Shown piece after piece: positions 1 to 64,000 of a DNA stretch of 64,000 nucleotides; position 1 is the first letter of the stretch; each line of letters opens with the position of its first letter. Position numbers and translations under genes: made by a program. The DNA comes from Blastococcus sp. CT_GayMR16 (GTDB taxonomy: Bacteria > Actinomycetota > Actinomycetes > Mycobacteriales > Geodermatophilaceae): positions 124,001 through 188,000 of the forward strand of contig NZ_SPQK01000001.1 in assembly GCF_004570875.1 (NCBI RefSeq), given 5' to 3'. The notes below the pieces were generated by a model. It was not told the origin of the DNA and ran no database searches. It was given only the letters and a program-made list of their open reading frames with translations.

Positions 1-598
1 AGTCTGCCGCGAGCGCTCGGTTCACGTAGTCCACGACGTCCGGAGCCGCCAGTTCGGCAAGGGCGTTTCGCAGCTTCGAGTGAGCGTCGTCCTCGAGCTG
101 AGCGCCCGAGAGTGCTCTGACGTTCTCGGCGATGACGGCCGCCGCCAGCATGATCTCCACGATGCGGCGCCGCGCCTCCGCGCTGCTCATCTTCGTCCGG
201 TGCCCTTCGAGGGCGACCTCGACCTCGCTCGTGAACGCCGCGACCAACATCGAGGGCGCTTCGGACGTGACGGCTTCGTCGCCACTTGCTACCGCTCGCG
301 CGGGCTCGGCCGCCGTTGCCGCGCGGTCCTTCCACCAGCTCGTGAGGCTCGGCAATCCCTTGAGACCACCGATGGTCAGCAGGACGCCGACGCCGAGGCC
401 GACGACCACCCTGAGAAGGCCGGAGTCACCCTCGCCCTCGTCGACGGGACCCCCGAAGACCGCCTGTGTCTCCAGCTTGTTCGTGTCGTCAGAACGCGCG
501 AGCGGGCTGGTGCCACCGGCTGAGAAATGCGTACCAGCGGGTCGCCCAACCCACATCGGCTCCCACAGCAGGTCGGGGTCCAGGTCCTCGAAGGTCAT
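1..598 (-). CDS. Hypothetical single-span membrane protein, 3' end outside window
   Basis: The frame opens at an ATG (596-598) and stays open for 199 codons to the first base of the window, so the C-terminus is missing. The product starts MTFEDLDPDLLWEPMWVG. It has a charged N-terminal region, one hydrophobic segment at about residues 62-81 (LLRVVVGLGVGVLLTIGGL) and then an Ala/Glu-rich helical cytoplasmic region. No family is recognised. Long frames on the opposite strand here are GC shadows, while this frame has the expected G/C-rich third positions and amino-acid composition. It lies outside the tRNA-Gly repeat at 941-1079 and could be chromosomal backbone or an earlier element. Confidence 0.6.
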   Translation of the reverse strand, partial: MTFEDLDPDLLWEPMWVGRPAGTHFSAGGTSPLARSDDTNKLETQAVFGGPVDEGEGDSGLLRVVVGLGVGVLLTIGGLKGLPSLTSWWKDRAATAAEPARAVASGDEAVTSEAPSMLVAAFTSEVEVALEGHRTKMSSAEARRRIVEIMLAAAVIAENVRALSGAQLEDDAHSKLRNALAELAAPDVVDYVNRALAAD

Positions 599-940
599 TC
601 TGCGACTGTAAGTGCGAGCGCTGACGATTCCTCGGAGGTCAGAGCCGTCGAGTCACGTACCACCCCTTCGAGGGAACCGTAAAATTGGCCGGTCCTGCCT
701 GCGTCATGGCGCACAACTTGACCTACGGCGGGTGGCCACCCCACCCCTTACCGCTTCCGGACACCGGGGCCCACTCGGCGTCGGTGTCCAACGGGACTGC
801 CCCAACTTCGGGTGAATCGTCGCCGTGGTGCCGCGGTCGTCTCGGCTATGGACCCCCTTGCTAGGTCGGGGGTCGAGGTGCCTGCGGCCAGGAACCTCCG
901 CCAGGCCCCTGCGGCCTGCCCACACCGAGCGCCCGCTGGA
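599..940. other. Non-coding stretch left of the tRNA-Gly repeat
   Basis: I see no convincing gene, hairpin terminator or promoter here. Short frames exist on both strands but none has a start, ribosome-binding site or recognisable product. Confidence 0.4.
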
Positions 941-1079
941 CACTGAGGCACGGGGAAGGCACGGTCCGGGGCCTGCCGCCCGCCTGACCAGCGCAGATGA
1001 CTGTCAAGAGCCCTCGCCTTCCAAGCTGGCCATGCCGGTTCGATCCCGGTCACCCGCTCTCGGCAGTGACCAGCCCGGG
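941..1079 (+). repeat. Direct repeat R1 with tRNA-Gly 3' fragment (att-like)
   Basis: Positions 1016-1059 match the 3' part of a tRNA-Gly(UCC): anticodon loop CTTCCAA, T-arm GGTTCGATCCC and acceptor end CACCCGCTC. The 5' half cannot be folded: no GCGGGTG-type acceptor strand or D-arm is present upstream. So this is a gene fragment and not a functional tRNA. The same 44-bp core (three differences), plus about 75 bp upstream and 15 bp downstream of recognisable similarity, recurs in the same orientation at 26288-26422. Integrases that use tRNA genes commonly leave 3'-end copies at element ends, so this is read as an att-type remnant. Confidence 0.65.
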
Positions 1080-1253
1080 CCGATCAAGCCCGCACGCGGT
1101 GCCGCGGGTCCTCGACCGTGAACCGGTCAGCCACGGGACGAAGCAGGTTCAGACCAGAGCGGTCCGGCAGCGCGCGAGCATGTCGCGACGTACCCGACCT
1201 CGCCGCGGGAGAGCGGCGAAAGGATTTTCCTGCTCCAGTCCGCGCGGCGCGGC

Positions 1254-2261
1254 TCAGCCCCTCAGGTCGGTCACGACGGTCCGCCGGACGTCGTCGGACA
1301 GCGGTCCCTTGACGTACAGCTGAAGGCGCGTGAACACATCGCCATAGCGGCGCTGGATCTCTGCGGCGACCTTGTCGGGCTCCGCGACGACCGCGACGGC
1401 GTCGAGCAGTTCGTCATCGACGAGATCGCCCATCTCCCGCCAGCGGCCCGCCTTGGACATCACGTTCAGGTCGGTCTGCAGATCGCCCCATCCATGAAGG
1501 TCCAGGACCGGCCTGTAGGCCGGTGTGGAGGCGTAGAAGGCGAGCTGCTCCTTGGTCGCCTGCTTCACTGCTGCCATTTCCCGCTCGTCTGCTCCGGTAA
1601 CGACGAATGGCATGCCGCCCACCTCGAAGCCGTCCATGGACTTGCCCGCCGACGCGCGGCCGGCCGCGACGAGGGGCAGCGTCACTTCGCGCAGATAGCG
1701 CTCCGTCGTGAACCCATGGCACAGCAGCCCGTCACCCACCTGGCCGGCCACCTGGGTCATTGCCGCGCCCACTCCGGCGAGCAGGATGCCAGGCGTTCCG
1801 TGCGGGTTAGGGCCCGGATTGAACATCGGTGTCATCAGCGTGTGCCGGTAGAACTCGCCCTCGAAGTCGAGCGGGACACCCTCGTGCCAGGTCCGCCAGA
1901 TCGCTCGGATCGCCGTCACGAGCTCACGCATGCGAGCCGCCGGCTGCGACCAGGGCATCGAGAAGCGACGGGTGATGTGCGCCTTCACCTGCGAGCCGAG
2001 GCCCAGCAGGAACCGGCCCTCCGACAGCAGGTGGAGGTCGTTGGCGGTGACCGCGAGCGTCATCGGTGATCGGGCGAACGCGACGGCGATGCCCGTGCTG
2101 ATTTGCGCCCGCGACGTGGCGGACGCGACGAGGGCGGCGGCGAGGAAGGGGTTGTGCGCTGCCTCGATCAGGGAAACACCGTCGTACCCCTGTTCCTCGA
2201 TATGCCGGGCGGTCTGGAGCACCCGCTCCGGGGCCACGTCGAGCTGGTAGTCGACCTTCAT
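1254..2261 (-). CDS. LLM-class F420-dependent oxidoreductase (TIGR03617-like)
   Basis: This 335-residue protein has the bacterial luciferase-like fold. The N-terminal strand MKVDYQLDVAPERVLQTAR, the central SEGRFLLGLGSQVKAH block and the ILLAGVGAAMTQVAG segment are typical of actinobacterial F420-dependent LLM proteins of the TIGR03617 type. Such enzymes transfer hydride between reduced F420 (or flavin) and a substrate; the substrate here is unknown. It is the last gene of the leftward catabolic arm, 230 bp beyond the SDR, with a GAGAGG ribosome-binding site before the ATG at 2261. It may have its own promoter in that gap. Family call strong, substrate unknown. Confidence 0.88.
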   Translation of the reverse strand: MKVDYQLDVAPERVLQTARHIEEQGYDGVSLIEAAHNPFLAAALVASATSRAQISTGIAVAFARSPMTLAVTANDLHLLSEGRFLLGLGSQVKAHITRRFSMPWSQPAARMRELVTAIRAIWRTWHEGVPLDFEGEFYRHTLMTPMFNPGPNPHGTPGILLAGVGAAMTQVAGQVGDGLLCHGFTTERYLREVTLPLVAAGRASAGKSMDGFEVGGMPFVVTGADEREMAAVKQATKEQLAFYASTPAYRPVLDLHGWGDLQTDLNVMSKAGRWREMGDLVDDELLDAVAVVAEPDKVAAEIQRRYGDVFTRLQLYVKGPLSDDVRRTVVTDLRG

Positions 2262-2491
2262 CTGTCAGAACCTCTCTGGGGCAGTACTGATGGGCAGTCG
2301 TCGACCGCTGCTGGAGCGGCGGCGGTGCCTGCGCTCCTGCTGCACGCTCGTCAGGACGCGGTGCAGGCCCGGGTGAACTCGAGTCTTGTTCGCAGAATCA
2401 GACGAGCGATGCCGACCCAATCCCGGGTTGACAGCCACGGTGGCCGACAGAGCCACGACCCTCCAGCGCGTTGCCACGGTTCCGCCGCCGG

Positions 2492-3238
2492 TCAGCCAGC
2501 CATCGTGAGTCCACCGCTCACGCTGAGAACCTGCCCGGTGATGAACGAGGCGGAGTCCGAAGCGAAGAACAGGACGGCCGCCGCCACCTCGTCGGGCTGC
2601 GCGAGGCGACGAAGGGGGATGGCGCGGATCAGGGCAGCCTGCATGCGGTCGGGCAGACTCCGGAAGAGCGGTGTGTCCGTCGGTCCTGGGCACACCGCAT
2701 TGACGGTGATCCCGTACCGCGCGGTCTCCCGCGCCAACGCTTTGCTGAAGGCGATCAGACCCCCTTTGGCCCCGGCGTAGACGACCTCACCCGAACTGCC
2801 GACGCGTCCGGCGTCACTCGCGATGTTGACGATCCGGCCGGGCGCGTCGCGCTGCACCATCCGTTCCAGGAAGACGCGGCTGACATCGACCGGCGCCATG
2901 AAGTTGAGCGCGAGGAGGTGGTCCCAGAGGTCACGCGAGTTGTCGAGGAAGGGCTCCACGAGGTCCCAGCCGGCCGCGTTGACGACGATGCTGACCGGCC
3001 CGAGGGCCTGCTCGACCGCATCCGCGAGGTGCGCGACGTCCTGCCGGTCGGTCAGATCGACCTCGATGGCGACGACTCCCTCGCCCAGACTCTCGGCAAC
3101 CCGCTGCGCCCCGGCACCGTCCCTGTCCAGGATGGCCACGTGTGCGCCCGAGCCGGCCAGTGCCTCGACGACGGCCCGGCCGATCCCCGACGCGCCCCCC
3201 GTCACGACGGCCGTCCGGCCGTTCAGGTCGACCCTCAC
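2492..3238 (-). CDS. SDR oxidoreductase, BadH-like 3-hydroxyacyl-CoA dehydrogenase candidate
   Basis: This 248-residue classical short-chain dehydrogenase has the nucleotide-binding motif TGGASGIG near residue 14, NAAG near 90, and the catalytic YAGAK (YxxxK) with an upstream Ser in NIASDAGRVGSSG. The C-terminus GQVLSVSGGLTMAG is typical of FabG/BadH-like enzymes. The GTG start at 3238 overlaps the stop of the metallo-beta-lactamase gene in a GTGA junction, so the two are translationally coupled. Beside a BadI-like hydrolase, oxidation of a 2-hydroxy cyclic acyl-CoA to the 2-keto thioester is a reasonable inference. General FabG-type activity is the alternative. Confidence 0.85.
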   Translation of the reverse strand: MRVDLNGRTAVVTGGASGIGRAVVEALAGSGAHVAILDRDGAGAQRVAESLGEGVVAIEVDLTDRQDVAHLADAVEQALGPVSIVVNAAGWDLVEPFLDNSRDLWDHLLALNFMAPVDVSRVFLERMVQRDAPGRIVNIASDAGRVGSSGEVVYAGAKGGLIAFSKALARETARYGITVNAVCPGPTDTPLFRSLPDRMQAALIRAIPLRRLAQPDEVAAAVLFFASDSASFITGQVLSVSGGLTMAG

Positions 3239-4293
3239 GCGGCAGCTCCCCCCGGCGACCCGTAGCGGTGCTCCCCGTCCTCCACAGTGAGGGCGAGCCT
3301 CCCCTGTGCGACCAGGAGATCGAGGTGCGTGACCGTTTCGCAGATCGCGAGCATCTGGTTGAACGGATCCAGATCGGACAGGAGCCTCTCCCGGCGCGTC
3401 CACCGCAGCCTTCCGGCGATGTCGAAAGCCGTGGCGGCCCCGCCCGTGACGGCGGTCTCGGTCTGCTCCAGCCGCGCGCCATGATGGGCCACGAGCTCGT
3501 CGATCCTCCGATGAACACTCGGCGTGGTGGGCCCGTGCGCCGGGAGCAGCATCGCATCGGGCCGCGCGCGCACCACCGCGAGCGACCGCAGGTAGTCGCC
3601 CAGCGGGTCGGGCGAGAGCACGGGCTCGAAGCCGATCGAGGGCGTGATGCTCGGCAGGACGTGGTCACCCGCGAACAGCAGCTTCCCCTCGACGTCGTGG
3701 AACACGACGTGGCCGCGGGTGTGCCCGGGCGTCGGGACGACGTCCAGGACCCGTCCGTCGACCGGGATGACATCGCCGTGGTGGAGCCACGAGTCGGGGT
3801 ACTCGAAGTCCTTCGGGTTGACGTCTTCCAGCCTCCCCATCGCGGACAGCCGGTCGGCGATCGCCCCCGCTCCCCCACGACGAAGATGCAGCAACTGGTG
3901 CTGCAGCGGTTCGCGCGCAGGGTCTTGCGCGGCGCGGATCGCCGGGAGCTCCCCCGCACCGAGGGCGACGGGCGCACCGAACTCCCGGCGCAGCAGGATC
4001 GCCTGCGTGTAGTGATCGCGATGGACATGGGTGATCAGGAACCGTCGCACGTCCGTGAACGCCTTCCCCAGGACGTCCAGGGCCTGTCGCAGGCGCTCGC
4101 GGGCATCGTCGACGGCCCATCCGGAGTCCACGAGCACGAGGTCCTCGTTGGCCATGAGCGCATAGACGTTCACCGCCCGCAGGCCGTCGTTCGGCAGCGG
4201 CAGGGGAATCCGGTACACGCCGGGGGCCACCTCGAAGACGCCCGGTTGCTCCCAGTCCGCGTCGCCGTCCGGCCGCACCCGGAGCGAGGTCAC
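3235..4293 (-). CDS. Metallo-beta-lactamase-fold hydrolase
   Basis: This 352-residue MBL-fold protein has the metal site THVHRDH, a following GDH segment (LLFAGDHVLPS) and a late PAHGP histidine, so two metal ions are expected. A C-terminal helical extension after about residue 260 resembles the winged-helix-like tail of the LACTB2/glyoxalase II group. The GTG start at 4293 overlaps the BadI-like stop (GTGA); longer upstream reading would run through the neighbouring gene with wrong composition. In a CoA-thioester pathway it could hydrolyse a thioester or lactone. This is inferred from context. Confidence 0.82.
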   Translation of the reverse strand: MTSLRVRPDGDADWEQPGVFEVAPGVYRIPLPLPNDGLRAVNVYALMANEDLVLVDSGWAVDDARERLRQALDVLGKAFTDVRRFLITHVHRDHYTQAILLRREFGAPVALGAGELPAIRAAQDPAREPLQHQLLHLRRGGAGAIADRLSAMGRLEDVNPKDFEYPDSWLHHGDVIPVDGRVLDVVPTPGHTRGHVVFHDVEGKLLFAGDHVLPSITPSIGFEPVLSPDPLGDYLRSLAVVRARPDAMLLPAHGPTTPSVHRRIDELVAHHGARLEQTETAVTGGAATAFDIAGRLRWTRRERLLSDLDPFNQMLAICETVTHLDLLVAQGRLALTVEDGEHRYGSPGGAAA

Positions 4294-5129
4294 GGCGGTG
4301 GCCCGCCGGCCGAGGCGGACCCGGGCCGGAACCGGCGGAAGTCGGGCGGCCGCTTGTCGTTGAAGGCCGTCAGGCCCTCGCGCGCTTCCTCGGACGCGAC
4401 GAAGAGGTCGAGGGTGTCCCAGGCCATCGAGCCGATGCCGGCGATGGACTCGCTGTCGGCGTTGAAGGAGTGCTTGAGCACCTTCAGGGCGGTCGGGCTC
4501 TTCGCGAGCATGATGTCGGCCCAGCGCCTGACCTCGGCCGCCAGCTCGGCAGCCGGCACCACCGTGTTCACCAGGCCCCACGCCTCCGCCGTGCGGGCGG
4601 AGTGCTGTTCGCAGAGGTACCAGATCCGGCGGGCGCGCTTCTCGCCGACGATCCGGGCCAGGTAGGCGGTGCCGAGGCCGGCGTCGAACGAGCCCACCTT
4701 GGGACCCGCCTGCCCGAACGTGGCGTGCTCGGCGGCGATCGTGAGGTCACAGATGACGTGCAGCACGTGCCCGCCGCCCACCGCCATGCCGTTGACCGCC
4801 GCGATGACCGGCTTCGGGATGTCGCGGACCACTCGATGCAGGGCTTCGATCTCGAACAGCCCCGAGGCGCTCGGCCCGTAGTCACCGGTCTCCTGCCGCT
4901 GCTTCTGGTCGCCGCCGACGCAGAAGGCTCGGTCACCGGCGCCCGTCAGGGCGACGACGCCGACGGTGCTGTCGGCCCAGGCGGTCTTGAAGGCCCAGAT
5001 GAGTTCGTCGATCGTCTGCGCCCGGAATGCGTTCAGCCGGTCCGGGCGGTCGATGGTGATCCAGGCGAGTCCGCCCTCGACCTCGTACCGGACGTCGGTC
5101 AGGTCATCGGGACCTGCCGGGCGCGTCAC
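4290..5129 (-). CDS. Crotonase-family BadI-like 2-ketocyclohexanecarboxyl-CoA hydrolase (copy 1)
   Basis: This 279-residue crotonase resembles Rhodopseudomonas BadI and the related MenB. Shared blocks are RPDRLNAFRAQT, GAGDRAFCVGGDQ (oxyanion loop), GGGHVLHVICDLTI, FGQAGPKVGSFDAGLGTAYLAR and RARRIWYLCEQ. BadI opens the ring of 2-ketocyclohexanecarboxyl-CoA by a reverse Dieckmann reaction to pimeloyl-CoA; MenB runs the forward ring closure. The GTG start at 5129 overlaps the LLM stop (GTGA). A second copy lies at 21833-22630, also directly behind an LLM gene. No men genes are nearby, which favours ring cleavage over menaquinone synthesis. Confidence 0.83.
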   Translation of the reverse strand: MTRPAGPDDLTDVRYEVEGGLAWITIDRPDRLNAFRAQTIDELIWAFKTAWADSTVGVVALTGAGDRAFCVGGDQKQRQETGDYGPSASGLFEIEALHRVVRDIPKPVIAAVNGMAVGGGHVLHVICDLTIAAEHATFGQAGPKVGSFDAGLGTAYLARIVGEKRARRIWYLCEQHSARTAEAWGLVNTVVPAAELAAEVRRWADIMLAKSPTALKVLKHSFNADSESIAGIGSMAWDTLDLFVASEEAREGLTAFNDKRPPDFRRFRPGSASAGGPPP

Positions 5130-6166
5130 GCGCGACCACCGAAGGTGTCGATGATCGCGTCGAGGTTCTCGCTGAACCGCTCCGGCGACAGCCCGAAGCT
5201 CGGCGAGTACAGCAGGGCGTCGTCGTACAGGCCGTCGAAGACGGCCTCGAACCTCTGCCTCGCCTCGTCGGGCGGTCCGGTGACCGCCATGAGGTCGACG
5301 AGCTCGTCGGGCACCGCCGCGATCATCCCGGCTTCGTCACGGCGTGCCCACGCCGCGCGGATCTCGTCCAGATGCCGCTCCAACCCGTGCAGCGCGAAGA
5401 CGCCGGCATAGCTCTTGACGACGGCGTAGAACGCGATCTGCGCCTTCGCGTCGTTGCGGGCCTTCTCGACGTCGTCATGGATGGAGCAGATGACGAACCC
5501 GGCGATCGGGATCTCGAGGTCGCCGCGGTCGGTGACCTTCGTGCCGGTGGCCAGTGCCGGGCGGACGACCTCCTCCACGTACCGCCGCGTGAAGATGGGA
5601 TGTCCGACGAGGCCGTCGGCGACCCGGCCCGCGGCCTCCACCATCCGGGGATTGACGCCGGCGAGATAGACGGGGATGTCACTGCGCAGGGGCGGCCGGA
5701 CCTCGACCGTCGGCTTGAGACGGACGTTGTAGAAGCGGCCCTGGTGCTCGACGCCTCGGTCGTCCATCGTCCAGAACCGGCGCAGCAAGGGGACGAGCTC
5801 CTCCACCCGGGTCGCCGGCGCCTCCGGGTCGACACCGTGCCAGTCCCGCTGCATCGTGCGGGTGCCGGTACCGAGTCCGAGGACGAGCCTGCCTCCGGAG
5901 AGCTCGTCGAGGTCCCGCGCCTCTGCCGCCAGCACCAGCGGCGAGCGGCCGACCGCGTAGGCGATGCCGCTCCCCAACGTCACGCGCTCGCTGGCCTGCG
6001 CCATGGCCGCAAGGGAGACGATCGCCGTGCGCTCGTAGAACTCGGTCGTCCAGACCGAGTCCAGGCCGGCGGACTCCGCTCGGGTGGTCAGGCGTGTGGC
6101 GGTGGCGATGTCTCCGCCCAGCAGGACGATGCCCAGCCGTGAGGAGGCAGCGTCCGGACGCGTCAC
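5126..6166 (-). CDS. LLM-class flavin/F420-dependent oxidoreductase
   Basis: This 346-residue luciferase-like monooxygenase-family protein has the ITGSG-like block VTLGSGIAYAVGRSPLVLA, then LDELSGGRLVLGLGTGT and the barrel-closing VYLAGVNPRMVEAAGRVADG. The GTG start at 6166 overlaps the stop of the PaaK-like gene (GTGA). A longer upstream frame lies inside that gene and is discarded. It immediately precedes the BadI-like hydrolase with a further overlap, so the two are likely co-translated. It may act as an F420-dependent dehydrogenase/reductase on a cyclic acyl intermediate; substrate unproven. Confidence 0.87.
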   Translation of the reverse strand: MTRPDAASSRLGIVLLGGDIATATRLTTRAESAGLDSVWTTEFYERTAIVSLAAMAQASERVTLGSGIAYAVGRSPLVLAAEARDLDELSGGRLVLGLGTGTRTMQRDWHGVDPEAPATRVEELVPLLRRFWTMDDRGVEHQGRFYNVRLKPTVEVRPPLRSDIPVYLAGVNPRMVEAAGRVADGLVGHPIFTRRYVEEVVRPALATGTKVTDRGDLEIPIAGFVICSIHDDVEKARNDAKAQIAFYAVVKSYAGVFALHGLERHLDEIRAAWARRDEAGMIAAVPDELVDLMAVTGPPDEARQRFEAVFDGLYDDALLYSPSFGLSPERFSENLDAIIDTFGGRA

Positions 6167-7383
6167 CACGTGCGCTCGTCGATGATCATGGGACCTCCCT
6201 GTGGAAGCGTTCCTGCCGGCACGATCCGTACTTCCGCCCGGACCTTGGCGGCGTCCCGGAAGGCACCCGTCAGGACTGCCTCCGGCACCGCACACGGGGA
6301 CTCCACCTCGAGGACGGCGGAATCCTGGTTTCCGTCCCGGCTGACGACCAGCCGCCCGGCGGTGGCGCCCAGCGCCCGGGTCACGTGGTGGTCGTAGACG
6401 AACATTCCGCGCACCTTGACGCCGGGACCGACCCGGCCCAGTACGCCCTCGAGACGCCGTGACGTCCGGCCGCAGCGGCATCCGGCCGGCAGCTCACGGG
6501 ACAGGTCGCCGGTGCCGAGGCGGAGCATCGGGTAGATGTCGGAGAAGGTCGTCACCACGACCTCGCCCGTCTCCCCCTGCGGGAGCGGTGCCCCCGTGGC
6601 GGGGTCGCAGATCTCGACGTGGTGGCTCTCGCCGAGGTGATAGCCGTCCCTGGCGCCGCACTCGTAGGCGATCAGCCCCAGGTCCGCGGTGCCGTACGTC
6701 TGCGACACCCGCCCGCCGCTGCGCTGCTCCAGTTGTTCACGGAGGTCGGCCGTCATGCGCTCGCCGGCGACCAGCGCCGTGCGGAACCGCCACGGCGGCT
6801 GTGCCCGGGTGAGCAGGATGTCGAGAAACGACGGCGTGCCGATGTAGCCGCTCACCGGGACGTCGGCGAGCAACTGCAGCTGTTGTTCGGTGTTGCCCAC
6901 CCCCGCGGGGACGACGACGCAGCCCAGGCTGACGGCGCCCGAGTCGAACGCGTGCCCGGCCGGGGTCAGGTGGTAGGAGAACGTGTTGAGCACGATGTCG
7001 CCCGCGCCGAACCCCGCCGCGTGCAGCGCACGGGCGAAGCCGCCGACATCGCTGCGACCGTGCTGCGGGTCGTAGATGGGGCCGGGCGACATGAAGAGCC
7101 GGGGGATCTCCCCGAGGCCGACCGTGAGCAGCCCGCCGAACGGAGGATCTGCGGCGTGCATGGTCTGCAACTCGCGCTTGGGGAGCACCGGCAGCAGTGC
7201 GAGGTCCTGCACGGAGGTGATGTCGGCCGGCTGCACACCCGCCGCCTCGAGCCACCGCCGCCAGCCCGGCGCACGTTCCCACGCCCGCGCCAGCACACCC
7301 GGGAGCCGCGCCTCGATGTCGCCGCGGCGGGTCGCCTCGTCGCGTGTCTCCAGTTCGTCGAAGGGCGGAGCCACGACGGTCAT
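6163..7383 (-). CDS. PaaK-like phenylacetate-CoA ligase family adenylating enzyme
   Basis: This 406-residue protein is of the PaaK/COG1541 adenylate-forming type, shorter than ordinary acyl-CoA synthetases. Family blocks are the N-terminal LPVLPKRELQ, RLFMSPGPIYDP where most relatives have a TSGTTG-like P-loop, a QTYGTADLG motif near the active site, GEVVVTTF, YPMLRLGTGDLS and a C-terminal RGMFVYDH hinge. The ATG at 7383 overlaps the LivF stop (ATGA) with a GAGGTGG ribosome-binding sequence. It likely activates an imported ring acid to its CoA thioester. The altered P-loop is a known variant in PaaK-like proteins but leaves activity open. Confidence 0.82.
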   Translation of the reverse strand: MTVVAPPFDELETRDEATRRGDIEARLPGVLARAWERAPGWRRWLEAAGVQPADITSVQDLALLPVLPKRELQTMHAADPPFGGLLTVGLGEIPRLFMSPGPIYDPQHGRSDVGGFARALHAAGFGAGDIVLNTFSYHLTPAGHAFDSGAVSLGCVVVPAGVGNTEQQLQLLADVPVSGYIGTPSFLDILLTRAQPPWRFRTALVAGERMTADLREQLEQRSGGRVSQTYGTADLGLIAYECGARDGYHLGESHHVEICDPATGAPLPQGETGEVVVTTFSDIYPMLRLGTGDLSRELPAGCRCGRTSRRLEGVLGRVGPGVKVRGMFVYDHHVTRALGATAGRLVVSRDGNQDSAVLEVESPCAVPEAVLTGAFRDAAKVRAEVRIVPAGTLPQGGPMIIDERTW

Positions 7384-8174
7384 CCCAACCACCTCTTCCG
7401 TCGTCGATACGTCTTCACGTCCCGGAAGCTGCGGCGCGACCCCACGCCCGCGAGGCCGAGGTAGAACTCCGCGACGTCCTGATTCGCCCGCAGCTCCTCA
7501 GCCGTGCCGTCGAGCACGATCCGCCCGTCTTCCAGCACGTAACCGTGCTGGGCGATGCGCAGGGCGGCATCGGCGTTCTGCTCCACGAGGAGCACGGTCA
7601 GGCCCTCGTCGGCGTTGAGGCGCTGCACGATCTCGAAGATCTCCTCGACCAGCATCGGCGCCAGACCGAGGCTCGGTTCGTCGAGGAGAGCGAGCTTGCA
7701 GTTCGACATGACCGCCCGGCTGATGGCGAGCATCTGCTGCTCGCCGCCGGAGAGCAGGCCGGCCCGCTGGGCGCGCCGTTCCTTGAGCCTCGGGAAGTAG
7801 GCGTACGGAACGTCGAGTGCCTGCCGAGCGGCACGCAGGGAGCCGCGCCGATAGCCACCGACCAGGAGGTTCTGCTCCACGGTCAGGTGCTCGAAGACCC
7901 GCCGTCCCTCGAGCACCTGGACCACGCCTCGTTCGACGACCTGCGAGGCCGGCATCCGCAACAGGGACTTGCCCTGCCAATTCACCTCGCCCCGGACGAC
8001 CTCGCCGCGCTCGGCGGCGAGCAGGCCCGAGATGGTCTTGAGCACGGTCGACTTGCCGGCGCCGTTGGCGCCGAGGAGGGCCACGATCGAGCCCTCCTCG
8101 ACGCGCAACGAGACTCCCTTGAGGACGAGCGCCACGCGGTTGTAGACGACCTCCACGCCGTCAAGGGTCAACAT
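7380..8174 (-). CDS. livF: Branched-chain amino acid-type ABC transporter ATPase LivF
   Basis: This 264-residue ABC ATPase has Walker A GANGAGKST (near residue 34), signature LSGGEQQML, Walker B LALLDEPSLGLAP and the following H-loop region. The order and length are those of LivF. With LivG, LivH, LivM and the binding lipoprotein it completes a five-part HAAT-family importer. Such importers often carry aromatic or alicyclic acids when placed in catabolic clusters. It starts 6 bp after the binding-protein stop and overlaps the PaaK-like ligase, consistent with uptake coupled to CoA activation. The C-terminal tail is rich in Arg/Lys. Confidence 0.9.
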   Translation of the reverse strand: MLTLDGVEVVYNRVALVLKGVSLRVEEGSIVALLGANGAGKSTVLKTISGLLAAERGEVVRGEVNWQGKSLLRMPASQVVERGVVQVLEGRRVFEHLTVEQNLLVGGYRRGSLRAARQALDVPYAYFPRLKERRAQRAGLLSGGEQQMLAISRAVMSNCKLALLDEPSLGLAPMLVEEIFEIVQRLNADEGLTVLLVEQNADAALRIAQHGYVLEDGRIVLDGTAEELRANQDVAEFYLGLAGVGSRRSFRDVKTYRRRKRWLG

Positions 8175-8180
8175 GACGGC

Positions 8181-9440
8181 CTACGGCTCGATGTCCAGCT
8201 TGGGACCTTCGATGCAGTCCTCGACGAGCACGAACGCGCCGTCCTCGACCCGGTAGATGTTCACCGCGCGCACACCGCCGTGGTCTTCCTCGGTGATCGT
8301 GGTGGGACAGGCGACGCCGTAGCCGTCAAAGTCCTCGATCGACTCGTAGCCGGCCTTGAGGAGCTCCCCGGTGATCTCGCCGTCACCGGCCAGCTCGCTG
8401 GCGTTCTCGAGGGCCTTCGCCAGCATCGTGGCGATGACCAGGCCCTGGCCGTAGAACACCTCGTCGGCGACCGGGTTGGGCGTCTCCCCGCTCTCCTCCC
8501 ACCAGTCGCGCAGCATCTGGAGGGCCTCGGGGTCGGACTGCGGCATCTTGGCCATCGACGAGCCCATGTAGCCCTCGGCGTTCTCACCGCCGGCCTCGAT
8601 CTCGTCCTGGCTCAGTCCCCAGTGCCACGTCAGGAGCGGCACGTCCAGACCGGCGTCACGCACGCCGTTGACGACGAGAGTCGGCGTCTTGCCGCCGGTC
8701 CCGGTGAGGATGTAGTCGGGGTCGGCCTGCTTGACCTCGAGAACCTGAGGGCCGGCGTCGACCGCCGCCGGGGGGATGAAGGTCGAGGCGACGGCGTCGG
8801 CGTCGAGCTCCTCGGCCGCGGCGTCCATCGCGGCGCAACCCTCCTTGCCGGCCGGGTTGTCCCAGCCGATGCAGGCGAGCTTCGGCGCCCCCGACTCCCC
8901 CTTCTCCTCCCAGTCGTTCACGGCCCACTGCGTCAGCGCAGACATCTGCGCCGCGTAGGTCGGCGTCGCCGGCATCGCGTACGGGTACTTGTTGCCGTCG
9001 ACGCTGTCGACGAGCCCCACGCCCGGGTTGATGGTGATGATCTTGTCGGCCTGGCTCATCGGGATGATCGCGGCGGCGAGCGGCGTGCCCATCGCGATGA
9101 CGGCGACCGCGCCGTCCTGCTTGAGCTTGGTGTAGGCCTCGACTGCCTTCGGGACGGCGTACTCGGACTCGATCTCCTCGAACACGACCTCACGGCCGTC
9201 GATCCCGCCCTGGTCGTTGACCATGGCGAACCAGTCCTTCAGCGCGTCTCCGACGCCACGGCCGATGGCCGGGATGGGCCCGACGCGCACGCCGGTCATG
9301 CCTACGGTCACGGCCGGCTTGCTGCCGAGCTCGTCGCCTGCGGCGTCCGTGGTCGTGGATTCGGCCTCTCCGCCGCACGCCGACGCGAGCAACATCGCGG
9401 TCAGCAACAGCGCGGATCCAGTCCATCTCTTGCCCTGCAT
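8181..9440 (-). CDS. Liv-type ABC transporter substrate-binding lipoprotein
   Basis: This 419-residue periplasmic-binding protein of the Leu/Ile/Val family begins MQGKRWTGSALLLTAMLLASACGG, here given only to show positive n-region, hydrophobic core and Cys at residue 23. The lipobox ASAC is slightly off consensus but plausible. The fold region includes VTVGMTGVRVGPIPAIG and a C-terminal segment FDGYGVACPTT. The ATG at 9440 is preceded by the strongest ribosome-binding site of the operon (AAGGAGG, spacer AAAC). This fits the higher dose needed for a binding protein. An upstream ATG at 9491 is rejected because it destroys the signal peptide. Ligand not predictable. Confidence 0.88.
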   Translation of the reverse strand: MQGKRWTGSALLLTAMLLASACGGEAESTTTDAAGDELGSKPAVTVGMTGVRVGPIPAIGRGVGDALKDWFAMVNDQGGIDGREVVFEEIESEYAVPKAVEAYTKLKQDGAVAVIAMGTPLAAAIIPMSQADKIITINPGVGLVDSVDGNKYPYAMPATPTYAAQMSALTQWAVNDWEEKGESGAPKLACIGWDNPAGKEGCAAMDAAAEELDADAVASTFIPPAAVDAGPQVLEVKQADPDYILTGTGGKTPTLVVNGVRDAGLDVPLLTWHWGLSQDEIEAGGENAEGYMGSSMAKMPQSDPEALQMLRDWWEESGETPNPVADEVFYGQGLVIATMLAKALENASELAGDGEITGELLKAGYESIEDFDGYGVACPTTITEEDHGGVRAVNIYRVEDGAFVLVEDCIEGPKLDIEP

Positions 9441-9504
9441 GTTTCCTCCTTGGGATTCGCAACGAGGGAGAGTTGCGACCAGCACCGACACGGACCGCGC
9501 GGCG

Positions 9505-10563
9505 TCAATACGAGAAAGGCCACATCCGGAAGTAGTCCCGGACGTTGTTGAAAAGTCGGTAGAGGCCTCCTGACTCCAGGACGAGGAAGAGGAGGATCGT
9601 CAGTCCGAAGAGGACCTGGACGAGATAGACCTCGATGTCCGAGGAGAAGGAGATCCCGATCGTCGGAAGCCCGTCCCGCAGGACGATGGGAATGAGGGTG
9701 ACGAAGGCCGCGCCCAGGATCGATCCGGGAATGCTGCCCAGGCCGCCGATGATGATCATTGCCAGGAATTGGATCGACAGGACCAGCGGAAAGAATTCCG
9801 TCGTCACGATTCCCACGTTGTAGCCGTACAGGGCACCCGCGATCCCCGCGTAGACGGAACTGATGAAGAACGCGCGGAGTTTGTAGTGGAAGACATTGAT
9901 GCCGACGCCTTCGGCAGCCAGATACTGGTCACGAACAGCCACCAGCGCACGACCGGTCCGACTGCGGAACAGGTTTTCCGCGTACAGGACACCGAGGGCG
10001 AGGATCCCCATGATGAGGAAGTACTTGCCGACGGTCGTCGCGCTGTCCCACGGCCCGATGGCGAACGGCGGCATCAAGAGCGTCGCCTGGTAACCGCCCG
10101 TGGCGAAGGACCAGTGGTTGAGGACCCATTCGATCGAGTACTGCGCCGCCAGCGTGGCAATGGCGAGATAGAGGCCCTTCACACGAAGGGCAGCCACGCC
10201 GAACAGGAGCGAGACGGCCCCGGCCATGAGTCCGGCCGCGGGAATCGCGATGAGTGCGGGCAATCCCAGGCGCAGGCTCAGATTTGCCGCGGTGTAGGCC
10301 CCGACGGCCGCGAACGCCGCGTGCCCGAGGGAGATCTGCCCCGTGAAGCCGACGAGGATGTTCAGCCCCAGCGCCCCGACGGCGGCGATCCCGATGAGGT
10401 TCAGGACCCCGAGCTGGTAGTCGTCGGCCACCATGGGGACGACGAGGAAGAGCAGGATGAGACCACCGAGGACGACGGTCTTCTTGCTGCCGGTGTCATT
10501 GATGCGGGAGTCCGCGACATAGCTGTCGCGGAAACGCCCGGTCTGCGTGGTCAGCAGTGGCAT
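9505..10563 (-). CDS. livM: Branched-chain amino acid-type ABC permease LivM
   Basis: This 352-residue polytopic permease has about eight to ten hydrophobic helices. Typical LivM blocks are LNILVGFTGQISLGHAAF, RVKGLYLAIATLA, the cytoplasmic coupling sequence GRALVAVRDQYLAAEGVGIN, and FLAMIIIGGLGSIPGSILGA. The ATG at 10563 lies 5 bp after the LivH stop; an ATG at 10581 would overlap livH and is less likely. The gap to the binding-protein start is 64 bp. It acts in the cytoplasmic membrane as one half of the transport channel. Confidence 0.9.
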   Translation of the reverse strand: MPLLTTQTGRFRDSYVADSRINDTGSKKTVVLGGLILLFLVVPMVADDYQLGVLNLIGIAAVGALGLNILVGFTGQISLGHAAFAAVGAYTAANLSLRLGLPALIAIPAAGLMAGAVSLLFGVAALRVKGLYLAIATLAAQYSIEWVLNHWSFATGGYQATLLMPPFAIGPWDSATTVGKYFLIMGILALGVLYAENLFRSRTGRALVAVRDQYLAAEGVGINVFHYKLRAFFISSVYAGIAGALYGYNVGIVTTEFFPLVLSIQFLAMIIIGGLGSIPGSILGAAFVTLIPIVLRDGLPTIGISFSSDIEVYLVQVLFGLTILLFLVLESGGLYRLFNNVRDYFRMWPFSY

Positions 10564-10567
10564 GTCG

Positions 10568-11452
10568 TCACACCCGCTCAATCTCTCGTCGACCGAAGAG
10601 GCCGTAGGGGCGCACCATCAGGACGATCAGGAGCAGCAGGAGCGGCGCCACGAGGCTGAATCCGCCGCCGACGATGGGGTCGAGGTAGCCGCCGGCCATC
10701 CCCTCGACGATGCCCACCGCGACTCCGCCGACGAGGGCGCCGGCGATCGAGTCGATGCCCCCGAGAATGACGACCGGGAAGACGAGGATGCCGATCATGC
10801 CGAGCAGTGGGTCGACTCCCAGGACGGAGCCCCAGACGTAACCGGTGAAGGCCGCGGTGACGCCGGACGTGCCCCAGGCGATGGCGTTGATCCGCCGGGT
10901 GTCGACGCCCAGGGACTGGCTGGCGATGCGGTCGTCGGAGACCGCTTGCATCGCGAGCCCCATGCGGGAGCGCATGAAGAACATCGCAAAGGCGCCGATG
11001 AAGAGGAGCGCGAACGCCGCGGCCCACAGGACCGGCTGCTGGACGCGGATGCCGCCGAACTCCAGCGTCCCGGTCGGGAAGACCGTCGTGACCGACCTCG
11101 TGCTCGTCCCCCAGATCAACGGCACCACACCACGGATGACGGTGCCGATCGCGATCGTGGCCATGACGAGGGAGAGCAGCGGCTCGTTGACCAGCGGGCG
11201 CAGCACGCCGCGCTCGATCACCACCCCCACGATCACCATGACCGCCATCGCCCCCCCGAGGGCGACGAAGACGTTCTCGCCCGACGCGCCGAGCAGCACC
11301 GCGACGAGGTAGCCCCCGAGGAGCACCAGCTCGCCCTGCGCGAAGTTGATGACGCCGCTGCCCTTCGCGATGAGGACGAAGCCCAGGGCCAGCAGCGCGT
11401 AGAGAATGCCGATGAGCACGCCGTTGACCAGCAGCTGCAGGAACAGCGTCAT
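10568..11452 (-). CDS. livH: Branched-chain amino acid-type ABC permease LivH
   Basis: This 294-residue polytopic membrane protein has LivH hallmarks: FLQLLVNGVLIGILYALLAL at the start, GVINFAQGELVLLGGY, the coupling stretch MGLAMQAVSDDRIASQSLGVD, and VVILGGIDSIAGALVGG. The ATG at 11452 overlaps the stop of the acyl-CoA synthetase (ATGA). It pairs with LivM to form the permease of the same importer. It sits between a ligase and the rest of the transporter, again linking uptake with CoA activation. Confidence 0.9.
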   Translation of the reverse strand: MTLFLQLLVNGVLIGILYALLALGFVLIAKGSGVINFAQGELVLLGGYLVAVLLGASGENVFVALGGAMAVMVIVGVVIERGVLRPLVNEPLLSLVMATIAIGTVIRGVVPLIWGTSTRSVTTVFPTGTLEFGGIRVQQPVLWAAAFALLFIGAFAMFFMRSRMGLAMQAVSDDRIASQSLGVDTRRINAIAWGTSGVTAAFTGYVWGSVLGVDPLLGMIGILVFPVVILGGIDSIAGALVGGVAVGIVEGMAGGYLDPIVGGGFSLVAPLLLLLIVLMVRPYGLFGRREIERV

Positions 11453-13362
11453 GCGATCGCCTCCAGGGGGGCCACCCGCGGGTCGACGATGTGCAGCTCG
11501 GTCTTGACGACGGCCTGACGGCCGTCGCGATAGGTCACCTCGGCCTCGACGGGCACGAGGTCCTGGCCGGCGTACATCGCCTCGACGATGAAGCCGTAGC
11601 GCTTTGCCACGAGGCTCCGCTTGACCTTGCGGGTCCTCGTGACCTCACCGTCGTCGGCATCCAGCTCCTTGTGCAGCACGCAGAACCGGACGATGGCGTT
11701 CGCTTCCGGGACATCCCGGTTCACCCGGGTCACCTCGCTCCGGATCAGTTCGAGGACCTCGGCCCGCTGGGTCAGGTCCGCGTAGGTGGTGAAGGAGATG
11801 CCGTGCTGCTCGGCCCACTTGCCGACGCTCTTGCCGTCCACATTGACCAGGGCGACGACGTGGTCGCGTCCGTCGCCGAACGCGACGGCCTCCTTGACGT
11901 AGGGGCTGAACTTGAGCTTGTTCTCGACGAAGGCGGGGCTGAAGCGCTGCCCGGACCGGAGCTTCGCGACGTCCTTCATGCGGTCGACCACGACCAGGTG
12001 GCCGCTCTGGTCGAAGTGGCCTTCGTCGCCGGTGTGCAGCCAACCGTCCTTGACGGCCCGCGCCGTGGCGGCGTCGTCCTTGTAGTAGCCGAGGAAGACG
12101 CTGTCGCCGGCGATGAGGATCTCGCCGTCGTCGCCGGTCCGCATGCTCGCGCCGGGAACCGGCCTGCCCATCGTGTCGGGCTTGATCTGGTCCCAGTGGA
12201 CGCTGACGATGCCGACCTCGGTCTGGCCGTACACCTGCTTGATCGGGATGCCGAGCGCGTGGTACCAGCGGAAGACGTCGGGCCCGAGCGCCGCACCCCC
12301 GGAGTAGATCCGCGCCGCGCGGAGCAGTCCGAGCTGATCCCTCAGCGGCCGGAACACGAGCAGGTCCGCCAGCGCGGTCACGAGCCGATCGCGCAGGCCG
12401 GCCGATTCCCCGCGGTACATCCGTTCGGCTCGGGCGTGACCGATCGGCAGAGCCCACCGGTACAGCGCCCGCTTGAGCCGCGTCGCGTCCCCCACCGAGA
12501 TCTCGACCGTCGAGAGGTACTCCTCCCACATCGCCGGCGAGGCGAAGATGTGATGCGGCCCGATCTCCCGGATGTCGCCGCGGATGGTCTCCTTGGACTC
12601 CGGGAAGTTCACCCGGTATCCCTTGAGTACGTGACCCGCGGTGGACCAGAGCCGCTCCCCCGCCCACGCCATGGGCAGGTGGGAGACGAGTTCGAACGAA
12701 GGCTCCACGGGTTCCACCGCGAGGAACTGCTCGATGGCGGCAGCCATGTTCCGGTGCGAGAGCATCGCGCCCTTGGGCGCACCTGTCGTGCCCGAGGTGT
12801 ACAGCAGCACGGCGACGTCGTCCGGCCGGCCGAGCGCGACCTCGGCGTCGTACCTACCCGGTTCGGCGGAGTCGAGCTCCGCACCCAGGCGCTCGACGTC
12901 GCTGAAGGAGATGAGCAGAGGGTCGTCGTAGCGGCTCATGCCCTGCGGGTCGTCGTAGATGACGTGAGTGACCTTCTCGAGCCGGTCCCGGACCTCGAGG
13001 ATCTTGTCGACCTGCTCCTGGTCCTCGACCACGACGACGGTGGCGTCGCAGTGGTTGATGACGTAGGCGACCTCCTCCGGGAGGGACTCCACGAACAGCC
13101 CGACGCCCGCGCCCCCGAGGCTCTGCGCAGCGAGGTCCGCGACCAACCACTCGGGCCGATTCGTCCCCAGGATCGCCACTCGCACACCGCGTTCGGCGCC
13201 CAGGGCGGAGAGGCCCAGGGCGAAGTGCTTGACCCGCTCCTGGTAACGCCGCCAGCTGGTCGGCGACCAGATGCCCAGGACCTTCTCGCGCAGAGCGGGG
13301 CGTTCCGGCCACTCGGCCGCCGCCTGCTGGAGCGCCTGAGGCAGGGTGCGCGGGCCGGTCAC
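11449..13362 (-). CDS. Long-chain/aryl acyl-CoA synthetase, AMP-binding (FAA1-like)
   Basis: This 637-residue adenylate-forming synthetase has the P-loop YTSGTTGAPKGAMLSH near residue 190, YGQTE in the central motif (KQVYGQTEVG), GWLHTGDEG and the hinge VVDRMKDVAKLRSGQ. It matches the long FAA1 (COG1022) group in length. It makes acyl-CoA via acyl-AMP in the cytoplasm. The GTG start at 13362 overlaps the livG stop; its own stop overlaps livH. Insertion within a Liv operon is seen in actinobacterial catabolic clusters and suggests activation of the imported acid. Confidence 0.88.
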   Translation of the reverse strand: MTGPRTLPQALQQAAAEWPERPALREKVLGIWSPTSWRRYQERVKHFALGLSALGAERGVRVAILGTNRPEWLVADLAAQSLGGAGVGLFVESLPEEVAYVINHCDATVVVVEDQEQVDKILEVRDRLEKVTHVIYDDPQGMSRYDDPLLISFSDVERLGAELDSAEPGRYDAEVALGRPDDVAVLLYTSGTTGAPKGAMLSHRNMAAAIEQFLAVEPVEPSFELVSHLPMAWAGERLWSTAGHVLKGYRVNFPESKETIRGDIREIGPHHIFASPAMWEEYLSTVEISVGDATRLKRALYRWALPIGHARAERMYRGESAGLRDRLVTALADLLVFRPLRDQLGLLRAARIYSGGAALGPDVFRWYHALGIPIKQVYGQTEVGIVSVHWDQIKPDTMGRPVPGASMRTGDDGEILIAGDSVFLGYYKDDAATARAVKDGWLHTGDEGHFDQSGHLVVVDRMKDVAKLRSGQRFSPAFVENKLKFSPYVKEAVAFGDGRDHVVALVNVDGKSVGKWAEQHGISFTTYADLTQRAEVLELIRSEVTRVNRDVPEANAIVRFCVLHKELDADDGEVTRTRKVKRSLVAKRYGFIVEAMYAGQDLVPVEAEVTYRDGRQAVVKTELHIVDPRVAPLEAIA

Positions 13363-14186
13363 GACGGTGCCCCCTGCGGCGCGCCCACGAGGGACGCCCC
13401 GGTTTCCCCGTCGCCCTCGGCCCGCTGGCCGCCCAGGTAGGCCGCGATCACCCGCGGGTCCTGCGCCACCTGTTCGGCCGTCCCCGCACCGATGACACGT
13501 CCGAACTCCAGGGCCACGACGTGGTCCGAGATGTCCATGACGACGCCCATGTCGTGCTCGATGAGCAGCACCGTCACGCCGCGCTCCTCCCGGGTCTCGA
13601 GGATGAAACGGGCCATGTCCTGCTTCTCCTCGAGGTTCATGCCGGCCATGGGTTCGTCGAGCAGCAGCAGGCGGGGCTCCACGGCGAGCGCGCGTCCGAG
13701 CTCCACCCGCTTCTGGAGTCCGTAGGGCAGCAGCCCCACCGGTGTCCGCCGGACGTGCGCGATCTCCAGGAAGTCGATGAGGTGCTCGACCGCCGCCCGG
13801 GCCGCGAGTTCCTCCCTGCGGGCTCGGCCGTAGTAGAGACCGCCGCTGATCAATCCGGACCGAAGGTGCCGGTGGCGGCCGAGCAGGAGGTTGTCGAGAA
13901 CCGACATCCCCTTGAACAGCTCGATGTTCTGGTAGGTCCGCGCCATGCCGGCCGCGACCGCCTTGTGCGGGGAGGAGCCCGTGACGTCGGTGCCGTAGCA
14001 GCTGATCCGGCCCGACGTCGGGCGGTAGTAGCCCGTGACGCAGTTGACGAGCGAGGTCTTGCCGGCGCCGTTGGGACCGATCAGCGATGCGATGTGACCC
14101 TGCTGCACCTGCAGTGAGACGCCGGAGAGCGCGGTCAGCCCACCGAACCGGAGTTCCAGGTCGGACACGTCGAGCGCGAGCGGCAT
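13359..14186 (-). CDS. livG: Branched-chain amino acid-type ABC transporter ATPase LivG
   Basis: This 275-residue ABC ATPase has Walker A GPNGAGKTS, signature-region LLPYGLQKRVELGRAL and Walker B LLLLDEPMAGMN, with the LivG-type long Q-loop to signature insert. The ATG at 14186 has GGGAG five bases upstream; a GTG at 14198 is possible but close to AGGAGG. It is the second ATPase of the importer encoded across 7.4-14.2 kb. The signature LLPYGLQKR departs from the classic LSGGQ, as is usual in LivG. Confidence 0.9.
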   Translation of the reverse strand: MPLALDVSDLELRFGGLTALSGVSLQVQQGHIASLIGPNGAGKTSLVNCVTGYYRPTSGRISCYGTDVTGSSPHKAVAAGMARTYQNIELFKGMSVLDNLLLGRHRHLRSGLISGGLYYGRARREELAARAAVEHLIDFLEIAHVRRTPVGLLPYGLQKRVELGRALAVEPRLLLLDEPMAGMNLEEKQDMARFILETREERGVTVLLIEHDMGVVMDISDHVVALEFGRVIGAGTAEQVAQDPRVIAAYLGGQRAEGDGETGASLVGAPQGAPS

Positions 14187-14211
14187 TGCGGCTCCCACGG
14201 CCTCCTCACCC

Positions 14212-15252
14212 CTAGGAGACGGGAGCCGGGCTGACAGCGCCGGCGAGCCGCCTGAGGATCTCGGCCGCCTCGGCCGCCATGGTGGGCACGAAGTCAGCGA
14301 TGTCGATGACCTCGTGGATGCCGCTCGAGACCTGCCCGGCGGCCATGATCCCGTTGTCGACGTCGCCGGTCTCCTGCGCGCGGATCAGGCCGTCGTCCTT
14401 CCAGCGGATCAGCTCGGCGTCGGTCATCTCGTTGGTCCGCACGATCTCGAGCAGACGCTCTACGCCGGCGTTCCGGAGTCCGCGGGCAGGGCCGTAGACG
14501 GCCGGGAAGACGACGTCGTCGCCCTCCCGCGCATCCACGATCTTTCGCGCGTAGGCGGGGTGCCAGTCGGTGTTGTCGCTGCTGGCGATGAATCGGGTGC
14601 CCATGGCCACGCCGCTCGCCCCCAGGGCGAGAGCGGCCGCAAGCGTGCGTCCGTCCCTCGCGCCACCGGAGAGGACCACCGGGACGGACACCGCCTCGGT
14701 CACGTTCGGAACGAGGACGAAGGTGTGGACCGGCGACGCATGCGTGTGCCCGCCCATCTCGTATCCCGACGCGATGACGACGTCGACGCCCTGCTCCTGC
14801 GCCTTGAGCGCGTGGCGGGTGGAACCGACCTTGTGCATGTGGATCAGGCCGGCGTCGCGGATCATGTCGCGGAATTCGCCGGGGAACCCGGCACTGGTCG
14901 TGAGGGCGACGAGCTGGCGTTCAATCGCGCTGTCGCTGCGCCGCGCCTCGATGACCGCCCGGATGTAGGCCTCGCTGACCGGCAGGACGACGCCGCTGCC
15001 GTCCCGGCCCACCGGGACGTTCACGGCGAACGGGCGGTCGGTGAGCGACGCCACGGAGGCGATGTTGTCGCGCAGCAGCTCCGAGCCCCGACCGGGCTCC
15101 TTGGTCATCCCGGGCATGCTGACCGTGCCGAGGCCTCCGGCGTTGGAGACGGCAGCGGCGATGCTGTTCGTCTTGTAAGGGCCCATGCCCTCCTGGATGA
15201 TCGGGTGCTCGATGCCGAGCAGTTCGGTGAGCCGGTTGGACAACGCGTTCAC
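14212..15252 (-). CDS. Nitronate monooxygenase/2-nitropropane dioxygenase family flavoprotein
   Basis: This 346-residue FMN-binding TIM-barrel protein has IEHPIIQEGMG at the N-terminus, DVVIASGYEMGGHTH in the middle and VVLSGGARDGRTLAAALALGASGVAMGTRFIAS for phosphate binding. Family members oxidise nitronates or act as enoyl-type reductases. In CoA pathways of actinobacteria many are annotated as nitronate monooxygenase without proof. It starts at GTG 15252, 17 bp after the thiolase stop, and belongs to the same leftward operon. Its role in the pathway is unknown; double-bond reduction is one possibility. Confidence 0.85.
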   Translation of the reverse strand: MNALSNRLTELLGIEHPIIQEGMGPYKTNSIAAAVSNAGGLGTVSMPGMTKEPGRGSELLRDNIASVASLTDRPFAVNVPVGRDGSGVVLPVSEAYIRAVIEARRSDSAIERQLVALTTSAGFPGEFRDMIRDAGLIHMHKVGSTRHALKAQEQGVDVVIASGYEMGGHTHASPVHTFVLVPNVTEAVSVPVVLSGGARDGRTLAAALALGASGVAMGTRFIASSDNTDWHPAYARKIVDAREGDDVVFPAVYGPARGLRNAGVERLLEIVRTNEMTDAELIRWKDDGLIRAQETGDVDNGIMAAGQVSSGIHEVIDIADFVPTMAAEAAEILRRLAGAVSPAPVS

Positions 15253-15269
15253 GCCGATTCCTCTTCGTC

Positions 15270-16418
15270 TTAGCGGTCGGTGGTGAGAACTAGGGCGGAG
15301 CCGTCTGCGAGGGCGCCCGAGGTGACAACGCCGACGTCGTGCCGGCTCACCTGACGCGACCCGCCTCGGCCCTGGATCTGGAGGACCGCCTCGGCCACGG
15401 TGTTCATGCCGTGCAGGTAGCCCTCCGCGAGCAGGCCACCGTGGGTGTTCACCGGCAGACTCCCGTCGAGAGCGGTTGCCCCCGAGCGCACGAAGTCGCC
15501 CGCCTCGCCCCGGTCGCAGAAGCCCAGCCCCTCGAGGCCCATGAGGACGACCGCCGTGAAGCAGTCGTAGATCTCGGCGAAGTCGACGTCGGAGGCGGAG
15601 ATGCCCGCGCGGCCGTAGAGCTCGTCGCGGAGCAGGTCGGTGAAGTTGCGGGTGTAGTCGTCGTAGAGCAGCTGGTCACCGATGTCGAGACCCGGTCGAG
15701 CTCCGGCGCGGTAGGCGGCGGAGGCGATGACCGCCGGCTCCTGCTGCAGGTCGCGGGCCCGGTCGAGGCTGGTCACGAGGACGGCACAGGCGCCGTCCAC
15801 CTCGCTCGTGCAGTCGGCCACGCGGAACGGGTCGGCGATCATCGGTGACGCGAGGTAGGACTCCATGTCCAGGGGCTTCCGCAGGATCGCCCGGTCGTTC
15901 AGCTCGGCGTACGCCCGCTGGGCCACTGCGACGTCACCCAGTGCCCGTGGGTCGGTCCCCGTCTCGTGCAGGTACCGCTGCGCCCACATGGCGATGTACA
16001 TCAGGTAGGCGTTGTAGCCGATCGGATAGCGGTACTGGGACGCGCCGCCGGGGAACTGGCCGCTCCCTACCCGCACACCGGATCGGCCGTTGAGCGCCCG
16101 GAAGACCAGGACGTTCTCGGCGTATCCCTGCGCCACCGCCATCGCCGCCTGCTGAACCATGAAGCAGGGCGACTGGCCGCCCTGCTGGAAGTCCATGACG
16201 AAGCGCAACCCCGGCAGCGCGAGTGACGTCGCCACTGCCTCGCTCGACACCGAGTCGTTGAGCACGCTGAAGCTCACGACACCGTCGATCTGCGACAGCG
16301 GCAGTCCGGCGTCCTCGGCGGCCGCGCGGCCGGCTTCGGTGGCCAGGTCCAGAACGCTCCGGCCGGATGACTTGGTGAGCTCCGTGAACCCAACGCCTGC
16401 GATGGCAGCGGTCTTCAT
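15270..16418 (-). CDS. Thiolase-superfamily protein, SCP2/Ltp-type (acetyl-CoA acyltransferase or aldolase)
   Basis: This 382-residue thiolase-like protein starts MKTAAIAGVGFTELTKSSGR. Blocks are GQSPCFMVQQAAMAVAQG around the nucleophile position, FAEIYDCFTAVVLM, and NTHGGLLAEGYLHGMN near the C-terminus. It belongs to the lipid-transfer/SCP2-thiolase branch, whose members (for example Ltp2 in steroid degradation) need a DUF35 partner. Such a partner is encoded divergently at 17857-18273. The ATG at 16418 follows AGGAGG with a short spacer. It is the promoter-proximal gene of the leftward operon. Confidence 0.86.
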   Translation of the reverse strand: MKTAAIAGVGFTELTKSSGRSVLDLATEAGRAAAEDAGLPLSQIDGVVSFSVLNDSVSSEAVATSLALPGLRFVMDFQQGGQSPCFMVQQAAMAVAQGYAENVLVFRALNGRSGVRVGSGQFPGGASQYRYPIGYNAYLMYIAMWAQRYLHETGTDPRALGDVAVAQRAYAELNDRAILRKPLDMESYLASPMIADPFRVADCTSEVDGACAVLVTSLDRARDLQQEPAVIASAAYRAGARPGLDIGDQLLYDDYTRNFTDLLRDELYGRAGISASDVDFAEIYDCFTAVVLMGLEGLGFCDRGEAGDFVRSGATALDGSLPVNTHGGLLAEGYLHGMNTVAEAVLQIQGRGGSRQVSRHDVGVVTSGALADGSALVLTTDR

Positions 16419-16442
16419 CAGCACCTCCTTTGTGTGACCGGG

Positions 16443-16472
16443 ACCATAGGAGCGGGGCGATTCATTCGTCAA
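16443..16472 (-). promoter_or_regulatory. Leftward promoter of the catabolic operon
   Basis: On the minus strand TTGACG (16472-16467) and TATGGT (16448-16443) are separated by 18 bp. They lie 25 bp upstream of the thiolase ATG. This is a good sigma-A-type match and would drive the 15-kb leftward operon. Confidence 0.6.
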
Positions 16473-16493
16473 CCATCCGGTCAAAGTTTTTCC

Positions 16494-16523
16494 TTGACGT
16501 CGATTCCCGACTCGGTGTTAATG
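16494..16523 (+). promoter_or_regulatory. Rightward promoter, likely giving a leaderless transcript
   Basis: TTGACG (16494-16499) and TTAATG (16518-16523) have an 18-bp spacer. The GTG start of the thioesterase is at 16531, about where transcription would begin. There is no purine-rich ribosome-binding site in between. The mRNA is therefore probably leaderless, a common arrangement in actinobacteria. Confidence 0.6.
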
Positions 16524-16530
16524 TGCGGCC

Positions 16531-17031
16531 GTGACCACAGGACCCCGACTCCACCTGTTCTCGGCCAGGCGCCGGGTGACCATGGGGGACGTCGATGCGG
16601 CGGGGATCCTGTACTTCCCGGCGGCCTACCGATGGCAGGAAGAGCTGTTCACCGGCTGGCTGAAGGACACCGGGCATGCGATCAGCGAGATGCTCGAGGG
16701 CGACGCGGCCTGCCCCTGCGTGGCCTCCGCGGCGACGTATCCCGCGCCCATCTCGGTCGACGACGAGCTCTGGCTCTCGCTGCACCCGACGCGTATCGGG
16801 ACTACGTCCTTCGGCATCGCGGCGACCGCACGACGCATCGACGACGGGACGCCTGTCCTGCACGTCGGCAGCTGGCACGTCTGGTCGACGTTCGCGGGCA
16901 CGGGCAGGAGCCGTTCCCTGACGTCGGCGCCGCTACCGGAATGGCTCCGCAACGCCCTCGAGTCCACACCGACCATCGATCCGCCGGGCCCCGTACTGCC
17001 CGCGGCCGCAATCTCCGGAGGACGCCCGTGA
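16531..17031 (+). CDS. Hotdog-fold acyl-CoA thioesterase
   Basis: This 166-residue protein has the 4-hydroxybenzoyl-CoA thioesterase-type motif DVDAAGILYFPAAYRW, with the Asp and the G-x-x-Y/F region typical of YbgC-like enzymes. The following strands contain ISVDDELWLSLHPTRIGTTSF. It probably hydrolyses or relieves excess acyl-CoA in the pathway and may be tetrameric in the cytoplasm. The GTG start sits at the predicted transcription start. Its stop overlaps the enoyl-CoA hydratase start (GTGA). Substrate unknown. Confidence 0.8.
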   Translation: MTTGPRLHLFSARRRVTMGDVDAAGILYFPAAYRWQEELFTGWLKDTGHAISEMLEGDAACPCVASAATYPAPISVDDELWLSLHPTRIGTTSFGIAATARRIDDGTPVLHVGSWHVWSTFAGTGRSRSLTSAPLPEWLRNALESTPTIDPPGPVLPAAAISGGRP

Positions 17032-17843
17032 CCACCGACGACACGATCCTCGTCGACCGACTGCCGGTCGACGAGCACGGATCACTCCTGGGGCTGGTGA
17101 CGCTGAACCGCCCGAAAGAGATGAACCCGCTCGACTGGGATACCGGTCGTCGCCTCGGACGGATCTTCGACGAGCTGGCTGCGGACTCCGCCGTCCGGGT
17201 CATCGCCGTGACGGGTGCCGGCCGCGCCTTCTCCGCGGGTGGCGACATGAAGAAGTACCAGGAGCTCCAACGGGACCCGCAGGACTTCCCGCAGTTCCTG
17301 GCGGACCTGCACGAGGTCTTCAGCCGCATCTCCCAGCAGCCCAAACCCGTGATCGCCCTGGTGAACGGGATCGCAGTCGCCGGCGGGATCGAGCTGATCC
17401 TGTCCTGCGATCTGGCGATCGCCGCGGAGTCCGCCCAGATCGGCGACGCCCACCTGCCGTTCGGGCAAATGGGCGGCGGTGGGGTCCTGACGCTGCTCCC
17501 CCGGGCCGTCGGACCGGCTCGAGCCCGTGAGCTGGTGCTCTCCGGACGCCTGTTGCCGTCCGCGGAAGCGCTCGACTGGGGCCTGGTCAGCAAGGTCGTC
17601 CCGGACGACGAGCTCGTCGACGCCGGGATCGCCTTCGCCAAGGAGGTCGCCAAGAAGTCCCCACTGGCGGTGGCGAACGCCAAGAGCGTCCTCAACACCG
17701 CCTTCTGGGAAGGCACGGGGATTCCCGCCGGCATGCGGCTGGAGCGAGAGGTGACCGGCCGCTACTGCCTCACCAGCGACGACGCTCCCGAAGGCCTCCG
17801 GGCATTCGCCGAGAAGCGTCGCCCCGCCTTCACCGGACGATGA
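17028..17843 (+). CDS. Enoyl-CoA hydratase/isomerase (BadK-like role candidate)
   Basis: This 271-residue crotonase has oxyanion-hole blocks GAGRAFSAGGDM and NGIAVAGGIELILSCDLAIA, and LPFGQMGGGGVLTLLPRAVG after the active-site region. It is not in the BadI/MenB subgroup. Hydration of a cyclic or linear enoyl-CoA is expected. The GTG at 17028 overlaps the thioesterase stop, and an upstream reading of the same frame is discarded because it runs through the promoter region. Placement before the acyl-CoA dehydrogenase fits the hydration step of an alicyclic beta-oxidation. Confidence 0.87.
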   Translation: MTTDDTILVDRLPVDEHGSLLGLVTLNRPKEMNPLDWDTGRRLGRIFDELAADSAVRVIAVTGAGRAFSAGGDMKKYQELQRDPQDFPQFLADLHEVFSRISQQPKPVIALVNGIAVAGGIELILSCDLAIAAESAQIGDAHLPFGQMGGGGVLTLLPRAVGPARARELVLSGRLLPSAEALDWGLVSKVVPDDELVDAGIAFAKEVAKKSPLAVANAKSVLNTAFWEGTGIPAGMRLEREVTGRYCLTSDDAPEGLRAFAEKRRPAFTGR

Positions 17844-17856
17844 CGAGGAGCCTTCC

Positions 17857-18273
17857 GTGACCACCACCGCCGCACGCCCCGCAGCACCGCCACGCCCCCT
17901 GCCCGACGAGGACAGCCGCGAGTACTGGGCGGCCCTCCGCGAGCACCGGATCACTCTGCAGGCCTGCACGTCCTGCAACCGGCGACGCTTCCCCGCCACT
18001 CCGTCCTGTCCCTACTGCGCGCATCCGGAGTGGAGCGAGGAGGAGGCGGCGGGCACCGGCACCGTCTACTCCTACATCGTCGTTCACCGAGCCTTCGATG
18101 CGGCATTCGCAGCCGACGTCCCGTACACCGTCGCGACCGTCGATCTCGACGGAGGCGGACGCATGGTGGCCCGCATGGACACCACCCCGGCGATCGGCGC
18201 TCGCGTCGCGCCGGACTTCGTCGACCACCCCGAATGGACCGAGCTCCGCTTCCGAGACCAGGAGACAGCGTGA
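17857..18273 (+). CDS. DUF35 zinc-ribbon/OB-fold protein, thiolase partner
   Basis: This 138-residue protein has an N-terminal rubredoxin-like zinc ribbon, CTSCNRRRF with CPYC following, then an OB-fold ([11 protein letters not shown] and [13 protein letters not shown]). DUF35 proteins form complexes with SCP2/Ltp-type thiolases or aldolases and are often required for their activity. The likely partner is encoded at 15270-16418 on the other arm. The start is GTG 17857. The stop overlaps the acyl-CoA dehydrogenase start. A four-Cys zinc site is intact. Confidence 0.87.
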
Positions 18274-19460
18274 CAGCGACCATGTCCCACACCCGCGCGA
18301 GCGCGGCGTCACCGTTCGCGCAGACGATCCGGCGGTTCACCGAGGAGAAGGTGATCCCGAGGAGCCATGAGCTCGACCAGCACCCGCAGGACATGCCGCT
18401 CATCCGTGAGCTGCTGCTCCAGGCCGGGAAGCTCGGTCTCTACGGCGCGGTCATTCCCGAGGAGTACGGCGGCACAGGCCCGAACTCGCTCGCACTGCAC
18501 GAGGGGATCGAGGAGCTCGGCTACGGCAACGCGGGGCTCGCCATGTCCCTCATGCCGACCTACCTGCTCTCTCGGGCGGTAGCGCTGCACGGCTCCGAGC
18601 TGCAGAAGCAGAAGTGGCTCGTGCCGATCGCCAATGGAGAGATGATCGGCTCCTGGGCAGTCACCGAGCCGCACACCGGGTCGGACGTCGCGAGCATCAC
18701 CACGAAGGCCGAGCGCACGCCGGACGGTTGGCGGCTCAACGGCCGGAAGATGTTCATCACCAACGCCACGGTGGCCGACTGCCTGCTGGTCCTGGCCCGC
18801 ACGGGCGGCCCCGGCATTCGCGAGACGCTCACGACGTTCGTCGTTCCCATGGATCTGCCGGGGATCACGGTCCCGCGCGCGCTGGAGAAGATGGGGTTGC
18901 GCTCCTCGCCGACCTGCGAACTGGTCCTGGACGACGTCATCGTGTCGGACGACGACCGGCTCGGCCCCGTCGGCCACGGATGGCAGATCGGGATGGACGT
19001 CCTGGACTACGAGCGCCTCGCGATCCCCGCAATCGCCGCCGGCATGTGCGCGCGTGCGCTCGAGCTCACGAGCCGCTACGCCGCGGACCGGACCGCGTTC
19101 GGGAAGTCCCTTGACCGGCACGGCCCCGTCCAGGGGATGCTGGCCGACATTGCCGCCGGCCTGCTCGAGTGCCGCCTGCTCTACCGGCACATCGCCGGGC
19201 TCGTGGACGCCGGTCGGCCGGCGGTCGTCGACGGATCGATCGGCAAACTCGTCGGCGGTAGGCTGGCCAACAGCGTGAGCAGCCTGGCGGTACAGGTCCA
19301 CGGCGGCTACGGGTACATCCGCGAGTACGAGGTCGAGCGTCTCTACCGAGACGCCCGCTTGTTCACCATCGGCGGTGGCACCAGCGAGATCCAGCAGAAG
19401 ATCATCGCTGAACAGCTTCCGCGCGAGCCCGGCTGGGCGAGAACGGCAGCGTTGCCCTGA
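18270..19460 (+). CDS. Acyl-CoA dehydrogenase
   Basis: This 396-residue FAD enzyme has the FAD-binding blocks [17 protein letters not shown] and [17 protein letters not shown], then [23 protein letters not shown] and [10 protein letters not shown]. Many relatives carry the catalytic Glu in an EGT motif; here the site reads GGGTSEI. The conserved Glu of LDYERL may instead be the base, as in isovaleryl-CoA dehydrogenase. The GTG at 18270 overlaps the DUF35 stop (GTGA). It would introduce the alpha-beta double bond into the ring or chain acyl-CoA (AliB-like role, inferred). Confidence 0.9.
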
Positions 19461-19491
19461 CCGATGTTGCCCGTGGCTGTCGGCTGGGCAA
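19451..19491. promoter_or_regulatory. GTTGCCC repeats upstream of tetR, possible operator
   Basis: GTTGCCC occurs at 19451-19457 and 19466-19472 and its complement GGGCAA at 19486-19491. This lies upstream of the TetR-family gene and partly in the acyl-CoA dehydrogenase end. The TTGCCC/GGGCAA pair forms a 26-bp inverted repeat. TetR regulators bind such palindromes, but this one is only a sequence pattern. Confidence 0.25.
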
Positions 19492-19528
19492 GCCTCGCTG
19501 CAACCCGGCGTTCAGTTGAGGAGTAGAC

Positions 19529-20161
19529 GTGTCCACGGTTGAAGTTGTCGACGAAGAGGGTCCGGGCAGGGTCGAACGACGTCGTAACCGGAAGGTGCTG
19601 GACATCCTGACGGCTACCGCGGACGTGCTCGCCGAGCGCGGCTACCACCAGACGAACCTCGACGAGATCGCCGAGCGGCTGGACCTCACGAAGGCCTCGC
19701 TCTACCACTACTTCCCGAGCAAGGACGAACTCGTCACTGCTTGTCTCGAGTGGGTCGGGAAACTGGTCAACGACCGGCTGATGGCGACCGCGCAGAACCG
19801 CGAAGGAACTGCCAGCGAGCGGCTGACGGCACTCATCCGGGTGCAGCTCGACAGCATCGTGCGCGAGCACCCGCAGATGGCACAGCTGTTCCTGCAACCC
19901 CTGGACTGGCCGGAGTCCTACCGCGAGCGCACCAAGGAACTGCGCAAGGAGCACGACGAGGCCTTCCGCACGGTCATCCGCGACGGCATCGCCAGCGGTG
20001 AGTTCGTCGTCGAGGACGAGTCGACGGCGGTGCACTGCCTGCACGGCGCCATGAACTACGTGCCCGTCTGGTTCCGGGCGAAGAGGAAGAAGGACTACGA
20101 GACGATGTATGAGACGACGGCGGCGAGCCTGTTGAGACTGTTCCGTCCACCCGCTCCATGA
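19529..20161 (+). CDS. TetR-family transcriptional regulator
   Basis: This 210-residue repressor has an N-terminal helix-turn-helix (NLDEIAERLDLTKASLYHYFPSKDEL, quoted in part here as TKASLYHYFPSKDEL) and a helical ligand domain. The GTG start at 19529 follows GAGGAG. It heads a four-gene overlapping string with SDR, LLM and BadI-like genes (ATGA junctions). It probably represses this string and perhaps the divergent promoters at 16.45-16.52 kb, with an acyl-CoA as likely effector. Ligand identity is not visible. Confidence 0.9.
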   Translation: MSTVEVVDEEGPGRVERRRNRKVLDILTATADVLAERGYHQTNLDEIAERLDLTKASLYHYFPSKDELVTACLEWVGKLVNDRLMATAQNREGTASERLTALIRVQLDSIVREHPQMAQLFLQPLDWPESYRERTKELRKEHDEAFRTVIRDGIASGEFVVEDESTAVHCLHGAMNYVPVWFRAKRKKDYETMYETTAASLLRLFRPPAP

Positions 20162-20928
20162 GCTCGGCGTTGCTCGACGACCTCTTCGGTCTCGCGGGGC
20201 GACGCGCCGTGGTCACCGGCGCCAGCCGGGGCATAGGCGCTCGCGCGGCCCAGGCGCTCGACGCGGCCGGGGCGACGGTGGCACTGGTCGCCCGCAGCGA
20301 GGACCAGCTCCACCAGGTCGCGAAGACACTCACGAACGTGCCCCTCGTGGTGCCGGCCGACCTGAGGAGCGAGGCCGGTGTCGACGAGGTGGCGGCGGCG
20401 GTCGCCGACGCGTGGGGTGGCGCCGACATCCTAGTCAACAACGCCGGCCTGTCCCGTCCCGCCCCTGCTCTCGAGCTGCGGACGGAGGACTGGGACGCCG
20501 TACTCGACGTCAACCTGCGGAGCGTCTTCACCCTCACGCGCGCGCTGGCCGCCGGGATGCTGGACCGGGGCTGGGGGCGCGTGATCAACGTCAGCAGCGT
20601 CCTGAGCCTGGTGGGCGACGCCTGGGCCGCCCCCTACGCGGCATCGAAAGCAGGGCTCAACGGCCTGACGCGGTCGCTGGCCGTCGAGTGGGCGAGCAGA
20701 GGAGTCACGGTCAACGCCCTCTGCCCGGGTTGGGTCGACACCGACATGGTCGCCGACCTGCGAGCCGACCCGAATTTCGACAAGCGCGTGCTCCGCCGTG
20801 TGGCCGCGCGCAGGTGGGGGGTCCCGGAAGACATGGATGGCGCCCTTCTCCTGCTCGCGGCGCCGGCATCGTCCTACCTCACGGGCCAGACACTCGTGGT
20901 GGACGGCGGACTGGCGGCGGGGTGGTGA
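20158..20928 (+). CDS. SDR oxidoreductase (second 3-hydroxyacyl-CoA dehydrogenase candidate)
   Basis: This 256-residue classical SDR has TGASRGIG near residue 19, NNAG near 95, Ser in NVSSVLSLVG and YAASK as catalytic YxxxK. The C-terminus TGQTLVVDGGLAAGW is FabG-like. The ATG overlaps the tetR stop and its own stop overlaps the LLM start. It is a second candidate for oxidising a hydroxyacyl-CoA, beside the SDR at 2492-3238. It is only moderately alike in visible motifs, so a different substrate or stereochemistry is plausible. Confidence 0.87.
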   Translation: MSSALLDDLFGLAGRRAVVTGASRGIGARAAQALDAAGATVALVARSEDQLHQVAKTLTNVPLVVPADLRSEAGVDEVAAAVADAWGGADILVNNAGLSRPAPALELRTEDWDAVLDVNLRSVFTLTRALAAGMLDRGWGRVINVSSVLSLVGDAWAAPYAASKAGLNGLTRSLAVEWASRGVTVNALCPGWVDTDMVADLRADPNFDKRVLRRVAARRWGVPEDMDGALLLLAAPASSYLTGQTLVVDGGLAAGW

Positions 20929-21836
20929 CCGCCCTCGGCGTGATGCTGCCCATCGCGGACCCGGTCGGAACCGGCACCGCCGACATCCCCGCCGCGGCCC
21001 GCCACCTGGAACGCGTGGGCGCCGACGTCGTGTGGGCCGGTGATCACCTCGCCTTCCACACACCTGTCGTGGAGGCGACCGTGACGCTCGCCATGGCGGC
21101 CGCGGTCACGGAGCGGGTCCGACTCGGCTTCGGCGTGATGCTCCTCGCGCTGCGGCAGCCTGCCTGGGCGGCCAAGCAGGTGTCCTCCCTGCAGGCCGTG
21201 TCCGGGGGGCGGGTCGTCCTGGGCATCGGCGTGGGCGGCGAGAACCCCGAGGAGTGGGCGGCCGGCGGGGTGCCGACGCAGGAACGCGGTCAACGGAGCG
21301 ACGCCGTCCTCGGCGCCCTGCCGGATCTCCTTTCTGGCCGGCGCGCCACCGTCCCCGCGCCCTACGACCTGCAGGTTCCCGCCCTGCTCCCGACCGGTGG
21401 CATGCCACCGGTCTGGATCGGCGGCCGCAGCGAGCGGGCACTGCGGCGGGCCGTGCGGTTCGGCCATGGGTGGCTCGGGATGTGGGGAGACGAGCGTCGT
21501 GTGCTCCAGGCGCGCGAGCAGCTGCATCAGCTCGCCGAGCAGGAGAACCGTCCCGTGCCGCGCGTCGGTCTGCACGTCTTCGTGCACGTGAGCGAGGACG
21601 ACACCGGCCGCGACGAGGCTGCGGCGTTCGTGAGCGGGCAGTACCGGCTTCCTTTCGAGAAGGTCGAGCGCTACGTCGCAGTCGGCACCGCTGACGAGGT
21701 CACGGCACACCTGGCCGGCCTCGTCGCGAGCGGCGTCGAGGAGTTGCTGCTGCATCCCGCCGCCGTCGACCACCACCGGCAGTACGACCTGCTGGCGCCC
21801 GTGATGGCGCGTCTGCGCAAGGGCGACCTGCGATGA
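20925..21836 (+). CDS. LLM-class flavin/F420-dependent oxidoreductase
   Basis: This 303-residue luciferase-like protein has ADVVWAGDHLAFHTP, RVRLGFGVMLLALRQP, SGGRVVLGIGVGGENPEEW and PPVWIGGRSERALRR. It is a different LLM subgroup from the enzymes at 1254 and 5126, closer to F420-dependent glucose-6-phosphate dehydrogenase/MSMEG-type proteins. The GTG start at 20925 overlaps the SDR stop and its stop overlaps the BadI-like start. The LLM-BadI pairing is repeated from the left arm. Confidence 0.86.
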   Translation: MTALGVMLPIADPVGTGTADIPAAARHLERVGADVVWAGDHLAFHTPVVEATVTLAMAAAVTERVRLGFGVMLLALRQPAWAAKQVSSLQAVSGGRVVLGIGVGGENPEEWAAGGVPTQERGQRSDAVLGALPDLLSGRRATVPAPYDLQVPALLPTGGMPPVWIGGRSERALRRAVRFGHGWLGMWGDERRVLQAREQLHQLAEQENRPVPRVGLHVFVHVSEDDTGRDEAAAFVSGQYRLPFEKVERYVAVGTADEVTAHLAGLVASGVEELLLHPAAVDHHRQYDLLAPVMARLRKGDLR

Positions 21837-22630
21837 CGGGACAGCCGGACCTCACCGACGTCGTGTACGAGGTCGACGACGGCCTCGCGTGGATCACCAT
21901 CAACCGGCCGGAGCGCTACAACGCATTCCGCAACCGCACCATCGAGGAGATCGTCGACTGCGTGAAACGCGCGTGGGCAGATCCCTCCGTGGGGGTTCTG
22001 GCGCTCACCGGTGCAGGCGACAAGGCGTTCAGCTCCGGCGGCGACGTGAAGCAGCGTCAGCTCACCGGTGACTACGGCCCGAGCCGCTCAGGCCTGTTCG
22101 AACTCGAGTCGATGCACCGCGTGCTCCGCGACGTGCCGAAGCCCGTCATCGCCGCCGTGAACGGCCTCGCCATCGGCGGCGGGCACGTGCTGCACCTGCT
22201 GTGCGACCTGACCATCGCGAGCGACAACGCCCGCTTCGGCCAGGTCGGGCCGAACGTGGGGTCGTTCGACGCGGGTTTCGGCACCGCGTACCTCGTGCGG
22301 GTCGTCGGCGAGAAGCGTGCGCGCCAGATCTGGTACCTGTGCGAGCAGTACGACGCGCACACCGCTCTCGACTGGGGTCTGGTGAACGCTGTCGTCCCTC
22401 TCGCCGAGTTGCGGCCCGAGGTACGGCGCTGGGCGGACGGAATGCTGAGCAAGAGCCCGACGGCCCTCAAGGTGCTCAAGCACTCCTTCAACGCCGCCAG
22501 TGAGGCGATCGCCGGGCGGGCCCAGCTCGCCCTCGACACGCTGGACCTCTACATGGCCACGGACGAGGCCGGCGAAGGCGTCGCGGCGTTCACCGAGCGG
22601 CGGCCCCCGCGGTTCTCCGGCTACCGCTGA
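21833..22630 (+). CDS. Crotonase-family BadI-like ring hydrolase (copy 2)
   Basis: This 265-residue paralogue of the protein at 4290-5129 has the same BadI/MenB blocks: RPERYNAFRNRT, GAGDKAFSSGGDVKQRQ, GGGHVLHLLCDLTI, FGQVGPNVGSFDAGFGTAYL and RARQIWYLCEQYDAHTA. Where copy 1 reads GGDQ, this one reads GGDV in the oxyanion region, a possible functional difference. The ATG overlaps the LLM stop. It ends tail-to-tail with the CoA-transferase gene, overlapping it by 10 bp. Two paralogues could serve differently substituted rings or successive ring cleavages. Confidence 0.83.
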   Translation: MTGQPDLTDVVYEVDDGLAWITINRPERYNAFRNRTIEEIVDCVKRAWADPSVGVLALTGAGDKAFSSGGDVKQRQLTGDYGPSRSGLFELESMHRVLRDVPKPVIAAVNGLAIGGGHVLHLLCDLTIASDNARFGQVGPNVGSFDAGFGTAYLVRVVGEKRARQIWYLCEQYDAHTALDWGLVNAVVPLAELRPEVRRWADGMLSKSPTALKVLKHSFNAASEAIAGRAQLALDTLDLYMATDEAGEGVAAFTERRPPRFSGYR

Positions 22631-23640
22631 GCCGCGGGCGCGGCGGCCAGCGGCCCGGCGGCGCCGCCGCCGCCGGGGGTGTACTGCGCAGGGTGGCCGA
22701 TCGTCGCCGTGCCGGCGGTTCGATGGACCGTCCCCCGGTGCGCGAAGGCCTCCGCGCCCACCGCCTCCCAGGGCATGCGGACGGCGCTGGCCGGCACGTC
22801 GGCCGCCTGTAGCCGTGCCAGCAGTTCGTCCCTCGGCCACCCGGCGACCGCATCCGCGACGACCGCGCGAAGGCGCGGATCGTCACACCGCTGCTCGTAC
22901 GTCGCCCCCGCCAGGTCGTCGAGCCCCACAACCTGACAGAAACCGCGCCAGAAGTGCTGCTCGTGCACGATGCCGAGCGCCAGAGCCCGTCCGTCAGAAC
23001 AGGCGTAGACGCCGTAGTGGGGCGTTCTCGTGAAGACGTCGCCCCCGTCCGCGAGGTCGAGCCGGGGCAGCGTCCACGTCAGCGCGACATCGGTCATCGA
23101 GACATCGATGAACCGGCCGCCCTGGCCGCGGGCGACGGCGAACAGGGCAGCGCACGCGGCGAAGGCCGCGAACAGCCCCGACGCCATGTCGGCCACGGGC
23201 AGCACGGGAACGGCGGGCACGTGCGTCGGGTCGACGGCCAGGATCCCGGCCTCCGCCTGGTAGTTCACGTCGTGACCGGGAGCACCGGCCCGGTCCCCCG
23301 TCTGCCCGTAGCCGGAGATCGAGACGTACACCGAGTCCGGGTACTCGCCCCGGACGTCGCCGTACCCCAGACCGAGCCGGGCCGCGACACCCGGGCGCCA
23401 TCCCTCGACGACGACAGCGGCGTCCCTCACCAACTCGCGCCCGCGGGCGCGGCCGGCCTCGCTCTTGAGGTCGAGGCACTCGCTGGTCTTGCCCTGGTTG
23501 ACCGCTGCGAACAGGCGGGGGAACGCCCGTGCCGGGTCACCGCCCGGCGGCTCGACCTTGACCACGTCAGCACCGAGTTGCGCCAGGAGCAGCGTCGCGT
23601 ACGGACCGGGCAGGTTCGAGCTGAAGTCGATGACCCGCAC
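22621..23640 (-). CDS. CaiB/BaiF family (type III) CoA-transferase
   Basis: This 339-residue protein has the family N-terminus VIDFSSNLPGPYATLLLAQLGADVVKVEPPGGD and the catalytic Asp in GHDVNYQAEAGILA. Family members move CoA between carboxylic acids without ATP. The GTG at 23640 is used here, but the frame stays open upstream with the family-like PLLGGVRVIDF and no ATG/GTG/TTG. The true start could be a CTG near 23649 or within the preceding gene. It is short for the family (usual length about 380-400), so the C-terminal part is reduced. It forms a leftward pair with the synthetase upstream. Confidence 0.83.
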   Translation of the reverse strand: MRVIDFSSNLPGPYATLLLAQLGADVVKVEPPGGDPARAFPRLFAAVNQGKTSECLDLKSEAGRARGRELVRDAAVVVEGWRPGVAARLGLGYGDVRGEYPDSVYVSISGYGQTGDRAGAPGHDVNYQAEAGILAVDPTHVPAVPVLPVADMASGLFAAFAACAALFAVARGQGGRFIDVSMTDVALTWTLPRLDLADGGDVFTRTPHYGVYACSDGRALALGIVHEQHFWRGFCQVVGLDDLAGATYEQRCDDPRLRAVVADAVAGWPRDELLARLQAADVPASAVRMPWEAVGAEAFAHRGTVHRTAGTATIGHPAQYTPGGGGAAGPLAAAPAAQR

Positions 23641-23668
23641 ACCTCCCAGGAGCGGAGGTGGTGCCGGC

Positions 23669-25225
23669 TCAGCCGACGCGGCGATCGTGCCCCTCCCAGT
23701 GCGGCTCGCGAAGGGCGCGGCGGAAGACCTTGCCCACCGCCGTCTTCGGGATCTCCGCCACGACCTCGAGGAAGAGGGGCTTCTTGTAGTTGGCCAGGCC
23801 GGCGTCGCGACAGTGCTGCTGCAGTTCCTCCAGGGTGAGCGTCGCGTCCGGAAGCAGGGACACGCACGCCATCACCGCCTCCCCCCACTTCTCGTGGGGC
23901 ACCCCCACGACGGCGACCTCGTTGACCGCGGGGTGGGCCGCGATGACGTCCTCGACCTCCCGCGGGTAGACGTTCAGCCCGCCGCTGATCAGCATGTCGT
24001 TCTTGCGGTCGACGATCGTGATGTACCCGTCGGCGTCCTGGGTCGCCAGGTCACCCATGCGGAACCATCCGTCGACGTAGACGGCGGCGGTCGCTTCCGG
24101 CTGGTTCCAGTAGGCCTGCGACACGGCGTCGCCGCGGACCATCAGCTCCCCGATCTCACCGACAGCGACCGGGTTGCCGTCCGGGTCGGCGATCCGCACA
24201 TCGAAGAAGGGGTTCGGCCGGCCGCAGGAGCTCAGCCGCTCCGGGTGGCTCTTGAGCGCCTCGACGTGCTCGTCGGGGTACAGGATCGTGTTGTAGATCG
24301 TGCCGCCCTCCGTGGAGCCGTAGCCCTGGAGGAAGATCGGGCCGAACACGTCGATGGCCCTGCGCAGCACCGTCGGCGCAATGGGCGCACCCGAGTAGTA
24401 GATGCAGCGCAGGCTACTGAGGTCGCTCGACGCGGCAGCGGGATGGCTCGCCAGCGCATTGATGATCGCGGGCGCGAGGATCGTGTGGGTGATCCGCTCC
24501 TGTTCCACCAGCTCGAAGAACCGTTCCGGGTCGAACTGGGACATCATCACCGACCGGGCCCCCCGGAACAGGGCCGGGGAGGTGAGGATCCCGGACTGGT
24601 GCGACAGCGGACCGACATGGAGGAGGGCCGAATCCGGTCCGACCTCGCCCATGATGGTCGCCAGGATGTTTCGGTAGGTGTTCACCCAGTTGCGGTGGCT
24701 GTACACAGCACCCTTGTAGCGGCCGGTCGTGCCGGACGTGTGGAAGACGAGGTAGGGCTCGTCCTCCCCGAGGGGTTCGGGCTGGTACGGCTTGGCTTCG
24801 GCAACCAGCTGCTCGTAGTCGCCACTGTCCCGGAGACCGACGACGCGCATCTTCGGCACGGCGCCGGTGTCGACCAGTTGCTGCACCTGTGCCGTGAACT
24901 CCGGCCCGGTGATGACGACCGTCGGCGTCACGTCCTCGAGCACGAAGGTGAACTCCCGGGAAGAGTCCCGGGAGTTCAGGCGCCCGCGCACGGCGCCGAT
25001 CATCGACACGGCGTTGTCGATCTCGACCCACTCGCTGCAGTTGTTCATCAGCGCCACGACGCGGTCCCCCGGCTGGACACCGAGCTCCACCAGCGCCCCG
25101 GCCAGCCGGCAGCTCCGGTCCCACATCTCCGTGTACGTGGTCGTCCCGCGGTCGTCGACCAGGGCCAGCCGGTCCTTGAACCGTTGCACTGCCGAGTAGA
25201 CGAAGTCGTGCACCAGAACGGCCAT
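23669..25225 (-). CDS. Acyl-CoA synthetase (AMP-dependent, FadD-like)
   Basis: This 518-residue adenylate-forming ligase has P-loop FHTSGTTGRYKGAVYSH near residue 170, GYGSTEGGT, GWFRMGDLATQD and the hinge IVDRKNDMLISGG. The C-terminal PKTAVGKVFRRALRE holds the catalytic Lys. The ATG at 25225 is preceded by GGGAGAACGC; an upstream ATG at 25270 lies in the promoter region and is rejected. It would make the CoA thioester of the pathway substrate or of a side-chain acid. A TTGACG-18-TAGCGT promoter lies just upstream. Confidence 0.88.
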   Translation of the reverse strand: MAVLVHDFVYSAVQRFKDRLALVDDRGTTTYTEMWDRSCRLAGALVELGVQPGDRVVALMNNCSEWVEIDNAVSMIGAVRGRLNSRDSSREFTFVLEDVTPTVVITGPEFTAQVQQLVDTGAVPKMRVVGLRDSGDYEQLVAEAKPYQPEPLGEDEPYLVFHTSGTTGRYKGAVYSHRNWVNTYRNILATIMGEVGPDSALLHVGPLSHQSGILTSPALFRGARSVMMSQFDPERFFELVEQERITHTILAPAIINALASHPAAASSDLSSLRCIYYSGAPIAPTVLRRAIDVFGPIFLQGYGSTEGGTIYNTILYPDEHVEALKSHPERLSSCGRPNPFFDVRIADPDGNPVAVGEIGELMVRGDAVSQAYWNQPEATAAVYVDGWFRMGDLATQDADGYITIVDRKNDMLISGGLNVYPREVEDVIAAHPAVNEVAVVGVPHEKWGEAVMACVSLLPDATLTLEELQQHCRDAGLANYKKPLFLEVVAEIPKTAVGKVFRRALREPHWEGHDRRVG

Positions 25226-25276
25226 GCGTTCTCCCTGAGATCGACCCTGCGATGTCGGTGGTCCGCGCAAGAAGCG

Positions 25277-25306
25277 ACGCTAGGGGCACGAGCATGTTTC
25301 CGTCAA
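25277..25306 (-). promoter_or_regulatory. Promoter of acyl-CoA synthetase/CoA-transferase pair
   Basis: TTGACG (25306-25301 on the minus strand) and TAGCGT (25282-25277) have an 18-bp spacer. This is the same hexamer and spacing style as the promoters near 16.5 kb. It lies about 50 bp upstream of the ATG at 25225. Confidence 0.5.
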
Positions 25307-25463
25307 CTGTCGAATCGGTTTCCGTCGCATGAGGCGGTAACCGAACGGCGGGTTGAGTTTCGTGCCTTGACGGGCGTTCGGGTCGGCGCCGTTCCTTCCG
25401 GCCATGCTCGTCGCCGGAGTCGCACTCGACCGGCGCTGCCGGGCAGGCCGCCGCCAGGGCGGG

Positions 25464-25605
25464 CTGCCGCACGCCAGGCTGCACACGCTGCGGCACTCAG
25501 GCAGCCTCACGCTCACCCGCGGTGTTCGCTGAAGCTGGACGTGATCCTCGGCCACACCTCGATCGCCATCACCGGCGACATCCACGGCCACGTCCCCCCC
25601 CCACG
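25464..25605 (+). pseudogene. Tyrosine recombinase (phage/ICE integrase) C-terminal remnant
   Basis: One frame reads LPHARLHTLRHSGSLTLTRGV with the integrase HTLRHS motif (His-x-x-Arg) and then hits a stop. A shifted frame continues with LDVILGHTSIAITGDIHGHV, the LGHxSIxxTxxxYxH block whose final Tyr, normally the nucleophile, reads His here (DIHGHV). The rest of the gene is missing upstream, and the end abuts an IS481 remnant. The gene is dead. It sits about 750 bp before tRNA-Gly repeat R2, the expected place for the integrase of an element that used that site. Confidence 0.75.
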
Positions 25606-25612
25606 TCGCCCG

Positions 25613-26225
25613 ATAGGTGTATTGCCCAGCAGCGTTGTTGACGGCGAGACGGCTGATGGGGGCTGTCCGCCGAGCGCGGTGTGGCTGCGGTGATGGTTGT
25701 AGGTGTGCAGCCAGCCGGCCGACGAATTGGGCGGCCTACATCCGTCCCTTCGACAGCTGTGCACGTAGTTGTAGCCAACCTGACGGCCGGCCAGCTGCTC
25801 GGTGCGGGTGTGGTTGTGCTGGGCCAAGCCTTTGCCGTGGACGCGCCAGCCACCACCGGGACGGATGACGGCGAGGTTCTTGACGTCGACGTGCACCAAC
25901 TCGCCCGGGTGGGCGCGCTCGCAGCGGCGGAACAGCTCCCCGGTCGGCCGGTCCAACCAGGCCAGCCGGTGCATGCCGTGCCGGCTGCAGCACTGCGTGC
26001 ACCGTCGACGGCGCCAGTCCAACCAGCGGCGCGATCCGGGCCGGCCCCAGCTTGCGCTGCGAGCGCAGCGCCAGCACCTGGGTCTCGAGCGCGGGCGGCG
26101 TCTTGCCTGGTACCCGGTGCGCGCGACTTGGCCGGTCCGACAGCCCGGCTGGTCTCTCGGCCCGTCAGCGGGCCAGCCACTTGTAGCCCCGCCGCCCGAG
26201 CGCGGCCGCGGTTGCAGCAACGAAC
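25613..26225 (-). pseudogene. Degraded IS481-family transposase
   Basis: Pieces of an IS481 transposase appear in order across three frames: FVAATAAALG and GYKWLAR (HTH), VLALRSQRKLGPARIAPLVG, HPGELVHVDVKNLAVIRPGG (first catalytic Asp), VGYNYVHS, and finally YNHHRSHTALGGQPP and ISRLAVNNAAGQYT at the C-terminus. The middle of the catalytic core between YNYVHS and YNHHRSH is deleted, and several shifts and a stop interrupt it. It cannot be active. Its 3' end touches the broken integrase, so insertion of this IS may have destroyed the integrase C-terminus. Terminal inverted repeats are not identifiable. Confidence 0.8.
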
Positions 26226-26287
26226 TGCGGCATTCGACTGGTAGCGGCCGAGCGACAGCGAGGAACCGCTCTTCCTGTCGCCGTGTG

Positions 26288-26422
26288 CACTGAGGCACGC
26301 GGAGGGCACGGCCGGGGCTCGACTTGGCGCCGACCAGCAAAGATGGCGCTCCGGCTCCCAAGCCTTCCAAGCTGGCCATGCCGGCCCGATCCCGGTCACC
26401 CACTCCAGGTACTGGCCAGCCC
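26288..26422 (+). repeat. Direct repeat R2 with tRNA-Gly 3' fragment (att-like)
   Basis: Positions 26362-26405 repeat the tRNA-Gly(UCC) 3' core seen at 1016-1059 with three changes (T-arm GGCCCGATCCC and acceptor CACCCACTC). Upstream similarity, including CACTGAGGCAC and GGCACGG, reaches back to 26288. The T-loop change shows this is not a functional tRNA. It marks the junction between the catabolic region with its dead integrase and the conjugative element to the right. Confidence 0.65.
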
Positions 26423-26676
26423 GTATGCCCGTCTGTCCAGCTCAGCCGGCTATTGGCGCTGCCTTCGTGCCTCAGTCTTGCCGCCCCGGTTGGCCCGGGA
26501 CCACCGGACCTGTCCGGTGCTTGTGGCACGGTTGAGGCACGAGCTCGATGGGCCCAAGTCTGACGACATAACCGGAACCCATTTCCAGACAACCATCCGA
26601 ACCGCAGTTCCACGAGGTGCTCCGATCGCACGTTCACCAGCTGGCCCGGCTCAGCGGGCCCGGACAGCGGCAGTGC

Positions 26677-27009
26677 TCAGAAGGGATCGGGCGGGGTGCC
26701 GAGCACTTGGACGGGCACGGCACCCATGGCCGAAGCCGCGGCGCCATCAGCGCACGCCTTGCGCCGGGCTTGCCGGCGGCGGACCACAATCGCCGCGAGG
26801 GTCGCTCCGGCCACCACGACCCCGAAGGCCAGGCTGGCGAAGGCCAGAGTGAGCGCGGTGGCGGCCGCCCCGGTGACGCCGATGCCGAGCAGTGTGAGCA
26901 GTGGTGCGGCGCAGCAGACGGCACAGGCGGCCGCACCGGCACCGATCAGGCCGCCGCGGAACCGAGGGCCGCGATTGCGGGTGACGCCCACGGGGCTGGG
27001 GGTGGTCAC
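26677..27009 (-). CDS. Small two-span membrane protein with CxxCC motif
   Basis: The 110-residue product has two hydrophobic segments, GGLIGAGAAACAVCCAAPLLTLL (partly quoted) and FASLAFGVVVAGATLAAIVV, followed by a basic RRRQARRKAC tail. The AVCCAAP pattern in the first helix recalls MerF/MerT-type mercuric transporters, but no mer genes are nearby. The GTG at 27009 has GGAG six bases upstream. The frame remains open upstream to about 27160 with a protein-like sequence (NLYDLDELPAVVARR) but no start codon. An older, longer gene may have lost its beginning by a frameshift near 27130. Confidence 0.5.
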   Translation of the reverse strand: MTTPSPVGVTRNRGPRFRGGLIGAGAAACAVCCAAPLLTLLGIGVTGAAATALTLAFASLAFGVVVAGATLAAIVVRRRQARRKACADGAAASAMGAVPVQVLGTPPDPF

Positions 27010-27235
27010 GTGTCGCTCCGTCCAGCGACCCGCTCGCCCCTTGGTCACCGAGGCGTCGTCGGTCTTACCCGCGCGGCGAGCCACGACCGCGGGCAGCTCG
27101 TCGAGGTCGTAGAGGTTGCCCTCGGGTGTACCCCAGCGGGACGGCCGTTGCCGTGCTGATCACGGGAAACGATCTCCTAGAACAGGCGATCCGACGATGG
27201 CTCCGTCGCTACGGGGCTCGCGAAGTCGGGGCCTG

Positions 27236-27490
27236 CGATCGGCTGACGTCACCGGCCAGTTCACACCGTGTCCCATCAGCGTTGAGCGGGTCAGCAGGGG
27301 GCCGGCGAGGACTCGATGGAGCAGGTCCTGCTGGGCCGGTTCGGCGTCGACCAGGCGCGCAAGCAAGGTCAGGAGATCTGTGGACTCGGCGGACCACTCG
27401 GCTGGCCAGGCGTTGAGGTGGAGGCCATCCAAGGGGCTGCTCTTCTTGCCGCCGGGGGCGGTCTTCCGGTAGTGCAGCAGCGGGACGCGG
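27236..27490 (-). pseudogene. Remnant resembling the C-terminal domain of type ISP restriction enzymes
   Basis: The frame reads LLHYRKTAPGGKKSSPLDGL, then LNAWPAEWSAESTDLLTLLARLV and LLHRVLAGPLLT. This resembles the C-terminal specificity/helper region of LlaBIII-like type ISP restriction-methylation proteins (pattern W-x-x-EW-x-x-x-L-x-x-LL). There is no start and the large N-terminal part is absent. The upstream end runs into the XRE gene. A decayed fragment of a defence gene is the best reading; a small unknown protein cannot be excluded. Confidence 0.4.
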
Positions 27491-27503
27491 CCCCGCCGAT
27501 CGA

Positions 27504-27887
27504 CTAGCCGGCAGGGATGCCGAGAACGCGGGATACCCGGTTCAGCGCCGTCAGGTCGTGCCGGTGGCCCAGGCCCTGCTCGATGCGCTGGCAAGTCATG
27601 ATCGGCACACCCGCCAGCTCGGCCAGCTGCTGCAGGGACAGGCCGCGGGCCAAGCGCAGTACCCGCAGCGGAGGCCGGGCCGGGTCGACGTCGTACAGAA
27701 CGACCGGGTCAACCCCGAGGGCAGCCGCCAGCCGCGGCACGTACCGCGCCTGTGGCGCATGCGCGCCCCGCTCCCAGTCCCGGATCCGGTCGGCCGAGCG
27801 CACGCCAGCCGTCTGGGCGAGGTCTTCGCGGGTCAACCCGGCGGCGAGCCGAGCGTGCCGCAGCCGGTCGCTGGAGAAGTGCCCCAC
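27504..27887 (-). CDS. Double helix-turn-helix XRE-family regulator
   Basis: The 127-residue protein contains two XRE domains: residues about 7-60 (LRHARLAAGLTREDLAQTAGV, quoted in part) and about 75-125 (RLARGLSLQQLAELAGVP). Tandem XRE repeats are common in regulators of actinobacterial mobile elements. The GTG start is at 27887. It probably controls the adjacent relaxase region or excision. No ligand domain is present. It is transcribed leftward, divergent from the relaxase gene. Confidence 0.8.
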   Translation of the reverse strand: MGHFSSDRLRHARLAAGLTREDLAQTAGVRSADRIRDWERGAHAPQARYVPRLAAALGVDPVVLYDVDPARPPLRVLRLARGLSLQQLAELAGVPIMTCQRIEQGLGHRHDLTALNRVSRVLGIPAG

Positions 27888-28084
27888 CGGCGCATCTTCG
27901 CATCGGCCGTGAGTTCGTCACCACCGGTTCGTCGCAGTCCTCGATCTCGATGACGCCGCGCCGGGTAGCTCCAGCGCTCCCGATGGTGGCACGGCCTGCG
28001 AGTCCCCGACCGCTCGGTAGCACCGCTCAAGTCACCTCAACAGCCCGTGCGCCACTCGGGCGGCTCCGGCTCCGGCTGCGGCCG

Positions 28085-28423
28085 TCAGGAAGTCAGCGTC
28101 GCGACCGGCTTCGCGGCAGCGGGCGACGGCCGGTCGGCCGCCTTCATCAGCCGCCGAACCTCGGCGGTGTCCAGCTCCAGTAGCCCGGCCGCCCGCTCGG
28201 CCGGCACGCCCTCGGCGAGCAACGTGCGCAGCGTCTCGCCGAGCGCCGCCGTCGCCGCCGCCAAGGCTTGCTCGGCCTCGCTTCGCGCCTCCAGGGCCAC
28301 CAGCGCCTCCGCTGTCGCCTGCTCGATCCGACGGTCGTGTTCATCGCGGGCGGCGTCCAGCGCCCGTCGTCGCTCCCGCGCCTTCGTCAGCGCCGCCGCC
28401 TGCCGACTCACTGTTCTGGCCAC
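28085..28423 (-). CDS. Small coiled-coil/HTH-like element protein
   Basis: The 112-residue product begins MARTVSRQAAALTKARERRR, with a charged helical N-terminal half likely to form a coiled coil. The C-terminal half, LAEGVPAERAAGLLELDTAEV plus RRLMKAA, looks like a helix-turn-helix (sigma-4-like). GGAGG stands five bases before the GTG at 28423. It is divergent from the relaxase, a common position for relaxosome accessory DNA-binding proteins. That role is inferred only. Confidence 0.65.
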   Translation of the reverse strand: MARTVSRQAAALTKARERRRALDAARDEHDRRIEQATAEALVALEARSEAEQALAAATAALGETLRTLLAEGVPAERAAGLLELDTAEVRRLMKAADRPSPAAAKPVATLTS

Positions 28424-28581
28424 CGCTTCCTCCGCTCGTCCAGCAGACCGACCGCCGGATCATCACACGGCCTCATGACACGGCTCTCGACCCGAGCGTC
28501 ACCCCCAGCAGCCCGGCACCGCAGCAGGCGTCACCCCGCCCCCTCCGACCTGACACACCTCATGCATCACGGCCCGAACCG

Positions 28582-28603
28582 CCCCTCTCGATGCTCCGAG
28601 GGG
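28582..28603. promoter_or_regulatory. Inverted repeat upstream of the relaxase, oriT candidate
   Basis: CCCCTC (28582-28587) and GAGGGG (28598-28603) form a small hairpin 40 bp before the relaxase start, in the 219-bp divergent gap next to a candidate accessory gene. Origins of transfer often have inverted repeats beside the relaxase gene. No known nic consensus is recognised. Confidence 0.25.
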
Positions 28604-28642
28604 CCGGACCATGGCATAGGTGCTCGCGACTCTCGGGTCGTG

Positions 28643-31600
28643 ATGACGCTGCACAAGCTCACTGCGGGGGACGGATACACGTATCTGACCCGCCAGGTGG
28701 CTGCGCACGACGCCACGACCCGAGGCTTCGACAACCTGGGCGCGTACTACAGCGAGAAGGGCGAGGCTCCGGGCGTCTGGATGGGACGCGGGCTTGCCGC
28801 CGTGCCCGATTTTCCGGTGGGTGATCGGGTCACCGAGGCGCAGATGGTCGCGTTGTTCGGGGAGGGGCGGCACCCGAACGCCGACCAGATCGAGCGCGAC
28901 GCGCAGCTGGCCGGGAAGAACCCGCAGCAGGTCGATCAGGCCAGCCGCCTGGGCGCGCCCTACCGCATTCACGAGCAGGCCAACATGTTCCACCGTCGCT
29001 CGGCAGGGGCGTTCCGCGACCGCAACACCGCGCTCGGCCTGTCCGCCGACACCCCCATGCCGGCCGAGGAACGAGCCCGCATCCGCACCGAGCTGGCCTC
29101 GGCGATGTTCGCCGAGACCTACGGCCGTCCGCCGGCCGACGCCCGTGAGCTGTCCGGTCATCTGGCCCGCATCTCCCGGCAGGCCACCACCGCGGTCGCC
29201 GGGTACGACCTGGCGTTCAGTCCGGTCAAGAGCGTCTCCACACTGTGGGCGATCGCTCCACCAGAAGTCGCAGCCGTCATCGAGCAGGCGCACGCCGACG
29301 CGGTGGCAGACACCCTGACCTGGTTGGAGGACCACGCCGCCTACACCCGCACGGGCCGAAACGGAGTGGCGCAGGTGGAGGTGCGCGGGCTGATCGCGGC
29401 GGCGTTCACCCACCGCGACTCGCGCGCCGGCGACCCGGATCTGCACACCCACGTGGCCGTCAGCAACAAGGTGCAGACCCGCGACGGGCGGTGGCTGGCG
29501 CTGGACGGTCGGCTGCTATACAAGAACAACGTCACGGCCTCCGAGCGGTACAACACCCGCCTGCAGGCCCTGCTCACCGAGCGGCTCGGCGTCCGCTTCG
29601 CCGACCGCCCCGGCGCCGATCCGAGCAAGCGGACGGTGCGGGAGATCGTCGGTGTAGACGGCGAGCTGCCCAGGCTTTGGTCCTCGCGGCGAGCGTCGAT
29701 CGATACCCGCCGCGCGGCGCTGTCGGCACAGTTCCAGGCCGACCACGGGCGGCCGCCGACGCCGAAGGAGGCCGTGTCGCTGGCGCAGCGGGCCAACCTG
29801 GAGACCCGGCAGCGCAAGCACCAGCCCCGCTCCTACGTCGAGCAGCGCGCCGCCTGGCGCACCGAGGCGCTGGCGGTGCTGGGCGGGGAGAGCGGCCTGC
29901 GTGACTACCTCCACGAGGCACTCGCCCCCCGCCGCGGACCCCTGCCGAAGCTCCCGACGGATAGGTGGGTCGACCAGACCGCCGCTCACGTGCTGTCGGC
30001 GGTGCAGAGCTCGCGCGCTACCTGGCAGGTGAACCACGTCCGCGCCGAAGCGGAGCGGCAGGCCCGCGCCGCCGCGATCCGGCTGACCGACCTCGACCGA
30101 GCTGTCGACGCCGTCGTCGACAGAGCGCTGTCGCTGTCGACGCCGATGGGCAGCCGCGAACCGGTGACCGAACCCCCGGCGCTGCGCCGCTCGGACGGCA
30201 GCTCCGTCTACACCGTGGCCGGCTCGACGCTGTACACCTCGACCGCGATCCTCGCCGCCGAGCGCACCATCCTCGCCGCGGCCGGACGCCGCGACGGACG
30301 CGTGCTGCCGACGGCGGCCGTCGACGTCGCGCTGCTGGAGTCCACCGCCAACCGGGTCGAGCTCAACCCCGGCCAGGTTCAGCTCGTCCGCGAGCTGGCC
30401 ACCTCCGGCACCCGGGTACAACTGGCACTGGCCCCGGCAGGCACCGGCAAGACCACCGCCCTGCGTGCGCTGTCCGCGGCATGGCGGGCTGACGGCGGGA
30501 ACGTCGTCGGCCTGGCTCCCTCGGCGGCGGCGGCCGCGGTGCTGGGTGAAGAAGTCGGCACCGACACCGACACCCTCGCAAAGCTGATCCACGCACTGGC
30601 CCCCGGCAACGCCGTCCCGCCGTGGGTCGAGCGCATCGGCCCGGACAGCCTCGTGGTCGTCGACGAGGCCGGCATGGCCAGCACTCCCGACCTGGCCCGG
30701 GCGATCGCGTTCGTCACCGAGGCCGGCGGGTCGGTCCGGCTGATCGGCGACGACCAGCAGCTGGCCGCGATCGGCGCCGGCGGAGTGCTGCGCGACATCA
30801 TCGCCACCCACGGCGCCGTCACCCTCTCGCAGGTACTGCGCTTCACCGACCCCGAAACCGGCGCCCCGGACCACTCCGAAGGCGCCGCGTCCCTGGCGCT
30901 GCGCGACGGCGACCCGGCCGCCCTTGCCTACTACATCGATCACGGACGGGTGCACGTCGGCGACCTGGCCACGGTCACCGACGACGCCTACACCGCCTGG
31001 TCGGCCGACCGAGCCGCCGGGCGCGACGCCATCATGCTGGCGCCCACCCGCGAGCTGGTCGCCGAACTCAACACCCGCGCCCGCCGCGACCGCCTCGCCC
31101 AGCAGAACGGCCCGGTCGGACCCCAGGTCACCCTCGCCGACGCCTCACAAGCCTCCGCCGGCGAAGCGGTCATTACCCGCCGCAACGACCGCGCCCTTCG
31201 GATCAGCGCCACCGACTGGGTCAAGAACGGCGACCGGTTCACGGTCACTGCCGTCCGCGACACCGGCGCCCTCGACGTCGTCCACCAGCGAACCGGACGG
31301 CGCCTCACCCTGCCTGCCGACTACGTCGCCGACCGCGTCAGCCTCGGCTACGCCACCACCGTGCACGGCGCACAAGGCCTCACCGCCGACACCTGCTACA
31401 CCGTCGCCACCGGTGAGGAGTCCCGCCAGCTGCTCTACGTCGCCCTGACCCGCGGCCGGCACGCCAACCACCTCTTCCTCACCACCGCCGGCAACGGCGA
31501 CCCGCACAGCGTGATCACCCGCGACGCGCTGCTGCCGCCCACCGCCGTCGACGTCCTGACTCGTGTGCTCGCTCGCGACGGCGCCCCGAGCTCGGCGACC

Positions 31601-34252
31601 GGCCAGGCCCGCGCGCTGGCCGATCCCGCCGCTCTCCTCGCCTGCGCCGCAGATCGGTACTACGACGCGCTTAACACCGCCGCGGAGGACCGCCTAGGCC
31701 TGGCGGCGCTCGAGGCCGTCGACGCCGCCGCCGACGCCGCGGTGCCGGGCCTGACCACGCAGGCTGCCTACCCCGTCCTGCGCGCGCACCTGGCGCTGTG
31801 CGCCGTTGCCGGTCGCGATCCCGCCGGCGTCCTCCGGCAGGCACTGGCCTCGGATCGACGTCTGGACGACGCCCATGATGTGGCCGCGGTCCTGGACTGG
31901 CGTATCGACCCCACCGGCCGCCACTCTGCCGGGACCGGCCCCCTGCCGTGGCTGCCCGCCCTTCCGAAGACGCTGGGCGACGACCTCGAGTGGGGCGACT
32001 ACCTCGCCAACTCCGCCGACCAGGTCAGCTCACCGGCCGCTGACGTCGCCTCCCGTGCACGCGCCTGGACCCCGACCAGCGCCCCAGTGTGGGCGCTTCC
32101 GCTCATCGACCGCGATCCCCAGCTGGTCGCCGACCTCGCCGTCTGGCGCACCGCCCACGGCGTTGACGACGCCGACCGCCGTCCCACCGGCCCGGCGCTG
32201 CCGCGCGCCGCGGACGCCCGAACCCAGCGGGCGCTTGACGACCGCGTCACGCGGCTGCTCGGCGATGGACGCACGCTCACCGCACGCTGGGCACCGCTCG
32301 TCGACAGCATCGACCCACGCATCGCCGGCGATCCCTACTGGCCAGTCTTGGCCGAGCGGCTCGCCGCCGCCGACCGCGCCGGCATCGACATCACCGCCCT
32401 TACCCGCGCCGTCGCGGCCGAACATCCCCTGCCGGACGAGCAGCCCGCCGCGGCGCTGTGGTGGCGACTGTGCGGGCACCTCTCCCCCGCCGCGATGACC
32501 GCCACCGGTGCCTCCGCTTCCGAGACGCTGCGCCCGGACTGGACCCCGGTCCTGGCCGACATCGTCGGCCCTGCCGCCGCCGAGCGTGTTGTCGCCGACC
32601 CTGCCTGGCCCGCGCTGGTCGCCGCCGTCACCGCCGCCCGCCGCGCCGGCTGGCAGCCCGACCAGGTGCTGTCCACGGCCCATGACCTGCTGCGCGCCGG
32701 TCATCCCGACGACGACCAACTGCGCCCTGACGAGCTTGCCACCGCCCTGGTCTGGCGCGTCGGCGTGCTCACCGACCCGGCGTCCGCCGCACGCGCCCAC
32801 GCGCCGACGCCGCCGGCCGACCTCGAGCAGCTGCCCATTGCGGACGGAGTTGCCGACGACGACTGGCTGGCCGGCCTGGTTGAGCCCGACGACGCCGAAC
32901 TTTTCCATGAGGATCTGGACGGCGACGACGCGGCCGCTGACGAGCACCCCGTCGCTACAGAACGCGACCGCCGGGCCGCCGACACGAGTCACCGAGCCGC
33001 AGCCGACCGGGCTGACGAAGAGGGAGTTCGCTTTGACCGGAACCGTCTCTTGGAGCTCAACCAGCAGGCCGCCGACTTCTTCAGCGCCAGATACCGCGAA
33101 TCCTGGGCACCCGCCTACCTCACCGACCGGCTCGGCACCGATCTGACGGGAGAGGACCGGTTCACCGTCGGCTACGCCCCCGACAGCTGGACCGCGCTAA
33201 CCAGTCACCTGCGCCGCCTCGGCGCCACCGACGCCGAGATCGTCGCCGCCGGCCTCGGCATCTACGCCTCCACCGGCCGGGTCATCGACCGCTTCCGCGA
33301 CCGGCTCGTCTTCGCCATCCGCGACGGCGCGGAGATCCACGGCTGGATCGGCCGCCGCAATCCTGACCACGACCAGGACGGAGGCCACGCCGTCCCCAAG
33401 TACCTCAACACGCCCGAGACCTACCTGTTCACCAAGGGCCACGAGCTGTACGGCCTGACTGAAGGGGCCGCCGCGCTGGCCACCGGCGCCGTCCCGGTCA
33501 TCGTTGAGGGTCCCCTCGACGCGCTGGCAGTCACCCTCGCCAGCGAGGGCGACTACGTCGGCATCGCCCCACTGGGCACCGCCTTCACCGACGCACAGGC
33601 CGAGGCGCTTCGCCCATTCCGCGGCGACGGAAAGCCCGGCGTCATCGTCGCCACGGACGCCGACCGGGCCGGACAGCAGGCCGCCCAGCGCATCTTCTGG
33701 CAGCTCACCGCCCGTGGCGACGACCCCCGCAGCCTCGCCATCCAGAGTGGCAAAGACCCTGCCGAGCTGCTGCAGACAGCCGGACCACCCGCTCTGCGTC
33801 AGGCCCTCGCGGCCTCCCCCAGCCTGGCCAGCGCGCTCATCGACGCCCGCGTCGCCGTCTACGCCGACCGGCTGGACACCGTCGAAGGCCAAGTGCACGC
33901 CGTCCGCCGCGCCGCGAAGGTCATCGCCGCCGTCCCGTCAACCAGTTGGCCGGCGCACCTCACTCGAGTGGTGGCCAGCACCGGCATCGCGCCCGACATC
34001 GCGCTGTCGGAAGTCTTCAACGCCGCTCGAGCTCGGACAGAGGGTGCGCACGTGCCGGCACGGACACTGATCGCTGGCCAGCTGTCCGAGCTGGCCACTG
34101 ACGCGAGGATGGAACCCTCCGCGCCCGTGAAGTCCGCCGCGGAGGCAGCGTCGGGGACGCTGACCGATAGCGCGCACGCAGCCGAGCGGGCTGCATCCGC
34201 GGGCCGACATCCTCGCGTCCCAGCTCGGCCGCGGGCACGCCAACGGATGTGA
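28643..34252 (+). CDS. MobF-type relaxase fused to helicase and DnaG-like primase
   Basis: The 1,869-residue protein starts MTLHKLTAGDGYTYLTRQVA. Residues about 1-330 are the TrwC/MobF relaxase, with AYYSEKGEAPGVWMG, and the metal-binding DLHTHVAVSN near 270. A superfamily I helicase follows, with Walker A GTGKTT near 600, VVDEAGM near 672 and YVALTRGRH near 930. Residues about 1460-1760 resemble the DnaG catalytic core: FTVGYAPD, YLNTPETYLFTKGHELYG, and Toprim motifs VIVEGPLDALA (near 1620) and VATDADRAG (near 1670). It should nick oriT, unwind the strand and possibly prime its synthesis. The ATG at 28643 begins the conserved motif; a GTG lies one codon upstream. Confidence 0.9.
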   Translation: MTLHKLTAGDGYTYLTRQVAAHDATTRGFDNLGAYYSEKGEAPGVWMGRGLAAVPDFPVGDRVTEAQMVALFGEGRHPNADQIERDAQLAGKNPQQVDQASRLGAPYRIHEQANMFHRRSAGAFRDRNTALGLSADTPMPAEERARIRTELASAMFAETYGRPPADARELSGHLARISRQATTAVAGYDLAFSPVKSVSTLWAIAPPEVAAVIEQAHADAVADTLTWLEDHAAYTRTGRNGVAQVEVRGLIAAAFTHRDSRAGDPDLHTHVAVSNKVQTRDGRWLALDGRLLYKNNVTASERYNTRLQALLTERLGVRFADRPGADPSKRTVREIVGVDGELPRLWSSRRASIDTRRAALSAQFQADHGRPPTPKEAVSLAQRANLETRQRKHQPRSYVEQRAAWRTEALAVLGGESGLRDYLHEALAPRRGPLPKLPTDRWVDQTAAHVLSAVQSSRATWQVNHVRAEAERQARAAAIRLTDLDRAVDAVVDRALSLSTPMGSREPVTEPPALRRSDGSSVYTVAGSTLYTSTAILAAERTILAAAGRRDGRVLPTAAVDVALLESTANRVELNPGQVQLVRELATSGTRVQLALAPAGTGKTTALRALSAAWRADGGNVVGLAPSAAAAAVLGEEVGTDTDTLAKLIHALAPGNAVPPWVERIGPDSLVVVDEAGMASTPDLARAIAFVTEAGGSVRLIGDDQQLAAIGAGGVLRDIIATHGAVTLSQVLRFTDPETGAPDHSEGAASLALRDGDPAALAYYIDHGRVHVGDLATVTDDAYTAWSADRAAGRDAIMLAPTRELVAELNTRARRDRLAQQNGPVGPQVTLADASQASAGEAVITRRNDRALRISATDWVKNGDRFTVTAVRDTGALDVVHQRTGRRLTLPADYVADRVSLGYATTVHGAQGLTADTCYTVATGEESRQLLYVALTRGRHANHLFLTTAGNGDPHSVITRDALLPPTAVDVLTRVLARDGAPSSATGQARALADPAALLACAADRYYDALNTAAEDRLGLAALEAVDAAADAAVPGLTTQAAYPVLRAHLALCAVAGRDPAGVLRQALASDRRLDDAHDVAAVLDWRIDPTGRHSAGTGPLPWLPALPKTLGDDLEWGDYLANSADQVSSPAADVASRARAWTPTSAPVWALPLIDRDPQLVADLAVWRTAHGVDDADRRPTGPALPRAADARTQRALDDRVTRLLGDGRTLTARWAPLVDSIDPRIAGDPYWPVLAERLAAADRAGIDITALTRAVAAEHPLPDEQPAAALWWRLCGHLSPAAMTATGASASETLRPDWTPVLADIVGPAAAERVVADPAWPALVAAVTAARRAGWQPDQVLSTAHDLLRAGHPDDDQLRPDELATALVWRVGVLTDPASAARAHAPTPPADLEQLPIADGVADDDWLAGLVEPDDAELFHEDLDGDDAAADEHPVATERDRRAADTSHRAAADRADEEGVRFDRNRLLELNQQAADFFSARYRESWAPAYLTDRLGTDLTGEDRFTVGYAPDSWTALTSHLRRLGATDAEIVAAGLGIYASTGRVIDRFRDRLVFAIRDGAEIHGWIGRRNPDHDQDGGHAVPKYLNTPETYLFTKGHELYGLTEGAAALATGAVPVIVEGPLDALAVTLASEGDYVGIAPLGTAFTDAQAEALRPFRGDGKPGVIVATDADRAGQQAAQRIFWQLTARGDDPRSLAIQSGKDPAELLQTAGPPALRQALAASPSLASALIDARVAVYADRLDTVEGQVHAVRRAAKVIAAVPSTSWPAHLTRVVASTGIAPDIALSEVFNAARARTEGAHVPARTLIAGQLSELATDARMEPSAPVKSAAEAASGTLTDSAHAAERAASAGRHPRVPARPRARQRM

Positions 34253-34379
34253 CACCTGAGCATTCCGACAGTTCTAGGCCATCTCGGATGCGGGCGACGC
34301 CACGCCTCCCATTGGCTTCCGCAGCCTCTCTTCCATGGATTTCGGCTTTCCCGCTTGACTGGGACCGCACGATGCATGG

Positions 34380-35480
34380 GTGAAACGGGACGCCCAGGTG
34401 CTGCACGACAAGGCGATCTCCTCGATCACCGTGGCCACGACGGCGTTTAACTCACCGAGTGACGTGGGGCGGGTGACGCAGGTCCTCCTGAGCCTCCAGC
34501 ACTCGTTCGAGATGCTTCTGAAGTCTGCCCTGGTGCAGAACGGCGCAAAGGTCTTCGACAAGCGGACCGGGCGTTCGATCGGGTTCGAGTCATGCCTTAG
34601 CCAGGCGGAAGGGCATGCAGCCATCAAGCTGACCGCCGAGGACGCGGGCACCCTTCGTGCAATCGACGCGATGAGGGATGACGAACAGCACTGGTTCAAC
34701 GAGGTCAGCGAGCAGATTCTCTACCGGTACGCCCGAGCCGGCGTAACGATCTTCGACGAGGTCCTCGATCGAGTCTTCCGAGAGCAGTTGGCCAGCTTTC
34801 TGCCTACACGCGTGCTGCCCATCTCGACCGACGCACCGAAGGAGCTGACGCTGCTCCTGGACGAGGAGTTCAGCCAGATCGCCGCGCTCCTCAAGCCCGG
34901 CCGCCGGGCGCGCGAGCGGGCCCGAGCCCGAATCCGCACGCTCCTGGCGATGGAGGCTCACAATGACGAGGACACGCGCGTGTCTAGCCGGGACGTGGAT
35001 CGGGTGGAGAAGGGCATCCGCCTGAAGAAGAGCCGCGCCGAGGTCTTTCCCAAGCTTGAGGGACTCGGGACCTCGGTGGAGGGCGCAGGCATCAATGTGA
35101 CAGTGCACTTCACCAAGACCCACGGCGCACCGGTGCGCTACTTGGCTGACGAGGCCCAGGAGGCTGCCGGAATCCGCGAGGTCGACCTTCAGAAGAAGTT
35201 CCATCGCACCGCCACGAAACTGGCGGAAGATCTCGGACTCACCGGCCCCAAGAGTGCCGCGCTGCGTGTGCACCTGGCCGTTGACAAGGACACCAAGTGC
35301 TTCCACGACTTCGTCTTCGGCCAATCGAAGCATCGTGCGTACTCCGACAACGCGTTCACCCGGATGCGGGAGGCGAAGAAGACGGCCGACATGAAAACCA
35401 TCTGGCAAGCTCATCACCCCCGTGCAAGCAAGAAGGACGAGACGTGCTCGGTGGCGGGCTGCCTGGCTGGCAGACCGTGA
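34380..35480 (+). CDS. DUF3644 protein, defence-associated
   Basis: The 366-residue protein begins MKRDAQVLHDKAISSITVAT and continues with VTQVLLSLQHSFEMLLKSALVQ and KVFDKRTGRSIGFE, typical of DUF3644. The family is mostly helical and often found near restriction systems; function unproven, a HEPN-type RNase-like role has been considered for similar folds. The C-terminal half (HFTKTHGAPVRYLADEA) looks DNA-binding or nuclease-associated but has no motif I can name. GTG start at 34380. It precedes the type III mod gene by 304 bp on the same strand. Confidence 0.7.
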   Translation: MKRDAQVLHDKAISSITVATTAFNSPSDVGRVTQVLLSLQHSFEMLLKSALVQNGAKVFDKRTGRSIGFESCLSQAEGHAAIKLTAEDAGTLRAIDAMRDDEQHWFNEVSEQILYRYARAGVTIFDEVLDRVFREQLASFLPTRVLPISTDAPKELTLLLDEEFSQIAALLKPGRRARERARARIRTLLAMEAHNDEDTRVSSRDVDRVEKGIRLKKSRAEVFPKLEGLGTSVEGAGINVTVHFTKTHGAPVRYLADEAQEAAGIREVDLQKKFHRTATKLAEDLGLTGPKSAALRVHLAVDKDTKCFHDFVFGQSKHRAYSDNAFTRMREAKKTADMKTIWQAHHPRASKKDETCSVAGCLAGRP

Positions 35481-35784
35481 CGAGACGGCCCTCCGCCGAC
35501 ACCACGGAGGCTAACCGTCGTCGGACGGGGTGGACCTTCGTCACTCAAGGTCTCCTACCGGTCGCCCGCACCGGCCCGCCGGCCGCCTGCGGGCAAGTGT
35601 GGGGCCAGAAGCCAGGCTCACGGGGTCGGCCCCACCAGGCGTCCGAGAGTCGGCGCGGCCAACGCTGAACAGCGTGGTTAGCTGGCGAGCCGGACTCGGG
35701 GCGGGGTTACTGACGCTCCCCCGTGAAGGCTTCGGATCTCCAACGCGTGATGTACGGCAGCCAGCTGACTGGAACGGATGAGTA
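35481..35784. other. Gap between DUF3644 and mod, with weak hairpin
   Basis: GCCCGCA (35564-35570) and TGCGGGC (35588-35594) could form a hairpin and might end the DUF3644 transcript. No gene is supported. A promoter for mod-res could lie in the right half, but no clear hexamers were seen. Confidence 0.3.
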
Positions 35785-38049
35785 GTGGCAAAGCACAATG
35801 GCGGACTCGAACTTACGTGGACCGACAAGGACAAGGCCATTCTGTCCACGGGAGATGGGCAGTACGACTACACCTTCGTTGAGACGTCCGATTACCGAGT
35901 CTCAGAGATTCGACTGCTGCATTTCGTTGATCGCGTCGAGGCGCCGACTCCTGGCGATAGGCCGGACGGGTTGCCGGAGCCCACCGACGACAACTTGCTC
36001 ATTACGGGTGACGCGATGCACGTACTAGATGCGCTCAACAAGATTCCCGAGTACGCGGAGAAGTACGTCAATAAAGTGAAGCTTGTATACGTCGACCCGC
36101 CGTTCAACACGGGCAAGACCTTCGATAACTACGAAGACAATATCAAGCACTCAATCTGGCTCACATTGCTGCGAGATCGCCTCCGACAGATCAAGCCCCT
36201 TCTGGCCGCGGACGCGTCGATATGGGTGCACCTCGACGACGCCGAGGTGCACCGTTGTCGGGCCGTCATGGACGAAGAACTTGGTCCAGAGAATTTTGTT
36301 GGGACGGTCATTTGGGGCAAGGCCGACACGAGTCGGAACGATGCCAAGCAGTTCTCGACGGACCAGGACTACCTCCTCGTCTACTCGAGGTCGGAGAATT
36401 GGCGTCCCAACAGGCTCCCCCGTCGAGCCGCTCAGGATGCGATCTACAGCAGCCCTGATGGTGACCCACACCCTTGGCTGCCCAAACCCGGTCACGCCCC
36501 GGGAGCGAAGACCCACCAGGGCATGGTGTACGCGGTCCAGTCGCCGTTCACCGGAGAGCTTCTCTACCCGCCCCCCAGTGGGTGTTGGCGTCTGGGAGAG
36601 GAGCGGATGTGGGCCGCACTAAACGAGTGGGCCCCCTATAAGCGCGTCCTTCTCGACGACGCCGAAGACCGTGCGAGAATCTGCGATCTACCGATCGGTG
36701 ATATGCGAGACGTCGAAGCCATGTTGCTTGATGTGGAGCCTGACGAGGCTCAGCTCATGGCGACTGAGAAGCAGGACGGCGTCCTCCCCGAGGTCTACTT
36801 CATAAATGAGGGCACACTGATTCAGGTCAAGGGCTACAAGCCCGAAGGGCTAGTCCCCAGAACCTTCTGGCCGTTTAATGTAGTTGGTTCGAACCGAAAC
36901 TCCAAAGCCGAGACTAAGCGGCTTTTTCCCGGCATTAATCCTTTCAACACTCCCAAGCCGGAGCGCCTGATTCAACGAGTGATTCACCTCGCGACTGACC
37001 CCGGCGACATCGTCCTGGATTGCTTCGCCGGCTCCGGCACCACCGCCGCCGTCGCACACAAGATGGGTCGACGCTGGATAACGAGCGAACTACTCCCCTC
37101 GACGGTCAATACCTACACCAAGCCCCGCCTCGTCAAGTTGGTTAACGGGGGCGACCCAGGAGGTGTGACGGTCGTGAAGGAGCGTGTCGCAGCCGCTGGA
37201 GTATCGCTTCCGCCAGGTGTCGAACCGGAAGACGCCCAGAAGTTCCAGAAGGTGCTCCGGAAGGTGCTCCGAACAGCAGACGAGCCCTTGGAGGACGAGC
37301 CGCTCGACGAGGACGAGCCCGCGGACGTGGACGACCTCGATCTGGTCGAAGATGAGCCTGACCAGCCGGTCGAGCCGCCTTCCCCGCTCACGATCTCGCT
37401 TGATAGGGAGCTCCAGAAGGTTCTCCGCGCGGCGAAGAAGTTTGGCGACAGTCCGCTAGACGAGGCAGAGACCAAGGTGCTCACAGCCCTTCTACGCAAG
37501 GTCGCCGCGGCTGAACTGACAGCGCTGGACATCACGAAGACTGTTCGCTCGGCCATCCTGCAGCGCACGGCGACCGCAGACCGCAAGACGACAATGTGGC
37601 ACGGCGGCGGTGGCTTTGCCCACCTCGAGGTCGGTCCCTCCATGTTCGAGGAGATCGACGGGGTCATCGTCCTAGCGGACTGGGCTACGCGGGGCGAACT
37701 TGCGAAGGCGATGTGCGCGCAATTGGAGGTCCGTTACGAGCCGAACGGAATCTTTGCTGCGCACAAGGGGAGCGTCCGCTACGTCGTCATCGACGGCCTC
37801 GTAGGAGGGGGCACTGTGGCCTCAATACTGGACCAAGTGCCTTCAGGTGAAGTCGTGCAGGTATGGGCGACGCAGTACGACGACGAGGCTGTCACGAAGC
37901 TTCGGCGCGAGCGTCCTGGCTCCCGACTGGAGGCGATCCCCGACTCGGTCCTCGACTCGTACCGACATAAGGCCGCAAAGGGTTCACCGTTCAAGAGGCG
38001 CCGGGTTGCTGAATTGAGCGCCATCGACGGGAATGCCGAGGAGGCGTGA
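35785..38049 (+). CDS. mod: Type III restriction-modification Mod, N6-adenine methyltransferase
   Basis: The 754-residue protein has the beta-class order: catalytic motif DPPF at residue 104 (YVDPPFNTGKTF), then SAM-binding FAGSGTT near 414. Residues 480-530 form an acidic linker rich in DEP/EDEP repeats. About 220 further residues follow (YVVIDGLVGGGTVASIL), longer than classic Mod and likely protein-binding. It methylates adenine in an asymmetric site and provides recognition for Res. The GTG start is at 35785. Its stop touches the res start (TGATG), so both are co-translated. Base composition is less GC-biased than the flanking transfer genes. Confidence 0.9.
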   Translation: MAKHNGGLELTWTDKDKAILSTGDGQYDYTFVETSDYRVSEIRLLHFVDRVEAPTPGDRPDGLPEPTDDNLLITGDAMHVLDALNKIPEYAEKYVNKVKLVYVDPPFNTGKTFDNYEDNIKHSIWLTLLRDRLRQIKPLLAADASIWVHLDDAEVHRCRAVMDEELGPENFVGTVIWGKADTSRNDAKQFSTDQDYLLVYSRSENWRPNRLPRRAAQDAIYSSPDGDPHPWLPKPGHAPGAKTHQGMVYAVQSPFTGELLYPPPSGCWRLGEERMWAALNEWAPYKRVLLDDAEDRARICDLPIGDMRDVEAMLLDVEPDEAQLMATEKQDGVLPEVYFINEGTLIQVKGYKPEGLVPRTFWPFNVVGSNRNSKAETKRLFPGINPFNTPKPERLIQRVIHLATDPGDIVLDCFAGSGTTAAVAHKMGRRWITSELLPSTVNTYTKPRLVKLVNGGDPGGVTVVKERVAAAGVSLPPGVEPEDAQKFQKVLRKVLRTADEPLEDEPLDEDEPADVDDLDLVEDEPDQPVEPPSPLTISLDRELQKVLRAAKKFGDSPLDEAETKVLTALLRKVAAAELTALDITKTVRSAILQRTATADRKTTMWHGGGGFAHLEVGPSMFEEIDGVIVLADWATRGELAKAMCAQLEVRYEPNGIFAAHKGSVRYVVIDGLVGGGTVASILDQVPSGEVVQVWATQYDDEAVTKLRRERPGSRLEAIPDSVLDSYRHKAAKGSPFKRRRVAELSAIDGNAEEA

Positions 38050-40562
38050 TGCCGGACCTGAATGTCGACAGCAATCTCGTGGCTGAGGTTCGTCACCGAC
38101 TCACCCTCCGCGACCCAAATGCACTCGCTCTTGAGTCAGTCGTGAACGTTATCTCGCAGCACTACGACGTAGAGGGCGGCGAGAGCCCTCTTGAGATGAT
38201 CGTTGATTCCGCCACCGGCGTGGGGAAGACCTACATCATGGCTGGGATCATGGAGTATCTGGCCGGCGCCGCCGACCCCGCCCGGAATTTTCTGTTACTG
38301 GCTCCCGGACGGACCATCCGAGACAAGTCCGTCAACAACTTCACCCCGGGGCACGCGAAGTCGATTACGCAATTGTTGCGGTCGGATCCGTACGTCGTGA
38401 CAAAGGACAACTTTTCGAGTCCCGCCACGCTTGCCGTGATGCGCGATCCCGGCCGTACGAAGTTGTATATCTTCACCGTACAGGCGTTGACTTCCGCCAC
38501 CGGCGACGGCAGGGCGACGCACGAGTATCAGGAAACACTCGGCGGATCCTTCTACGAGTTCTTGGCGAATCTCGACGACCTCGTGATCCTCGCCGACGAG
38601 CACCACTGCTACCGCGGGGCCGCCTTCTCACGCACTATCCGCAACCTCACCCCAGAGGTCGTCGTAGGTGTAACCGCGACCCCCGACCGGGCCGACGAGG
38701 GCATCGTGATCTACCGGTATCCGCTTTCGGCTGCGATCGAGGACAAGTACGTTAAAACCCCTGTGCTCGTAGCGCGCCAGGATGACCGCCACGACGATCG
38801 CACAAAGTTGCTCGATGGCGTGACGCTTCTCAAAGCTAAGGCGCGGGTTGCCCACGCTCACTGCGTGGAGAACGATCTGCCGTTGGTCAACCCCGTGATG
38901 CTGGTGATCGCGGAGGGCATTGAGCGGGCCGAGGAGTTCCGCGACATGATCGACTCGCAGTCATTTGACGGCGGCCAGTGGATCGGAACGACGCTTCTTG
39001 TCCACTCCGAACTGAGTGGTGACGCAAAGGAGGACGCCCTCGCAGCGCTGGACGCGGTCGAGGACCCAAACTCACCGGTCCGCATCATCCTGGCCGTCGG
39101 CATGCTCAAAGAGGGCTGGGACGTCAAGAACGTCTATGTCATCGCGTCCATGCGTCCGTCCGTCTCCGACGTACTCACCGAGCAGACGCTCGGGCGCGGA
39201 ATGAGGCTCCCGTTCGGGTCGTACACCTACGACGAGATGCTCGATACGGTCGAGGTCTTGGCACACGAGCGCTACGAGGACCTGCTGCGGCGTCGCGAAT
39301 CACTCAACAGGGCCTTCGTCGATCACCGGGTCTACTTCGCTGCCCGGCAGACAGGCGACGGCCGCACGGTCGCGCGTAGGCAAACCGATGAGGCGCCACT
39401 CACGTTCGCCGACCCGCACGAACGGGAGACCACCGAGCCCTCGGCGAGCACCGAGTCCACGGGGGACGCCGAGACGTCGGAGGACAACACCGGCGCCGAA
39501 CGCGACTCTCCGGCCGCCACGGTCCAGTCGTTCGAGGAGCGCGTGCGGCAGGCGGAGGAGCGGGCTAACGAGGCAGCCAACGAGACGCGTGAGCACAGTC
39601 CACTCGTTGAGCGGGCACCCATTCAAATCCCGTATGTGGAACGAGTCCCGCAGCCCCGTGCCGTTTCCCTCAATCAGGTGCACGACTTGACGCCGTTCAC
39701 GCAACTTGGCGCCACGCTGACTCAGGAGGGGGGCAGCACGCTTCGCCGGACGCTTCTCGAAGCCGAGCAGGGCCGGATCGTGACGAGACGTGCTGAAGGC
39801 GACGTCGAAGCCATGTCCTTCGACCTACCGCTGGAGGAGTTGCGGCGCAATCTTGTTGAGCGGGTTATGCAGGTCCGAGGCGTTGAGCGCAGGTCCGGGG
39901 AGGTTGCAGCCGCAAAGTCCATCGTGCAGACGGTCGTCGACGCGATGGGAGTGTCAGCAGAGGGGAACCTATCCGCGTACTTCGACCGCGCCGCGCGTCG
40001 CCTGCAGGACGAGATCGCCAACCAGTTGCGGCGGTATTCGGCCGCGGACGTTACGTTTTCCGATGAGGTACGCGTGGCGAACCTCGACAAAATTCGCAAG
40101 GTTCAGCGCTTCCACGAGCAAAGCCACGAGGGCACGTTCCGACGCGGGGTCGCCTTCAACGGGTGGATGAGGAACCTCTACGAGTTCGCGTGGTTTGACT
40201 CCTCCCCCGAGTTCAAGGCGGCCCGAGCGGTCGACGACGATCAGAACGTGATCGTGTGGGCCCGCCTGCACCGTGGCGACATCCCGATCATGTGGACCAT
40301 CGAAGGACGGGAGTACAACCCTGACCTCGTGGTCATCGAGGAGATCGACGACCAGAGGACCTGCTGGCTGGTCGAGACCAAGATGAACCGCGAGATGACT
40401 TCCGCCGAGGTGGTCGCCAAGCGGCGCGCCGCCCTGACGTGGGCCAACACGGTTAACAATTCGGGTCAGGCCGACGGCAAGTGGCGGTACCTCCTGCTGT
40501 CTGAGGATGACGTCGACGACGCAGCCGGCTCGTGGGGTCACATGAAGGGATTCGGCCGGTAG
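38049..40562 (+). CDS. res: Type III restriction enzyme Res, helicase-nuclease
   Basis: The 837-residue protein has superfamily II helicase motifs: SATGVGKT near residue 56, LADEHH near 182, VTATPDR near 209 and QTLGRGMR near 379. Near the C-terminus PDLVVIEE and VETKMNRE (about 758-778) form a PD-(D/E)xK nuclease site, so cleavage looks intact. The segment 440-510 is charged and probably disordered. The ATG at 38049 follows the mod stop; a GTG at 38046 is the alternative. With Mod it would cut DNA bearing unmodified sites after ATP-dependent movement. Confidence 0.9.
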   Translation: MPDLNVDSNLVAEVRHRLTLRDPNALALESVVNVISQHYDVEGGESPLEMIVDSATGVGKTYIMAGIMEYLAGAADPARNFLLLAPGRTIRDKSVNNFTPGHAKSITQLLRSDPYVVTKDNFSSPATLAVMRDPGRTKLYIFTVQALTSATGDGRATHEYQETLGGSFYEFLANLDDLVILADEHHCYRGAAFSRTIRNLTPEVVVGVTATPDRADEGIVIYRYPLSAAIEDKYVKTPVLVARQDDRHDDRTKLLDGVTLLKAKARVAHAHCVENDLPLVNPVMLVIAEGIERAEEFRDMIDSQSFDGGQWIGTTLLVHSELSGDAKEDALAALDAVEDPNSPVRIILAVGMLKEGWDVKNVYVIASMRPSVSDVLTEQTLGRGMRLPFGSYTYDEMLDTVEVLAHERYEDLLRRRESLNRAFVDHRVYFAARQTGDGRTVARRQTDEAPLTFADPHERETTEPSASTESTGDAETSEDNTGAERDSPAATVQSFEERVRQAEERANEAANETREHSPLVERAPIQIPYVERVPQPRAVSLNQVHDLTPFTQLGATLTQEGGSTLRRTLLEAEQGRIVTRRAEGDVEAMSFDLPLEELRRNLVERVMQVRGVERRSGEVAAAKSIVQTVVDAMGVSAEGNLSAYFDRAARRLQDEIANQLRRYSAADVTFSDEVRVANLDKIRKVQRFHEQSHEGTFRRGVAFNGWMRNLYEFAWFDSSPEFKAARAVDDDQNVIVWARLHRGDIPIMWTIEGREYNPDLVVIEEIDDQRTCWLVETKMNREMTSAEVVAKRRAALTWANTVNNSGQADGKWRYLLLSEDDVDDAAGSWGHMKGFGR

Positions 40563-40566
40563 AGGC

Positions 40567-41037
40567 CTACCGCCGCCGACCGCGCGGCTTGCCGCCGTTC
40601 TCCTCTCGGAGCCGTCGCAGCGTCTTCCCTGACGGTTCGTGCGTCCAATACGCCCAGCCATCGATCTGCGTCCCCACTAGATCTCTCAACGCCGGCGAGG
40701 GCTCGCGGTAGTGCCCAAGGTCAGTTCGGATACACCCGTGCTCATCTACCTGGCCAGCCAAGCTCCGACCCTTTCGAACCTGACGATGCACCAGTCCATC
40801 TCCCGGCTTCACGGCCCCTGCCGCAACAAGGAACTGGAGAGCTCCCGGTAGCGGCGTCGGCGGGCTCGGAGGCACTGCAGCTGCAGGGCGGGTGCTGTCG
40901 GCCGCCGCGCCATTGCCGGAGACATGCAGCTCGTCCGTCAAGACAAGGCGCCGAAGAACGTCGTTTGGAGTCTCGAAGCCGACCGCGTGCTGGGCGAGCC
41001 TCTCGTACACCTGCTCATCAATTTCCACTCGGCGCAT
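40567..41037 (-). CDS. Ribbon-helix-helix (SeqA-N-like) plus RAMA-domain protein
   Basis: The 156-residue protein starts MRRVEIDEQVYERLAQHAVG and reads FETPNDVLRRLV, like the SeqA N-terminal or RHH dimerisation/DNA-binding module. A Pro-rich linker (PPSPPTPLPG) leads to LVAAGAVKPGDGLVHRQVRKG, TDLGHYREPSPALRDLVG and IDGWAYWTHEPSGKTL, matching the RAMA domain tied to restriction and adenine methylation. It is convergent with res, 4 bp apart. It may sense Mod-modified DNA and regulate the system or itself; a palindrome lies in its promoter. The GC-rich frame open further upstream is discarded because it crosses that promoter. Confidence 0.78.
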   Translation of the reverse strand: MRRVEIDEQVYERLAQHAVGFETPNDVLRRLVLTDELHVSGNGAAADSTRPAAAVPPSPPTPLPGALQFLVAAGAVKPGDGLVHRQVRKGRSLAGQVDEHGCIRTDLGHYREPSPALRDLVGTQIDGWAYWTHEPSGKTLRRLREENGGKPRGRRR

Positions 41038-41057
41038 GGCTACTTTCCTCTCTTTCA

Positions 41058-41100
41058 CTTTGGATACTGAGAGACTGACAGAATCCAAAGAGAGAGTCAA
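41058..41100 (-). promoter_or_regulatory. Promoter and palindromic operator of the RAMA gene
   Basis: CTTTGGAT (41058-41065) and ATCCAAAG (41083-41090) form a perfect 8-bp inverted repeat with a 17-bp centre. TTGACT (-35, minus strand 41100-41095) lies just upstream, so the -10 region falls within the palindrome. GAGAGG precedes the start at 41037. A bound RHH protein would block its own promoter. Confidence 0.5.
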
Positions 41101-41164
41101 GCTTGGTCCCCCACACCGCGGGTGGGGGCCAGTGACTGCACATTGCGGAGAGAATCGAAGCCCG

Positions 41165-41600
41165 TCGGCTAACGTACGTGCGCGTCGACGGATGAGGTCG
41201 ACATGTCGACTTAGCGCCAGAAGCCGAACAGGAGCTCGGCGACGATCTGGCGGGGCGTTCCGGCCGCCGGCGTTGGTGACCGCATGGCGCAGGCTGTCCC
41301 GGGGGCTTGTCGTTGACGTCGGCGCGGCGTCGTCCCTTCGTGCGATAGACCGGAGCGAAGACGGTGTCTGCAGCCAGCGTCCAATGCAGCGGCCGGGGCC
41401 AGCGAGCGGACAGGTTGGCGTATTAGGCGTGGCGCAACCGACCTCCACGTGCGCCAAGTCGTGGAGCCGCGCGGCACTGAACTGGGCGTTTCACTCGTAC
41501 AGCGCCCGGTCCCGATCGGGGCCGGTGGCGGCAAGGTAGACGGCGAATCGCGGGCTGCTCAGCCAGACCTCCACCCAGGGACCCGGCTGGTGGGAGGGCC
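41165..41600 (-). pseudogene. Decayed Abi-family (abortive infection-like) gene
   Basis: Pieces of an Abi-like protein occur in order: WVEVWLSSPRFAVYLAATG, DRDRALYE followed by TGA where relatives have Trp (YEWN), then NAQFSAARLHDLAHVEVG, ANLSARWPRPLHW, VFAPVYRTKGRRRADVN and finally IVAELLFGFWR. The order and the FGFWR block are typical of Abi-like proteins of actinobacteria. At least one nonsense change and several shifts interrupt it, and both ends are lost. It lies between the RAMA gene and the transfer operon. Confidence 0.6.
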
Positions 41601-41646
41601 CTTGGCGGCCCGCGCCCTCGCGGTGCGCCGTTGGCTTCTGCGCTGA

Positions 41647-42129
41647 TCATCGAGGGGAGGCGTCGAGGGAGGCAGTGTAGCGGCCTTCGGCTGGCCAGTC
41701 CTGGTGCCGGCCGGTGCGGCAGGTGCTCTCCCCGAGCCGTTGCGCCATGCGGTCGCAGAACATCGGGAAGGCGTAGCGGTTCCATTCCTCCATCAGCTGG
41801 GGACCTACTGCGTTCTCTGATTCCCACCGCAGCACCGCCAGCACGGGCAGTTCCCGGGCGATGTGGGCGTGGTGGGGCCAGCAGACTGGGACCATCTGCG
41901 CGGGCCGCCACGCGTACTCGTGGTTGATCCATGCGACGACGTCGTCACACCAGGTCCAGACGGCTGTGCCCAGCTCCCCGGTGCAGGCGGCCGGCTCCCA
42001 GGGGCGTTCCAGGTCTGCTACGGCGCTGGCTTGGGCCGCTCCCCCTCGGTCGCCTCGACGCGCGTTCCCCAGAAGTTCAAGCGCATGTAGCACCGCGAGG
42101 GGTGGCGGTGGGAACGGCAGGACGATCAC
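41647..42129 (-). CDS. Conserved transfer-operon protein, possibly DUF4913-like
   Basis: The 160-residue protein is rich in Trp and His: VWTWCDDVVAWINHEYAW, VPVCWPHHAHIARELPVLAV and EEWNRYAFPMFCDRM. The pattern W-x-W-x-x-H-x-x-x-x-x-x-L-x-x-L resembles DUF4913, found on actinobacterial mobile elements, but the match is by eye only. The GTG start at 42129 overlaps the virD4-like stop (GTGA), making it the last gene of the transfer operon. The function is unknown. Confidence 0.6.
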   Translation of the reverse strand: MIVLPFPPPPLAVLHALELLGNARRGDRGGAAQASAVADLERPWEPAACTGELGTAVWTWCDDVVAWINHEYAWRPAQMVPVCWPHHAHIARELPVLAVLRWESENAVGPQLMEEWNRYAFPMFCDRMAQRLGESTCRTGRHQDWPAEGRYTASLDASPR

Positions 42130-43646
42130 CAGGACCGCGTCTCCGACTGCGGTGCGGCCAGCGGGTCGGCCCGGACAACGTGCCGGCTCGGGCCGAGCCG
42201 GTGGTCGCGGGCGTAGGCCAGCGCGGCAACCGTGCGCTGCTCGACGTCGTCGGCGTCGGGGCGGGCACGGCGGACGCGCGCGCGGGCGGCGTCAAGCTCG
42301 GCCCCGAGCTGCTGACCGTCCTTGCCGTCCAGGCAGCGTCGCAACCGGGCGATGATCGGCGGCGCCGTGCCTGCGACGACGAGGGCGTGCCGCTCGGGGA
42401 TGCGACGGATGTCGCCGGGCCGCAGCACCCGCACGTCTTCGCCCGAGCGGGACGTGCCCATGCCGCCGGGCCCGTCGGTGACGGTCCGCCGGCTGATCCG
42501 CACATCGTCGAGCAGGTCGGACAGTTCCCGGTAGAAGTGGACGTCCTTGCCGCCGCCGAAGATGACGAGGTTGTTGGTGAGCCCGAACAGCGAGCGGGCC
42601 TCGTCCTCGCCGTAGGAGACGACTATCTGTTTCCAGGTCTGGGCGGCGTAGATGAACGACAGACCGAGCGCGCGCTCGTTCGCCATCCGCACCCGCAGGG
42701 TCGGCAGCGGCGTGGTGGACGGCAGTTCGTCGAGACATGCCAGGAAGGACGGCGTCAGCCGCCCGTGCGGCGAGGTGGCGGCGACGTGCAGGGCGGTGTC
42801 GAGGACGTGTTCGGCGACCGCGGTCATCAGCGGTGCCGCCGAGGCGTAGGGGTCCTCCCGGCCGAGTAGGTACACCGTTCCCTGCCGGGCGATCAGGTCG
42901 GCCAGATCGGTCGTCGGCCGCCCGCGCGAAGGCACGCAGCGAGCCCTGATGCTCGGCTGGAAGAACAGCGCCATCGCCTGCTGGACCGTGGTCACCGTGT
43001 TGCCGACGGTGTCCGGGCTGCCGTGTAGGGCGCCGATCAGCAGCCCGTCCCAGAACCGGGCTGCGTGGGGATGCTGCTGCAGGATCTCGGCGGGCTGCTC
43101 GGCGGCGACCGGGTTGGCAACCCATTCCAGGACGTTCTCCAGGCTGCGGCCGGTGAGTGCCGCCGCGTGCAGGAATCCCTGCAGAACCTTGGCTGTCTCC
43201 GCGGCGTAGAACCGGGCGGCGTTGTCCTGCCGGCCTCCAGTGACCGCGCCGGCGACGGTGCCGGCAGCGAACGCCCTGGCTCGTCGCTCGGCGATCCGAG
43301 GATCGACGCAGCCGGCGACCGGATCCCACACCAGCTCCGGCAGCCCAGGTGCGGCGCCGAAAGGATCGAGGACCGCGACCGGGCGCGGCGGCTCGTCGGG
43401 GCGCGAAGGCCGCTGCCGCCGCCCGGCGGTCAGCAGCAGGTCGTCGACCTTGGTCAAGGTCGCCAGCCCGGCACCGCGGTGGGCCAGTAGGGCGGGAGCC
43501 AGCAGGTCGAGGGTCTTGCCGGACCCCTGCTCGCCGTAGACGCCGGTAGTGCGGTCGTACCGGCACCACAGTTCCACCCCGTGCGGCTGGACGGAGCGGC
43601 CCAGCCGCCAGCCGACGTCGGTCGGATCGAACCCTGATTTGAGCAT
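42126..43646 (-). CDS. VirD4/TraG-type coupling ATPase (soluble part)
   Basis: The 506-residue protein starts MLKSGFDPTDVGWRLGRSVQ, with Walker A GEQGSGKTLDLL near residue 38 and Walker B-like FLACLDELPS near 310. RMANERALGLSFIYAAQTWKQ and LFGLTNNLVIFGGGKD are typical of type IV coupling proteins. It should dock the relaxosome to the secretion channel. The usual N-terminal membrane helices are absent. They seem to be encoded separately at 45275-45877, whose C-terminus ends where this one begins in ordinary relatives. Confidence 0.87.
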   Translation of the reverse strand: MLKSGFDPTDVGWRLGRSVQPHGVELWCRYDRTTGVYGEQGSGKTLDLLAPALLAHRGAGLATLTKVDDLLLTAGRRQRPSRPDEPPRPVAVLDPFGAAPGLPELVWDPVAGCVDPRIAERRARAFAAGTVAGAVTGGRQDNAARFYAAETAKVLQGFLHAAALTGRSLENVLEWVANPVAAEQPAEILQQHPHAARFWDGLLIGALHGSPDTVGNTVTTVQQAMALFFQPSIRARCVPSRGRPTTDLADLIARQGTVYLLGREDPYASAAPLMTAVAEHVLDTALHVAATSPHGRLTPSFLACLDELPSTTPLPTLRVRMANERALGLSFIYAAQTWKQIVVSYGEDEARSLFGLTNNLVIFGGGKDVHFYRELSDLLDDVRISRRTVTDGPGGMGTSRSGEDVRVLRPGDIRRIPERHALVVAGTAPPIIARLRRCLDGKDGQQLGAELDAARARVRRARPDADDVEQRTVAALAYARDHRLGPSRHVVRADPLAAPQSETRSW

Positions 43647-43658
43647 CCGATGCCCCTT

Positions 43659-44954
43659 TCAGCGCGCCCGGCTGGGCCCGGGCCGCTGGGCACGCGCCGC
43701 CTGCAGCTGCTGGTGGGCCTGCTGAATGGCCACGCCGAGCGCGACCGGTGTCTGCGGGTCGTCCAGCAGCGCCCGATTCGCGGCCCAGGCCCGGCGCGGG
43801 AAGCCGGCCGTCGTGCGGGCGTCCGGACCGGCTGCCCGGTCGGCGACGGCGAGGGAGAGCAGTAGGGCGTTGTGCAGAGCGCCGGCAACCGGTTGCAGGT
43901 CGGTGGCGTTGACGCGAACCAGCCCGCCAGGCTGATATCCACGCAGGTAGGCGGCCACCCGCTCGTCCCGCGGCGGTACGTCGCGGGCGTAGGCGATCAG
44001 GGATCCGGTGTCGGCCCACGATCGGACGGTGCGGTAAAGCAGCTGCGTGGCAAGAGTGGGCAGGTGCTGGGCCGCGGACGTGACCGATGCGCGCAGGGAC
44101 GCCGTCCAGGTGGCCGGGTCAGACTCGGCAGAGCGGAGGACGGCATGGAGCCGACCCGCTGCGGTCACGCCGGATGGTGTGTGCTCGTGGAAGCGGCGGC
44201 TACCGTCGTCGTAGGGACGCAGAGCTGCTCGGACGGCGCGCCAGGCGTCGGCCGCCGTCGTCCGACCTGTGGGTGGTGCGTCGGCCGAGCCGAGGCGCTC
44301 CGCAGCGGAGCTGAGTGTCTGGGCGGCGATCGTGTAGGCCAGAACCTCGGTGACCGACGGCGGATCACTGGCTCGGGCGGTGGCCTGAAGAAGGACGCCG
44401 ATGGCGTCGGGGACCACGCGTGCGGGGTCGACGGACGCATTGACCGCGGGGCCTGGAACGGGGCGGTCGAGGATGGCGACGTCGGCGCGGGTCGGCGGTT
44501 GCAGCGCGGCTGTCTGCTGGACCAGGGCCGCCTGACGCTCGACCTCGGCGTGCCACTGCTTCGCCGGACCGGCAGGTAGGCGGTGGGCGACCACCTCGGC
44601 CAGCGGCGTCACCGTCTCGGCCACGGCGGTGGCGGCGGCCCACCGGCTGGTCACGGTGGTGTGGTCGTACAGGACCCCGACGGTGTCGGCCGCGGCGGCC
44701 GCCAACCGGGTCAACGCCGACTCGGTGGCTGGCGCGCGAACGCCGATCTCTGTACAGGCGGCAGCCAGGGCGGCGACCTGCTGTTCGCGGCGATCGCCGG
44801 CGAAAGGGGATACGCCGTCGCGGCGCAGGTGAGCCAACGCCCGACCCAGGTGGCCCAACGCAGTGCCTGCATCGGCGCGCGCGGCCGCGCTGTCGTCCGT
44901 GGTCCGCGCTGTGTCGGCGAGGGCGTCGAGCAGCTGCCCGAGCGAGGTGGCCAT
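43659..44954 (-). CDS. Unknown helical transfer-operon protein, 431 residues
   Basis: The product is almost entirely Ala-rich helix, without signal peptide or membrane span. Recognisable but unnamed blocks are LGHLGRALAHLRRDGVSPF, LPAGPAKQWHAEVERQAALV and RGYQPGGLVRVNATDLQPVAG. I recognise no domain. The ATG at 44954 overlaps the stop of the 102-residue gene (TGATG). It lies between the two parts of the coupling protein, so it may act with that complex or with DNA processing. Confidence 0.65.
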   Translation of the reverse strand: MATSLGQLLDALADTARTTDDSAAARADAGTALGHLGRALAHLRRDGVSPFAGDRREQQVAALAAACTEIGVRAPATESALTRLAAAAADTVGVLYDHTTVTSRWAAATAVAETVTPLAEVVAHRLPAGPAKQWHAEVERQAALVQQTAALQPPTRADVAILDRPVPGPAVNASVDPARVVPDAIGVLLQATARASDPPSVTEVLAYTIAAQTLSSAAERLGSADAPPTGRTTAADAWRAVRAALRPYDDGSRRFHEHTPSGVTAAGRLHAVLRSAESDPATWTASLRASVTSAAQHLPTLATQLLYRTVRSWADTGSLIAYARDVPPRDERVAAYLRGYQPGGLVRVNATDLQPVAGALHNALLLSLAVADRAAGPDARTTAGFPRRAWAANRALLDDPQTPVALGVAIQQAHQQLQAARAQRPGPSRAR

Positions 44955-45262
44955 CAGCGTGGCGCACGTAGCGCTCGGTGGCCGTGCTGTGCAGCGGCGA
45001 GGACGTCGGGGTGCGCGAAGTCGTCAGCGGGCAGGTTGCCGAGGATGCGCAGCGCCTGCTCGACGAGCCGGTCAGGGTCGGTGGCGTCGGCCGTCGCGGG
45101 CACTGGGCCACTGGGCGCACGCAGGGCGGTGGCGGCGGCGAGGCAGTGCAGCTGCGCTGTCGGCCCCGCCTGGTCGTTGCGGGAAGCGGCGGCGAACAGT
45201 GCCGCCGCCTCGGCCCGGGCGGCCAGCAGATCGCAGTTCAGGCCGTCGTCGGTCGAGCTCAT
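44954..45262 (-). CDS. Small transfer-operon protein, 102 residues
   Basis: The product begins MSSTDDGLNCDLLAARAEAAA and is helical and acidic, with no recognised domain or membrane span. It is coupled to the following 431-residue gene by a TGATG overlap and starts 12 bp after the upstream gene. Conservation of this position in related elements is unknown to me. Confidence 0.55.
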   Translation of the reverse strand: MSSTDDGLNCDLLAARAEAAALFAAASRNDQAGPTAQLHCLAAATALRAPSGPVPATADATDPDRLVEQALRILGNLPADDFAHPDVLAAAQHGHRALRAPR

Positions 45263-45274
45263 CGAGGTTCTCCT

Positions 45275-45877
45275 TCAAAGGGCGGACGGGTGATGCCTGG
45301 ATCGACGGTGGTGGGGAGGTCGATCGGGAAGCGGTGCTGTGGACGGATCTGTGGATACGACCGCGGATCGCGTCGCCGCCTGTGGAATGAGGCGATGGAG
45401 GCGTCCTCGGCAGCCTTTGGACGGGTAGCGGTCCGGGCGGATGACCGCTCGCCCGGCGCGGAGCTGGCGCAACCCGAGGGCTTGCTCGGCCTCCCTGTGG
45501 GTGGCCATGCCGCCGCGGGCGTCGCCGGGACGCCGGTGGCGGGCGAGCAGGACTGCGGTGATGACCGCGGCGGTAAGCAGGACGAGCTCGGCCGCGGCAA
45601 CACACGCATACACCGGTACGGGCCCGGCGACCCGACCCAGCTGATCCGGTGACAGGCCGCGGCCGGGATCGCCGTTCAGTAGCCCGCCGAGGACGTCGGT
45701 GATCGTCTCGGTGCCCTGCGGCCACACCCAGCCACCGCCCCACAACGCCGAGGCGAGCCCGAGACCGACCAGGGCCGCCAGCGCGACAGCGATCAGGGCG
45801 CCACCGGCCGCGGCGACGGCCAGTTCCCATCCCCGGGCGATCGGCTGCGGATCGCGACGCCGGAACGGCGCGGTCAC
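45275..45877 (-). CDS. Membrane protein resembling the N-terminal part of a VirD4 coupling protein
   Basis: The 200-residue protein has two hydrophobic segments, about residues 18-45 (LAVAAAGGALIAVALAALVG) and 88-115 (ACVAAAELVLLTAAVITAVLLA), with an extracytoplasmic loop between. It ends in a cytoplasmic tail GGMATHREAEQALGLRQLRA. This order is that of the N-terminus of TraG/VirD4 proteins, where it is followed by GWRLGRS as at the start of the ATPase at 43646. The last 50 residues are basic and low-complexity. The GTG at 45877 is chosen because the frame upstream is composition-poor. Confidence 0.65.
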   Translation of the reverse strand: MTAPFRRRDPQPIARGWELAVAAAGGALIAVALAALVGLGLASALWGGGWVWPQGTETITDVLGGLLNGDPGRGLSPDQLGRVAGPVPVYACVAAAELVLLTAAVITAVLLARHRRPGDARGGMATHREAEQALGLRQLRAGRAVIRPDRYPSKGCRGRLHRLIPQAATRSAVVSTDPSTAPLPDRPPHHRRSRHHPSAL

Positions 45878-45932
45878 GCGCCGGCCCTGGGCCGGTGGTG
45901 GATGCCCACGTCCTGGCTCCCCTCTCTGCCGG

Positions 45933-47096
45933 TCACCCGGCGGTGGCACTGGCGTGCAGGTTGACGCCCTGGTCGGCCAGCCAGGGCACGGGGTCGACGG
46001 ATGCGCCGTCCAGGCGGACCTCGAAGTGCAGGTGGACGCCGGTGCTGTTGCCGGTAGACCCCTGGAAACCGAGCAGCGACCCGGCGCCTACGCGCTGGCC
46101 GGTGGTAACGGTGTAGGCCGACAGGTGCGCGTAGCGGGTGGTCACCTCGCCGCCGTGGTCGAGTTCGACGAGGTTGCCGTAGCCGGCCAGGCTCAGGCTT
46201 CCGTCGCGGTCGCAGTAGGCGCTGGTGCACGCCGCGATGACCACGCTGCCGTCGGCGGCGGCGTAGACAGGGGTGTTCCGGGGGCCGGCGATGTCGACAC
46301 CGGCGTGCAGGGCGCCCCAGCGGGACCCGTAGCCGGAGGTGACGGTGCCGGCGGTAGGCCGTATCCACGACCCGGCTGGGACCGGTAGCCCCGGGCAGAC
46401 GCCGGCCGCCGCACCGCTCGCGTCGGCCTGGGCGGCCGGCCACAGCATGGCGGTCAGCTCGCGGGCGAGCGGCTCCCAGGGGGCGTAGGCGGATCCGGCT
46501 GCCGAGATCTGCACGGCTTGGGCTGCGTCAGTGAGCGGGATCGTCTGCCAGTTCGGGACCTCGACCAGTCGGCGGTAGAAGGCCTCGGCGGCGTAGACCG
46601 GGTCCATCAGCTGAGCGACGGTGCCCCATCCGGCGATCCAGCGCTGCTGGAAGGTGTTGACGCTGTCGTAGTCGGAGCCGAGCCCGTCGTAGGGGTAGGT
46701 CAGGCTGGTCGCGGTCACCGCGGCCTGCTCCGCGGTCAGCTTCGGGCTGCTGCCGTCGTTGGCCAGCATCCGGATCCGGGACTCCTGGTAGGCGGTGGCC
46801 AGCGCCACGGTGGCCGCGTAGGGGTCGAGCCCTTGTGCTGCGGCGACGGTGACGATGGTCTGCGCGTGACCCATCTGGACGGCGTCCAGTCCGATGCCGG
46901 CGACAGTGGTGCCGGTGCCGCCGATCGAGCAGCCCGACGACGCCAGCGACGTCGACGCCTCCGGAGCGGCGAGAACCGCGAGAGGGATCAGCAGCAGGGT
47001 GAGTACCCCGAACACTGGGACGGCGACGGAAGCGGCGGCCTTCCACAGCCATCGCTTCGCGTACGCCCGAGCCAATCCCTCGGCCGTCCCGGTCAT
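45933..47096 (-). CDS. Transfer-associated cell-wall hydrolase, lysozyme-like plus M23 peptidase
   Basis: The 387-residue protein has one membrane anchor (AVPVFGVLTLLLIPLAVLAA) near residues 25-45. A lytic transglycosylase-like helical region follows (VALATAYQESRIRMLANDG, FQQRWIAGWGTVAQLMDP). A C-terminal M23 domain has zinc ligands in HAGVDIAG and HLHFE. Such VirB1-like enzymes open peptidoglycan for the conjugation channel. The ATG at 47096 overlaps the virB4 stop (ATGA). Confidence 0.87.
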   Translation of the reverse strand: MTGTAEGLARAYAKRWLWKAAASVAVPVFGVLTLLLIPLAVLAAPEASTSLASSGCSIGGTGTTVAGIGLDAVQMGHAQTIVTVAAAQGLDPYAATVALATAYQESRIRMLANDGSSPKLTAEQAAVTATSLTYPYDGLGSDYDSVNTFQQRWIAGWGTVAQLMDPVYAAEAFYRRLVEVPNWQTIPLTDAAQAVQISAAGSAYAPWEPLARELTAMLWPAAQADASGAAAGVCPGLPVPAGSWIRPTAGTVTSGYGSRWGALHAGVDIAGPRNTPVYAAADGSVVIAACTSAYCDRDGSLSLAGYGNLVELDHGGEVTTRYAHLSAYTVTTGQRVGAGSLLGFQGSTGNSTGVHLHFEVRLDGASVDPVPWLADQGVNLHASATAG

Positions 47097-48631
47097 GCCG
47101 GACGTCCCATCTCGGGGTCCTTGAGCTCCAGGGGGATCGCGGTGAGGGCCTCGTTGGTGTCGGTCAGGGCCAGCTCGGGCTCGGTGAGGACCGTCTGCAC
47201 CTTGAACGCCCGGTCGCCCACCAGCCACAGGGCGCGGCCCTTACCGGCGATCGCCCAGCCCGTGACCACCCGTTGGGCGATCGGGGTCAGCCCGAGCATG
47301 GTGGCGAGCTCCTCGGCGACGGCTTGGTCCTGGCCGTGCAGGACCTTGACGTCGCACAGGTGCAGCAGGTCCCGGGCGATGGCCACCGCCTGGGAGGAGG
47401 CGTCGCCGGCGGTGAGCATGTCCGAGGGCTTGTGCGCGAGCAGGATCTGCACGTCAGCGTCGCGGCGGGACAGCCGCAGGTTGGCGTCCAGGCTCTTCAT
47501 CGCGTCGACACCGAGCCGCATCTGCCGCCAGGTCTCGTCGCGGATGACGATCCGCAGGTCACCCAACTCGGCGATCTCCCGCATGGCCTGGCCCCACGAG
47601 TTCAGGCAGGTCAGCGCGATGCCGACGGCCTGGTCACCAAGCGGCTCGAGGCGGGACAGCGACAGGGATTGGATGGGCGCCCGCCAGTCGACGGCGATGG
47701 TGGTGTGGTCGTCGAACAGCCCGGCCAACGAGCCCTTGACCAGGGCCCCCACAGCGTCGCGGAGGGTGCGGGTGGCGTCGAGGAAGTGCCGCCGGTCGGC
47801 GTACCGGCAGCAGGTGACGAGCTCGTCGGTGGGTTCGTCCAGGACTCGCCACAGCTGTGGGATGGTGGGCTCGGTCAGCCGGGTAGCTCCGCTGCGGTAG
47901 CCGGTGAGCAGTCGCAGCGCCTCGCCGACCGCGGTCTCCTCCACCGGGCCGAAGGGCACGTTCTGGGAACCGACCAGGCCACGGATCAACACGAGCCAGC
48001 GGGCGAACATGATTGCCTCGCGGCGGCGGGCCTCGGCGGCGGCGAGCCGGTCCCAGCCGTGGCCGAGCGGGCCGAAGGCCAGCGGATTGACCCGGGCGGA
48101 CAGTCCGTGGCCGATGACGAACGGCTCCACGCCCAGCGCGCGGCACAGCGGTTCGTACTCGTCCTTGGTGTCGCCCAGGATCAGCGTGCGATAGCCGTAG
48201 GCGAGCATGCGCAGCGCGAAAGCCTTGACGGTGGCGGACTTGCCGCGGCCAGGCTTGCCGAAGACCACGACGTTCGGGTTGGTGACCGGGATGGCATCGT
48301 CGGTGACCCAGCCGACCGGATCGCAGTAGAACGCCCCGCCCGACAGCAGGTCGATGCCCATCTGCGCACCGGTGGGCGGCAGACCGCTGGTGGCGATCAG
48401 CGGCCACACCACGGGCGTCTGCTCCGACGTCATCCGCCATACCGACAGCGGCGCAAGCGCCACTGCGCGACCCCGGCCGCGGCCGCGCGGTCCGCGGCGG
48501 GGCACCAGCGCGGTGAACGGGCCGCGCTCCCGTTCCGCCGTCTCGACGGCGGGGACGCCAGGGAGCCTGTGGCCGAAGTCGTCGAGCAGGACGGCGACGT
48601 CCCGGCCCCGGCGGGAGCTGCGGCGGTTCAT
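47093..48631 (-). CDS. VirB4/TraC-type ATPase of the secretion channel
   Basis: The 512-residue protein has Walker A FGKPGRGKSATVKAF near residue 130 and a late Walker B-like LRIVIRDETWRQMRLG near 345. QILLAHKPSDMLTAGDASSQ lies in between. It begins MNRRSSRRGRDVAVLLDD at 48631, overlapping the SCO6880 stop. It is shorter than Gram-negative VirB4, and the N-terminal VirB4 part may be carried by the SCO6880 protein. It energises pilus-like assembly or DNA transport at the membrane. Confidence 0.87.
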   Translation of the reverse strand: MNRRSSRRGRDVAVLLDDFGHRLPGVPAVETAERERGPFTALVPRRGPRGRGRGRAVALAPLSVWRMTSEQTPVVWPLIATSGLPPTGAQMGIDLLSGGAFYCDPVGWVTDDAIPVTNPNVVVFGKPGRGKSATVKAFALRMLAYGYRTLILGDTKDEYEPLCRALGVEPFVIGHGLSARVNPLAFGPLGHGWDRLAAAEARRREAIMFARWLVLIRGLVGSQNVPFGPVEETAVGEALRLLTGYRSGATRLTEPTIPQLWRVLDEPTDELVTCCRYADRRHFLDATRTLRDAVGALVKGSLAGLFDDHTTIAVDWRAPIQSLSLSRLEPLGDQAVGIALTCLNSWGQAMREIAELGDLRIVIRDETWRQMRLGVDAMKSLDANLRLSRRDADVQILLAHKPSDMLTAGDASSQAVAIARDLLHLCDVKVLHGQDQAVAEELATMLGLTPIAQRVVTGWAIAGKGRALWLVGDRAFKVQTVLTEPELALTDTNEALTAIPLELKDPEMGRPA

Positions 48632-50142
48632 CGTCGTCCCCTGCGGTCGGGCAGCCCGACGCCGAGGGGAATGGCGGCGGCGGCGAAGCCGGAGTCCTGC
48701 GCCAGGTCCAGCCGCAACGGCACAAAGCCAGCGGCACGGATGGAGGCGGCGAGCCGGCGGCCGTGCTCGTCCACCGGCCAGGTGGCAGGGACGGTGACGC
48801 AGACGGCGACGGCGGGGCGGACGAGCGCGCGGCCGGCGGCCAGCTTCTCGTCGGCGGCACCGATCCGCTCGGTGTCCCGTCGCTGCCGGGCCCGCTGCCG
48901 GAAGCCCATGCGGGCGCGCAGCTCGTTGCCGGTGGTCGCGCTCATCTCTTCCCGGCCGACCAGCCGGGTGGCCCGGTCCAGCGGCAGCGGGGCGAGGAAC
49001 ACCGTCAGGCAGCGCCGCTCCCCCGCGGTCGTCGGGACCAGCACCGGGGCCAGTGCGCCGAGCACCGCCCCGGAGTCGGGCAGCAGGATCGTGTCGGTGA
49101 CCGACGCCCACGCGTCGTGCACGTAGTGCCGCATCTCTGCGCGGGCGTGGGTTGGTCCGGCGGCGCCCATCGGCACCCCGGTCGCCAGCTGGGCGCCGTT
49201 GGCGGCGGCCAGCCCGGCGGCGATTAGTTGGCCACGGTCGCCGGGGGCGAAGCCGGTGCGCACCGCGGCAGCGAGTGCAGCCGAGTCCAGCCAGGTGACG
49301 GCGGTGCAGCCGACCGGGCCACGTAAGGCACTCTCGACCTCGGCCATCACCCCGTGCAGCACGCGCGCGCGGCCGTCCACCCCACCGCCGGACTCCTTCG
49401 CAGCCCGACCCATCCGGCCCTCGCCGACGACGACGGTCACGAAGGCCTCGGTGCGCACCGCCGCCGGGGTGAGGGTGGCGCCCAACAGTGCGTTCACCCG
49501 GGCGGCCAGGGGCGCGGCGTCGGAACGGGTGTGGGCTCGTTCCCAAGCGGCGCGCTCGGCACCGTCGTCGGGAACGGTGCGCACCTGCAGGGCGAGGACG
49601 TCGATCAGTTCGGTGCGCGCGGCGATCTCGCACAGCTCGGCCAAGCCGGCGCCCATCCTGTCCCGCTCGGCCGGCTCAGCGAGGCCGATGCCGGGGTGGT
49701 CGATCCGCGCCACGGCCGCCCAAGTGCGCGCCGCGGAGTTCTGCACGATCACGGGGCGGGTGAACAGCGGCCCGTAGGGCGGTCCGTCATGAGTGCGGAT
49801 GCCGGCGAGCACCCCTGGCAGGTCCGCCTCGGACAGGTCCTCGGCCGTCCCTGAGGCGGCTCGTGCGCCGAACACCGTCCAGCCCATCGCTCCTCCGATC
49901 GCGTGCAGGCACAGGTCGGCGAACCAGCGGCCCGCGGCGCGACCCCGGAGGGGGACCAACAGCACGGCGGCTAGTAGCGCCCACACCGGCAGCCAGATGG
50001 CGAGCAGCGCCCAGGCCTGCGCGTTCAGGGCCAATAGCGCCGGTACGCCCGCGAGGGTGACGAGGGCCAGTTGGGCGCCGGTCATCCCGAGGAACCAGCC
50101 TGAGACGTCGCGGGAGTAGTCCCCGTATCGGACGGCGTTCAT
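48628..50142 (-). CDS. SCO6880-family conjugation membrane protein
   Basis: The 504-residue protein begins MNAVRYGDYSRDVSGWFLGM, has two adjacent hydrophobic helices at residues about 20-70 (LVTLAGVPALLALNAQAWAL), and a long cytoplasmic region ending in PAVAVCVTVPATWPVDEHGR. It matches the actinobacterial SCO6880 family always found before the VirB4-like ATPase, probably a VirB3-VirB4 N-terminal-type component. Both ends overlap neighbours by 4 bp. Confidence 0.85.
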   Translation of the reverse strand: MNAVRYGDYSRDVSGWFLGMTGAQLALVTLAGVPALLALNAQAWALLAIWLPVWALLAAVLLVPLRGRAAGRWFADLCLHAIGGAMGWTVFGARAASGTAEDLSEADLPGVLAGIRTHDGPPYGPLFTRPVIVQNSAARTWAAVARIDHPGIGLAEPAERDRMGAGLAELCEIAARTELIDVLALQVRTVPDDGAERAAWERAHTRSDAAPLAARVNALLGATLTPAAVRTEAFVTVVVGEGRMGRAAKESGGGVDGRARVLHGVMAEVESALRGPVGCTAVTWLDSAALAAAVRTGFAPGDRGQLIAAGLAAANGAQLATGVPMGAAGPTHARAEMRHYVHDAWASVTDTILLPDSGAVLGALAPVLVPTTAGERRCLTVFLAPLPLDRATRLVGREEMSATTGNELRARMGFRQRARQRRDTERIGAADEKLAAGRALVRPAVAVCVTVPATWPVDEHGRRLAASIRAAGFVPLRLDLAQDSGFAAAAIPLGVGLPDRRGRR

Positions 50143-51764
50143 CGGGTGTCGTCCTGGTTGGGACCGATCGGGTCGCCGCTCTCACCAGGCCGGCCAGGCG
50201 CCATGCCGTCGAGGCGCTCGGCGGGCCAGGCCGCAGAAGGCCCGCCTCCAGGGTCCTGGGCGTGCCCGATCTCGGTCGTCCTCGCCGGGGCAGGCTGCTG
50301 GGGTCCGCCGTCGTCGGGACGGCGCCCTCGGCCGTGCCCGCCTCCGGTCGCCGTCCCTCCGGCGGAGCCGTTGCCGCGCGCCGGTACCCGGGCGGGCAGC
50401 GGCTGCCCGTAGTAGGGGTGGGTGTGCCCGACTCCGGCGCCCGACAGTACGTCCGACGCCGAGCCCGCCACGCCGGCCGCCAGCCGCCCCGCCTGTGAGG
50501 TGCCGACGCTCAGCGCGCGCAGCGCTCCGGCGAACCGGCCGCTGGTGGCCGCGTCCGCGGTCGACTCCCCCTGCGCCCGGTCCCCGGCCATTCGGACAGC
50601 CGCCCCTGAGGCCGCCACCCCGCCGGATGCGGCACCCGCCGCCGCGGTGGCCATGGCCGCTCGCCCGCCACCAGCCTTCTGCAGCGCCCCCATGACTCCG
50701 CCGGAGGCGGCCAGCGACGAGCGCAACGCCGCCCCACTCGACGTGCCGGGGTCGACGAAGGCCAGCAGCCGGAACAGCGCCAGCGGACAGATGGCTCCCA
50801 GCAGGATCAATAAGCAGCCAACCACCGCCATGCCGATCGCGGCCTCGGTGCTCGTTTCCTCGGCTCCGGTGATGATGCCCTCGGTGATGGTCACTCCGAC
50901 GCCGAGGACGAGCACGGCGACCGGGGCAACCAGCAGCGCGGCGAGAAACCAGCGGAGGCTCCGCCAGAACCAGCTGCTCGACGTCTGCGCGAGAAGTCCG
51001 CCGGCCGAGATCGCTGAGGTCGCGGCCAGCACGATGAGCGCCGCCTCGCGAACCAGCATCAGCAGCAGGTAGCCCACGCTGGCCGGCACCAGCAGGAAGA
51101 TCGAGCTGACCCCCAGCACGGTGGCGACCGTGCCATCCACCAGGTCGCGGCTCACGCTGATCGAGGGCTCGAAGGCGGCCATGGTGTCGATGTCGAGCAG
51201 GCTGCGCAGCAGGGCGGTGGTCAGTCCGGAGACGCCGGTGACCAGCAGCGCCGCCACGCCGATGTAGCCGGCCCAGACCAGTCCGAACTGCAGCAGCCCG
51301 ATCAGCAGCCGGCCCAGGGTCTGTCCGTCCCGGCGCACCGCTGCGACGCTCAGTTGCACCATGGCCATCAGCGCAGCCACGGTCGCGCCGATGCCGAAGG
51401 TCACCGGATACACGGCGGCCAGCGGCCCTCCGGCGGACAGGTCCGGGGTGGCCAGGGCGTCGATCACCGAGAAGGCCAGTCCCAGCAGCCACAGCCCGGC
51501 CTCCCACAGCGACAACATGGCGCTGACCCACACGTCGGCGACCACCGCGCCGGCTGCCTCGCCGATCACGCAGAACGGGTTGATCGGCAGGCACGGCAGC
51601 GAGCCGTCGTCCGCCGCCGGAGCTGAGGGGAACGCCACGACCGTCGAGTCGGCCGAGGCCGGAACCGCGGTTGCCAGCCAGCCCATCACCGCCAGCATCA
51701 GGGCGACGATCAGCATCCGCGGGCGCGGCAACCGGCCGCACTGGGCGAGCTGCGGCCTATACAT
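50139..51764 (-). CDS. VirB6/TrbL-like polytopic membrane protein
   Basis: The 541-residue protein has a signal-like N-terminus (LIVALMLAVMGWLATAVPASA), about seven membrane spans to residue 340 (for example LLIGLLQFGLVWAGYIGVAA and LVPASVGYLLLMLVREAAL), and a long Ala/Gly-rich cytoplasmic tail with a Pro/Arg-rich end. This is the layout of TrbL/VirB6. It would form the inner-membrane channel. The ATG at 51764 overlaps the previous gene by 8 bp. Confidence 0.83.
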   Translation of the reverse strand: MYRPQLAQCGRLPRPRMLIVALMLAVMGWLATAVPASADSTVVAFPSAPAADDGSLPCLPINPFCVIGEAAGAVVADVWVSAMLSLWEAGLWLLGLAFSVIDALATPDLSAGGPLAAVYPVTFGIGATVAALMAMVQLSVAAVRRDGQTLGRLLIGLLQFGLVWAGYIGVAALLVTGVSGLTTALLRSLLDIDTMAAFEPSISVSRDLVDGTVATVLGVSSIFLLVPASVGYLLLMLVREAALIVLAATSAISAGGLLAQTSSSWFWRSLRWFLAALLVAPVAVLVLGVGVTITEGIITGAEETSTEAAIGMAVVGCLLILLGAICPLALFRLLAFVDPGTSSGAALRSSLAASGGVMGALQKAGGGRAAMATAAAGAASGGVAASGAAVRMAGDRAQGESTADAATSGRFAGALRALSVGTSQAGRLAAGVAGSASDVLSGAGVGHTHPYYGQPLPARVPARGNGSAGGTATGGGHGRGRRPDDGGPQQPAPARTTEIGHAQDPGGGPSAAWPAERLDGMAPGRPGESGDPIGPNQDDTR

Positions 51765-52563
51765 GGCGCAGATCCCGCCAGCCGGCCGCGATCGCCGCCT
51801 CGGTGCCCGGCCAGACCGAGGGCGCCGGCGCCGGCTCCGCTCCCGGACCGATTACCCACCGGTCCCCCACCCAGGCCATGCGCTGGCAGTCGGCGATCGC
51901 GATCCGGGAGGTCTGCTCCACGGTGACGGTGAACTCGAAGTTGACGCACACCACTGCGAACTCGTCGCCCACCGTGCCCTTGATCAGCCCCATCACCGGG
52001 CGGACGACGATCGCCAGCTGCGGCGACCCGGCCGCCGAGAGCCCCGCTGCAGACAACAAACTCGCCATGCCGTCCACCCCGGACCACGTCTCCGGGGTCG
52101 GCCCGCCCGGCGCGGCCCACTCGGTGATCACCCGCCGCACGCCGTCCATCGAGCCGCTCTGCATCGCCGTCACGTCGATCGCCGCCAGCTGCGCCAGCGA
52201 ACCCTCGGGCGTTCGCGAAAAGCCGGTGGGCACGTCCGCCGGGCCCACGCCGGTAGCGCGCGGCAACTCGAGAACGCCCGCAGCCTGACTCGACACCGCG
52301 CCGGGCAGCGCGTCATCCGGGTCGGCGGTCGGCATCGGCGCGGCGGCCAGCGCATCGTGCCGCGACATGCCCGAGGGGGAAGCCGCAGCCTGTCGTGCGG
52401 CATCCCTCTCATCCGGCTCCTCGATAAGCCCTCCGACAACTGCCAAGACCAGGCCGGCCAGCACCGCCAGCGCCACCACCGCGCTGACTACGAGCGCCGC
52501 AAGGAGACGGGCCGGGCTCCACTCCGGCGTACCGCTCCGCCGCACGTCGGGACGGCGGCGCAT
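51757..52563 (-). CDS. Single-span transfer protein, VirB8/TcpC-like candidate
   Basis: The 268-residue protein begins MRRRPDVRRSGTPEWSPARL, has one span (LVVSAVVALAVLAGLVLAVVGG) and a large outer domain. That domain ends in FAVVCVNFEFTVTVEQTSRI and MAWVGDRWVIGPG, which looks like an NTF2-like fold as in VirB8 and TcpC. The ATG at 52563 overlaps the pilin-like stop (TGATG). VirB8-type scaffolding is inferred from position and topology. Confidence 0.65.
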   Translation of the reverse strand: MRRRPDVRRSGTPEWSPARLLAALVVSAVVALAVLAGLVLAVVGGLIEEPDERDAARQAAASPSGMSRHDALAAAPMPTADPDDALPGAVSSQAAGVLELPRATGVGPADVPTGFSRTPEGSLAQLAAIDVTAMQSGSMDGVRRVITEWAAPGGPTPETWSGVDGMASLLSAAGLSAAGSPQLAIVVRPVMGLIKGTVGDEFAVVCVNFEFTVTVEQTSRIAIADCQRMAWVGDRWVIGPGAEPAPAPSVWPGTEAAIAAGWRDLRHV

Positions 52564-52946
52564 CAGGTGCACCCACTGCCGGTGATCGATCCGAGGATGA
52601 CCAGGATGACCGTGTAGGTGATGGCCACCATCACGACCACCGCGACGCCCATCGCCCCATACCGGGAGGCATGCGGATGGGAGAACATCCGGCCCACCAG
52701 GACCGAGCCCAGCGACACGACGGCGGCGATCCCGATCAGCGCCAGCACGCCCCACTTCACCCACGCCGTCACCTGATCGGCGAAGGGCTGCACTCCCGGC
52801 GGGGCCTCCGGGCAGACCGCCGCGGTCAGCTCCACCGGCGCCGCGGTAGCAGGCCACGCGGCCAGCATGACCAGGGCCACGGCGACGAACGCGACGGTCG
52901 AGGCCGCTCGTACCATCTCGGGTGCGGTTCTACGCGGGGCCGTCAC
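52563..52946 (-). CDS. Small three-span protein, VirB2 pilin-like candidate
   Basis: The 127-residue protein has a signal segment (STVAFVAVALVMLAAWPATA) and two more hydrophobic helices (VKWGVLALIGIAAVVSLGSV and YGAMGVAVVVMVAITYTVIL). The size and topology match VirB2-type pilins or TrbC. Cys residues near the start and end of the mature protein (AAVCPEAPP, GSGCT) could pair. The stop overlaps the VirB8-like start. Confidence 0.6.
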   Translation of the reverse strand: MTAPRRTAPEMVRAASTVAFVAVALVMLAAWPATAAPVELTAAVCPEAPPGVQPFADQVTAWVKWGVLALIGIAAVVSLGSVLVGRMFSHPHASRYGAMGVAVVVMVAITYTVILVILGSITGSGCT

Positions 52947-54052
52947 CGGGCCTCCCCCGCCACGCCCGGCTGGGACGATGCCGCCCGGCGCTGATGACGA
53001 GGTTGCGACACGGCCGGCATCAACAGTTCGACCAGCGACCGGCCCGCATCCGTCACCGCCTTGGGCAACCGGTCACCAGTCAGACCGGCAATCTGCAGTC
53101 GTCGGTCGACCGGAACTCGGAGCACCCGGCCCCGCGACCGCAACTCGCGAAGCTGCGGACCGAGGTTGGCCGTCACCGCCACGGGCCAGCGCGCCGGTCC
53201 CACGACGGCGACCACCGCCGGCTGCTCGGCCAGCTGGCTCAGCACGTGCTCGGTCAGCCGCACCCCGGGCACGGTCGGCCGGCAGACGACGACTGTGCGC
53301 GTGCGGTCGGCGGCCAGTCGGGCCAGGTCTTCCGAAGCAGCCAGCCCGAGATCGAGGACGGTGACCGCCGATTCCTCGCTGATCGGGAGGACCGGCCAGC
53401 CCCCCGGCTCCACGTCCGCGACGCGGCGATCGATCGTGACGCGGTCGCGGGAGCCGCGTCGCCAGGCGCCGGCGGCGTCGGTGCCCAGCTCCGCCGACGC
53501 CGCGGCCATCAGCCCCGACCGGTGGGGATGCGCAGTCTCCACCAGGTGCACCCGCCGGTAGGTGGCCGCAGCGGCGTCGCTGATGGCCAGGGCCACCGTG
53601 GAGGCGCCGGCACCCGCGTGTGACGCTACGACCGTGATCCAGTCGGCCGCCAGCGCGTCGATGTCACCCCTGCGCGGGACAGCTGCGGGTTCGCTGTCAC
53701 CCCTGCTCGCGTCTCGCTGCAGCGCCCTGTCGCCGCTGCCAGCCCACCGCTCGCGGTGCGCGTCGTCTCGAACAGGGGGCGCCGTGCTGTCCCCGTCTGG
53801 CCTTGTTCGGCGCGGGGATAGAACTGGTGCACCCGCCGGTACAGGGTCCTCGGACACGGAGGGCTCGTGGAGACGCGTCAGCGTGGCTGGCCTGCTCGCG
53901 GCAGGTCGCGGACGACGGGCACGCAGCTCGCGGAAGGCCTGCTGGATCTCCGCAACCGACAGCAGTCGCTCGTCGGGGTCGACGTCGCCGTTGTTGGCCA
54001 CATCGCCCGTCACGGCACCCGCTTCATCGACGTCCTGGAGCAGGGGGCTCAC
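52943..54052 (-). CDS. ParA/MinD-like P-loop protein of the transfer operon
   Basis: The 369-residue protein starts VSPLLQDVDEAGAVTGDV at GTG 54052, overlapping the upstream stop (GTGA). Residues about 1-180 are low-complexity, with SVAEIQQAFRELRARRP. A deviant Walker region WITVVASHAGAGASTVALAI follows, then VHLVETAHPHRSGL, in the manner of MinD/CpaE-type proteins that lack the usual signature Lys. It may position the transfer apparatus. Two GTCACCCCT boxes lie inside this gene (53664 and 53697). Confidence 0.6.
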   Translation of the reverse strand: MSPLLQDVDEAGAVTGDVANNGDVDPDERLLSVAEIQQAFRELRARRPRPAASRPATLTRLHEPSVSEDPVPAGAPVLSPRRTRPDGDSTAPPVRDDAHRERWAGSGDRALQRDASRGDSEPAAVPRRGDIDALAADWITVVASHAGAGASTVALAISDAAAATYRRVHLVETAHPHRSGLMAAASAELGTDAAGAWRRGSRDRVTIDRRVADVEPGGWPVLPISEESAVTVLDLGLAASEDLARLAADRTRTVVVCRPTVPGVRLTEHVLSQLAEQPAVVAVVGPARWPVAVTANLGPQLRELRSRGRVLRVPVDRRLQIAGLTGDRLPKAVTDAGRSLVELLMPAVSQPRHQRRAASSQPGVAGEAR

Positions 54053-54807
54053 GCCACGGCCGCCAGGTACTGGGGAGCCACGCGGCGCAAGGCGGTCAGG
54101 GTGCGGTTCCGCCGGCGGTACAGCGTGCGCGTCGTGATGCCGTGTCCGGCGGCGACCTTCTGGTCGGCACGCCGGCGTTGACGGTCGCGGCTGCACTCAG
54201 TGGCGATGAGCAGTGCGACGTCCTCGGCGTCGACCCCTGAGCGCACCGCCCACTGCAGCAGGTCGACGACGTCGAGGTCCTCCCCCTCCTGGCGGGCGTT
54301 GGCAGATGCAATCCGAGTGATGTCGCCCGTGGCGGTCAGGACCTCCACCCAGTCGGGGTGGTAGCGGCTGCCGGGGCGCAGCTCGGCGAGCACCGCACGC
54401 CGGGTCTCGGCGCGCAGGTTCGCCGCGATCGCCCGAGGTCGGCGTCGCCATGGGTAGCGGCGGATCTGGCAGGCGAGCTCGCCGACGACCACGGCGAGGA
54501 TGTCGGGGTTCAGGTCTGCAAGCTCCCTGGCCATCGTCCGCACCAGCCCGCTGAGCAAGTGAAGCGTCAGCAGCAGCGCGTCGTCGTCGCGGCCACCGTC
54601 TACAGCGGCCAGCCGGACGAGCGCGGCGAGCACGACGTCACGGCGATCCTCCGCGCCGCCCTCGGTCCAGACGGCCAGCACGTCATGGACGCTGCATAGC
54701 CCGGCCAGGTCTGGCTCGGTGGCTGCCCAGCGGACGAGGATGGCCTCGTCGTCCAGGCGTGCGGCGAGCGCCGGCCAGCTGCCGACGATGGTGGCGTCTT
54801 GGAACAT
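54049..54807 (-). CDS. Transfer-operon DNA-binding protein with C-terminal HTH
   Basis: The 252-residue protein starts MFQDATIVGSWPALAARLDD. Its C-terminus, LLIATECSRDRQRRRADQKV and GITTRTLYRRRNRTLTALRR, resembles a sigma-4-like helix-turn-helix. GGAGGA lies seven bases before the ATG at 54807, which decides against the ATG at 54825 that precedes and overlaps that site. As the first gene of the operon, next to repeated GGGGTGAC boxes, it is a good candidate for an autoregulator of transfer. Confidence 0.7.
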   Translation of the reverse strand: MFQDATIVGSWPALAARLDDEAILVRWAATEPDLAGLCSVHDVLAVWTEGGAEDRRDVVLAALVRLAAVDGGRDDDALLLTLHLLSGLVRTMARELADLNPDILAVVVGELACQIRRYPWRRRPRAIAANLRAETRRAVLAELRPGSRYHPDWVEVLTATGDITRIASANARQEGEDLDVVDLLQWAVRSGVDAEDVALLIATECSRDRQRRRADQKVAAGHGITTRTLYRRRNRTLTALRRVAPQYLAAVA

Positions 54808-54868
54808 GTGCGGGTCCTCCGGCATCGGTGTGATGCCGTCGACGCTCCGCAGAGACGTTCAACGAGCC

Positions 54869-54996
54869 GTCACCCCTCGACAGGGGTGACAGACGGCGGT
54901 CACGTCATCGCGCGGCCAGCGCTGTCCCGCTATTGCGTCTGGGGACACTCGGCGTCCCGCGACGAGGGGGTGACGGAGCGAGCAACGAGGGGTGAC
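54869..54996. repeat. Repeated GGGGTGAC boxes in the transfer/Wadjet divergent region
   Basis: A perfect palindrome with arms GTCACCCCT (54869-54877) and AGGGGTGAC (54882-54890) is followed by two direct GGGGTGAC copies at 54967-54974 and 54989-54996. The last two are 22 bp apart, two helical turns. The rest of the 476-bp gap (54808-55283) has no other gene. These look like operator or accessory binding sites between two divergent operons. Confidence 0.55.
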
Positions 54997-55283
54997 GTAC
55001 CGGGGTGCGACGACGAAGGCGGCCTGATCGGCTTGCAGCACCTGGCGCCCGCGTGCTCTGAAAGCCGATGGGCCACCGGCACCGAGCACGGTCCAGGGTG
55101 TGCCCGGTGCCGCACTCAGCTGCCGTCTCACCGGCTCAGCGATTCCGCCAACTCGTCGCCGATCAGCTCGAGGGTCCGCATCTTGTCGTTGGGATGTGGT
55201 TGCTTGGGCGACGGGTGCGCGTTGGACGGCGGCCGCGCTACAGCGGCAACGCCGAAAACGTCGAGGAGATGGGAGGCCGGGCG

Positions 55284-56753
55284 GTGACGGGGTTGTCCTA
55301 CGAGGAGATCGTCAGCCGTCGCCGGCACCCGGCGTGGCGCCTGCTGCAGGCCGATCACGCACCCCTGGTCCTAGGCTTCCTCATCGCCTGCTTCCTCGAG
55401 CCGAACCGCCGCGAGCTGCAGGCAACCGAGGTAAGCGCAGCCCTGGAGGACTACCTCACCGCCATCCGCGACGAGGCGCACCCGTACCCGCGCTCGGCCG
55501 AGGCGTACCTCAAGGAGTGGGCTGACCCGTCGGTCGGCTGGTTGCGCGGTTCGTACCCCACCGGCTCCGACGAGCTGCACTACGCCCCGACAGCCGCGGT
55601 GGAGGTCGCCGTCGGGCTCTGTCGCGAGCTCGGACCCCGCGAGTTCGTGGGCACTAGCAGCCGGCTGCTGACGATCCGCGACCTGCTCCGGCAGATCGCC
55701 GTCGGCTCCAGCGAGGACCCGCAGGAACGCATCGACGCGCTGCGTCGGCAGCGCGCCGACGTCGACGACCAGCTCGCCAAGATCCTGTCTGGTGAGGACA
55801 CCCGCATGGACGCCACCGCCGTCCGCGAGCGCTATCAGCAGATCGTCGCGACCGGTCAGGAGCTGCTGGCTGATCTGCGCGCCGTCGAGGACAACTTCCG
55901 GACCCTGGACCGGCAGGTCCGCGCGCAGGCGGTGACCTGGGACGGGCCACGCGGGAAGTTCCTCGAAGCGGTGTTCGGCTCGACTGCGCAGATCGGTGAC
56001 TCCGATCAGGGCCGAAGCTGGACGGCCTTCTGGGAGCTCATGCTGTCCACCTCCCAACAGGACGAGCTCGAGCAGCTGCTCAAGGCTGTCGGGGAGCTCA
56101 ATGCCCTGCGTGGCCGCACCGGCCAGGTCGAGCGCGTCCTGCGCACTGACCTGTTCGACGCCGCGACCGCCACGATGGACACCGTCCGCGCACTCTCTGG
56201 GCAGCTGCGCCGCTTCCTCGACGACGCGGAGTGGGCCGAGTCGCGGCGCATCCACACCCTGCTGCGGCAGGCGCTCGCCGCCGCGCTCGAGCTCCGCGAC
56301 AACGACAACCGCAAGGTCAAGTTCGAGCTGCCCGACCTGCGCGCCGACATCAGCATGCCGGTCGAACGGCCGCTCCGGACCCCGTACACCCCGGCGACGC
56401 TGGACGCGCCCGAGCTCGACGCCGAGACAGCCCCGGTCGACCTGACCGCGCTCATGTCGGTGCAGCACGTCGACACCGAGCGGCTCCGCAACTGCGTCCG
56501 CGCGACCGTCGCCGAGCAGGGCGGGGTCACGAGCCTCGGCGACATCGTCGCCGCGCACCCTCTGACTCTCGGACTGGCCGAGCTGGTCGGCTACCTGCAG
56601 ATCAGCGCCAGCGAGGGCGGCACCGCCACCACCGACACGCAGCGGATCGGCTGGGCCGACGACGCCGGCGTGCACCGCATCGCCGAACTCCCGCTGGTCA
56701 TCTTCACCTCCGCGGCGACCGCAGCCACGGGCAGCGCAAGGGGAACCGCATGA
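55284..56753 (+). CDS. jetA: Wadjet protein JetA (DUF3375)
   Basis: The 489-residue protein begins VTGLSYEEIVSRRRHPAWRL. It has the DUF3375 pattern LVLGFLIACFLEPNRREL, DYLTAIRDEAHPYPRSAEAY and helical middle LRQIAVGSSEDPQERIDALR. JetA is the kleisin-like/MukF-like part of the Wadjet SMC complex. GGGAGG stands seven bases before the GTG at 55284, preferred over the ATG at 55269 that overlaps it. It is first in jetABCD with 4-bp overlaps. Confidence 0.88.
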   Translation: MTGLSYEEIVSRRRHPAWRLLQADHAPLVLGFLIACFLEPNRRELQATEVSAALEDYLTAIRDEAHPYPRSAEAYLKEWADPSVGWLRGSYPTGSDELHYAPTAAVEVAVGLCRELGPREFVGTSSRLLTIRDLLRQIAVGSSEDPQERIDALRRQRADVDDQLAKILSGEDTRMDATAVRERYQQIVATGQELLADLRAVEDNFRTLDRQVRAQAVTWDGPRGKFLEAVFGSTAQIGDSDQGRSWTAFWELMLSTSQQDELEQLLKAVGELNALRGRTGQVERVLRTDLFDAATATMDTVRALSGQLRRFLDDAEWAESRRIHTLLRQALAAALELRDNDNRKVKFELPDLRADISMPVERPLRTPYTPATLDAPELDAETAPVDLTALMSVQHVDTERLRNCVRATVAEQGGVTSLGDIVAAHPLTLGLAELVGYLQISASEGGTATTDTQRIGWADDAGVHRIAELPLVIFTSAATAATGSARGTA

Positions 56754-57559
56754 GCACTCGCGCCGCCGAGCTCGGCGTCTCGACCGCCGCCGCGAAGCTG
56801 CTACTCGGCCCGGTGTACGAAGACGAGAGCAGCCGTGTTTGGTCGGCGCTGCTGGACAACGAGGCGGCCGTGCGCGAGTACGTCGCGGTGCTCGGCCTTC
56901 GTCTGGTGCTCGATAACGTCGAGCGGTACGCCTTCCTGCGCCGCAGCGACGACGCCGATGAGGCCATCCCGCCACTGATGCGCAAGCACGTGCTCAGCCA
57001 CCACGTCACCGTGCTGCTGGTCGTGCTGCGCGAGCGCCTGGCCGCGGCCGACGCTGAGTCCGACACCCCACGAGCGATCGTCACGCAGGCCGACTTGGTC
57101 GAGCAGTTGCGGCTGTACTACCCGGACGGCACGCTCGAGGACCGGATCGTCGCCGACATCGGCCGGGCCGAAAACCTCGGGTACCTGCGCAAGCTCAAGG
57201 GCCCGCAGCCGACCTACGAGATCCGGCGGATCCTGAAGTCCGTCGTCACGGCCGAGTGGCTCGCTGAGTACCGCGACCGGCTGCTGACTGGTGACGACCC
57301 CGACGCCGTCCTGGACGAGCCCGTCGACCTCCCCGACGCAGACGAGCCGCGCGCTGAGACCCGCGCCGACGGTCCCGCGGACATCCCCTCAAGGATGCCT
57401 GCCGACGTGCCTACCGAACCGGTCGCGCCGACCGGGCGACTGAATGTGCCGGAACAGGCACCGCCATCTGCCGGCACCGACCAAGCTGGTCCGTCCACCG
57501 TTGAACAGACCCTGTTCGACCCCCCTGCTACAGGCAGCAGCACCCAGGAGAGCGCGTGA
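56750..57559 (+). CDS. jetB: Wadjet protein JetB (DUF4194)
   Basis: The 269-residue protein begins MSTRAAELGVSTAAAKLLLG. The DUF4194 core runs to about residue 180 (LRLVLDNVERYAFLRRSDD, HHVTVLLVVLRERLAAADAE, ENLGYLRKLKGPQPTYEIRR). It is the MukE-like winged-helix subunit of the SMC complex. The last 90 residues are Pro/Asp-rich and probably disordered, longer than typical. The ATG overlaps the jetA stop; its stop overlaps jetC. Confidence 0.88.
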   Translation: MSTRAAELGVSTAAAKLLLGPVYEDESSRVWSALLDNEAAVREYVAVLGLRLVLDNVERYAFLRRSDDADEAIPPLMRKHVLSHHVTVLLVVLRERLAAADAESDTPRAIVTQADLVEQLRLYYPDGTLEDRIVADIGRAENLGYLRKLKGPQPTYEIRRILKSVVTAEWLAEYRDRLLTGDDPDAVLDEPVDLPDADEPRAETRADGPADIPSRMPADVPTEPVAPTGRLNVPEQAPPSAGTDQAGPSTVEQTLFDPPATGSSTQESA

Positions 57560-60500
57560 CGACCGCAACCGGCCTTGACGAGCAGGACACGCCGCCGCCG
57601 CTAACGCTGCTCACCCCGGATGACCTTGCAGCACCGAACGCTAGGCCGAACACGTCCGCGACCGACACCGACCTGCCCCGGCATCCTGCGGTGCCGAAGT
57701 CGGAGCAGGACGTTGCACCGGAGACTCCACCGACTCTGCAGGCGCCCGTTGCCGACGGCGTCCGGCTCGACACGCTGCAGGTCTACAACTGGGGCACCTA
57801 CCACAGCAAGGTCTACACGCTCGGTCTGCAGGGCGGCAACGGCCTGCTGACCGGGGACGTCGGCAGCGGCAAGTCCACCCTCGTCGATGCCATGACCGCG
57901 CTGCTTGCCCCGGCCAATCGGATCGTGTTCAACGCCGCCGCTGGCGCCGACCGTGACGAGCGCTCGCTGACTTCCTATGCCCTCGGCCAGTACGGCAAGA
58001 TCGAGGACGAGAGCACCAGCAGCTCCCGGGCGCAGTACCTGCGCACCCGCGCCGGCACGCTCTCGGCGATCGTCGCCACGTTCGCCAGCCCGACCGGGCC
58101 GATCAGCGGCGGGCTCGTCCTGACCTTCAACGACCGCACCTCCGCGCCGCAGCGCATGTACTTGGTCGCCGACCGGGCTGTCGAGATCGAGACCGGCCTG
58201 CTCGGCCACGCCGACATCAAGGTCCTCAAAGCGTCGCTGCGTGCCAGCGGCATCGAGCTGTTTGACAGCTTCGAGCGTTACCAGGGCGCGCTCTGCCGCA
58301 AGCTCGGGCTCAGCCCCGCCGGTCTGGCGCTGTTCGCCACCACCGTATCGATGAAGCAGGTCGGCAACCTGACTGATTTTGTCCGCTCGCACATGCTCGA
58401 CGCTCCCGACGTCGGCCGGGTCATCGACACGATGCTCAGCCACTACGGCGACCTGACCCGCGCCCACGACCTCGTCGTAGACGTACGCAAGCAGCTTGAG
58501 GTCCTCGACGAGGTCGAGCGGTACAGCCGCCGCTACGACGACAGTGGCGCCCGGATCAGCGCGACCGAGCAAGCCGCCCGAGCCGTCCCGGCACACGTCG
58601 ACCGGCTGCGCGCCACGCTGCTGCAGTCCGCGATCAGCGAGGCCGAGGCCGATCTGCCTGCGCTGGCCTCGCAGATCGACCGCATCGGGCAGGACATCGC
58701 CCTCGACCGCGAGCGTGAGGTCGCGCTCAACGTCGCGCTCAACGAGGCCGACGGCGGCAAGGTCGAAGCGGCCCGGCTCGGGCTCGTCGAGGCCCGCAAA
58801 CAGGCCGAGCAGGTCGCCGCCAGCCACGCGAAAGTGCTCGAGTGGGCGGCTGCGGCTGAAGTCCGCCCACCCGCCGGGCCGGAGGAGTTCCCCGCCTTCC
58901 GCGGCGCGCTGGACCGCGCCCGCCAGCGCACCACAGAGGAGCAGGCCGCGCAGGACGATGCGTTCTTCGCCGCGCGAACGCTGGTCAACGAGCTGGCGGG
59001 CCAACTCAAGGCGACCGAAGATGAGCTGCGCGACGCCGGCACCCGAGACACCAACATCCCCACCGACGCCGTGCGGCTGCGCGACCTGATGTGCACAGAG
59101 CTGGGCTTGCCGGCCGGCGCGCTGCCGTACGCCGGTGAGCTGCTCAGCGTCGCCGTAGATCACAGGGCCGACTGGGAGCCCGCCGCCGAAAGACTGCTGC
59201 GGCCGCTGGCGTTGTCGCTGCTGGTGCCCGACCAGCACTATCGAGCCGTCGCAGCTTGGGTCGACAGCCACCACCTCCGCAGCCGCCTCGTCTACCAAGC
59301 CGTCCGCGGCCGGCTCGAACCGGTCATCGCCCGCGGCGACTCGATGGCTGCCAAGATCGAGATCAGGACGGGCACCGTCGTCAGCGACTGGTTGGCCGCC
59401 GAGGTCGCCCGCCGGTTCCGGCACGTGTGCGTCGACGACGCCACCGCACTGGCTACGCACGAGACAGCAGTGACCCGAGCCGGGCAGATCAAGGGCGGCA
59501 GCCGGCACGAGAAGGACGACCGGCACAAGCTCGACGACCGCAGCCGCTACGTGCTCGGCTGGGACAACCGCGCCCGACGCGCCGCCCTTGCCCAGCAGGT
59601 CGAGCAGTTGCGTGAGCAGGTGGCCGACGCCGTCGCCGAGTGGGACCTGGTCAAGAAGGCCGGCTTCGCGCTAAAGGACCGCACCGACGCGGTCACCCTG
59701 CTGTGGCAGACCTGCACCGACCCGGCCAGCGTGGACCTCGCCGGCGCACACGAGCGGGTCAAGCAGTCCAAGCAGCACTACGACACGCTCGTCAACGACC
59801 CGACGATCGCCAAGATCATGGCCGAGCTCACGCAGGTACAGGCCCGGCTGAAGGAGGCCGACGATCGGCGCACCGAGCTGACCCTGCGCAGCGGCCAGGT
59901 AAGCGGGCGGATGGAGGAGTGCCGCCGCCAACTCGACAAGCTCGACGTGGTCGACGTGGAGCTCGAGCGCACCCCCACCGAGCTGTTGGCCGCCGCGCTC
60001 GCCGAGGCCGGCGACGAGCCGGAGGAGGTCGATGACTGCGGGCACTGGCAGAACGCGATCCTGGCAGGGCTGGAGCGCGTACGTGCCCTGGCGACGCAGA
60101 ACCGCGCGCGTGCCGGGCAGTACCTGGTCGCCGAGCAGCAGAGGTTCGCAGCAGGCTGGCCCCAGCTGTGCGAGGAGATCGACACACGGAGCACTGAAGT
60201 ACGCAACGAGCTGATGGAGCTGCAGCGCCGGCTCAAGACCGACGACCTGCCGCGCTTTGAGGCCGACTTCCGCACCCACCTGGAGAAGCAGGCAATCAAC
60301 GAGATCGCCGCGTTCCACCGCGGGCTGGTCAATGAGTCGAAGAAGATCGCGGGGCGTCTCGAGACGATTAACGCGGCGCTGGCACGGACGAACTTCGGCC
60401 CCGACACCTACATCGTCCTCGAAGCCAAGCCGACCACCAGCCCTCAGGTCCTAGACTTCCGGGCCGATCTGCGCTCGATCACCGAAGGTGCGGTCGACGA

Positions 60501-61200
60501 CGATGAGGAGAGCGTCTACTCGGAGGCTCGTTTCCTGCGGGTGCGTGACCTCCTCGACCGCTTCGTCGGCCGACCCGAGTCGGTAGTCGCGGACAGGGCA
60601 TGGGCCGCGCGGGTCACCGACGTGCGGCAGTGGTTCACCTTCGCTGCCTCCGAACGGACGCGCGAGGACGACATCCAGGTCGAGTACTACACCGACTCTG
60701 ACGGCAAGTCCGGCGGACAGAAGGAGAAGCTCGCCTACACCATCCTGGCAGCGAGCCTGGCCTACCAGTACGGCTTGGCCGACGGTCGCGTGGACGCCTT
60801 CCGCTTCGTGATGATCGACGAGGCGTTCACCAAGGGTTCCGACGACGCCGGGCGGTTCGGCATGGACCTGTTCACCCGGCTCGGCCTGCAGATGCTCGTC
60901 ATCACGCCGCTGCAGAAGATCTGGACAATCGAGCCATACGTGTCCGCGGTCGGCTTCGCGCACGCGGTCGGCCGCCGCTCAGAGATGATCACGATGACGG
61001 TGGAGGAGTACCGGACCCGGAGGGCCGCGCACGCCTACGGACCGCTTGCGCAGCCGGCCGCCGTCGACGATGGCAGCGGCATCGCCGCCAGCTCCGGCTC
61101 CGATGCGCGCCCTGACCGCGGCCGGGCGGTCGACGTGATCCTCACTCCGCATGTCCTGCGGGAGATCTCCGACGCTGGCTTGCCGCAGCAGCCGGAATGA
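57556..61200 (+). CDS. jetC: Wadjet protein JetC, SMC/MukB-like ATPase
   Basis: The 1,214-residue protein has Walker A LTGDVGSGKSTLVDAM near residue 101, long helical arms broken by a hinge-like middle, ABC signature SGGQKEKLAYTILAASLA near 1052 and Walker B FRFVMIDEAFTKG near 1085. All ATPase residues look present. JetC extrudes DNA loops to probe small circular DNA. The first 70 residues are Pro/Thr-rich and extra to the fold. GTG start overlapping jetB stop. The organisation and the motifs leave little doubt. Confidence 0.9.
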   Translation: MTTATGLDEQDTPPPLTLLTPDDLAAPNARPNTSATDTDLPRHPAVPKSEQDVAPETPPTLQAPVADGVRLDTLQVYNWGTYHSKVYTLGLQGGNGLLTGDVGSGKSTLVDAMTALLAPANRIVFNAAAGADRDERSLTSYALGQYGKIEDESTSSSRAQYLRTRAGTLSAIVATFASPTGPISGGLVLTFNDRTSAPQRMYLVADRAVEIETGLLGHADIKVLKASLRASGIELFDSFERYQGALCRKLGLSPAGLALFATTVSMKQVGNLTDFVRSHMLDAPDVGRVIDTMLSHYGDLTRAHDLVVDVRKQLEVLDEVERYSRRYDDSGARISATEQAARAVPAHVDRLRATLLQSAISEAEADLPALASQIDRIGQDIALDREREVALNVALNEADGGKVEAARLGLVEARKQAEQVAASHAKVLEWAAAAEVRPPAGPEEFPAFRGALDRARQRTTEEQAAQDDAFFAARTLVNELAGQLKATEDELRDAGTRDTNIPTDAVRLRDLMCTELGLPAGALPYAGELLSVAVDHRADWEPAAERLLRPLALSLLVPDQHYRAVAAWVDSHHLRSRLVYQAVRGRLEPVIARGDSMAAKIEIRTGTVVSDWLAAEVARRFRHVCVDDATALATHETAVTRAGQIKGGSRHEKDDRHKLDDRSRYVLGWDNRARRAALAQQVEQLREQVADAVAEWDLVKKAGFALKDRTDAVTLLWQTCTDPASVDLAGAHERVKQSKQHYDTLVNDPTIAKIMAELTQVQARLKEADDRRTELTLRSGQVSGRMEECRRQLDKLDVVDVELERTPTELLAAALAEAGDEPEEVDDCGHWQNAILAGLERVRALATQNRARAGQYLVAEQQRFAAGWPQLCEEIDTRSTEVRNELMELQRRLKTDDLPRFEADFRTHLEKQAINEIAAFHRGLVNESKKIAGRLETINAALARTNFGPDTYIVLEAKPTTSPQVLDFRADLRSITEGAVDDDEESVYSEARFLRVRDLLDRFVGRPESVVADRAWAARVTDVRQWFTFAASERTREDDIQVEYYTDSDGKSGGQKEKLAYTILAASLAYQYGLADGRVDAFRFVMIDEAFTKGSDDAGRFGMDLFTRLGLQMLVITPLQKIWTIEPYVSAVGFAHAVGRRSEMITMTVEEYRTRRAAHAYGPLAQPAAVDDGSGIAASSGSDARPDRGRAVDVILTPHVLREISDAGLPQQPE

Positions 61201-62468
61201 GCAAGCCCATAACAGCGAGCTGGGGGACCGCTGCGGCGGTCAAGGCAGCCGCCCAAACCGCATGGGACGCCGGCCATGTGCTGCGCGAGCTGCACCAGAG
61301 CCCGCAGGAGCGCACCCACTTCCCGCGCCGGGTGCGGCTGAGCGGACCGAAGTCCGCTGACGTCGCCCAGCACCTCTTCGAGGTGAGCACGTGGGCGCGG
61401 GGGCTGCGAACCGCTGCGTCGACGCAAGGCTGGCGGCTGGAGACCCGCACGATGAGCGCCGGCGCGCTTGGCCGGCAGACCGTCCCGGTGTACGCCTGGC
61501 TCGACACACCGCCAATAGCGCTCGGCGTCCTCGGTCGGGCGGCCGCGACGCAGGCCGACACGTTCGCCCGATGCCTGCAGCAGGCTGAGGGAAGCCCGTC
61601 CGCGAACGAGGTCGCGCTGGCGCGTCCGCACTCCGTGGTCGCGGCCGCCGCCGACTGGCCGCTGCTGCTGGCGATCGTCGACTGGGTGGCCAAGCATCCG
61701 CGCCCGGGCGTGCACATCCGCCAGGTTCCGGTCGGCGGGGTGCACACCAAGCTCGTCGCCCAGCACGAGGCGCTTCTGTCCAGGCTGCTTGACGCCCGGC
61801 TGCCGGACACGGCGATCGACCCGGACGCTGGCACGTTCACCGGCCGGTTCGGCTTCACCGCCCCGGACCGGCACGTGCTGCTCGCCGGCCGGTGGGAGGT
61901 TCTCGGGCTGCCCCGTTCGACCGACCGCGACCAGGCGGGCCCGTCGACCGCGGTGGCGTTCTGGCCGCTGACCGCGCTGCAGGCGCTCGACCCGCCAGCG
62001 GTCGGGATCGACACGCTGCTCGTGACTGAGAACAAGCTGAGCGCTGAGACCGCACCTCACCATCCCGCGCAGCTCGTACTGTGGGGCTCAGGTAACGAGG
62101 CCAGTTCGGTGCTGGCGGCTCTGCCCTGGCTGCACAAGGTCCGCGTTCGCTACTGGGGTGACGTCGACACGCACGGACTGGCAATCCTGGGCCGTGTCCG
62201 GCAGGTCGCGCCGCACGTCGAGCCGGTCCTGATGGACCTGGCGACGTTGCACGCCCATCAGGAGCACTGGGTCGTCGAGACGACACCGACGCGCAGCGAG
62301 CAGCTGCCCGGACTGACCGCTGCTGAAGCCGAGCTGTACCGGCTGCTGCGAGACAACGTGTTCGGCGACCGGGTCCGTCTAGAGCAGGAATTCATCCGCT
62401 TCGACCGCGTCGTCACAGCGCTTGCGACTGGACCCCCGCTGTCCCGGCCGGTCCCCGATCGCCCGTGA
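61197..62468 (+). CDS. jetD: Wadjet protein JetD, Toprim nuclease (DUF3322/DUF2220)
   Basis: The 423-residue protein has an N-terminal DUF3322 arm (TAWDAGHVLRELHQSPQERT) and a C-terminal Toprim-like DUF2220 nuclease, with catalytic-type LLVTENKLSAE near 276, LVLWGSGNEASS near 295 and RVRYWGDVDTHGLAIL near 320. JetD is the nuclease that cuts DNA captured by JetABC. Acidic residues in TEN and GDVD appear intact. The ATG overlaps the jetC stop and the operon ends in a hairpin 20 bp downstream. Confidence 0.9.
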   Translation: MSKPITASWGTAAAVKAAAQTAWDAGHVLRELHQSPQERTHFPRRVRLSGPKSADVAQHLFEVSTWARGLRTAASTQGWRLETRTMSAGALGRQTVPVYAWLDTPPIALGVLGRAAATQADTFARCLQQAEGSPSANEVALARPHSVVAAAADWPLLLAIVDWVAKHPRPGVHIRQVPVGGVHTKLVAQHEALLSRLLDARLPDTAIDPDAGTFTGRFGFTAPDRHVLLAGRWEVLGLPRSTDRDQAGPSTAVAFWPLTALQALDPPAVGIDTLLVTENKLSAETAPHHPAQLVLWGSGNEASSVLAALPWLHKVRVRYWGDVDTHGLAILGRVRQVAPHVEPVLMDLATLHAHQEHWVVETTPTRSEQLPGLTAAEAELYRLLRDNVFGDRVRLEQEFIRFDRVVTALATGPPLSRPVPDRP

Positions 62469-62487
62469 AGCCGTTGCCGATCTACGG

Positions 62488-62525
62488 CGCGACGGGCCGT
62501 CCTGTCATTCGGACGGCCCGTCGCG
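62488..62525 (+). terminator. Strong hairpin terminator after jetD
   Basis: Arms CGCGACGGGCCGTCC and GGACGGCCCGTCGCG are perfectly complementary over 15 bp with an 8-base loop, beginning 20 bp after the jetD stop. A T-rich run (TTTGCTTTCT) follows. It is the clearest terminator in the window. Confidence 0.8.
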
Positions 62526-62844
62526 AGCTTTGCTTTCTCAGCCAAGCCGGACATGGCAGGACGCGACTCACCGACCAACACGCTCATCTGCCGCGGAGCC
62601 CACGTCTGCGGCTGTCCTTGAAGCCGATCCCCAAGGGACGGTGACGTCAGGATCACCGATCCTCAATCGGCGGTTCGCTGACCCTCGCCCTCCGCCCGCA
62701 GGTCGGTGGACGTCCGCGCTGCCTACCCGACTCGATTTGGTCGCCAGAAGCTCCTCGACCTTGAGACTCGGCTGTCATCGGCCACGGCGGCGACGTCCGG
62801 GCGCCGAGCGTCGCGCGGCCGGAGCGCTTGTCCACCAGCTGCGC
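62526..62844. other. Gap to the right of the Wadjet operon
   Basis: About 320 bp without a supportable gene, repeat or promoter. It is downstream of jetD and also downstream of the convergent 65-residue gene, so it is a tail-to-tail spacer. Confidence 0.4.
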
Positions 62845-63042
62845 TTACCGAAGACGATGCACCCTGACGGCTTTGGCCATGCCGTCGACCTGCATCCTGC
62901 CTCCGCTAATTATTGCCAAAGGGCGATGCTTGTACTGATAGCGGTAGTAGTACTCCGCCTGCTGCCATACCGACCCATTCTCGAGCGTAACGACGGTGCT
63001 GCCATCCCAGCCCGTCCATGCGCCAGCTATCCGCGATCTCAA
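62845..63042 (-). CDS. Small conserved-looking protein, 65 residues, TTG start
   Basis: The frame starts at TTG 63042, with a stop just upstream in the same frame. It reads AGAWTGWDGSTVVTLENGSV, WQQAEYYYRYQYKHRPLAII and SGGRMQVDGMAKAVRVHRLR. The pattern (GWDG-x-T-x-x-L-x-NG-x-x-WQQ, and M-x-V-x-G-x-x-K at the end) recurs in small proteins and in C-terminal domains of larger bacterial proteins as I recall it, a beta-rich fold. GGAG lies eight bases before the TTG. Free-standing gene or fragment of a longer one cannot be decided. Confidence 0.5.
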   Translation of the reverse strand: MRSRIAGAWTGWDGSTVVTLENGSVWQQAEYYYRYQYKHRPLAIISGGRMQVDGMAKAVRVHRLR

Positions 63043-63195
63043 CGCCTACTCCACCTCCAGTCCTTTTAGCGCCGTTCGGCGCATCTTGCAGCACATCTCT
63101 GCCGGTTTCGCGTGCCCTCCGAGGTTTTCTTCCAGTCAAACCACGTCACTGCCGTGCTCGGGGCAAGGCCCTCGTAGACCTCGTGACCGCCGGCG

Positions 63196-63600
63196 TCATG
63201 AGCGCCCCAGGAACCCGCGCAGCCAGCGGCTCAGCTTCGTCAGCACGCCGGCACGGGGAACGTCGCTGTGGGTCTGTGCGCGCTGCGCGGTGTCGAGCTT
63301 GTGTGTCGCTAGTGCAGCACCTCGCGTCATGGGTCGGCGCCAGACGACGCAGTTTTGCCGGATCAGGTAGTGCGACCCGCACTCGAACTGTCCGTTGCCC
63401 ACCGACGGAGACAGGGTCACCCGCCCGTCGAAGGTCAGGATCCAGTCTGCAGGGCCCAACGGCGTCACGACCCTGACGCCACAGCCGCACGCGCATCGGT
63501 GGGAGGCGGTCGCGTACTCCATCGAGACGTACAGGATTCCGTCGTCCAGGTCTGTCGGCACATATTCGACGAAGACGGGTTCGAGTTCTTCACTCCTCAC
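63196..63600 (-). CDS. DUF6527 protein of a ubiquitin-like system
   Basis: The 134-residue protein reads FVEYVPTDLDDGILYVSMEY, then the metal-binding-like HRCACGCGVRVVTPL, TFDGRVTLSPSVGN, and FECGSHYLIRQNCVVW. This is the DUF6527 pattern with several Cys that probably hold zinc. DUF6527 genes occur beside ThiF/E1-like and ubiquitin-like genes. The GTG at 63600 lies 8 codon-frame bases inside the ThiF stop (11-bp overlap). A basic C-terminal tail follows the core. Confidence 0.78.
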   Translation of the reverse strand: MRSEELEPVFVEYVPTDLDDGILYVSMEYATASHRCACGCGVRVVTPLGPADWILTFDGRVTLSPSVGNGQFECGSHYLIRQNCVVWRRPMTRGAALATHKLDTAQRAQTHSDVPRAGVLTKLSRWLRGFLGRS

Positions 63601-64000
63601 CGGTCGTATCCGCCTCCGTCGGGCCGTCATCCTCGGCTTCGTCGTTGCCGTACTGGTTGATGATTTCGTTGGTGTCGATTCGATACAGAGAGTGCAGTTC
63701 ACTTTGGCTGTCGCTGTAGAACCCGTAACGCTTCTTGAACGCGATGACGGCCAGGATGGCGGTGAGCGCGTTGAGCTCGGCCACTTGGATGTTCGATTCG
63801 TACTCGTCGCCATCGCCGAGCTCGTAGGAGATCAGCTGGTGGTCCCGGATGTGGCCCTGCTGCTCGGGCAGGCTGGTAGTGACGCGGAGAAGCCCGGCCA
63901 GGCCACTGGCGTCGTGCCGCACACCCAGCCCGGTGTCGATGAACGGCACACCCGCGTTGGTCAGCGCGTCGATGATGACCTTCTTGTCCTCGTTCGCGTC
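63590..64000 (-). CDS. ThiF/E1-like adenylyltransferase, C-terminal part only
   Basis: The frame is open from the window edge for 136 codons. It reads IIDALTNAGVPFIDTGLGVR, LLRVTTSLPEQQGHIRD, YESNIQVAELNALTAILAVI and FKKRYGFYSDSQSELHSLY. This is the C-terminal part of ThiF-family E1 enzymes linked to prokaryotic ubiquitin-like systems, with NIQ-x-AELNA as a hallmark. The nucleotide-binding and catalytic Cys parts lie outside the window. The end overlaps the DUF6527 start, so both are in one operon that enters from the right. Confidence 0.75.
   Translation of the reverse strand, partial: DANEDKKVIIDALTNAGVPFIDTGLGVRHDASGLAGLLRVTTSLPEQQGHIRDHQLISYELGDGDEYESNIQVAELNALTAILAVIAFKKRYGFYSDSQSELHSLYRIDTNEIINQYGNDEAEDDGPTEADTTGEE

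Follow-up and report, generated by a model that had tools for sequence, protein, structure and literature searches.

tRNA-Gly-like repeats inside a tRNA-Asn conjugative element of Blastococcus resemble attachment sites and frame a catabolic cluster

In Blastococcus sp. CT_GayMR16, a ring-acid type catabolic cluster is framed by two direct repeats of a tRNA-Gly 3′ end, which raises the question of how the cluster arrived and to what kind of element it belongs. We analysed a window of 64,000 nucleotides (the whole stretch under study, C11:124001-188000, C11 being its contig). The repeats R1 (941-1079) and R2 (26288-26422) lie where an earlier note had placed them and are 78.3% identical over 138 aligned bases (E = 1e-24 in comparison within the window and 3e-23 in a genome search). 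A chance repeat was ruled out by these E-values. As a control, 300 139-mers were drawn at random from the window, and 2 of them reached the R1–R2 score (104 bits) elsewhere in it. Two BadI-like genes in the window contain a 761-bp pair matching at 74%, which would produce scores like those of the two 139-mers.

In both repeats arms flank a core, as they do at the attachment (att) sites of tyrosine integrases (Table 1). The cores depart from the intact tRNA-Gly at 1 (R1) and 3 (R2) of 44 positions and from one another at 4, rather than at the three first counted. The weaker similarity previously described upstream of the core is present on the left of both, and the left arm of R1 can be aligned with that of R2 and with the left arms of tRNA-Gly elements in relatives. 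The earlier note did not mention that R2 has a right arm as well; at R1 nothing of this arm is present beyond ~25 bp. ARAGORN found no tRNA gene in the window, so neither repeat is itself a gene.

The same arms are found at occupied tRNA sites elsewhere. At 22 of the 30 loci that best match R2, the match begins in an intact tRNA-Gly(UCC) and runs into the right arm, and the core and right arm of R2 are 75-81% identical to the core and the sequence 3′ of intact tRNA-Gly in relatives. All eight genomes in which both ends were read (G009, G018, G021, G022, G031, G083, G087 and G091) have a left-arm-plus-core copy downstream of tRNA-Gly, on the same strand and 4-124 kb away. With cores nearly identical to the tRNA 3′ part and arms of this kind, R1 and R2 resemble the att sites of an integrative element family specific for tRNA-Gly, as had been suggested from the repeats.

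Table 1 Features of the window (positions within the window; arms and cores read from alignments and motifs).
Feature	Position	Strand	Detail
R1 left (P) arm	941..1016	+	Motifs TGAGGCACG..GAAGGCACGG and TGACCAGCGCAGATG; AAGGCACG at 956-963
R1 core	1017..1060	+	44-bp tRNA-Gly(UCC) 3′ end; 43/44 identical to intact gene C11:302383-302456
R1 right flank	1061..1085	+	P′ arm resemblance confined to ~25 bp (alignments)
R1–R2 cargo	1254..25270		Ring-acid type catabolic cluster (ORF family matches): F420/luciferase-like oxidoreductases, BadI/MenB-like hydrolases, CoA ligases, SDRs, thiolase-like protein, acyl-CoA dehydrogenase, CoA-transferase; ABC transporter genes assigned by similarity to G031 transporter
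R2 left (P) arm	26281..26362	+	GGCACG motifs at 26292-26299 and 26303-26310 (alignments)
R2 core	26363..26406	+	tRNA-Gly(UCC) 3′ end; 41/44 identical to intact gene
R2 right (P′) arm	26407..26550	+	Motifs CGTGCCTC at 26466-26473 and GAGGCACG at 26534-26541
MobF/TrwC relaxase	28268..34252	+	Helicase and DnaG-type primase domains (Pfam, NCBIfam)
Type III restriction-modification genes	35785..40562	+	Element-borne
Coupling protein	42126..43646	-	TraG/TrwB/VirD4-like
Conjugation block	45933..50142	-	M23 peptidase, weak VirB4-like ATPase, SCO6880-family protein
Wadjet JetA, JetB, JetC, JetD	55068..62468	+	

Five strong copies exist genome-wide (E ≤ 8e-15): R1, R2, C11:106592, the intact tRNA-Gly and C34:44467. 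The third Gly-type copy, at C11:106592, is outside the window, 17.4 kb to its left; the earlier note had proposed a search for further 3′ copies. The intact tRNA-Gly(UCC), which had been expected further left or lost, is found 152 kb further right, on the same strand of this contig. The Gly-type copies sit 152-196 kb on its wrong (5′) side and, being upstream, cannot be placed by standard insertion in its 3′ end. Nor is the cluster at that gene, as had been supposed; backbone collinear with a congener resumes ~7.3 kb past it. The original idea could be kept if one or two tandem elements had inserted in the chromosomal tRNA-Gly and the array had later been moved by rearrangement; tandem arrays at tRNA-Gly do occur in relatives, with three P-O copies beyond the gene in G009 and four in the one-contig congener G031. 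We regard such a history as very unlikely, given the position of the copies, the collinearity of the intact gene and its tRNA-Pro neighbour with G031, and the recurrence of a Gly core, which G012 and G031 have near the end of the tRNA-Asn element and G042 has behind the same 354-aa gene.

The window belongs instead to an element at another tRNA. An intact tRNA-Asn lies at C11:211189-211262 with an integrase ORF adjoining it (209828-211078), and 3′ copies occur on the same strand at 104421-104459 (100%) and 21804-21841 (97%). With the target 3′ end repeated directly at both boundaries and an integrase at one, this appears to be an integrated conjugative element (ICE) at tRNA-Asn. The whole window falls between the intact gene and the 104421-104459 copy, and the conjugative element that had been read as a right-hand neighbour in the array thus encloses the window and ends at tRNA-Asn. 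For T4SS-type actinobacterial ICEs, the consulted parts of PMC3218068 name an integrase, a MOBF relaxase, a coupling protein and a VirB4/TraC-like component. Here, the relaxase matches MobF above the cut-off and the coupling protein exceeds two Pfam cut-offs, both genes lying right of R2, while the VirB4-like ATPase matches below cut-off only and PF12846 has no match in the genome. All 548 plasmid records related to the relaxase are below 60% identity, and none of them is a close plasmid parent: the best, from Nocardioides and Pimelobacter, reaches 49% and covers 86% of the query.

Gly-type copies delimit two units within this ICE. Unit 1 (C11:106593-125060, ~18.5 kb) is bounded O-P′ to P-O, with att flanks at both ends and flanking sequence that changes at the core, whereas unit 2 (R1 to R2, ~25 kb), which contains the catabolic cluster, is bounded by a complete att site on the right only; on the left most of the P′ arm is lacking and the site is incomplete. 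The core and right arm of R2 match C11:106583-106781 at 78% over 199 bp. The earlier view of the cluster as one or two tandem elements at tRNA-Gly survives in part: it looks like one unit of a short tandem series, away from the tRNA-Gly gene. We scanned 20 ORFs between R1 and R2 (16 of the 22 called there and 4 in other frames), 17 of which gave a family match, and eight proteins of unit 1; no transfer genes were found in either set. An integrase within R1–R2 was sought with the profiles PF00589 and PF00239 and not found, and neither profile gave a match at E ≤ 0.001 in C11:104.5-209.8 kb. Since no integrase was found in either unit, both are CIME-like.

Taken together, we consider it probable that R1 and R2 are tRNA-Gly-family att sites inside a tRNA-Asn ICE, with integrase-less cassettes stacked there. 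The ~107-kb ICE at tRNA-Asn carries a tRNA-Gly-like core near its left end, 3′ of a conserved 354-aa gene, and units 1 and 2 would have been stacked at this internal site by site-specific recombination, the order of events being likewise reconstructed. An integrase of a tRNA-Gly clade may act on sites of the R1/R2 type, and the units could today be recombined by an incoming integrase of that type or be carried passively with ICE transfer. Several observations weigh against docking. The left site of unit 2 is incomplete, the cargo of unit 1 is not catabolic-looking, with a Pfam match (DUF7002) in one of its eight scanned proteins, and the source assembly is a draft of 47 contigs. A scan of four unit 1 proteins for defence genes gave no hit. 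In a separate search for the same catabolic gene elsewhere, none of the 80 loci listed out of 554 had a Gly core in the fetched flanks at up to 12 substitutions.

The candidate integrase comes from relatives. One clade of 17 copies (88-100% identity, one partial and one with a stop) has a Gly-type core on the same contig and strand in 17 of 17 cases, within ~5-66 kb, and on the basis of this association it is likely to be the integrase of the tRNA-Gly elements. In G083 the clade integrase and a small HTH partner are encoded at C4:695975-697641. Two further points count against docking: the clade is absent from this genome (best match 33%), and wherever a downstream Gly-type copy is listed the integrase lies at least 17 kb from it, although an integrase usually adjoins its att site. 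Both the tRNA-Asn and tRNA-Gly integrases score far below the cut-off of an integron-integrase profile. The lack of a clade integrase here would also suit entry of the cassettes by RecA-dependent homologous recombination between Gly-type att regions, which are long and 74-88% similar between genomes (83-84% over 1.1 kb in one pair of loci). RecA-mediated exchange between sites would give a similar picture. We find this route unlikely, because the O-P′ and P-O ends of unit 1 and the change of flank at the core are as in site-specific recombination.

G031 has the same tRNA-Asn island, in which the integrase region, the right module and 2 kb at the left are conserved (77-89% DNA identity), and contains Gly-type sites at 1466940, 1497756 and 1522715. 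Between them, in the corresponding position, it carries catabolic cargo of another kind, which matches the cargo described here in DNA only over 405 bp (68%) of an ABC-transporter gene. The G029 ICE shares its left end, relaxase block, conjugation block and right block at 88-93% (92% for the relaxase block; the conjugation block falls in a common stretch, C11:165608-179069, at 90%) and carries other cargo, and the type III restriction-modification genes lie outside the matched blocks. No Gly core was found in the 100 kb read of the G029 ICE, and the absence of an R2 P′ arm beside its relaxase counts against docking. Integrase or conjugation blocks adjoin tRNA-Asn in G026, G027 and G038.

A Gly-like core lies 3′ of the 354-aa element-end gene in four of six homologues of at least 75% identity, from three genera, and in none of the 24 other homologues fetched. 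The G042 core is matched only when the maximum of 9 substitutions is allowed, and the 2.8 kb read beside it on the relevant side yielded no copy of tRNA-Asn; its element may thus not be at tRNA-Asn. We advance only tentatively the broader proposal that the tRNA-Asn ICE keeps a tRNA-Gly 3′-end mimic as a docking bay across genera, into which integrase-less catabolic cassettes from a tRNA-Gly pool are swapped. Against docking, none of the genomes examined showed an empty dock (354-aa gene, Gly core and relaxase in direct succession); of the candidates, the G012 contig ends 19.7 kb past the core and G042 gave no backbone match within 76 kb. Similarly, no empty tRNA-Asn site was found in the genus among 16 genomes, 11 of which have the left flank and tRNA-Asn on different contigs and two of which lack a match to the tRNA-Asn flank. 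In G024 and G031, the one-contig cases besides this genome, the flank matches are ~46 and 102 kb apart, so these sites are occupied, and stretches beside tRNA-Asn in six congeners contained no empty site.

The Gly-type sites could also be dead relics of an old tRNA-Gly ICE that switched its integrase to tRNA-Asn and kept its former att sites and cargo, with no later docking. A tRNA-Gly element in G083 indeed has relaxase and conjugation blocks in common with this ICE (67-84% DNA identity) and a different integrase, and the R2 core has T-loop changes, as the core of locus L005 has an anticodon change. We nevertheless think the relic explanation doubtful, as the cargo between Gly-type sites differs between this genome and G031, which would require later exchange.

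Stacking in a tRNA-Asn ICE, as we favour here, has partial parallels. IMEs bring their own integrase, unlike the units here, which use a tRNA-3′-end mimic and in which no integrase was found. The ICEclc family is aimed at tRNA-Gly, and to our knowledge no ICEclc-type nesting in a tRNA-Asn ICE has been described. In the consulted parts of PMC5704250, IMEs integrate in conserved ICE genes such as traG, likewise smaller integrative elements with a larger ICE as host, and CIMEs related to ICESt1 are att-flanked, have lost integration and transfer genes, stack in tandem and are possibly mobilised in cis. The units here resemble these CIMEs in being tandem with no integrase found, and unit 1 also in its att flanks at both ends; however, accretion as treated there takes place at the att end of a chromosomal target gene, and here it would be at an internal tRNA-Gly-like site within the ICE of another tRNA. 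PAISt of Streptomyces turgidiscabies is, in the parts of PMC4057263 consulted, an actinobacterial ICE also split by an internal att copy, with modules that excise separately or together, but its inner and outer sites are one target (the bacA 3′ end) served by one integrase, whereas here the inner sites are of tRNA-Gly type, the outer ones are of tRNA-Asn type, and an integrase for the inner ones is lacking. The proteobacterial ICEclc family (PMC9960961 and others) offers a likeness in kind, as it too places aromatic catabolism on mobile elements. A text search of PMC3218068 gave no occurrence of "tRNA-Gly", and its consulted parts contain no internal docking; a search of titles and abstracts, covering few subscription journals, found no example of an ICE at another tRNA in which tRNA-Gly-type sites are nested. 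CIMEs, accretion and modular elements are each known; the combination proposed here is new.

Our results caution against assuming a chromosomal insertion wherever a tRNA fragment lies far from its parent gene, and they supply defined sites, together with a candidate integrase, that can be put to the test. If the docking bay is real, whole degradation pathways would be portable without an integrase of their own, and tRNA-Gly-ended cassettes would ride an ICE that has a different target, and would not have to compete for one tRNA site. This actinobacterial family would then possess a cassette-exchange system for degradation pathways, integron-like in its working and built from tRNA attachment sites.

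Alignment of R1 and R2, the repeats that frame the catabolic cluster, bears out the earlier note's description of direct repeats around a 44-bp tRNA-Gly core: they lie in the same orientation with 78% identity across 138 bp. The core resembles the 3′ end of tRNA-Gly(UCC) in both, with one mismatch in R1 and three in R2 (of 44 positions). The two share a left arm carrying GGCACG motifs and a GACCAGC motif; only R2 has a long right arm, which contains inverted CGTGCCTC and direct GAGGCACG. No tRNA genes were found in the window. A genome-wide search of the draft assembly (4.52 Mb, 47 contigs) found five strong copies: L005, R1, R2, C11:302402 and C34:44467. The sole intact tRNA-Gly(UCC) among them, adjoined by a tRNA-Pro, had been expected further left or lost; we located it on the same strand, 152 kb rightward of R2, placing R1 and R2 on the wrong side to be the distal ends of an insertion into that gene. 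Because L005 and R2 have the right arm in common (78% identity across 199 bp of core and arm), the sites read from left to right O-P′ (L005), P-O (R1) and P-O-P′ (R2), where O is the core and P and P′ are the left and right arms. The C34 core matches tRNA-Gly at 44/44 positions within another island, limited by a tRNA-Ala(ggc) with an adjoining tyrosine integrase and by a 40-bp 3′ copy; its arms are unlike those of R1/R2, and an IS110-type transposase ORF begins ~430 bp off.

Features of the tRNA-Asn element and of the Gly-type sites (C, contig; W, window)
Feature	Position	Strand	Remark
tRNA-Asn 3′-end copy, one change	C11:21804-21841		
tRNA-Asn 3′-end copy, exact	C11:104421-104459		left bound of element
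Tyrosine integrase ORF	C11:209828-211078		adjoins intact tRNA-Asn
Intact tRNA-Asn	C11:211189-211262	-	right bound of element
MobF relaxase with helicase and primase domains	W:28268-34252		
Coupling protein	W:42126-43646		
VirB4-like ATPase (weak); SCO6880-family protein			within element
TadA-like ATPase, below cut-off			within element, outside window
Type III restriction-modification genes	W:35785-40562		element cargo
Wadjet JetABCD	W:55068-62468		element cargo
L005	C11:106592		Gly-type copy
R1	W:941-1079		
R2	W:26288-26422		
Unit 1	C11:106593-125060		L005 to R1
BadI/MenB-like hydrolases	W:4290-5129; W:21833-22630		
Intact tRNA-Gly(UCC)	C11:302383-302456		
C34 Gly-type core (L037)	C34:44467-44510		
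tRNA-Ala(ggc); its 3′ copy	C34:53713-53787; C34:32263		

The entire window (C11:124001-188000) lies within the 104.4-211.2 kb element of C11, and its att-type sites are nested in this tRNA-Asn-bounded conjugative element (ICE), which encloses the cluster instead of being its right-hand neighbour, as the earlier note had it. The VirB4 assignment is weak, since a genome profile search found no PF12846 match anywhere in G000 (the Blastococcus genome). No close plasmid relative of the relaxase was found (548 plasmid records, all <60% identity). To the left of the ICE, another segment (C11:21804-104459, ~83 kb) is likewise bounded by tRNA-Asn sequence; short integrase-like ORFs occur close to its left boundary. 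Unit 1 is complete at both ends, and one of its eight scanned proteins had a match, DUF7002; unit 2 (R1-R2) contains the catabolic cluster, and its left end is incomplete. The two hydrolases of this one cluster are 71% identical in protein and oppositely oriented; relatives of the first occur in several phyla of the genome collection.

The R2 region has matches in 96 of 112 family genomes, with hits on the tRNA gene itself counted too. Among the 30 best R2-matching loci, an intact tRNA-Gly(UCC) is followed directly by the right arm in 22; R2 is one of the other eight. All eight genomes read at both ends carry a left-arm-plus-core copy downstream of tRNA-Gly, at 4 kb (G022) to 124 kb (G087), with three such copies in G009 and four in G031. 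Ten proteins scanned from two G009 units comprise luciferase-like monooxygenases, FAA hydrolase, a metallo-beta-lactamase-fold protein, flavin reductase, alcohol dehydrogenase, ABC transporter, two regulators and one transposase. The G091 genome has only two PF00589 matches, neither near its tRNA-Gly region, so no integrase was found in that unit either.

One integrase clade is likely that of the tRNA-Gly element family. Its 17 copies (16 at 88-100% identity, one of these with an in-frame stop, and one partial at 91%) all share contig and strand with a Gly-type core ~5-66 kb away; the same-contig criterion is trivial for one-contig genomes, the distance criterion is not. Over 376 residues, the G083 query has exact matches in three other genomes of two genera, and a small HTH protein precedes the integrase in both loci read (G083, G018). 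Several further relatives at 41-44% lie on contigs bearing Gly-type cores. A 65%-identical relative (G021:C1:557637-558835) is unusually placed: it stops 36 bp before an intact tRNA-Gly, on the 5′ side of that gene. G000 has no clade member (best match 33%). RecA exchange, an alternative to integrase docking, we consider improbable.

Homologues of the 354-aa gene adjoining L005 (HTH by Pfam, zinc-ribbon-like by eye) occur in 41 of 112 genomes; six of 30 loci fetched reach ≥75% identity. Allowing up to nine substitutions, we found a tRNA-Gly-like core ~100-160 bp past the matched gene end in four of these six (G000, G031, G012, G042) and in 0/24 less similar homologues, a few of whose loci end soon past the gene. 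The four genomes span three genera. G012 retains right-arm sequence besides the core; an upstream tRNA-Asn 3′ copy is present in G000, G031, G012 and G029, but a search of the G042 stretch found none. This pattern suggests that a Gly-type site has long belonged to this end of the ICE. No empty dock at the internal site was seen in the genomes compared. We think it unlikely that the Gly-type sites are dead relics.

The congener G031 (one contig) carries the same tRNA-Asn island, with the left 2 kb, right module and integrase conserved and the chromosome beyond collinear with G000 up to tRNA-Pro/tRNA-Gly. Its cargo differs (one DNA match listed: 405 bp, 68%, ABC-transporter gene) and is delimited by Gly-type sites at positions 1466940, 1497756 and 1522715. 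All 12 cargo proteins scanned have Pfam matches, mostly catabolic or transport: DmpG-type aldolase, LigB dioxygenase, FAA hydrolase, ring hydroxylase, ABC transporter, acyl-CoA and aldehyde dehydrogenases, CoA-transferase, CoA ligase and a CofH-like radical SAM protein. ARAGORN labels one Gly-type att copy of G031 (L091:1553-1623) a tRNA-SeC, probably mistaking an att relic for a gene. In the G029 element (read except for 395-409 kb), backbone blocks are 88-93% identical to the ICE of G000 and the cargo is different, in part resembling G000 C11:56-102 kb; its left end has lost the core and, by eye, keeps an apparent right-arm trace. At L113 and L004, next to tRNA 3′ copies, the string AAAACCGCAGGTC comes after the G029 tRNA-Asn copy and after the C34 Gly core. 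Close variants occur in G031 and G000, and the string is possibly an arm motif common to different integrases.

Every ingredient is separately covered by earlier work: CIMEs (att-flanked units without integration or transfer genes) and accretion (PMC5704250), an internal att site and modular excision in PAISt (PMC4057263), and Actinobacteria ICEs with MOBF/T4SS (PMC3218068). The combination, a tRNA-Gly-type docking site inside ICE(Asn) with exchangeable catabolic cargo, was not found within our limited literature coverage. The sites and their nesting are shown here; we infer catalysis by an integrase, the order of events and the mobility of the units. Most likely, integrase-less units were stacked on the ICE-internal Gly-type site by an integrase that a tRNA-Gly element would have supplied, and the stacked units would now travel along with the ICE.
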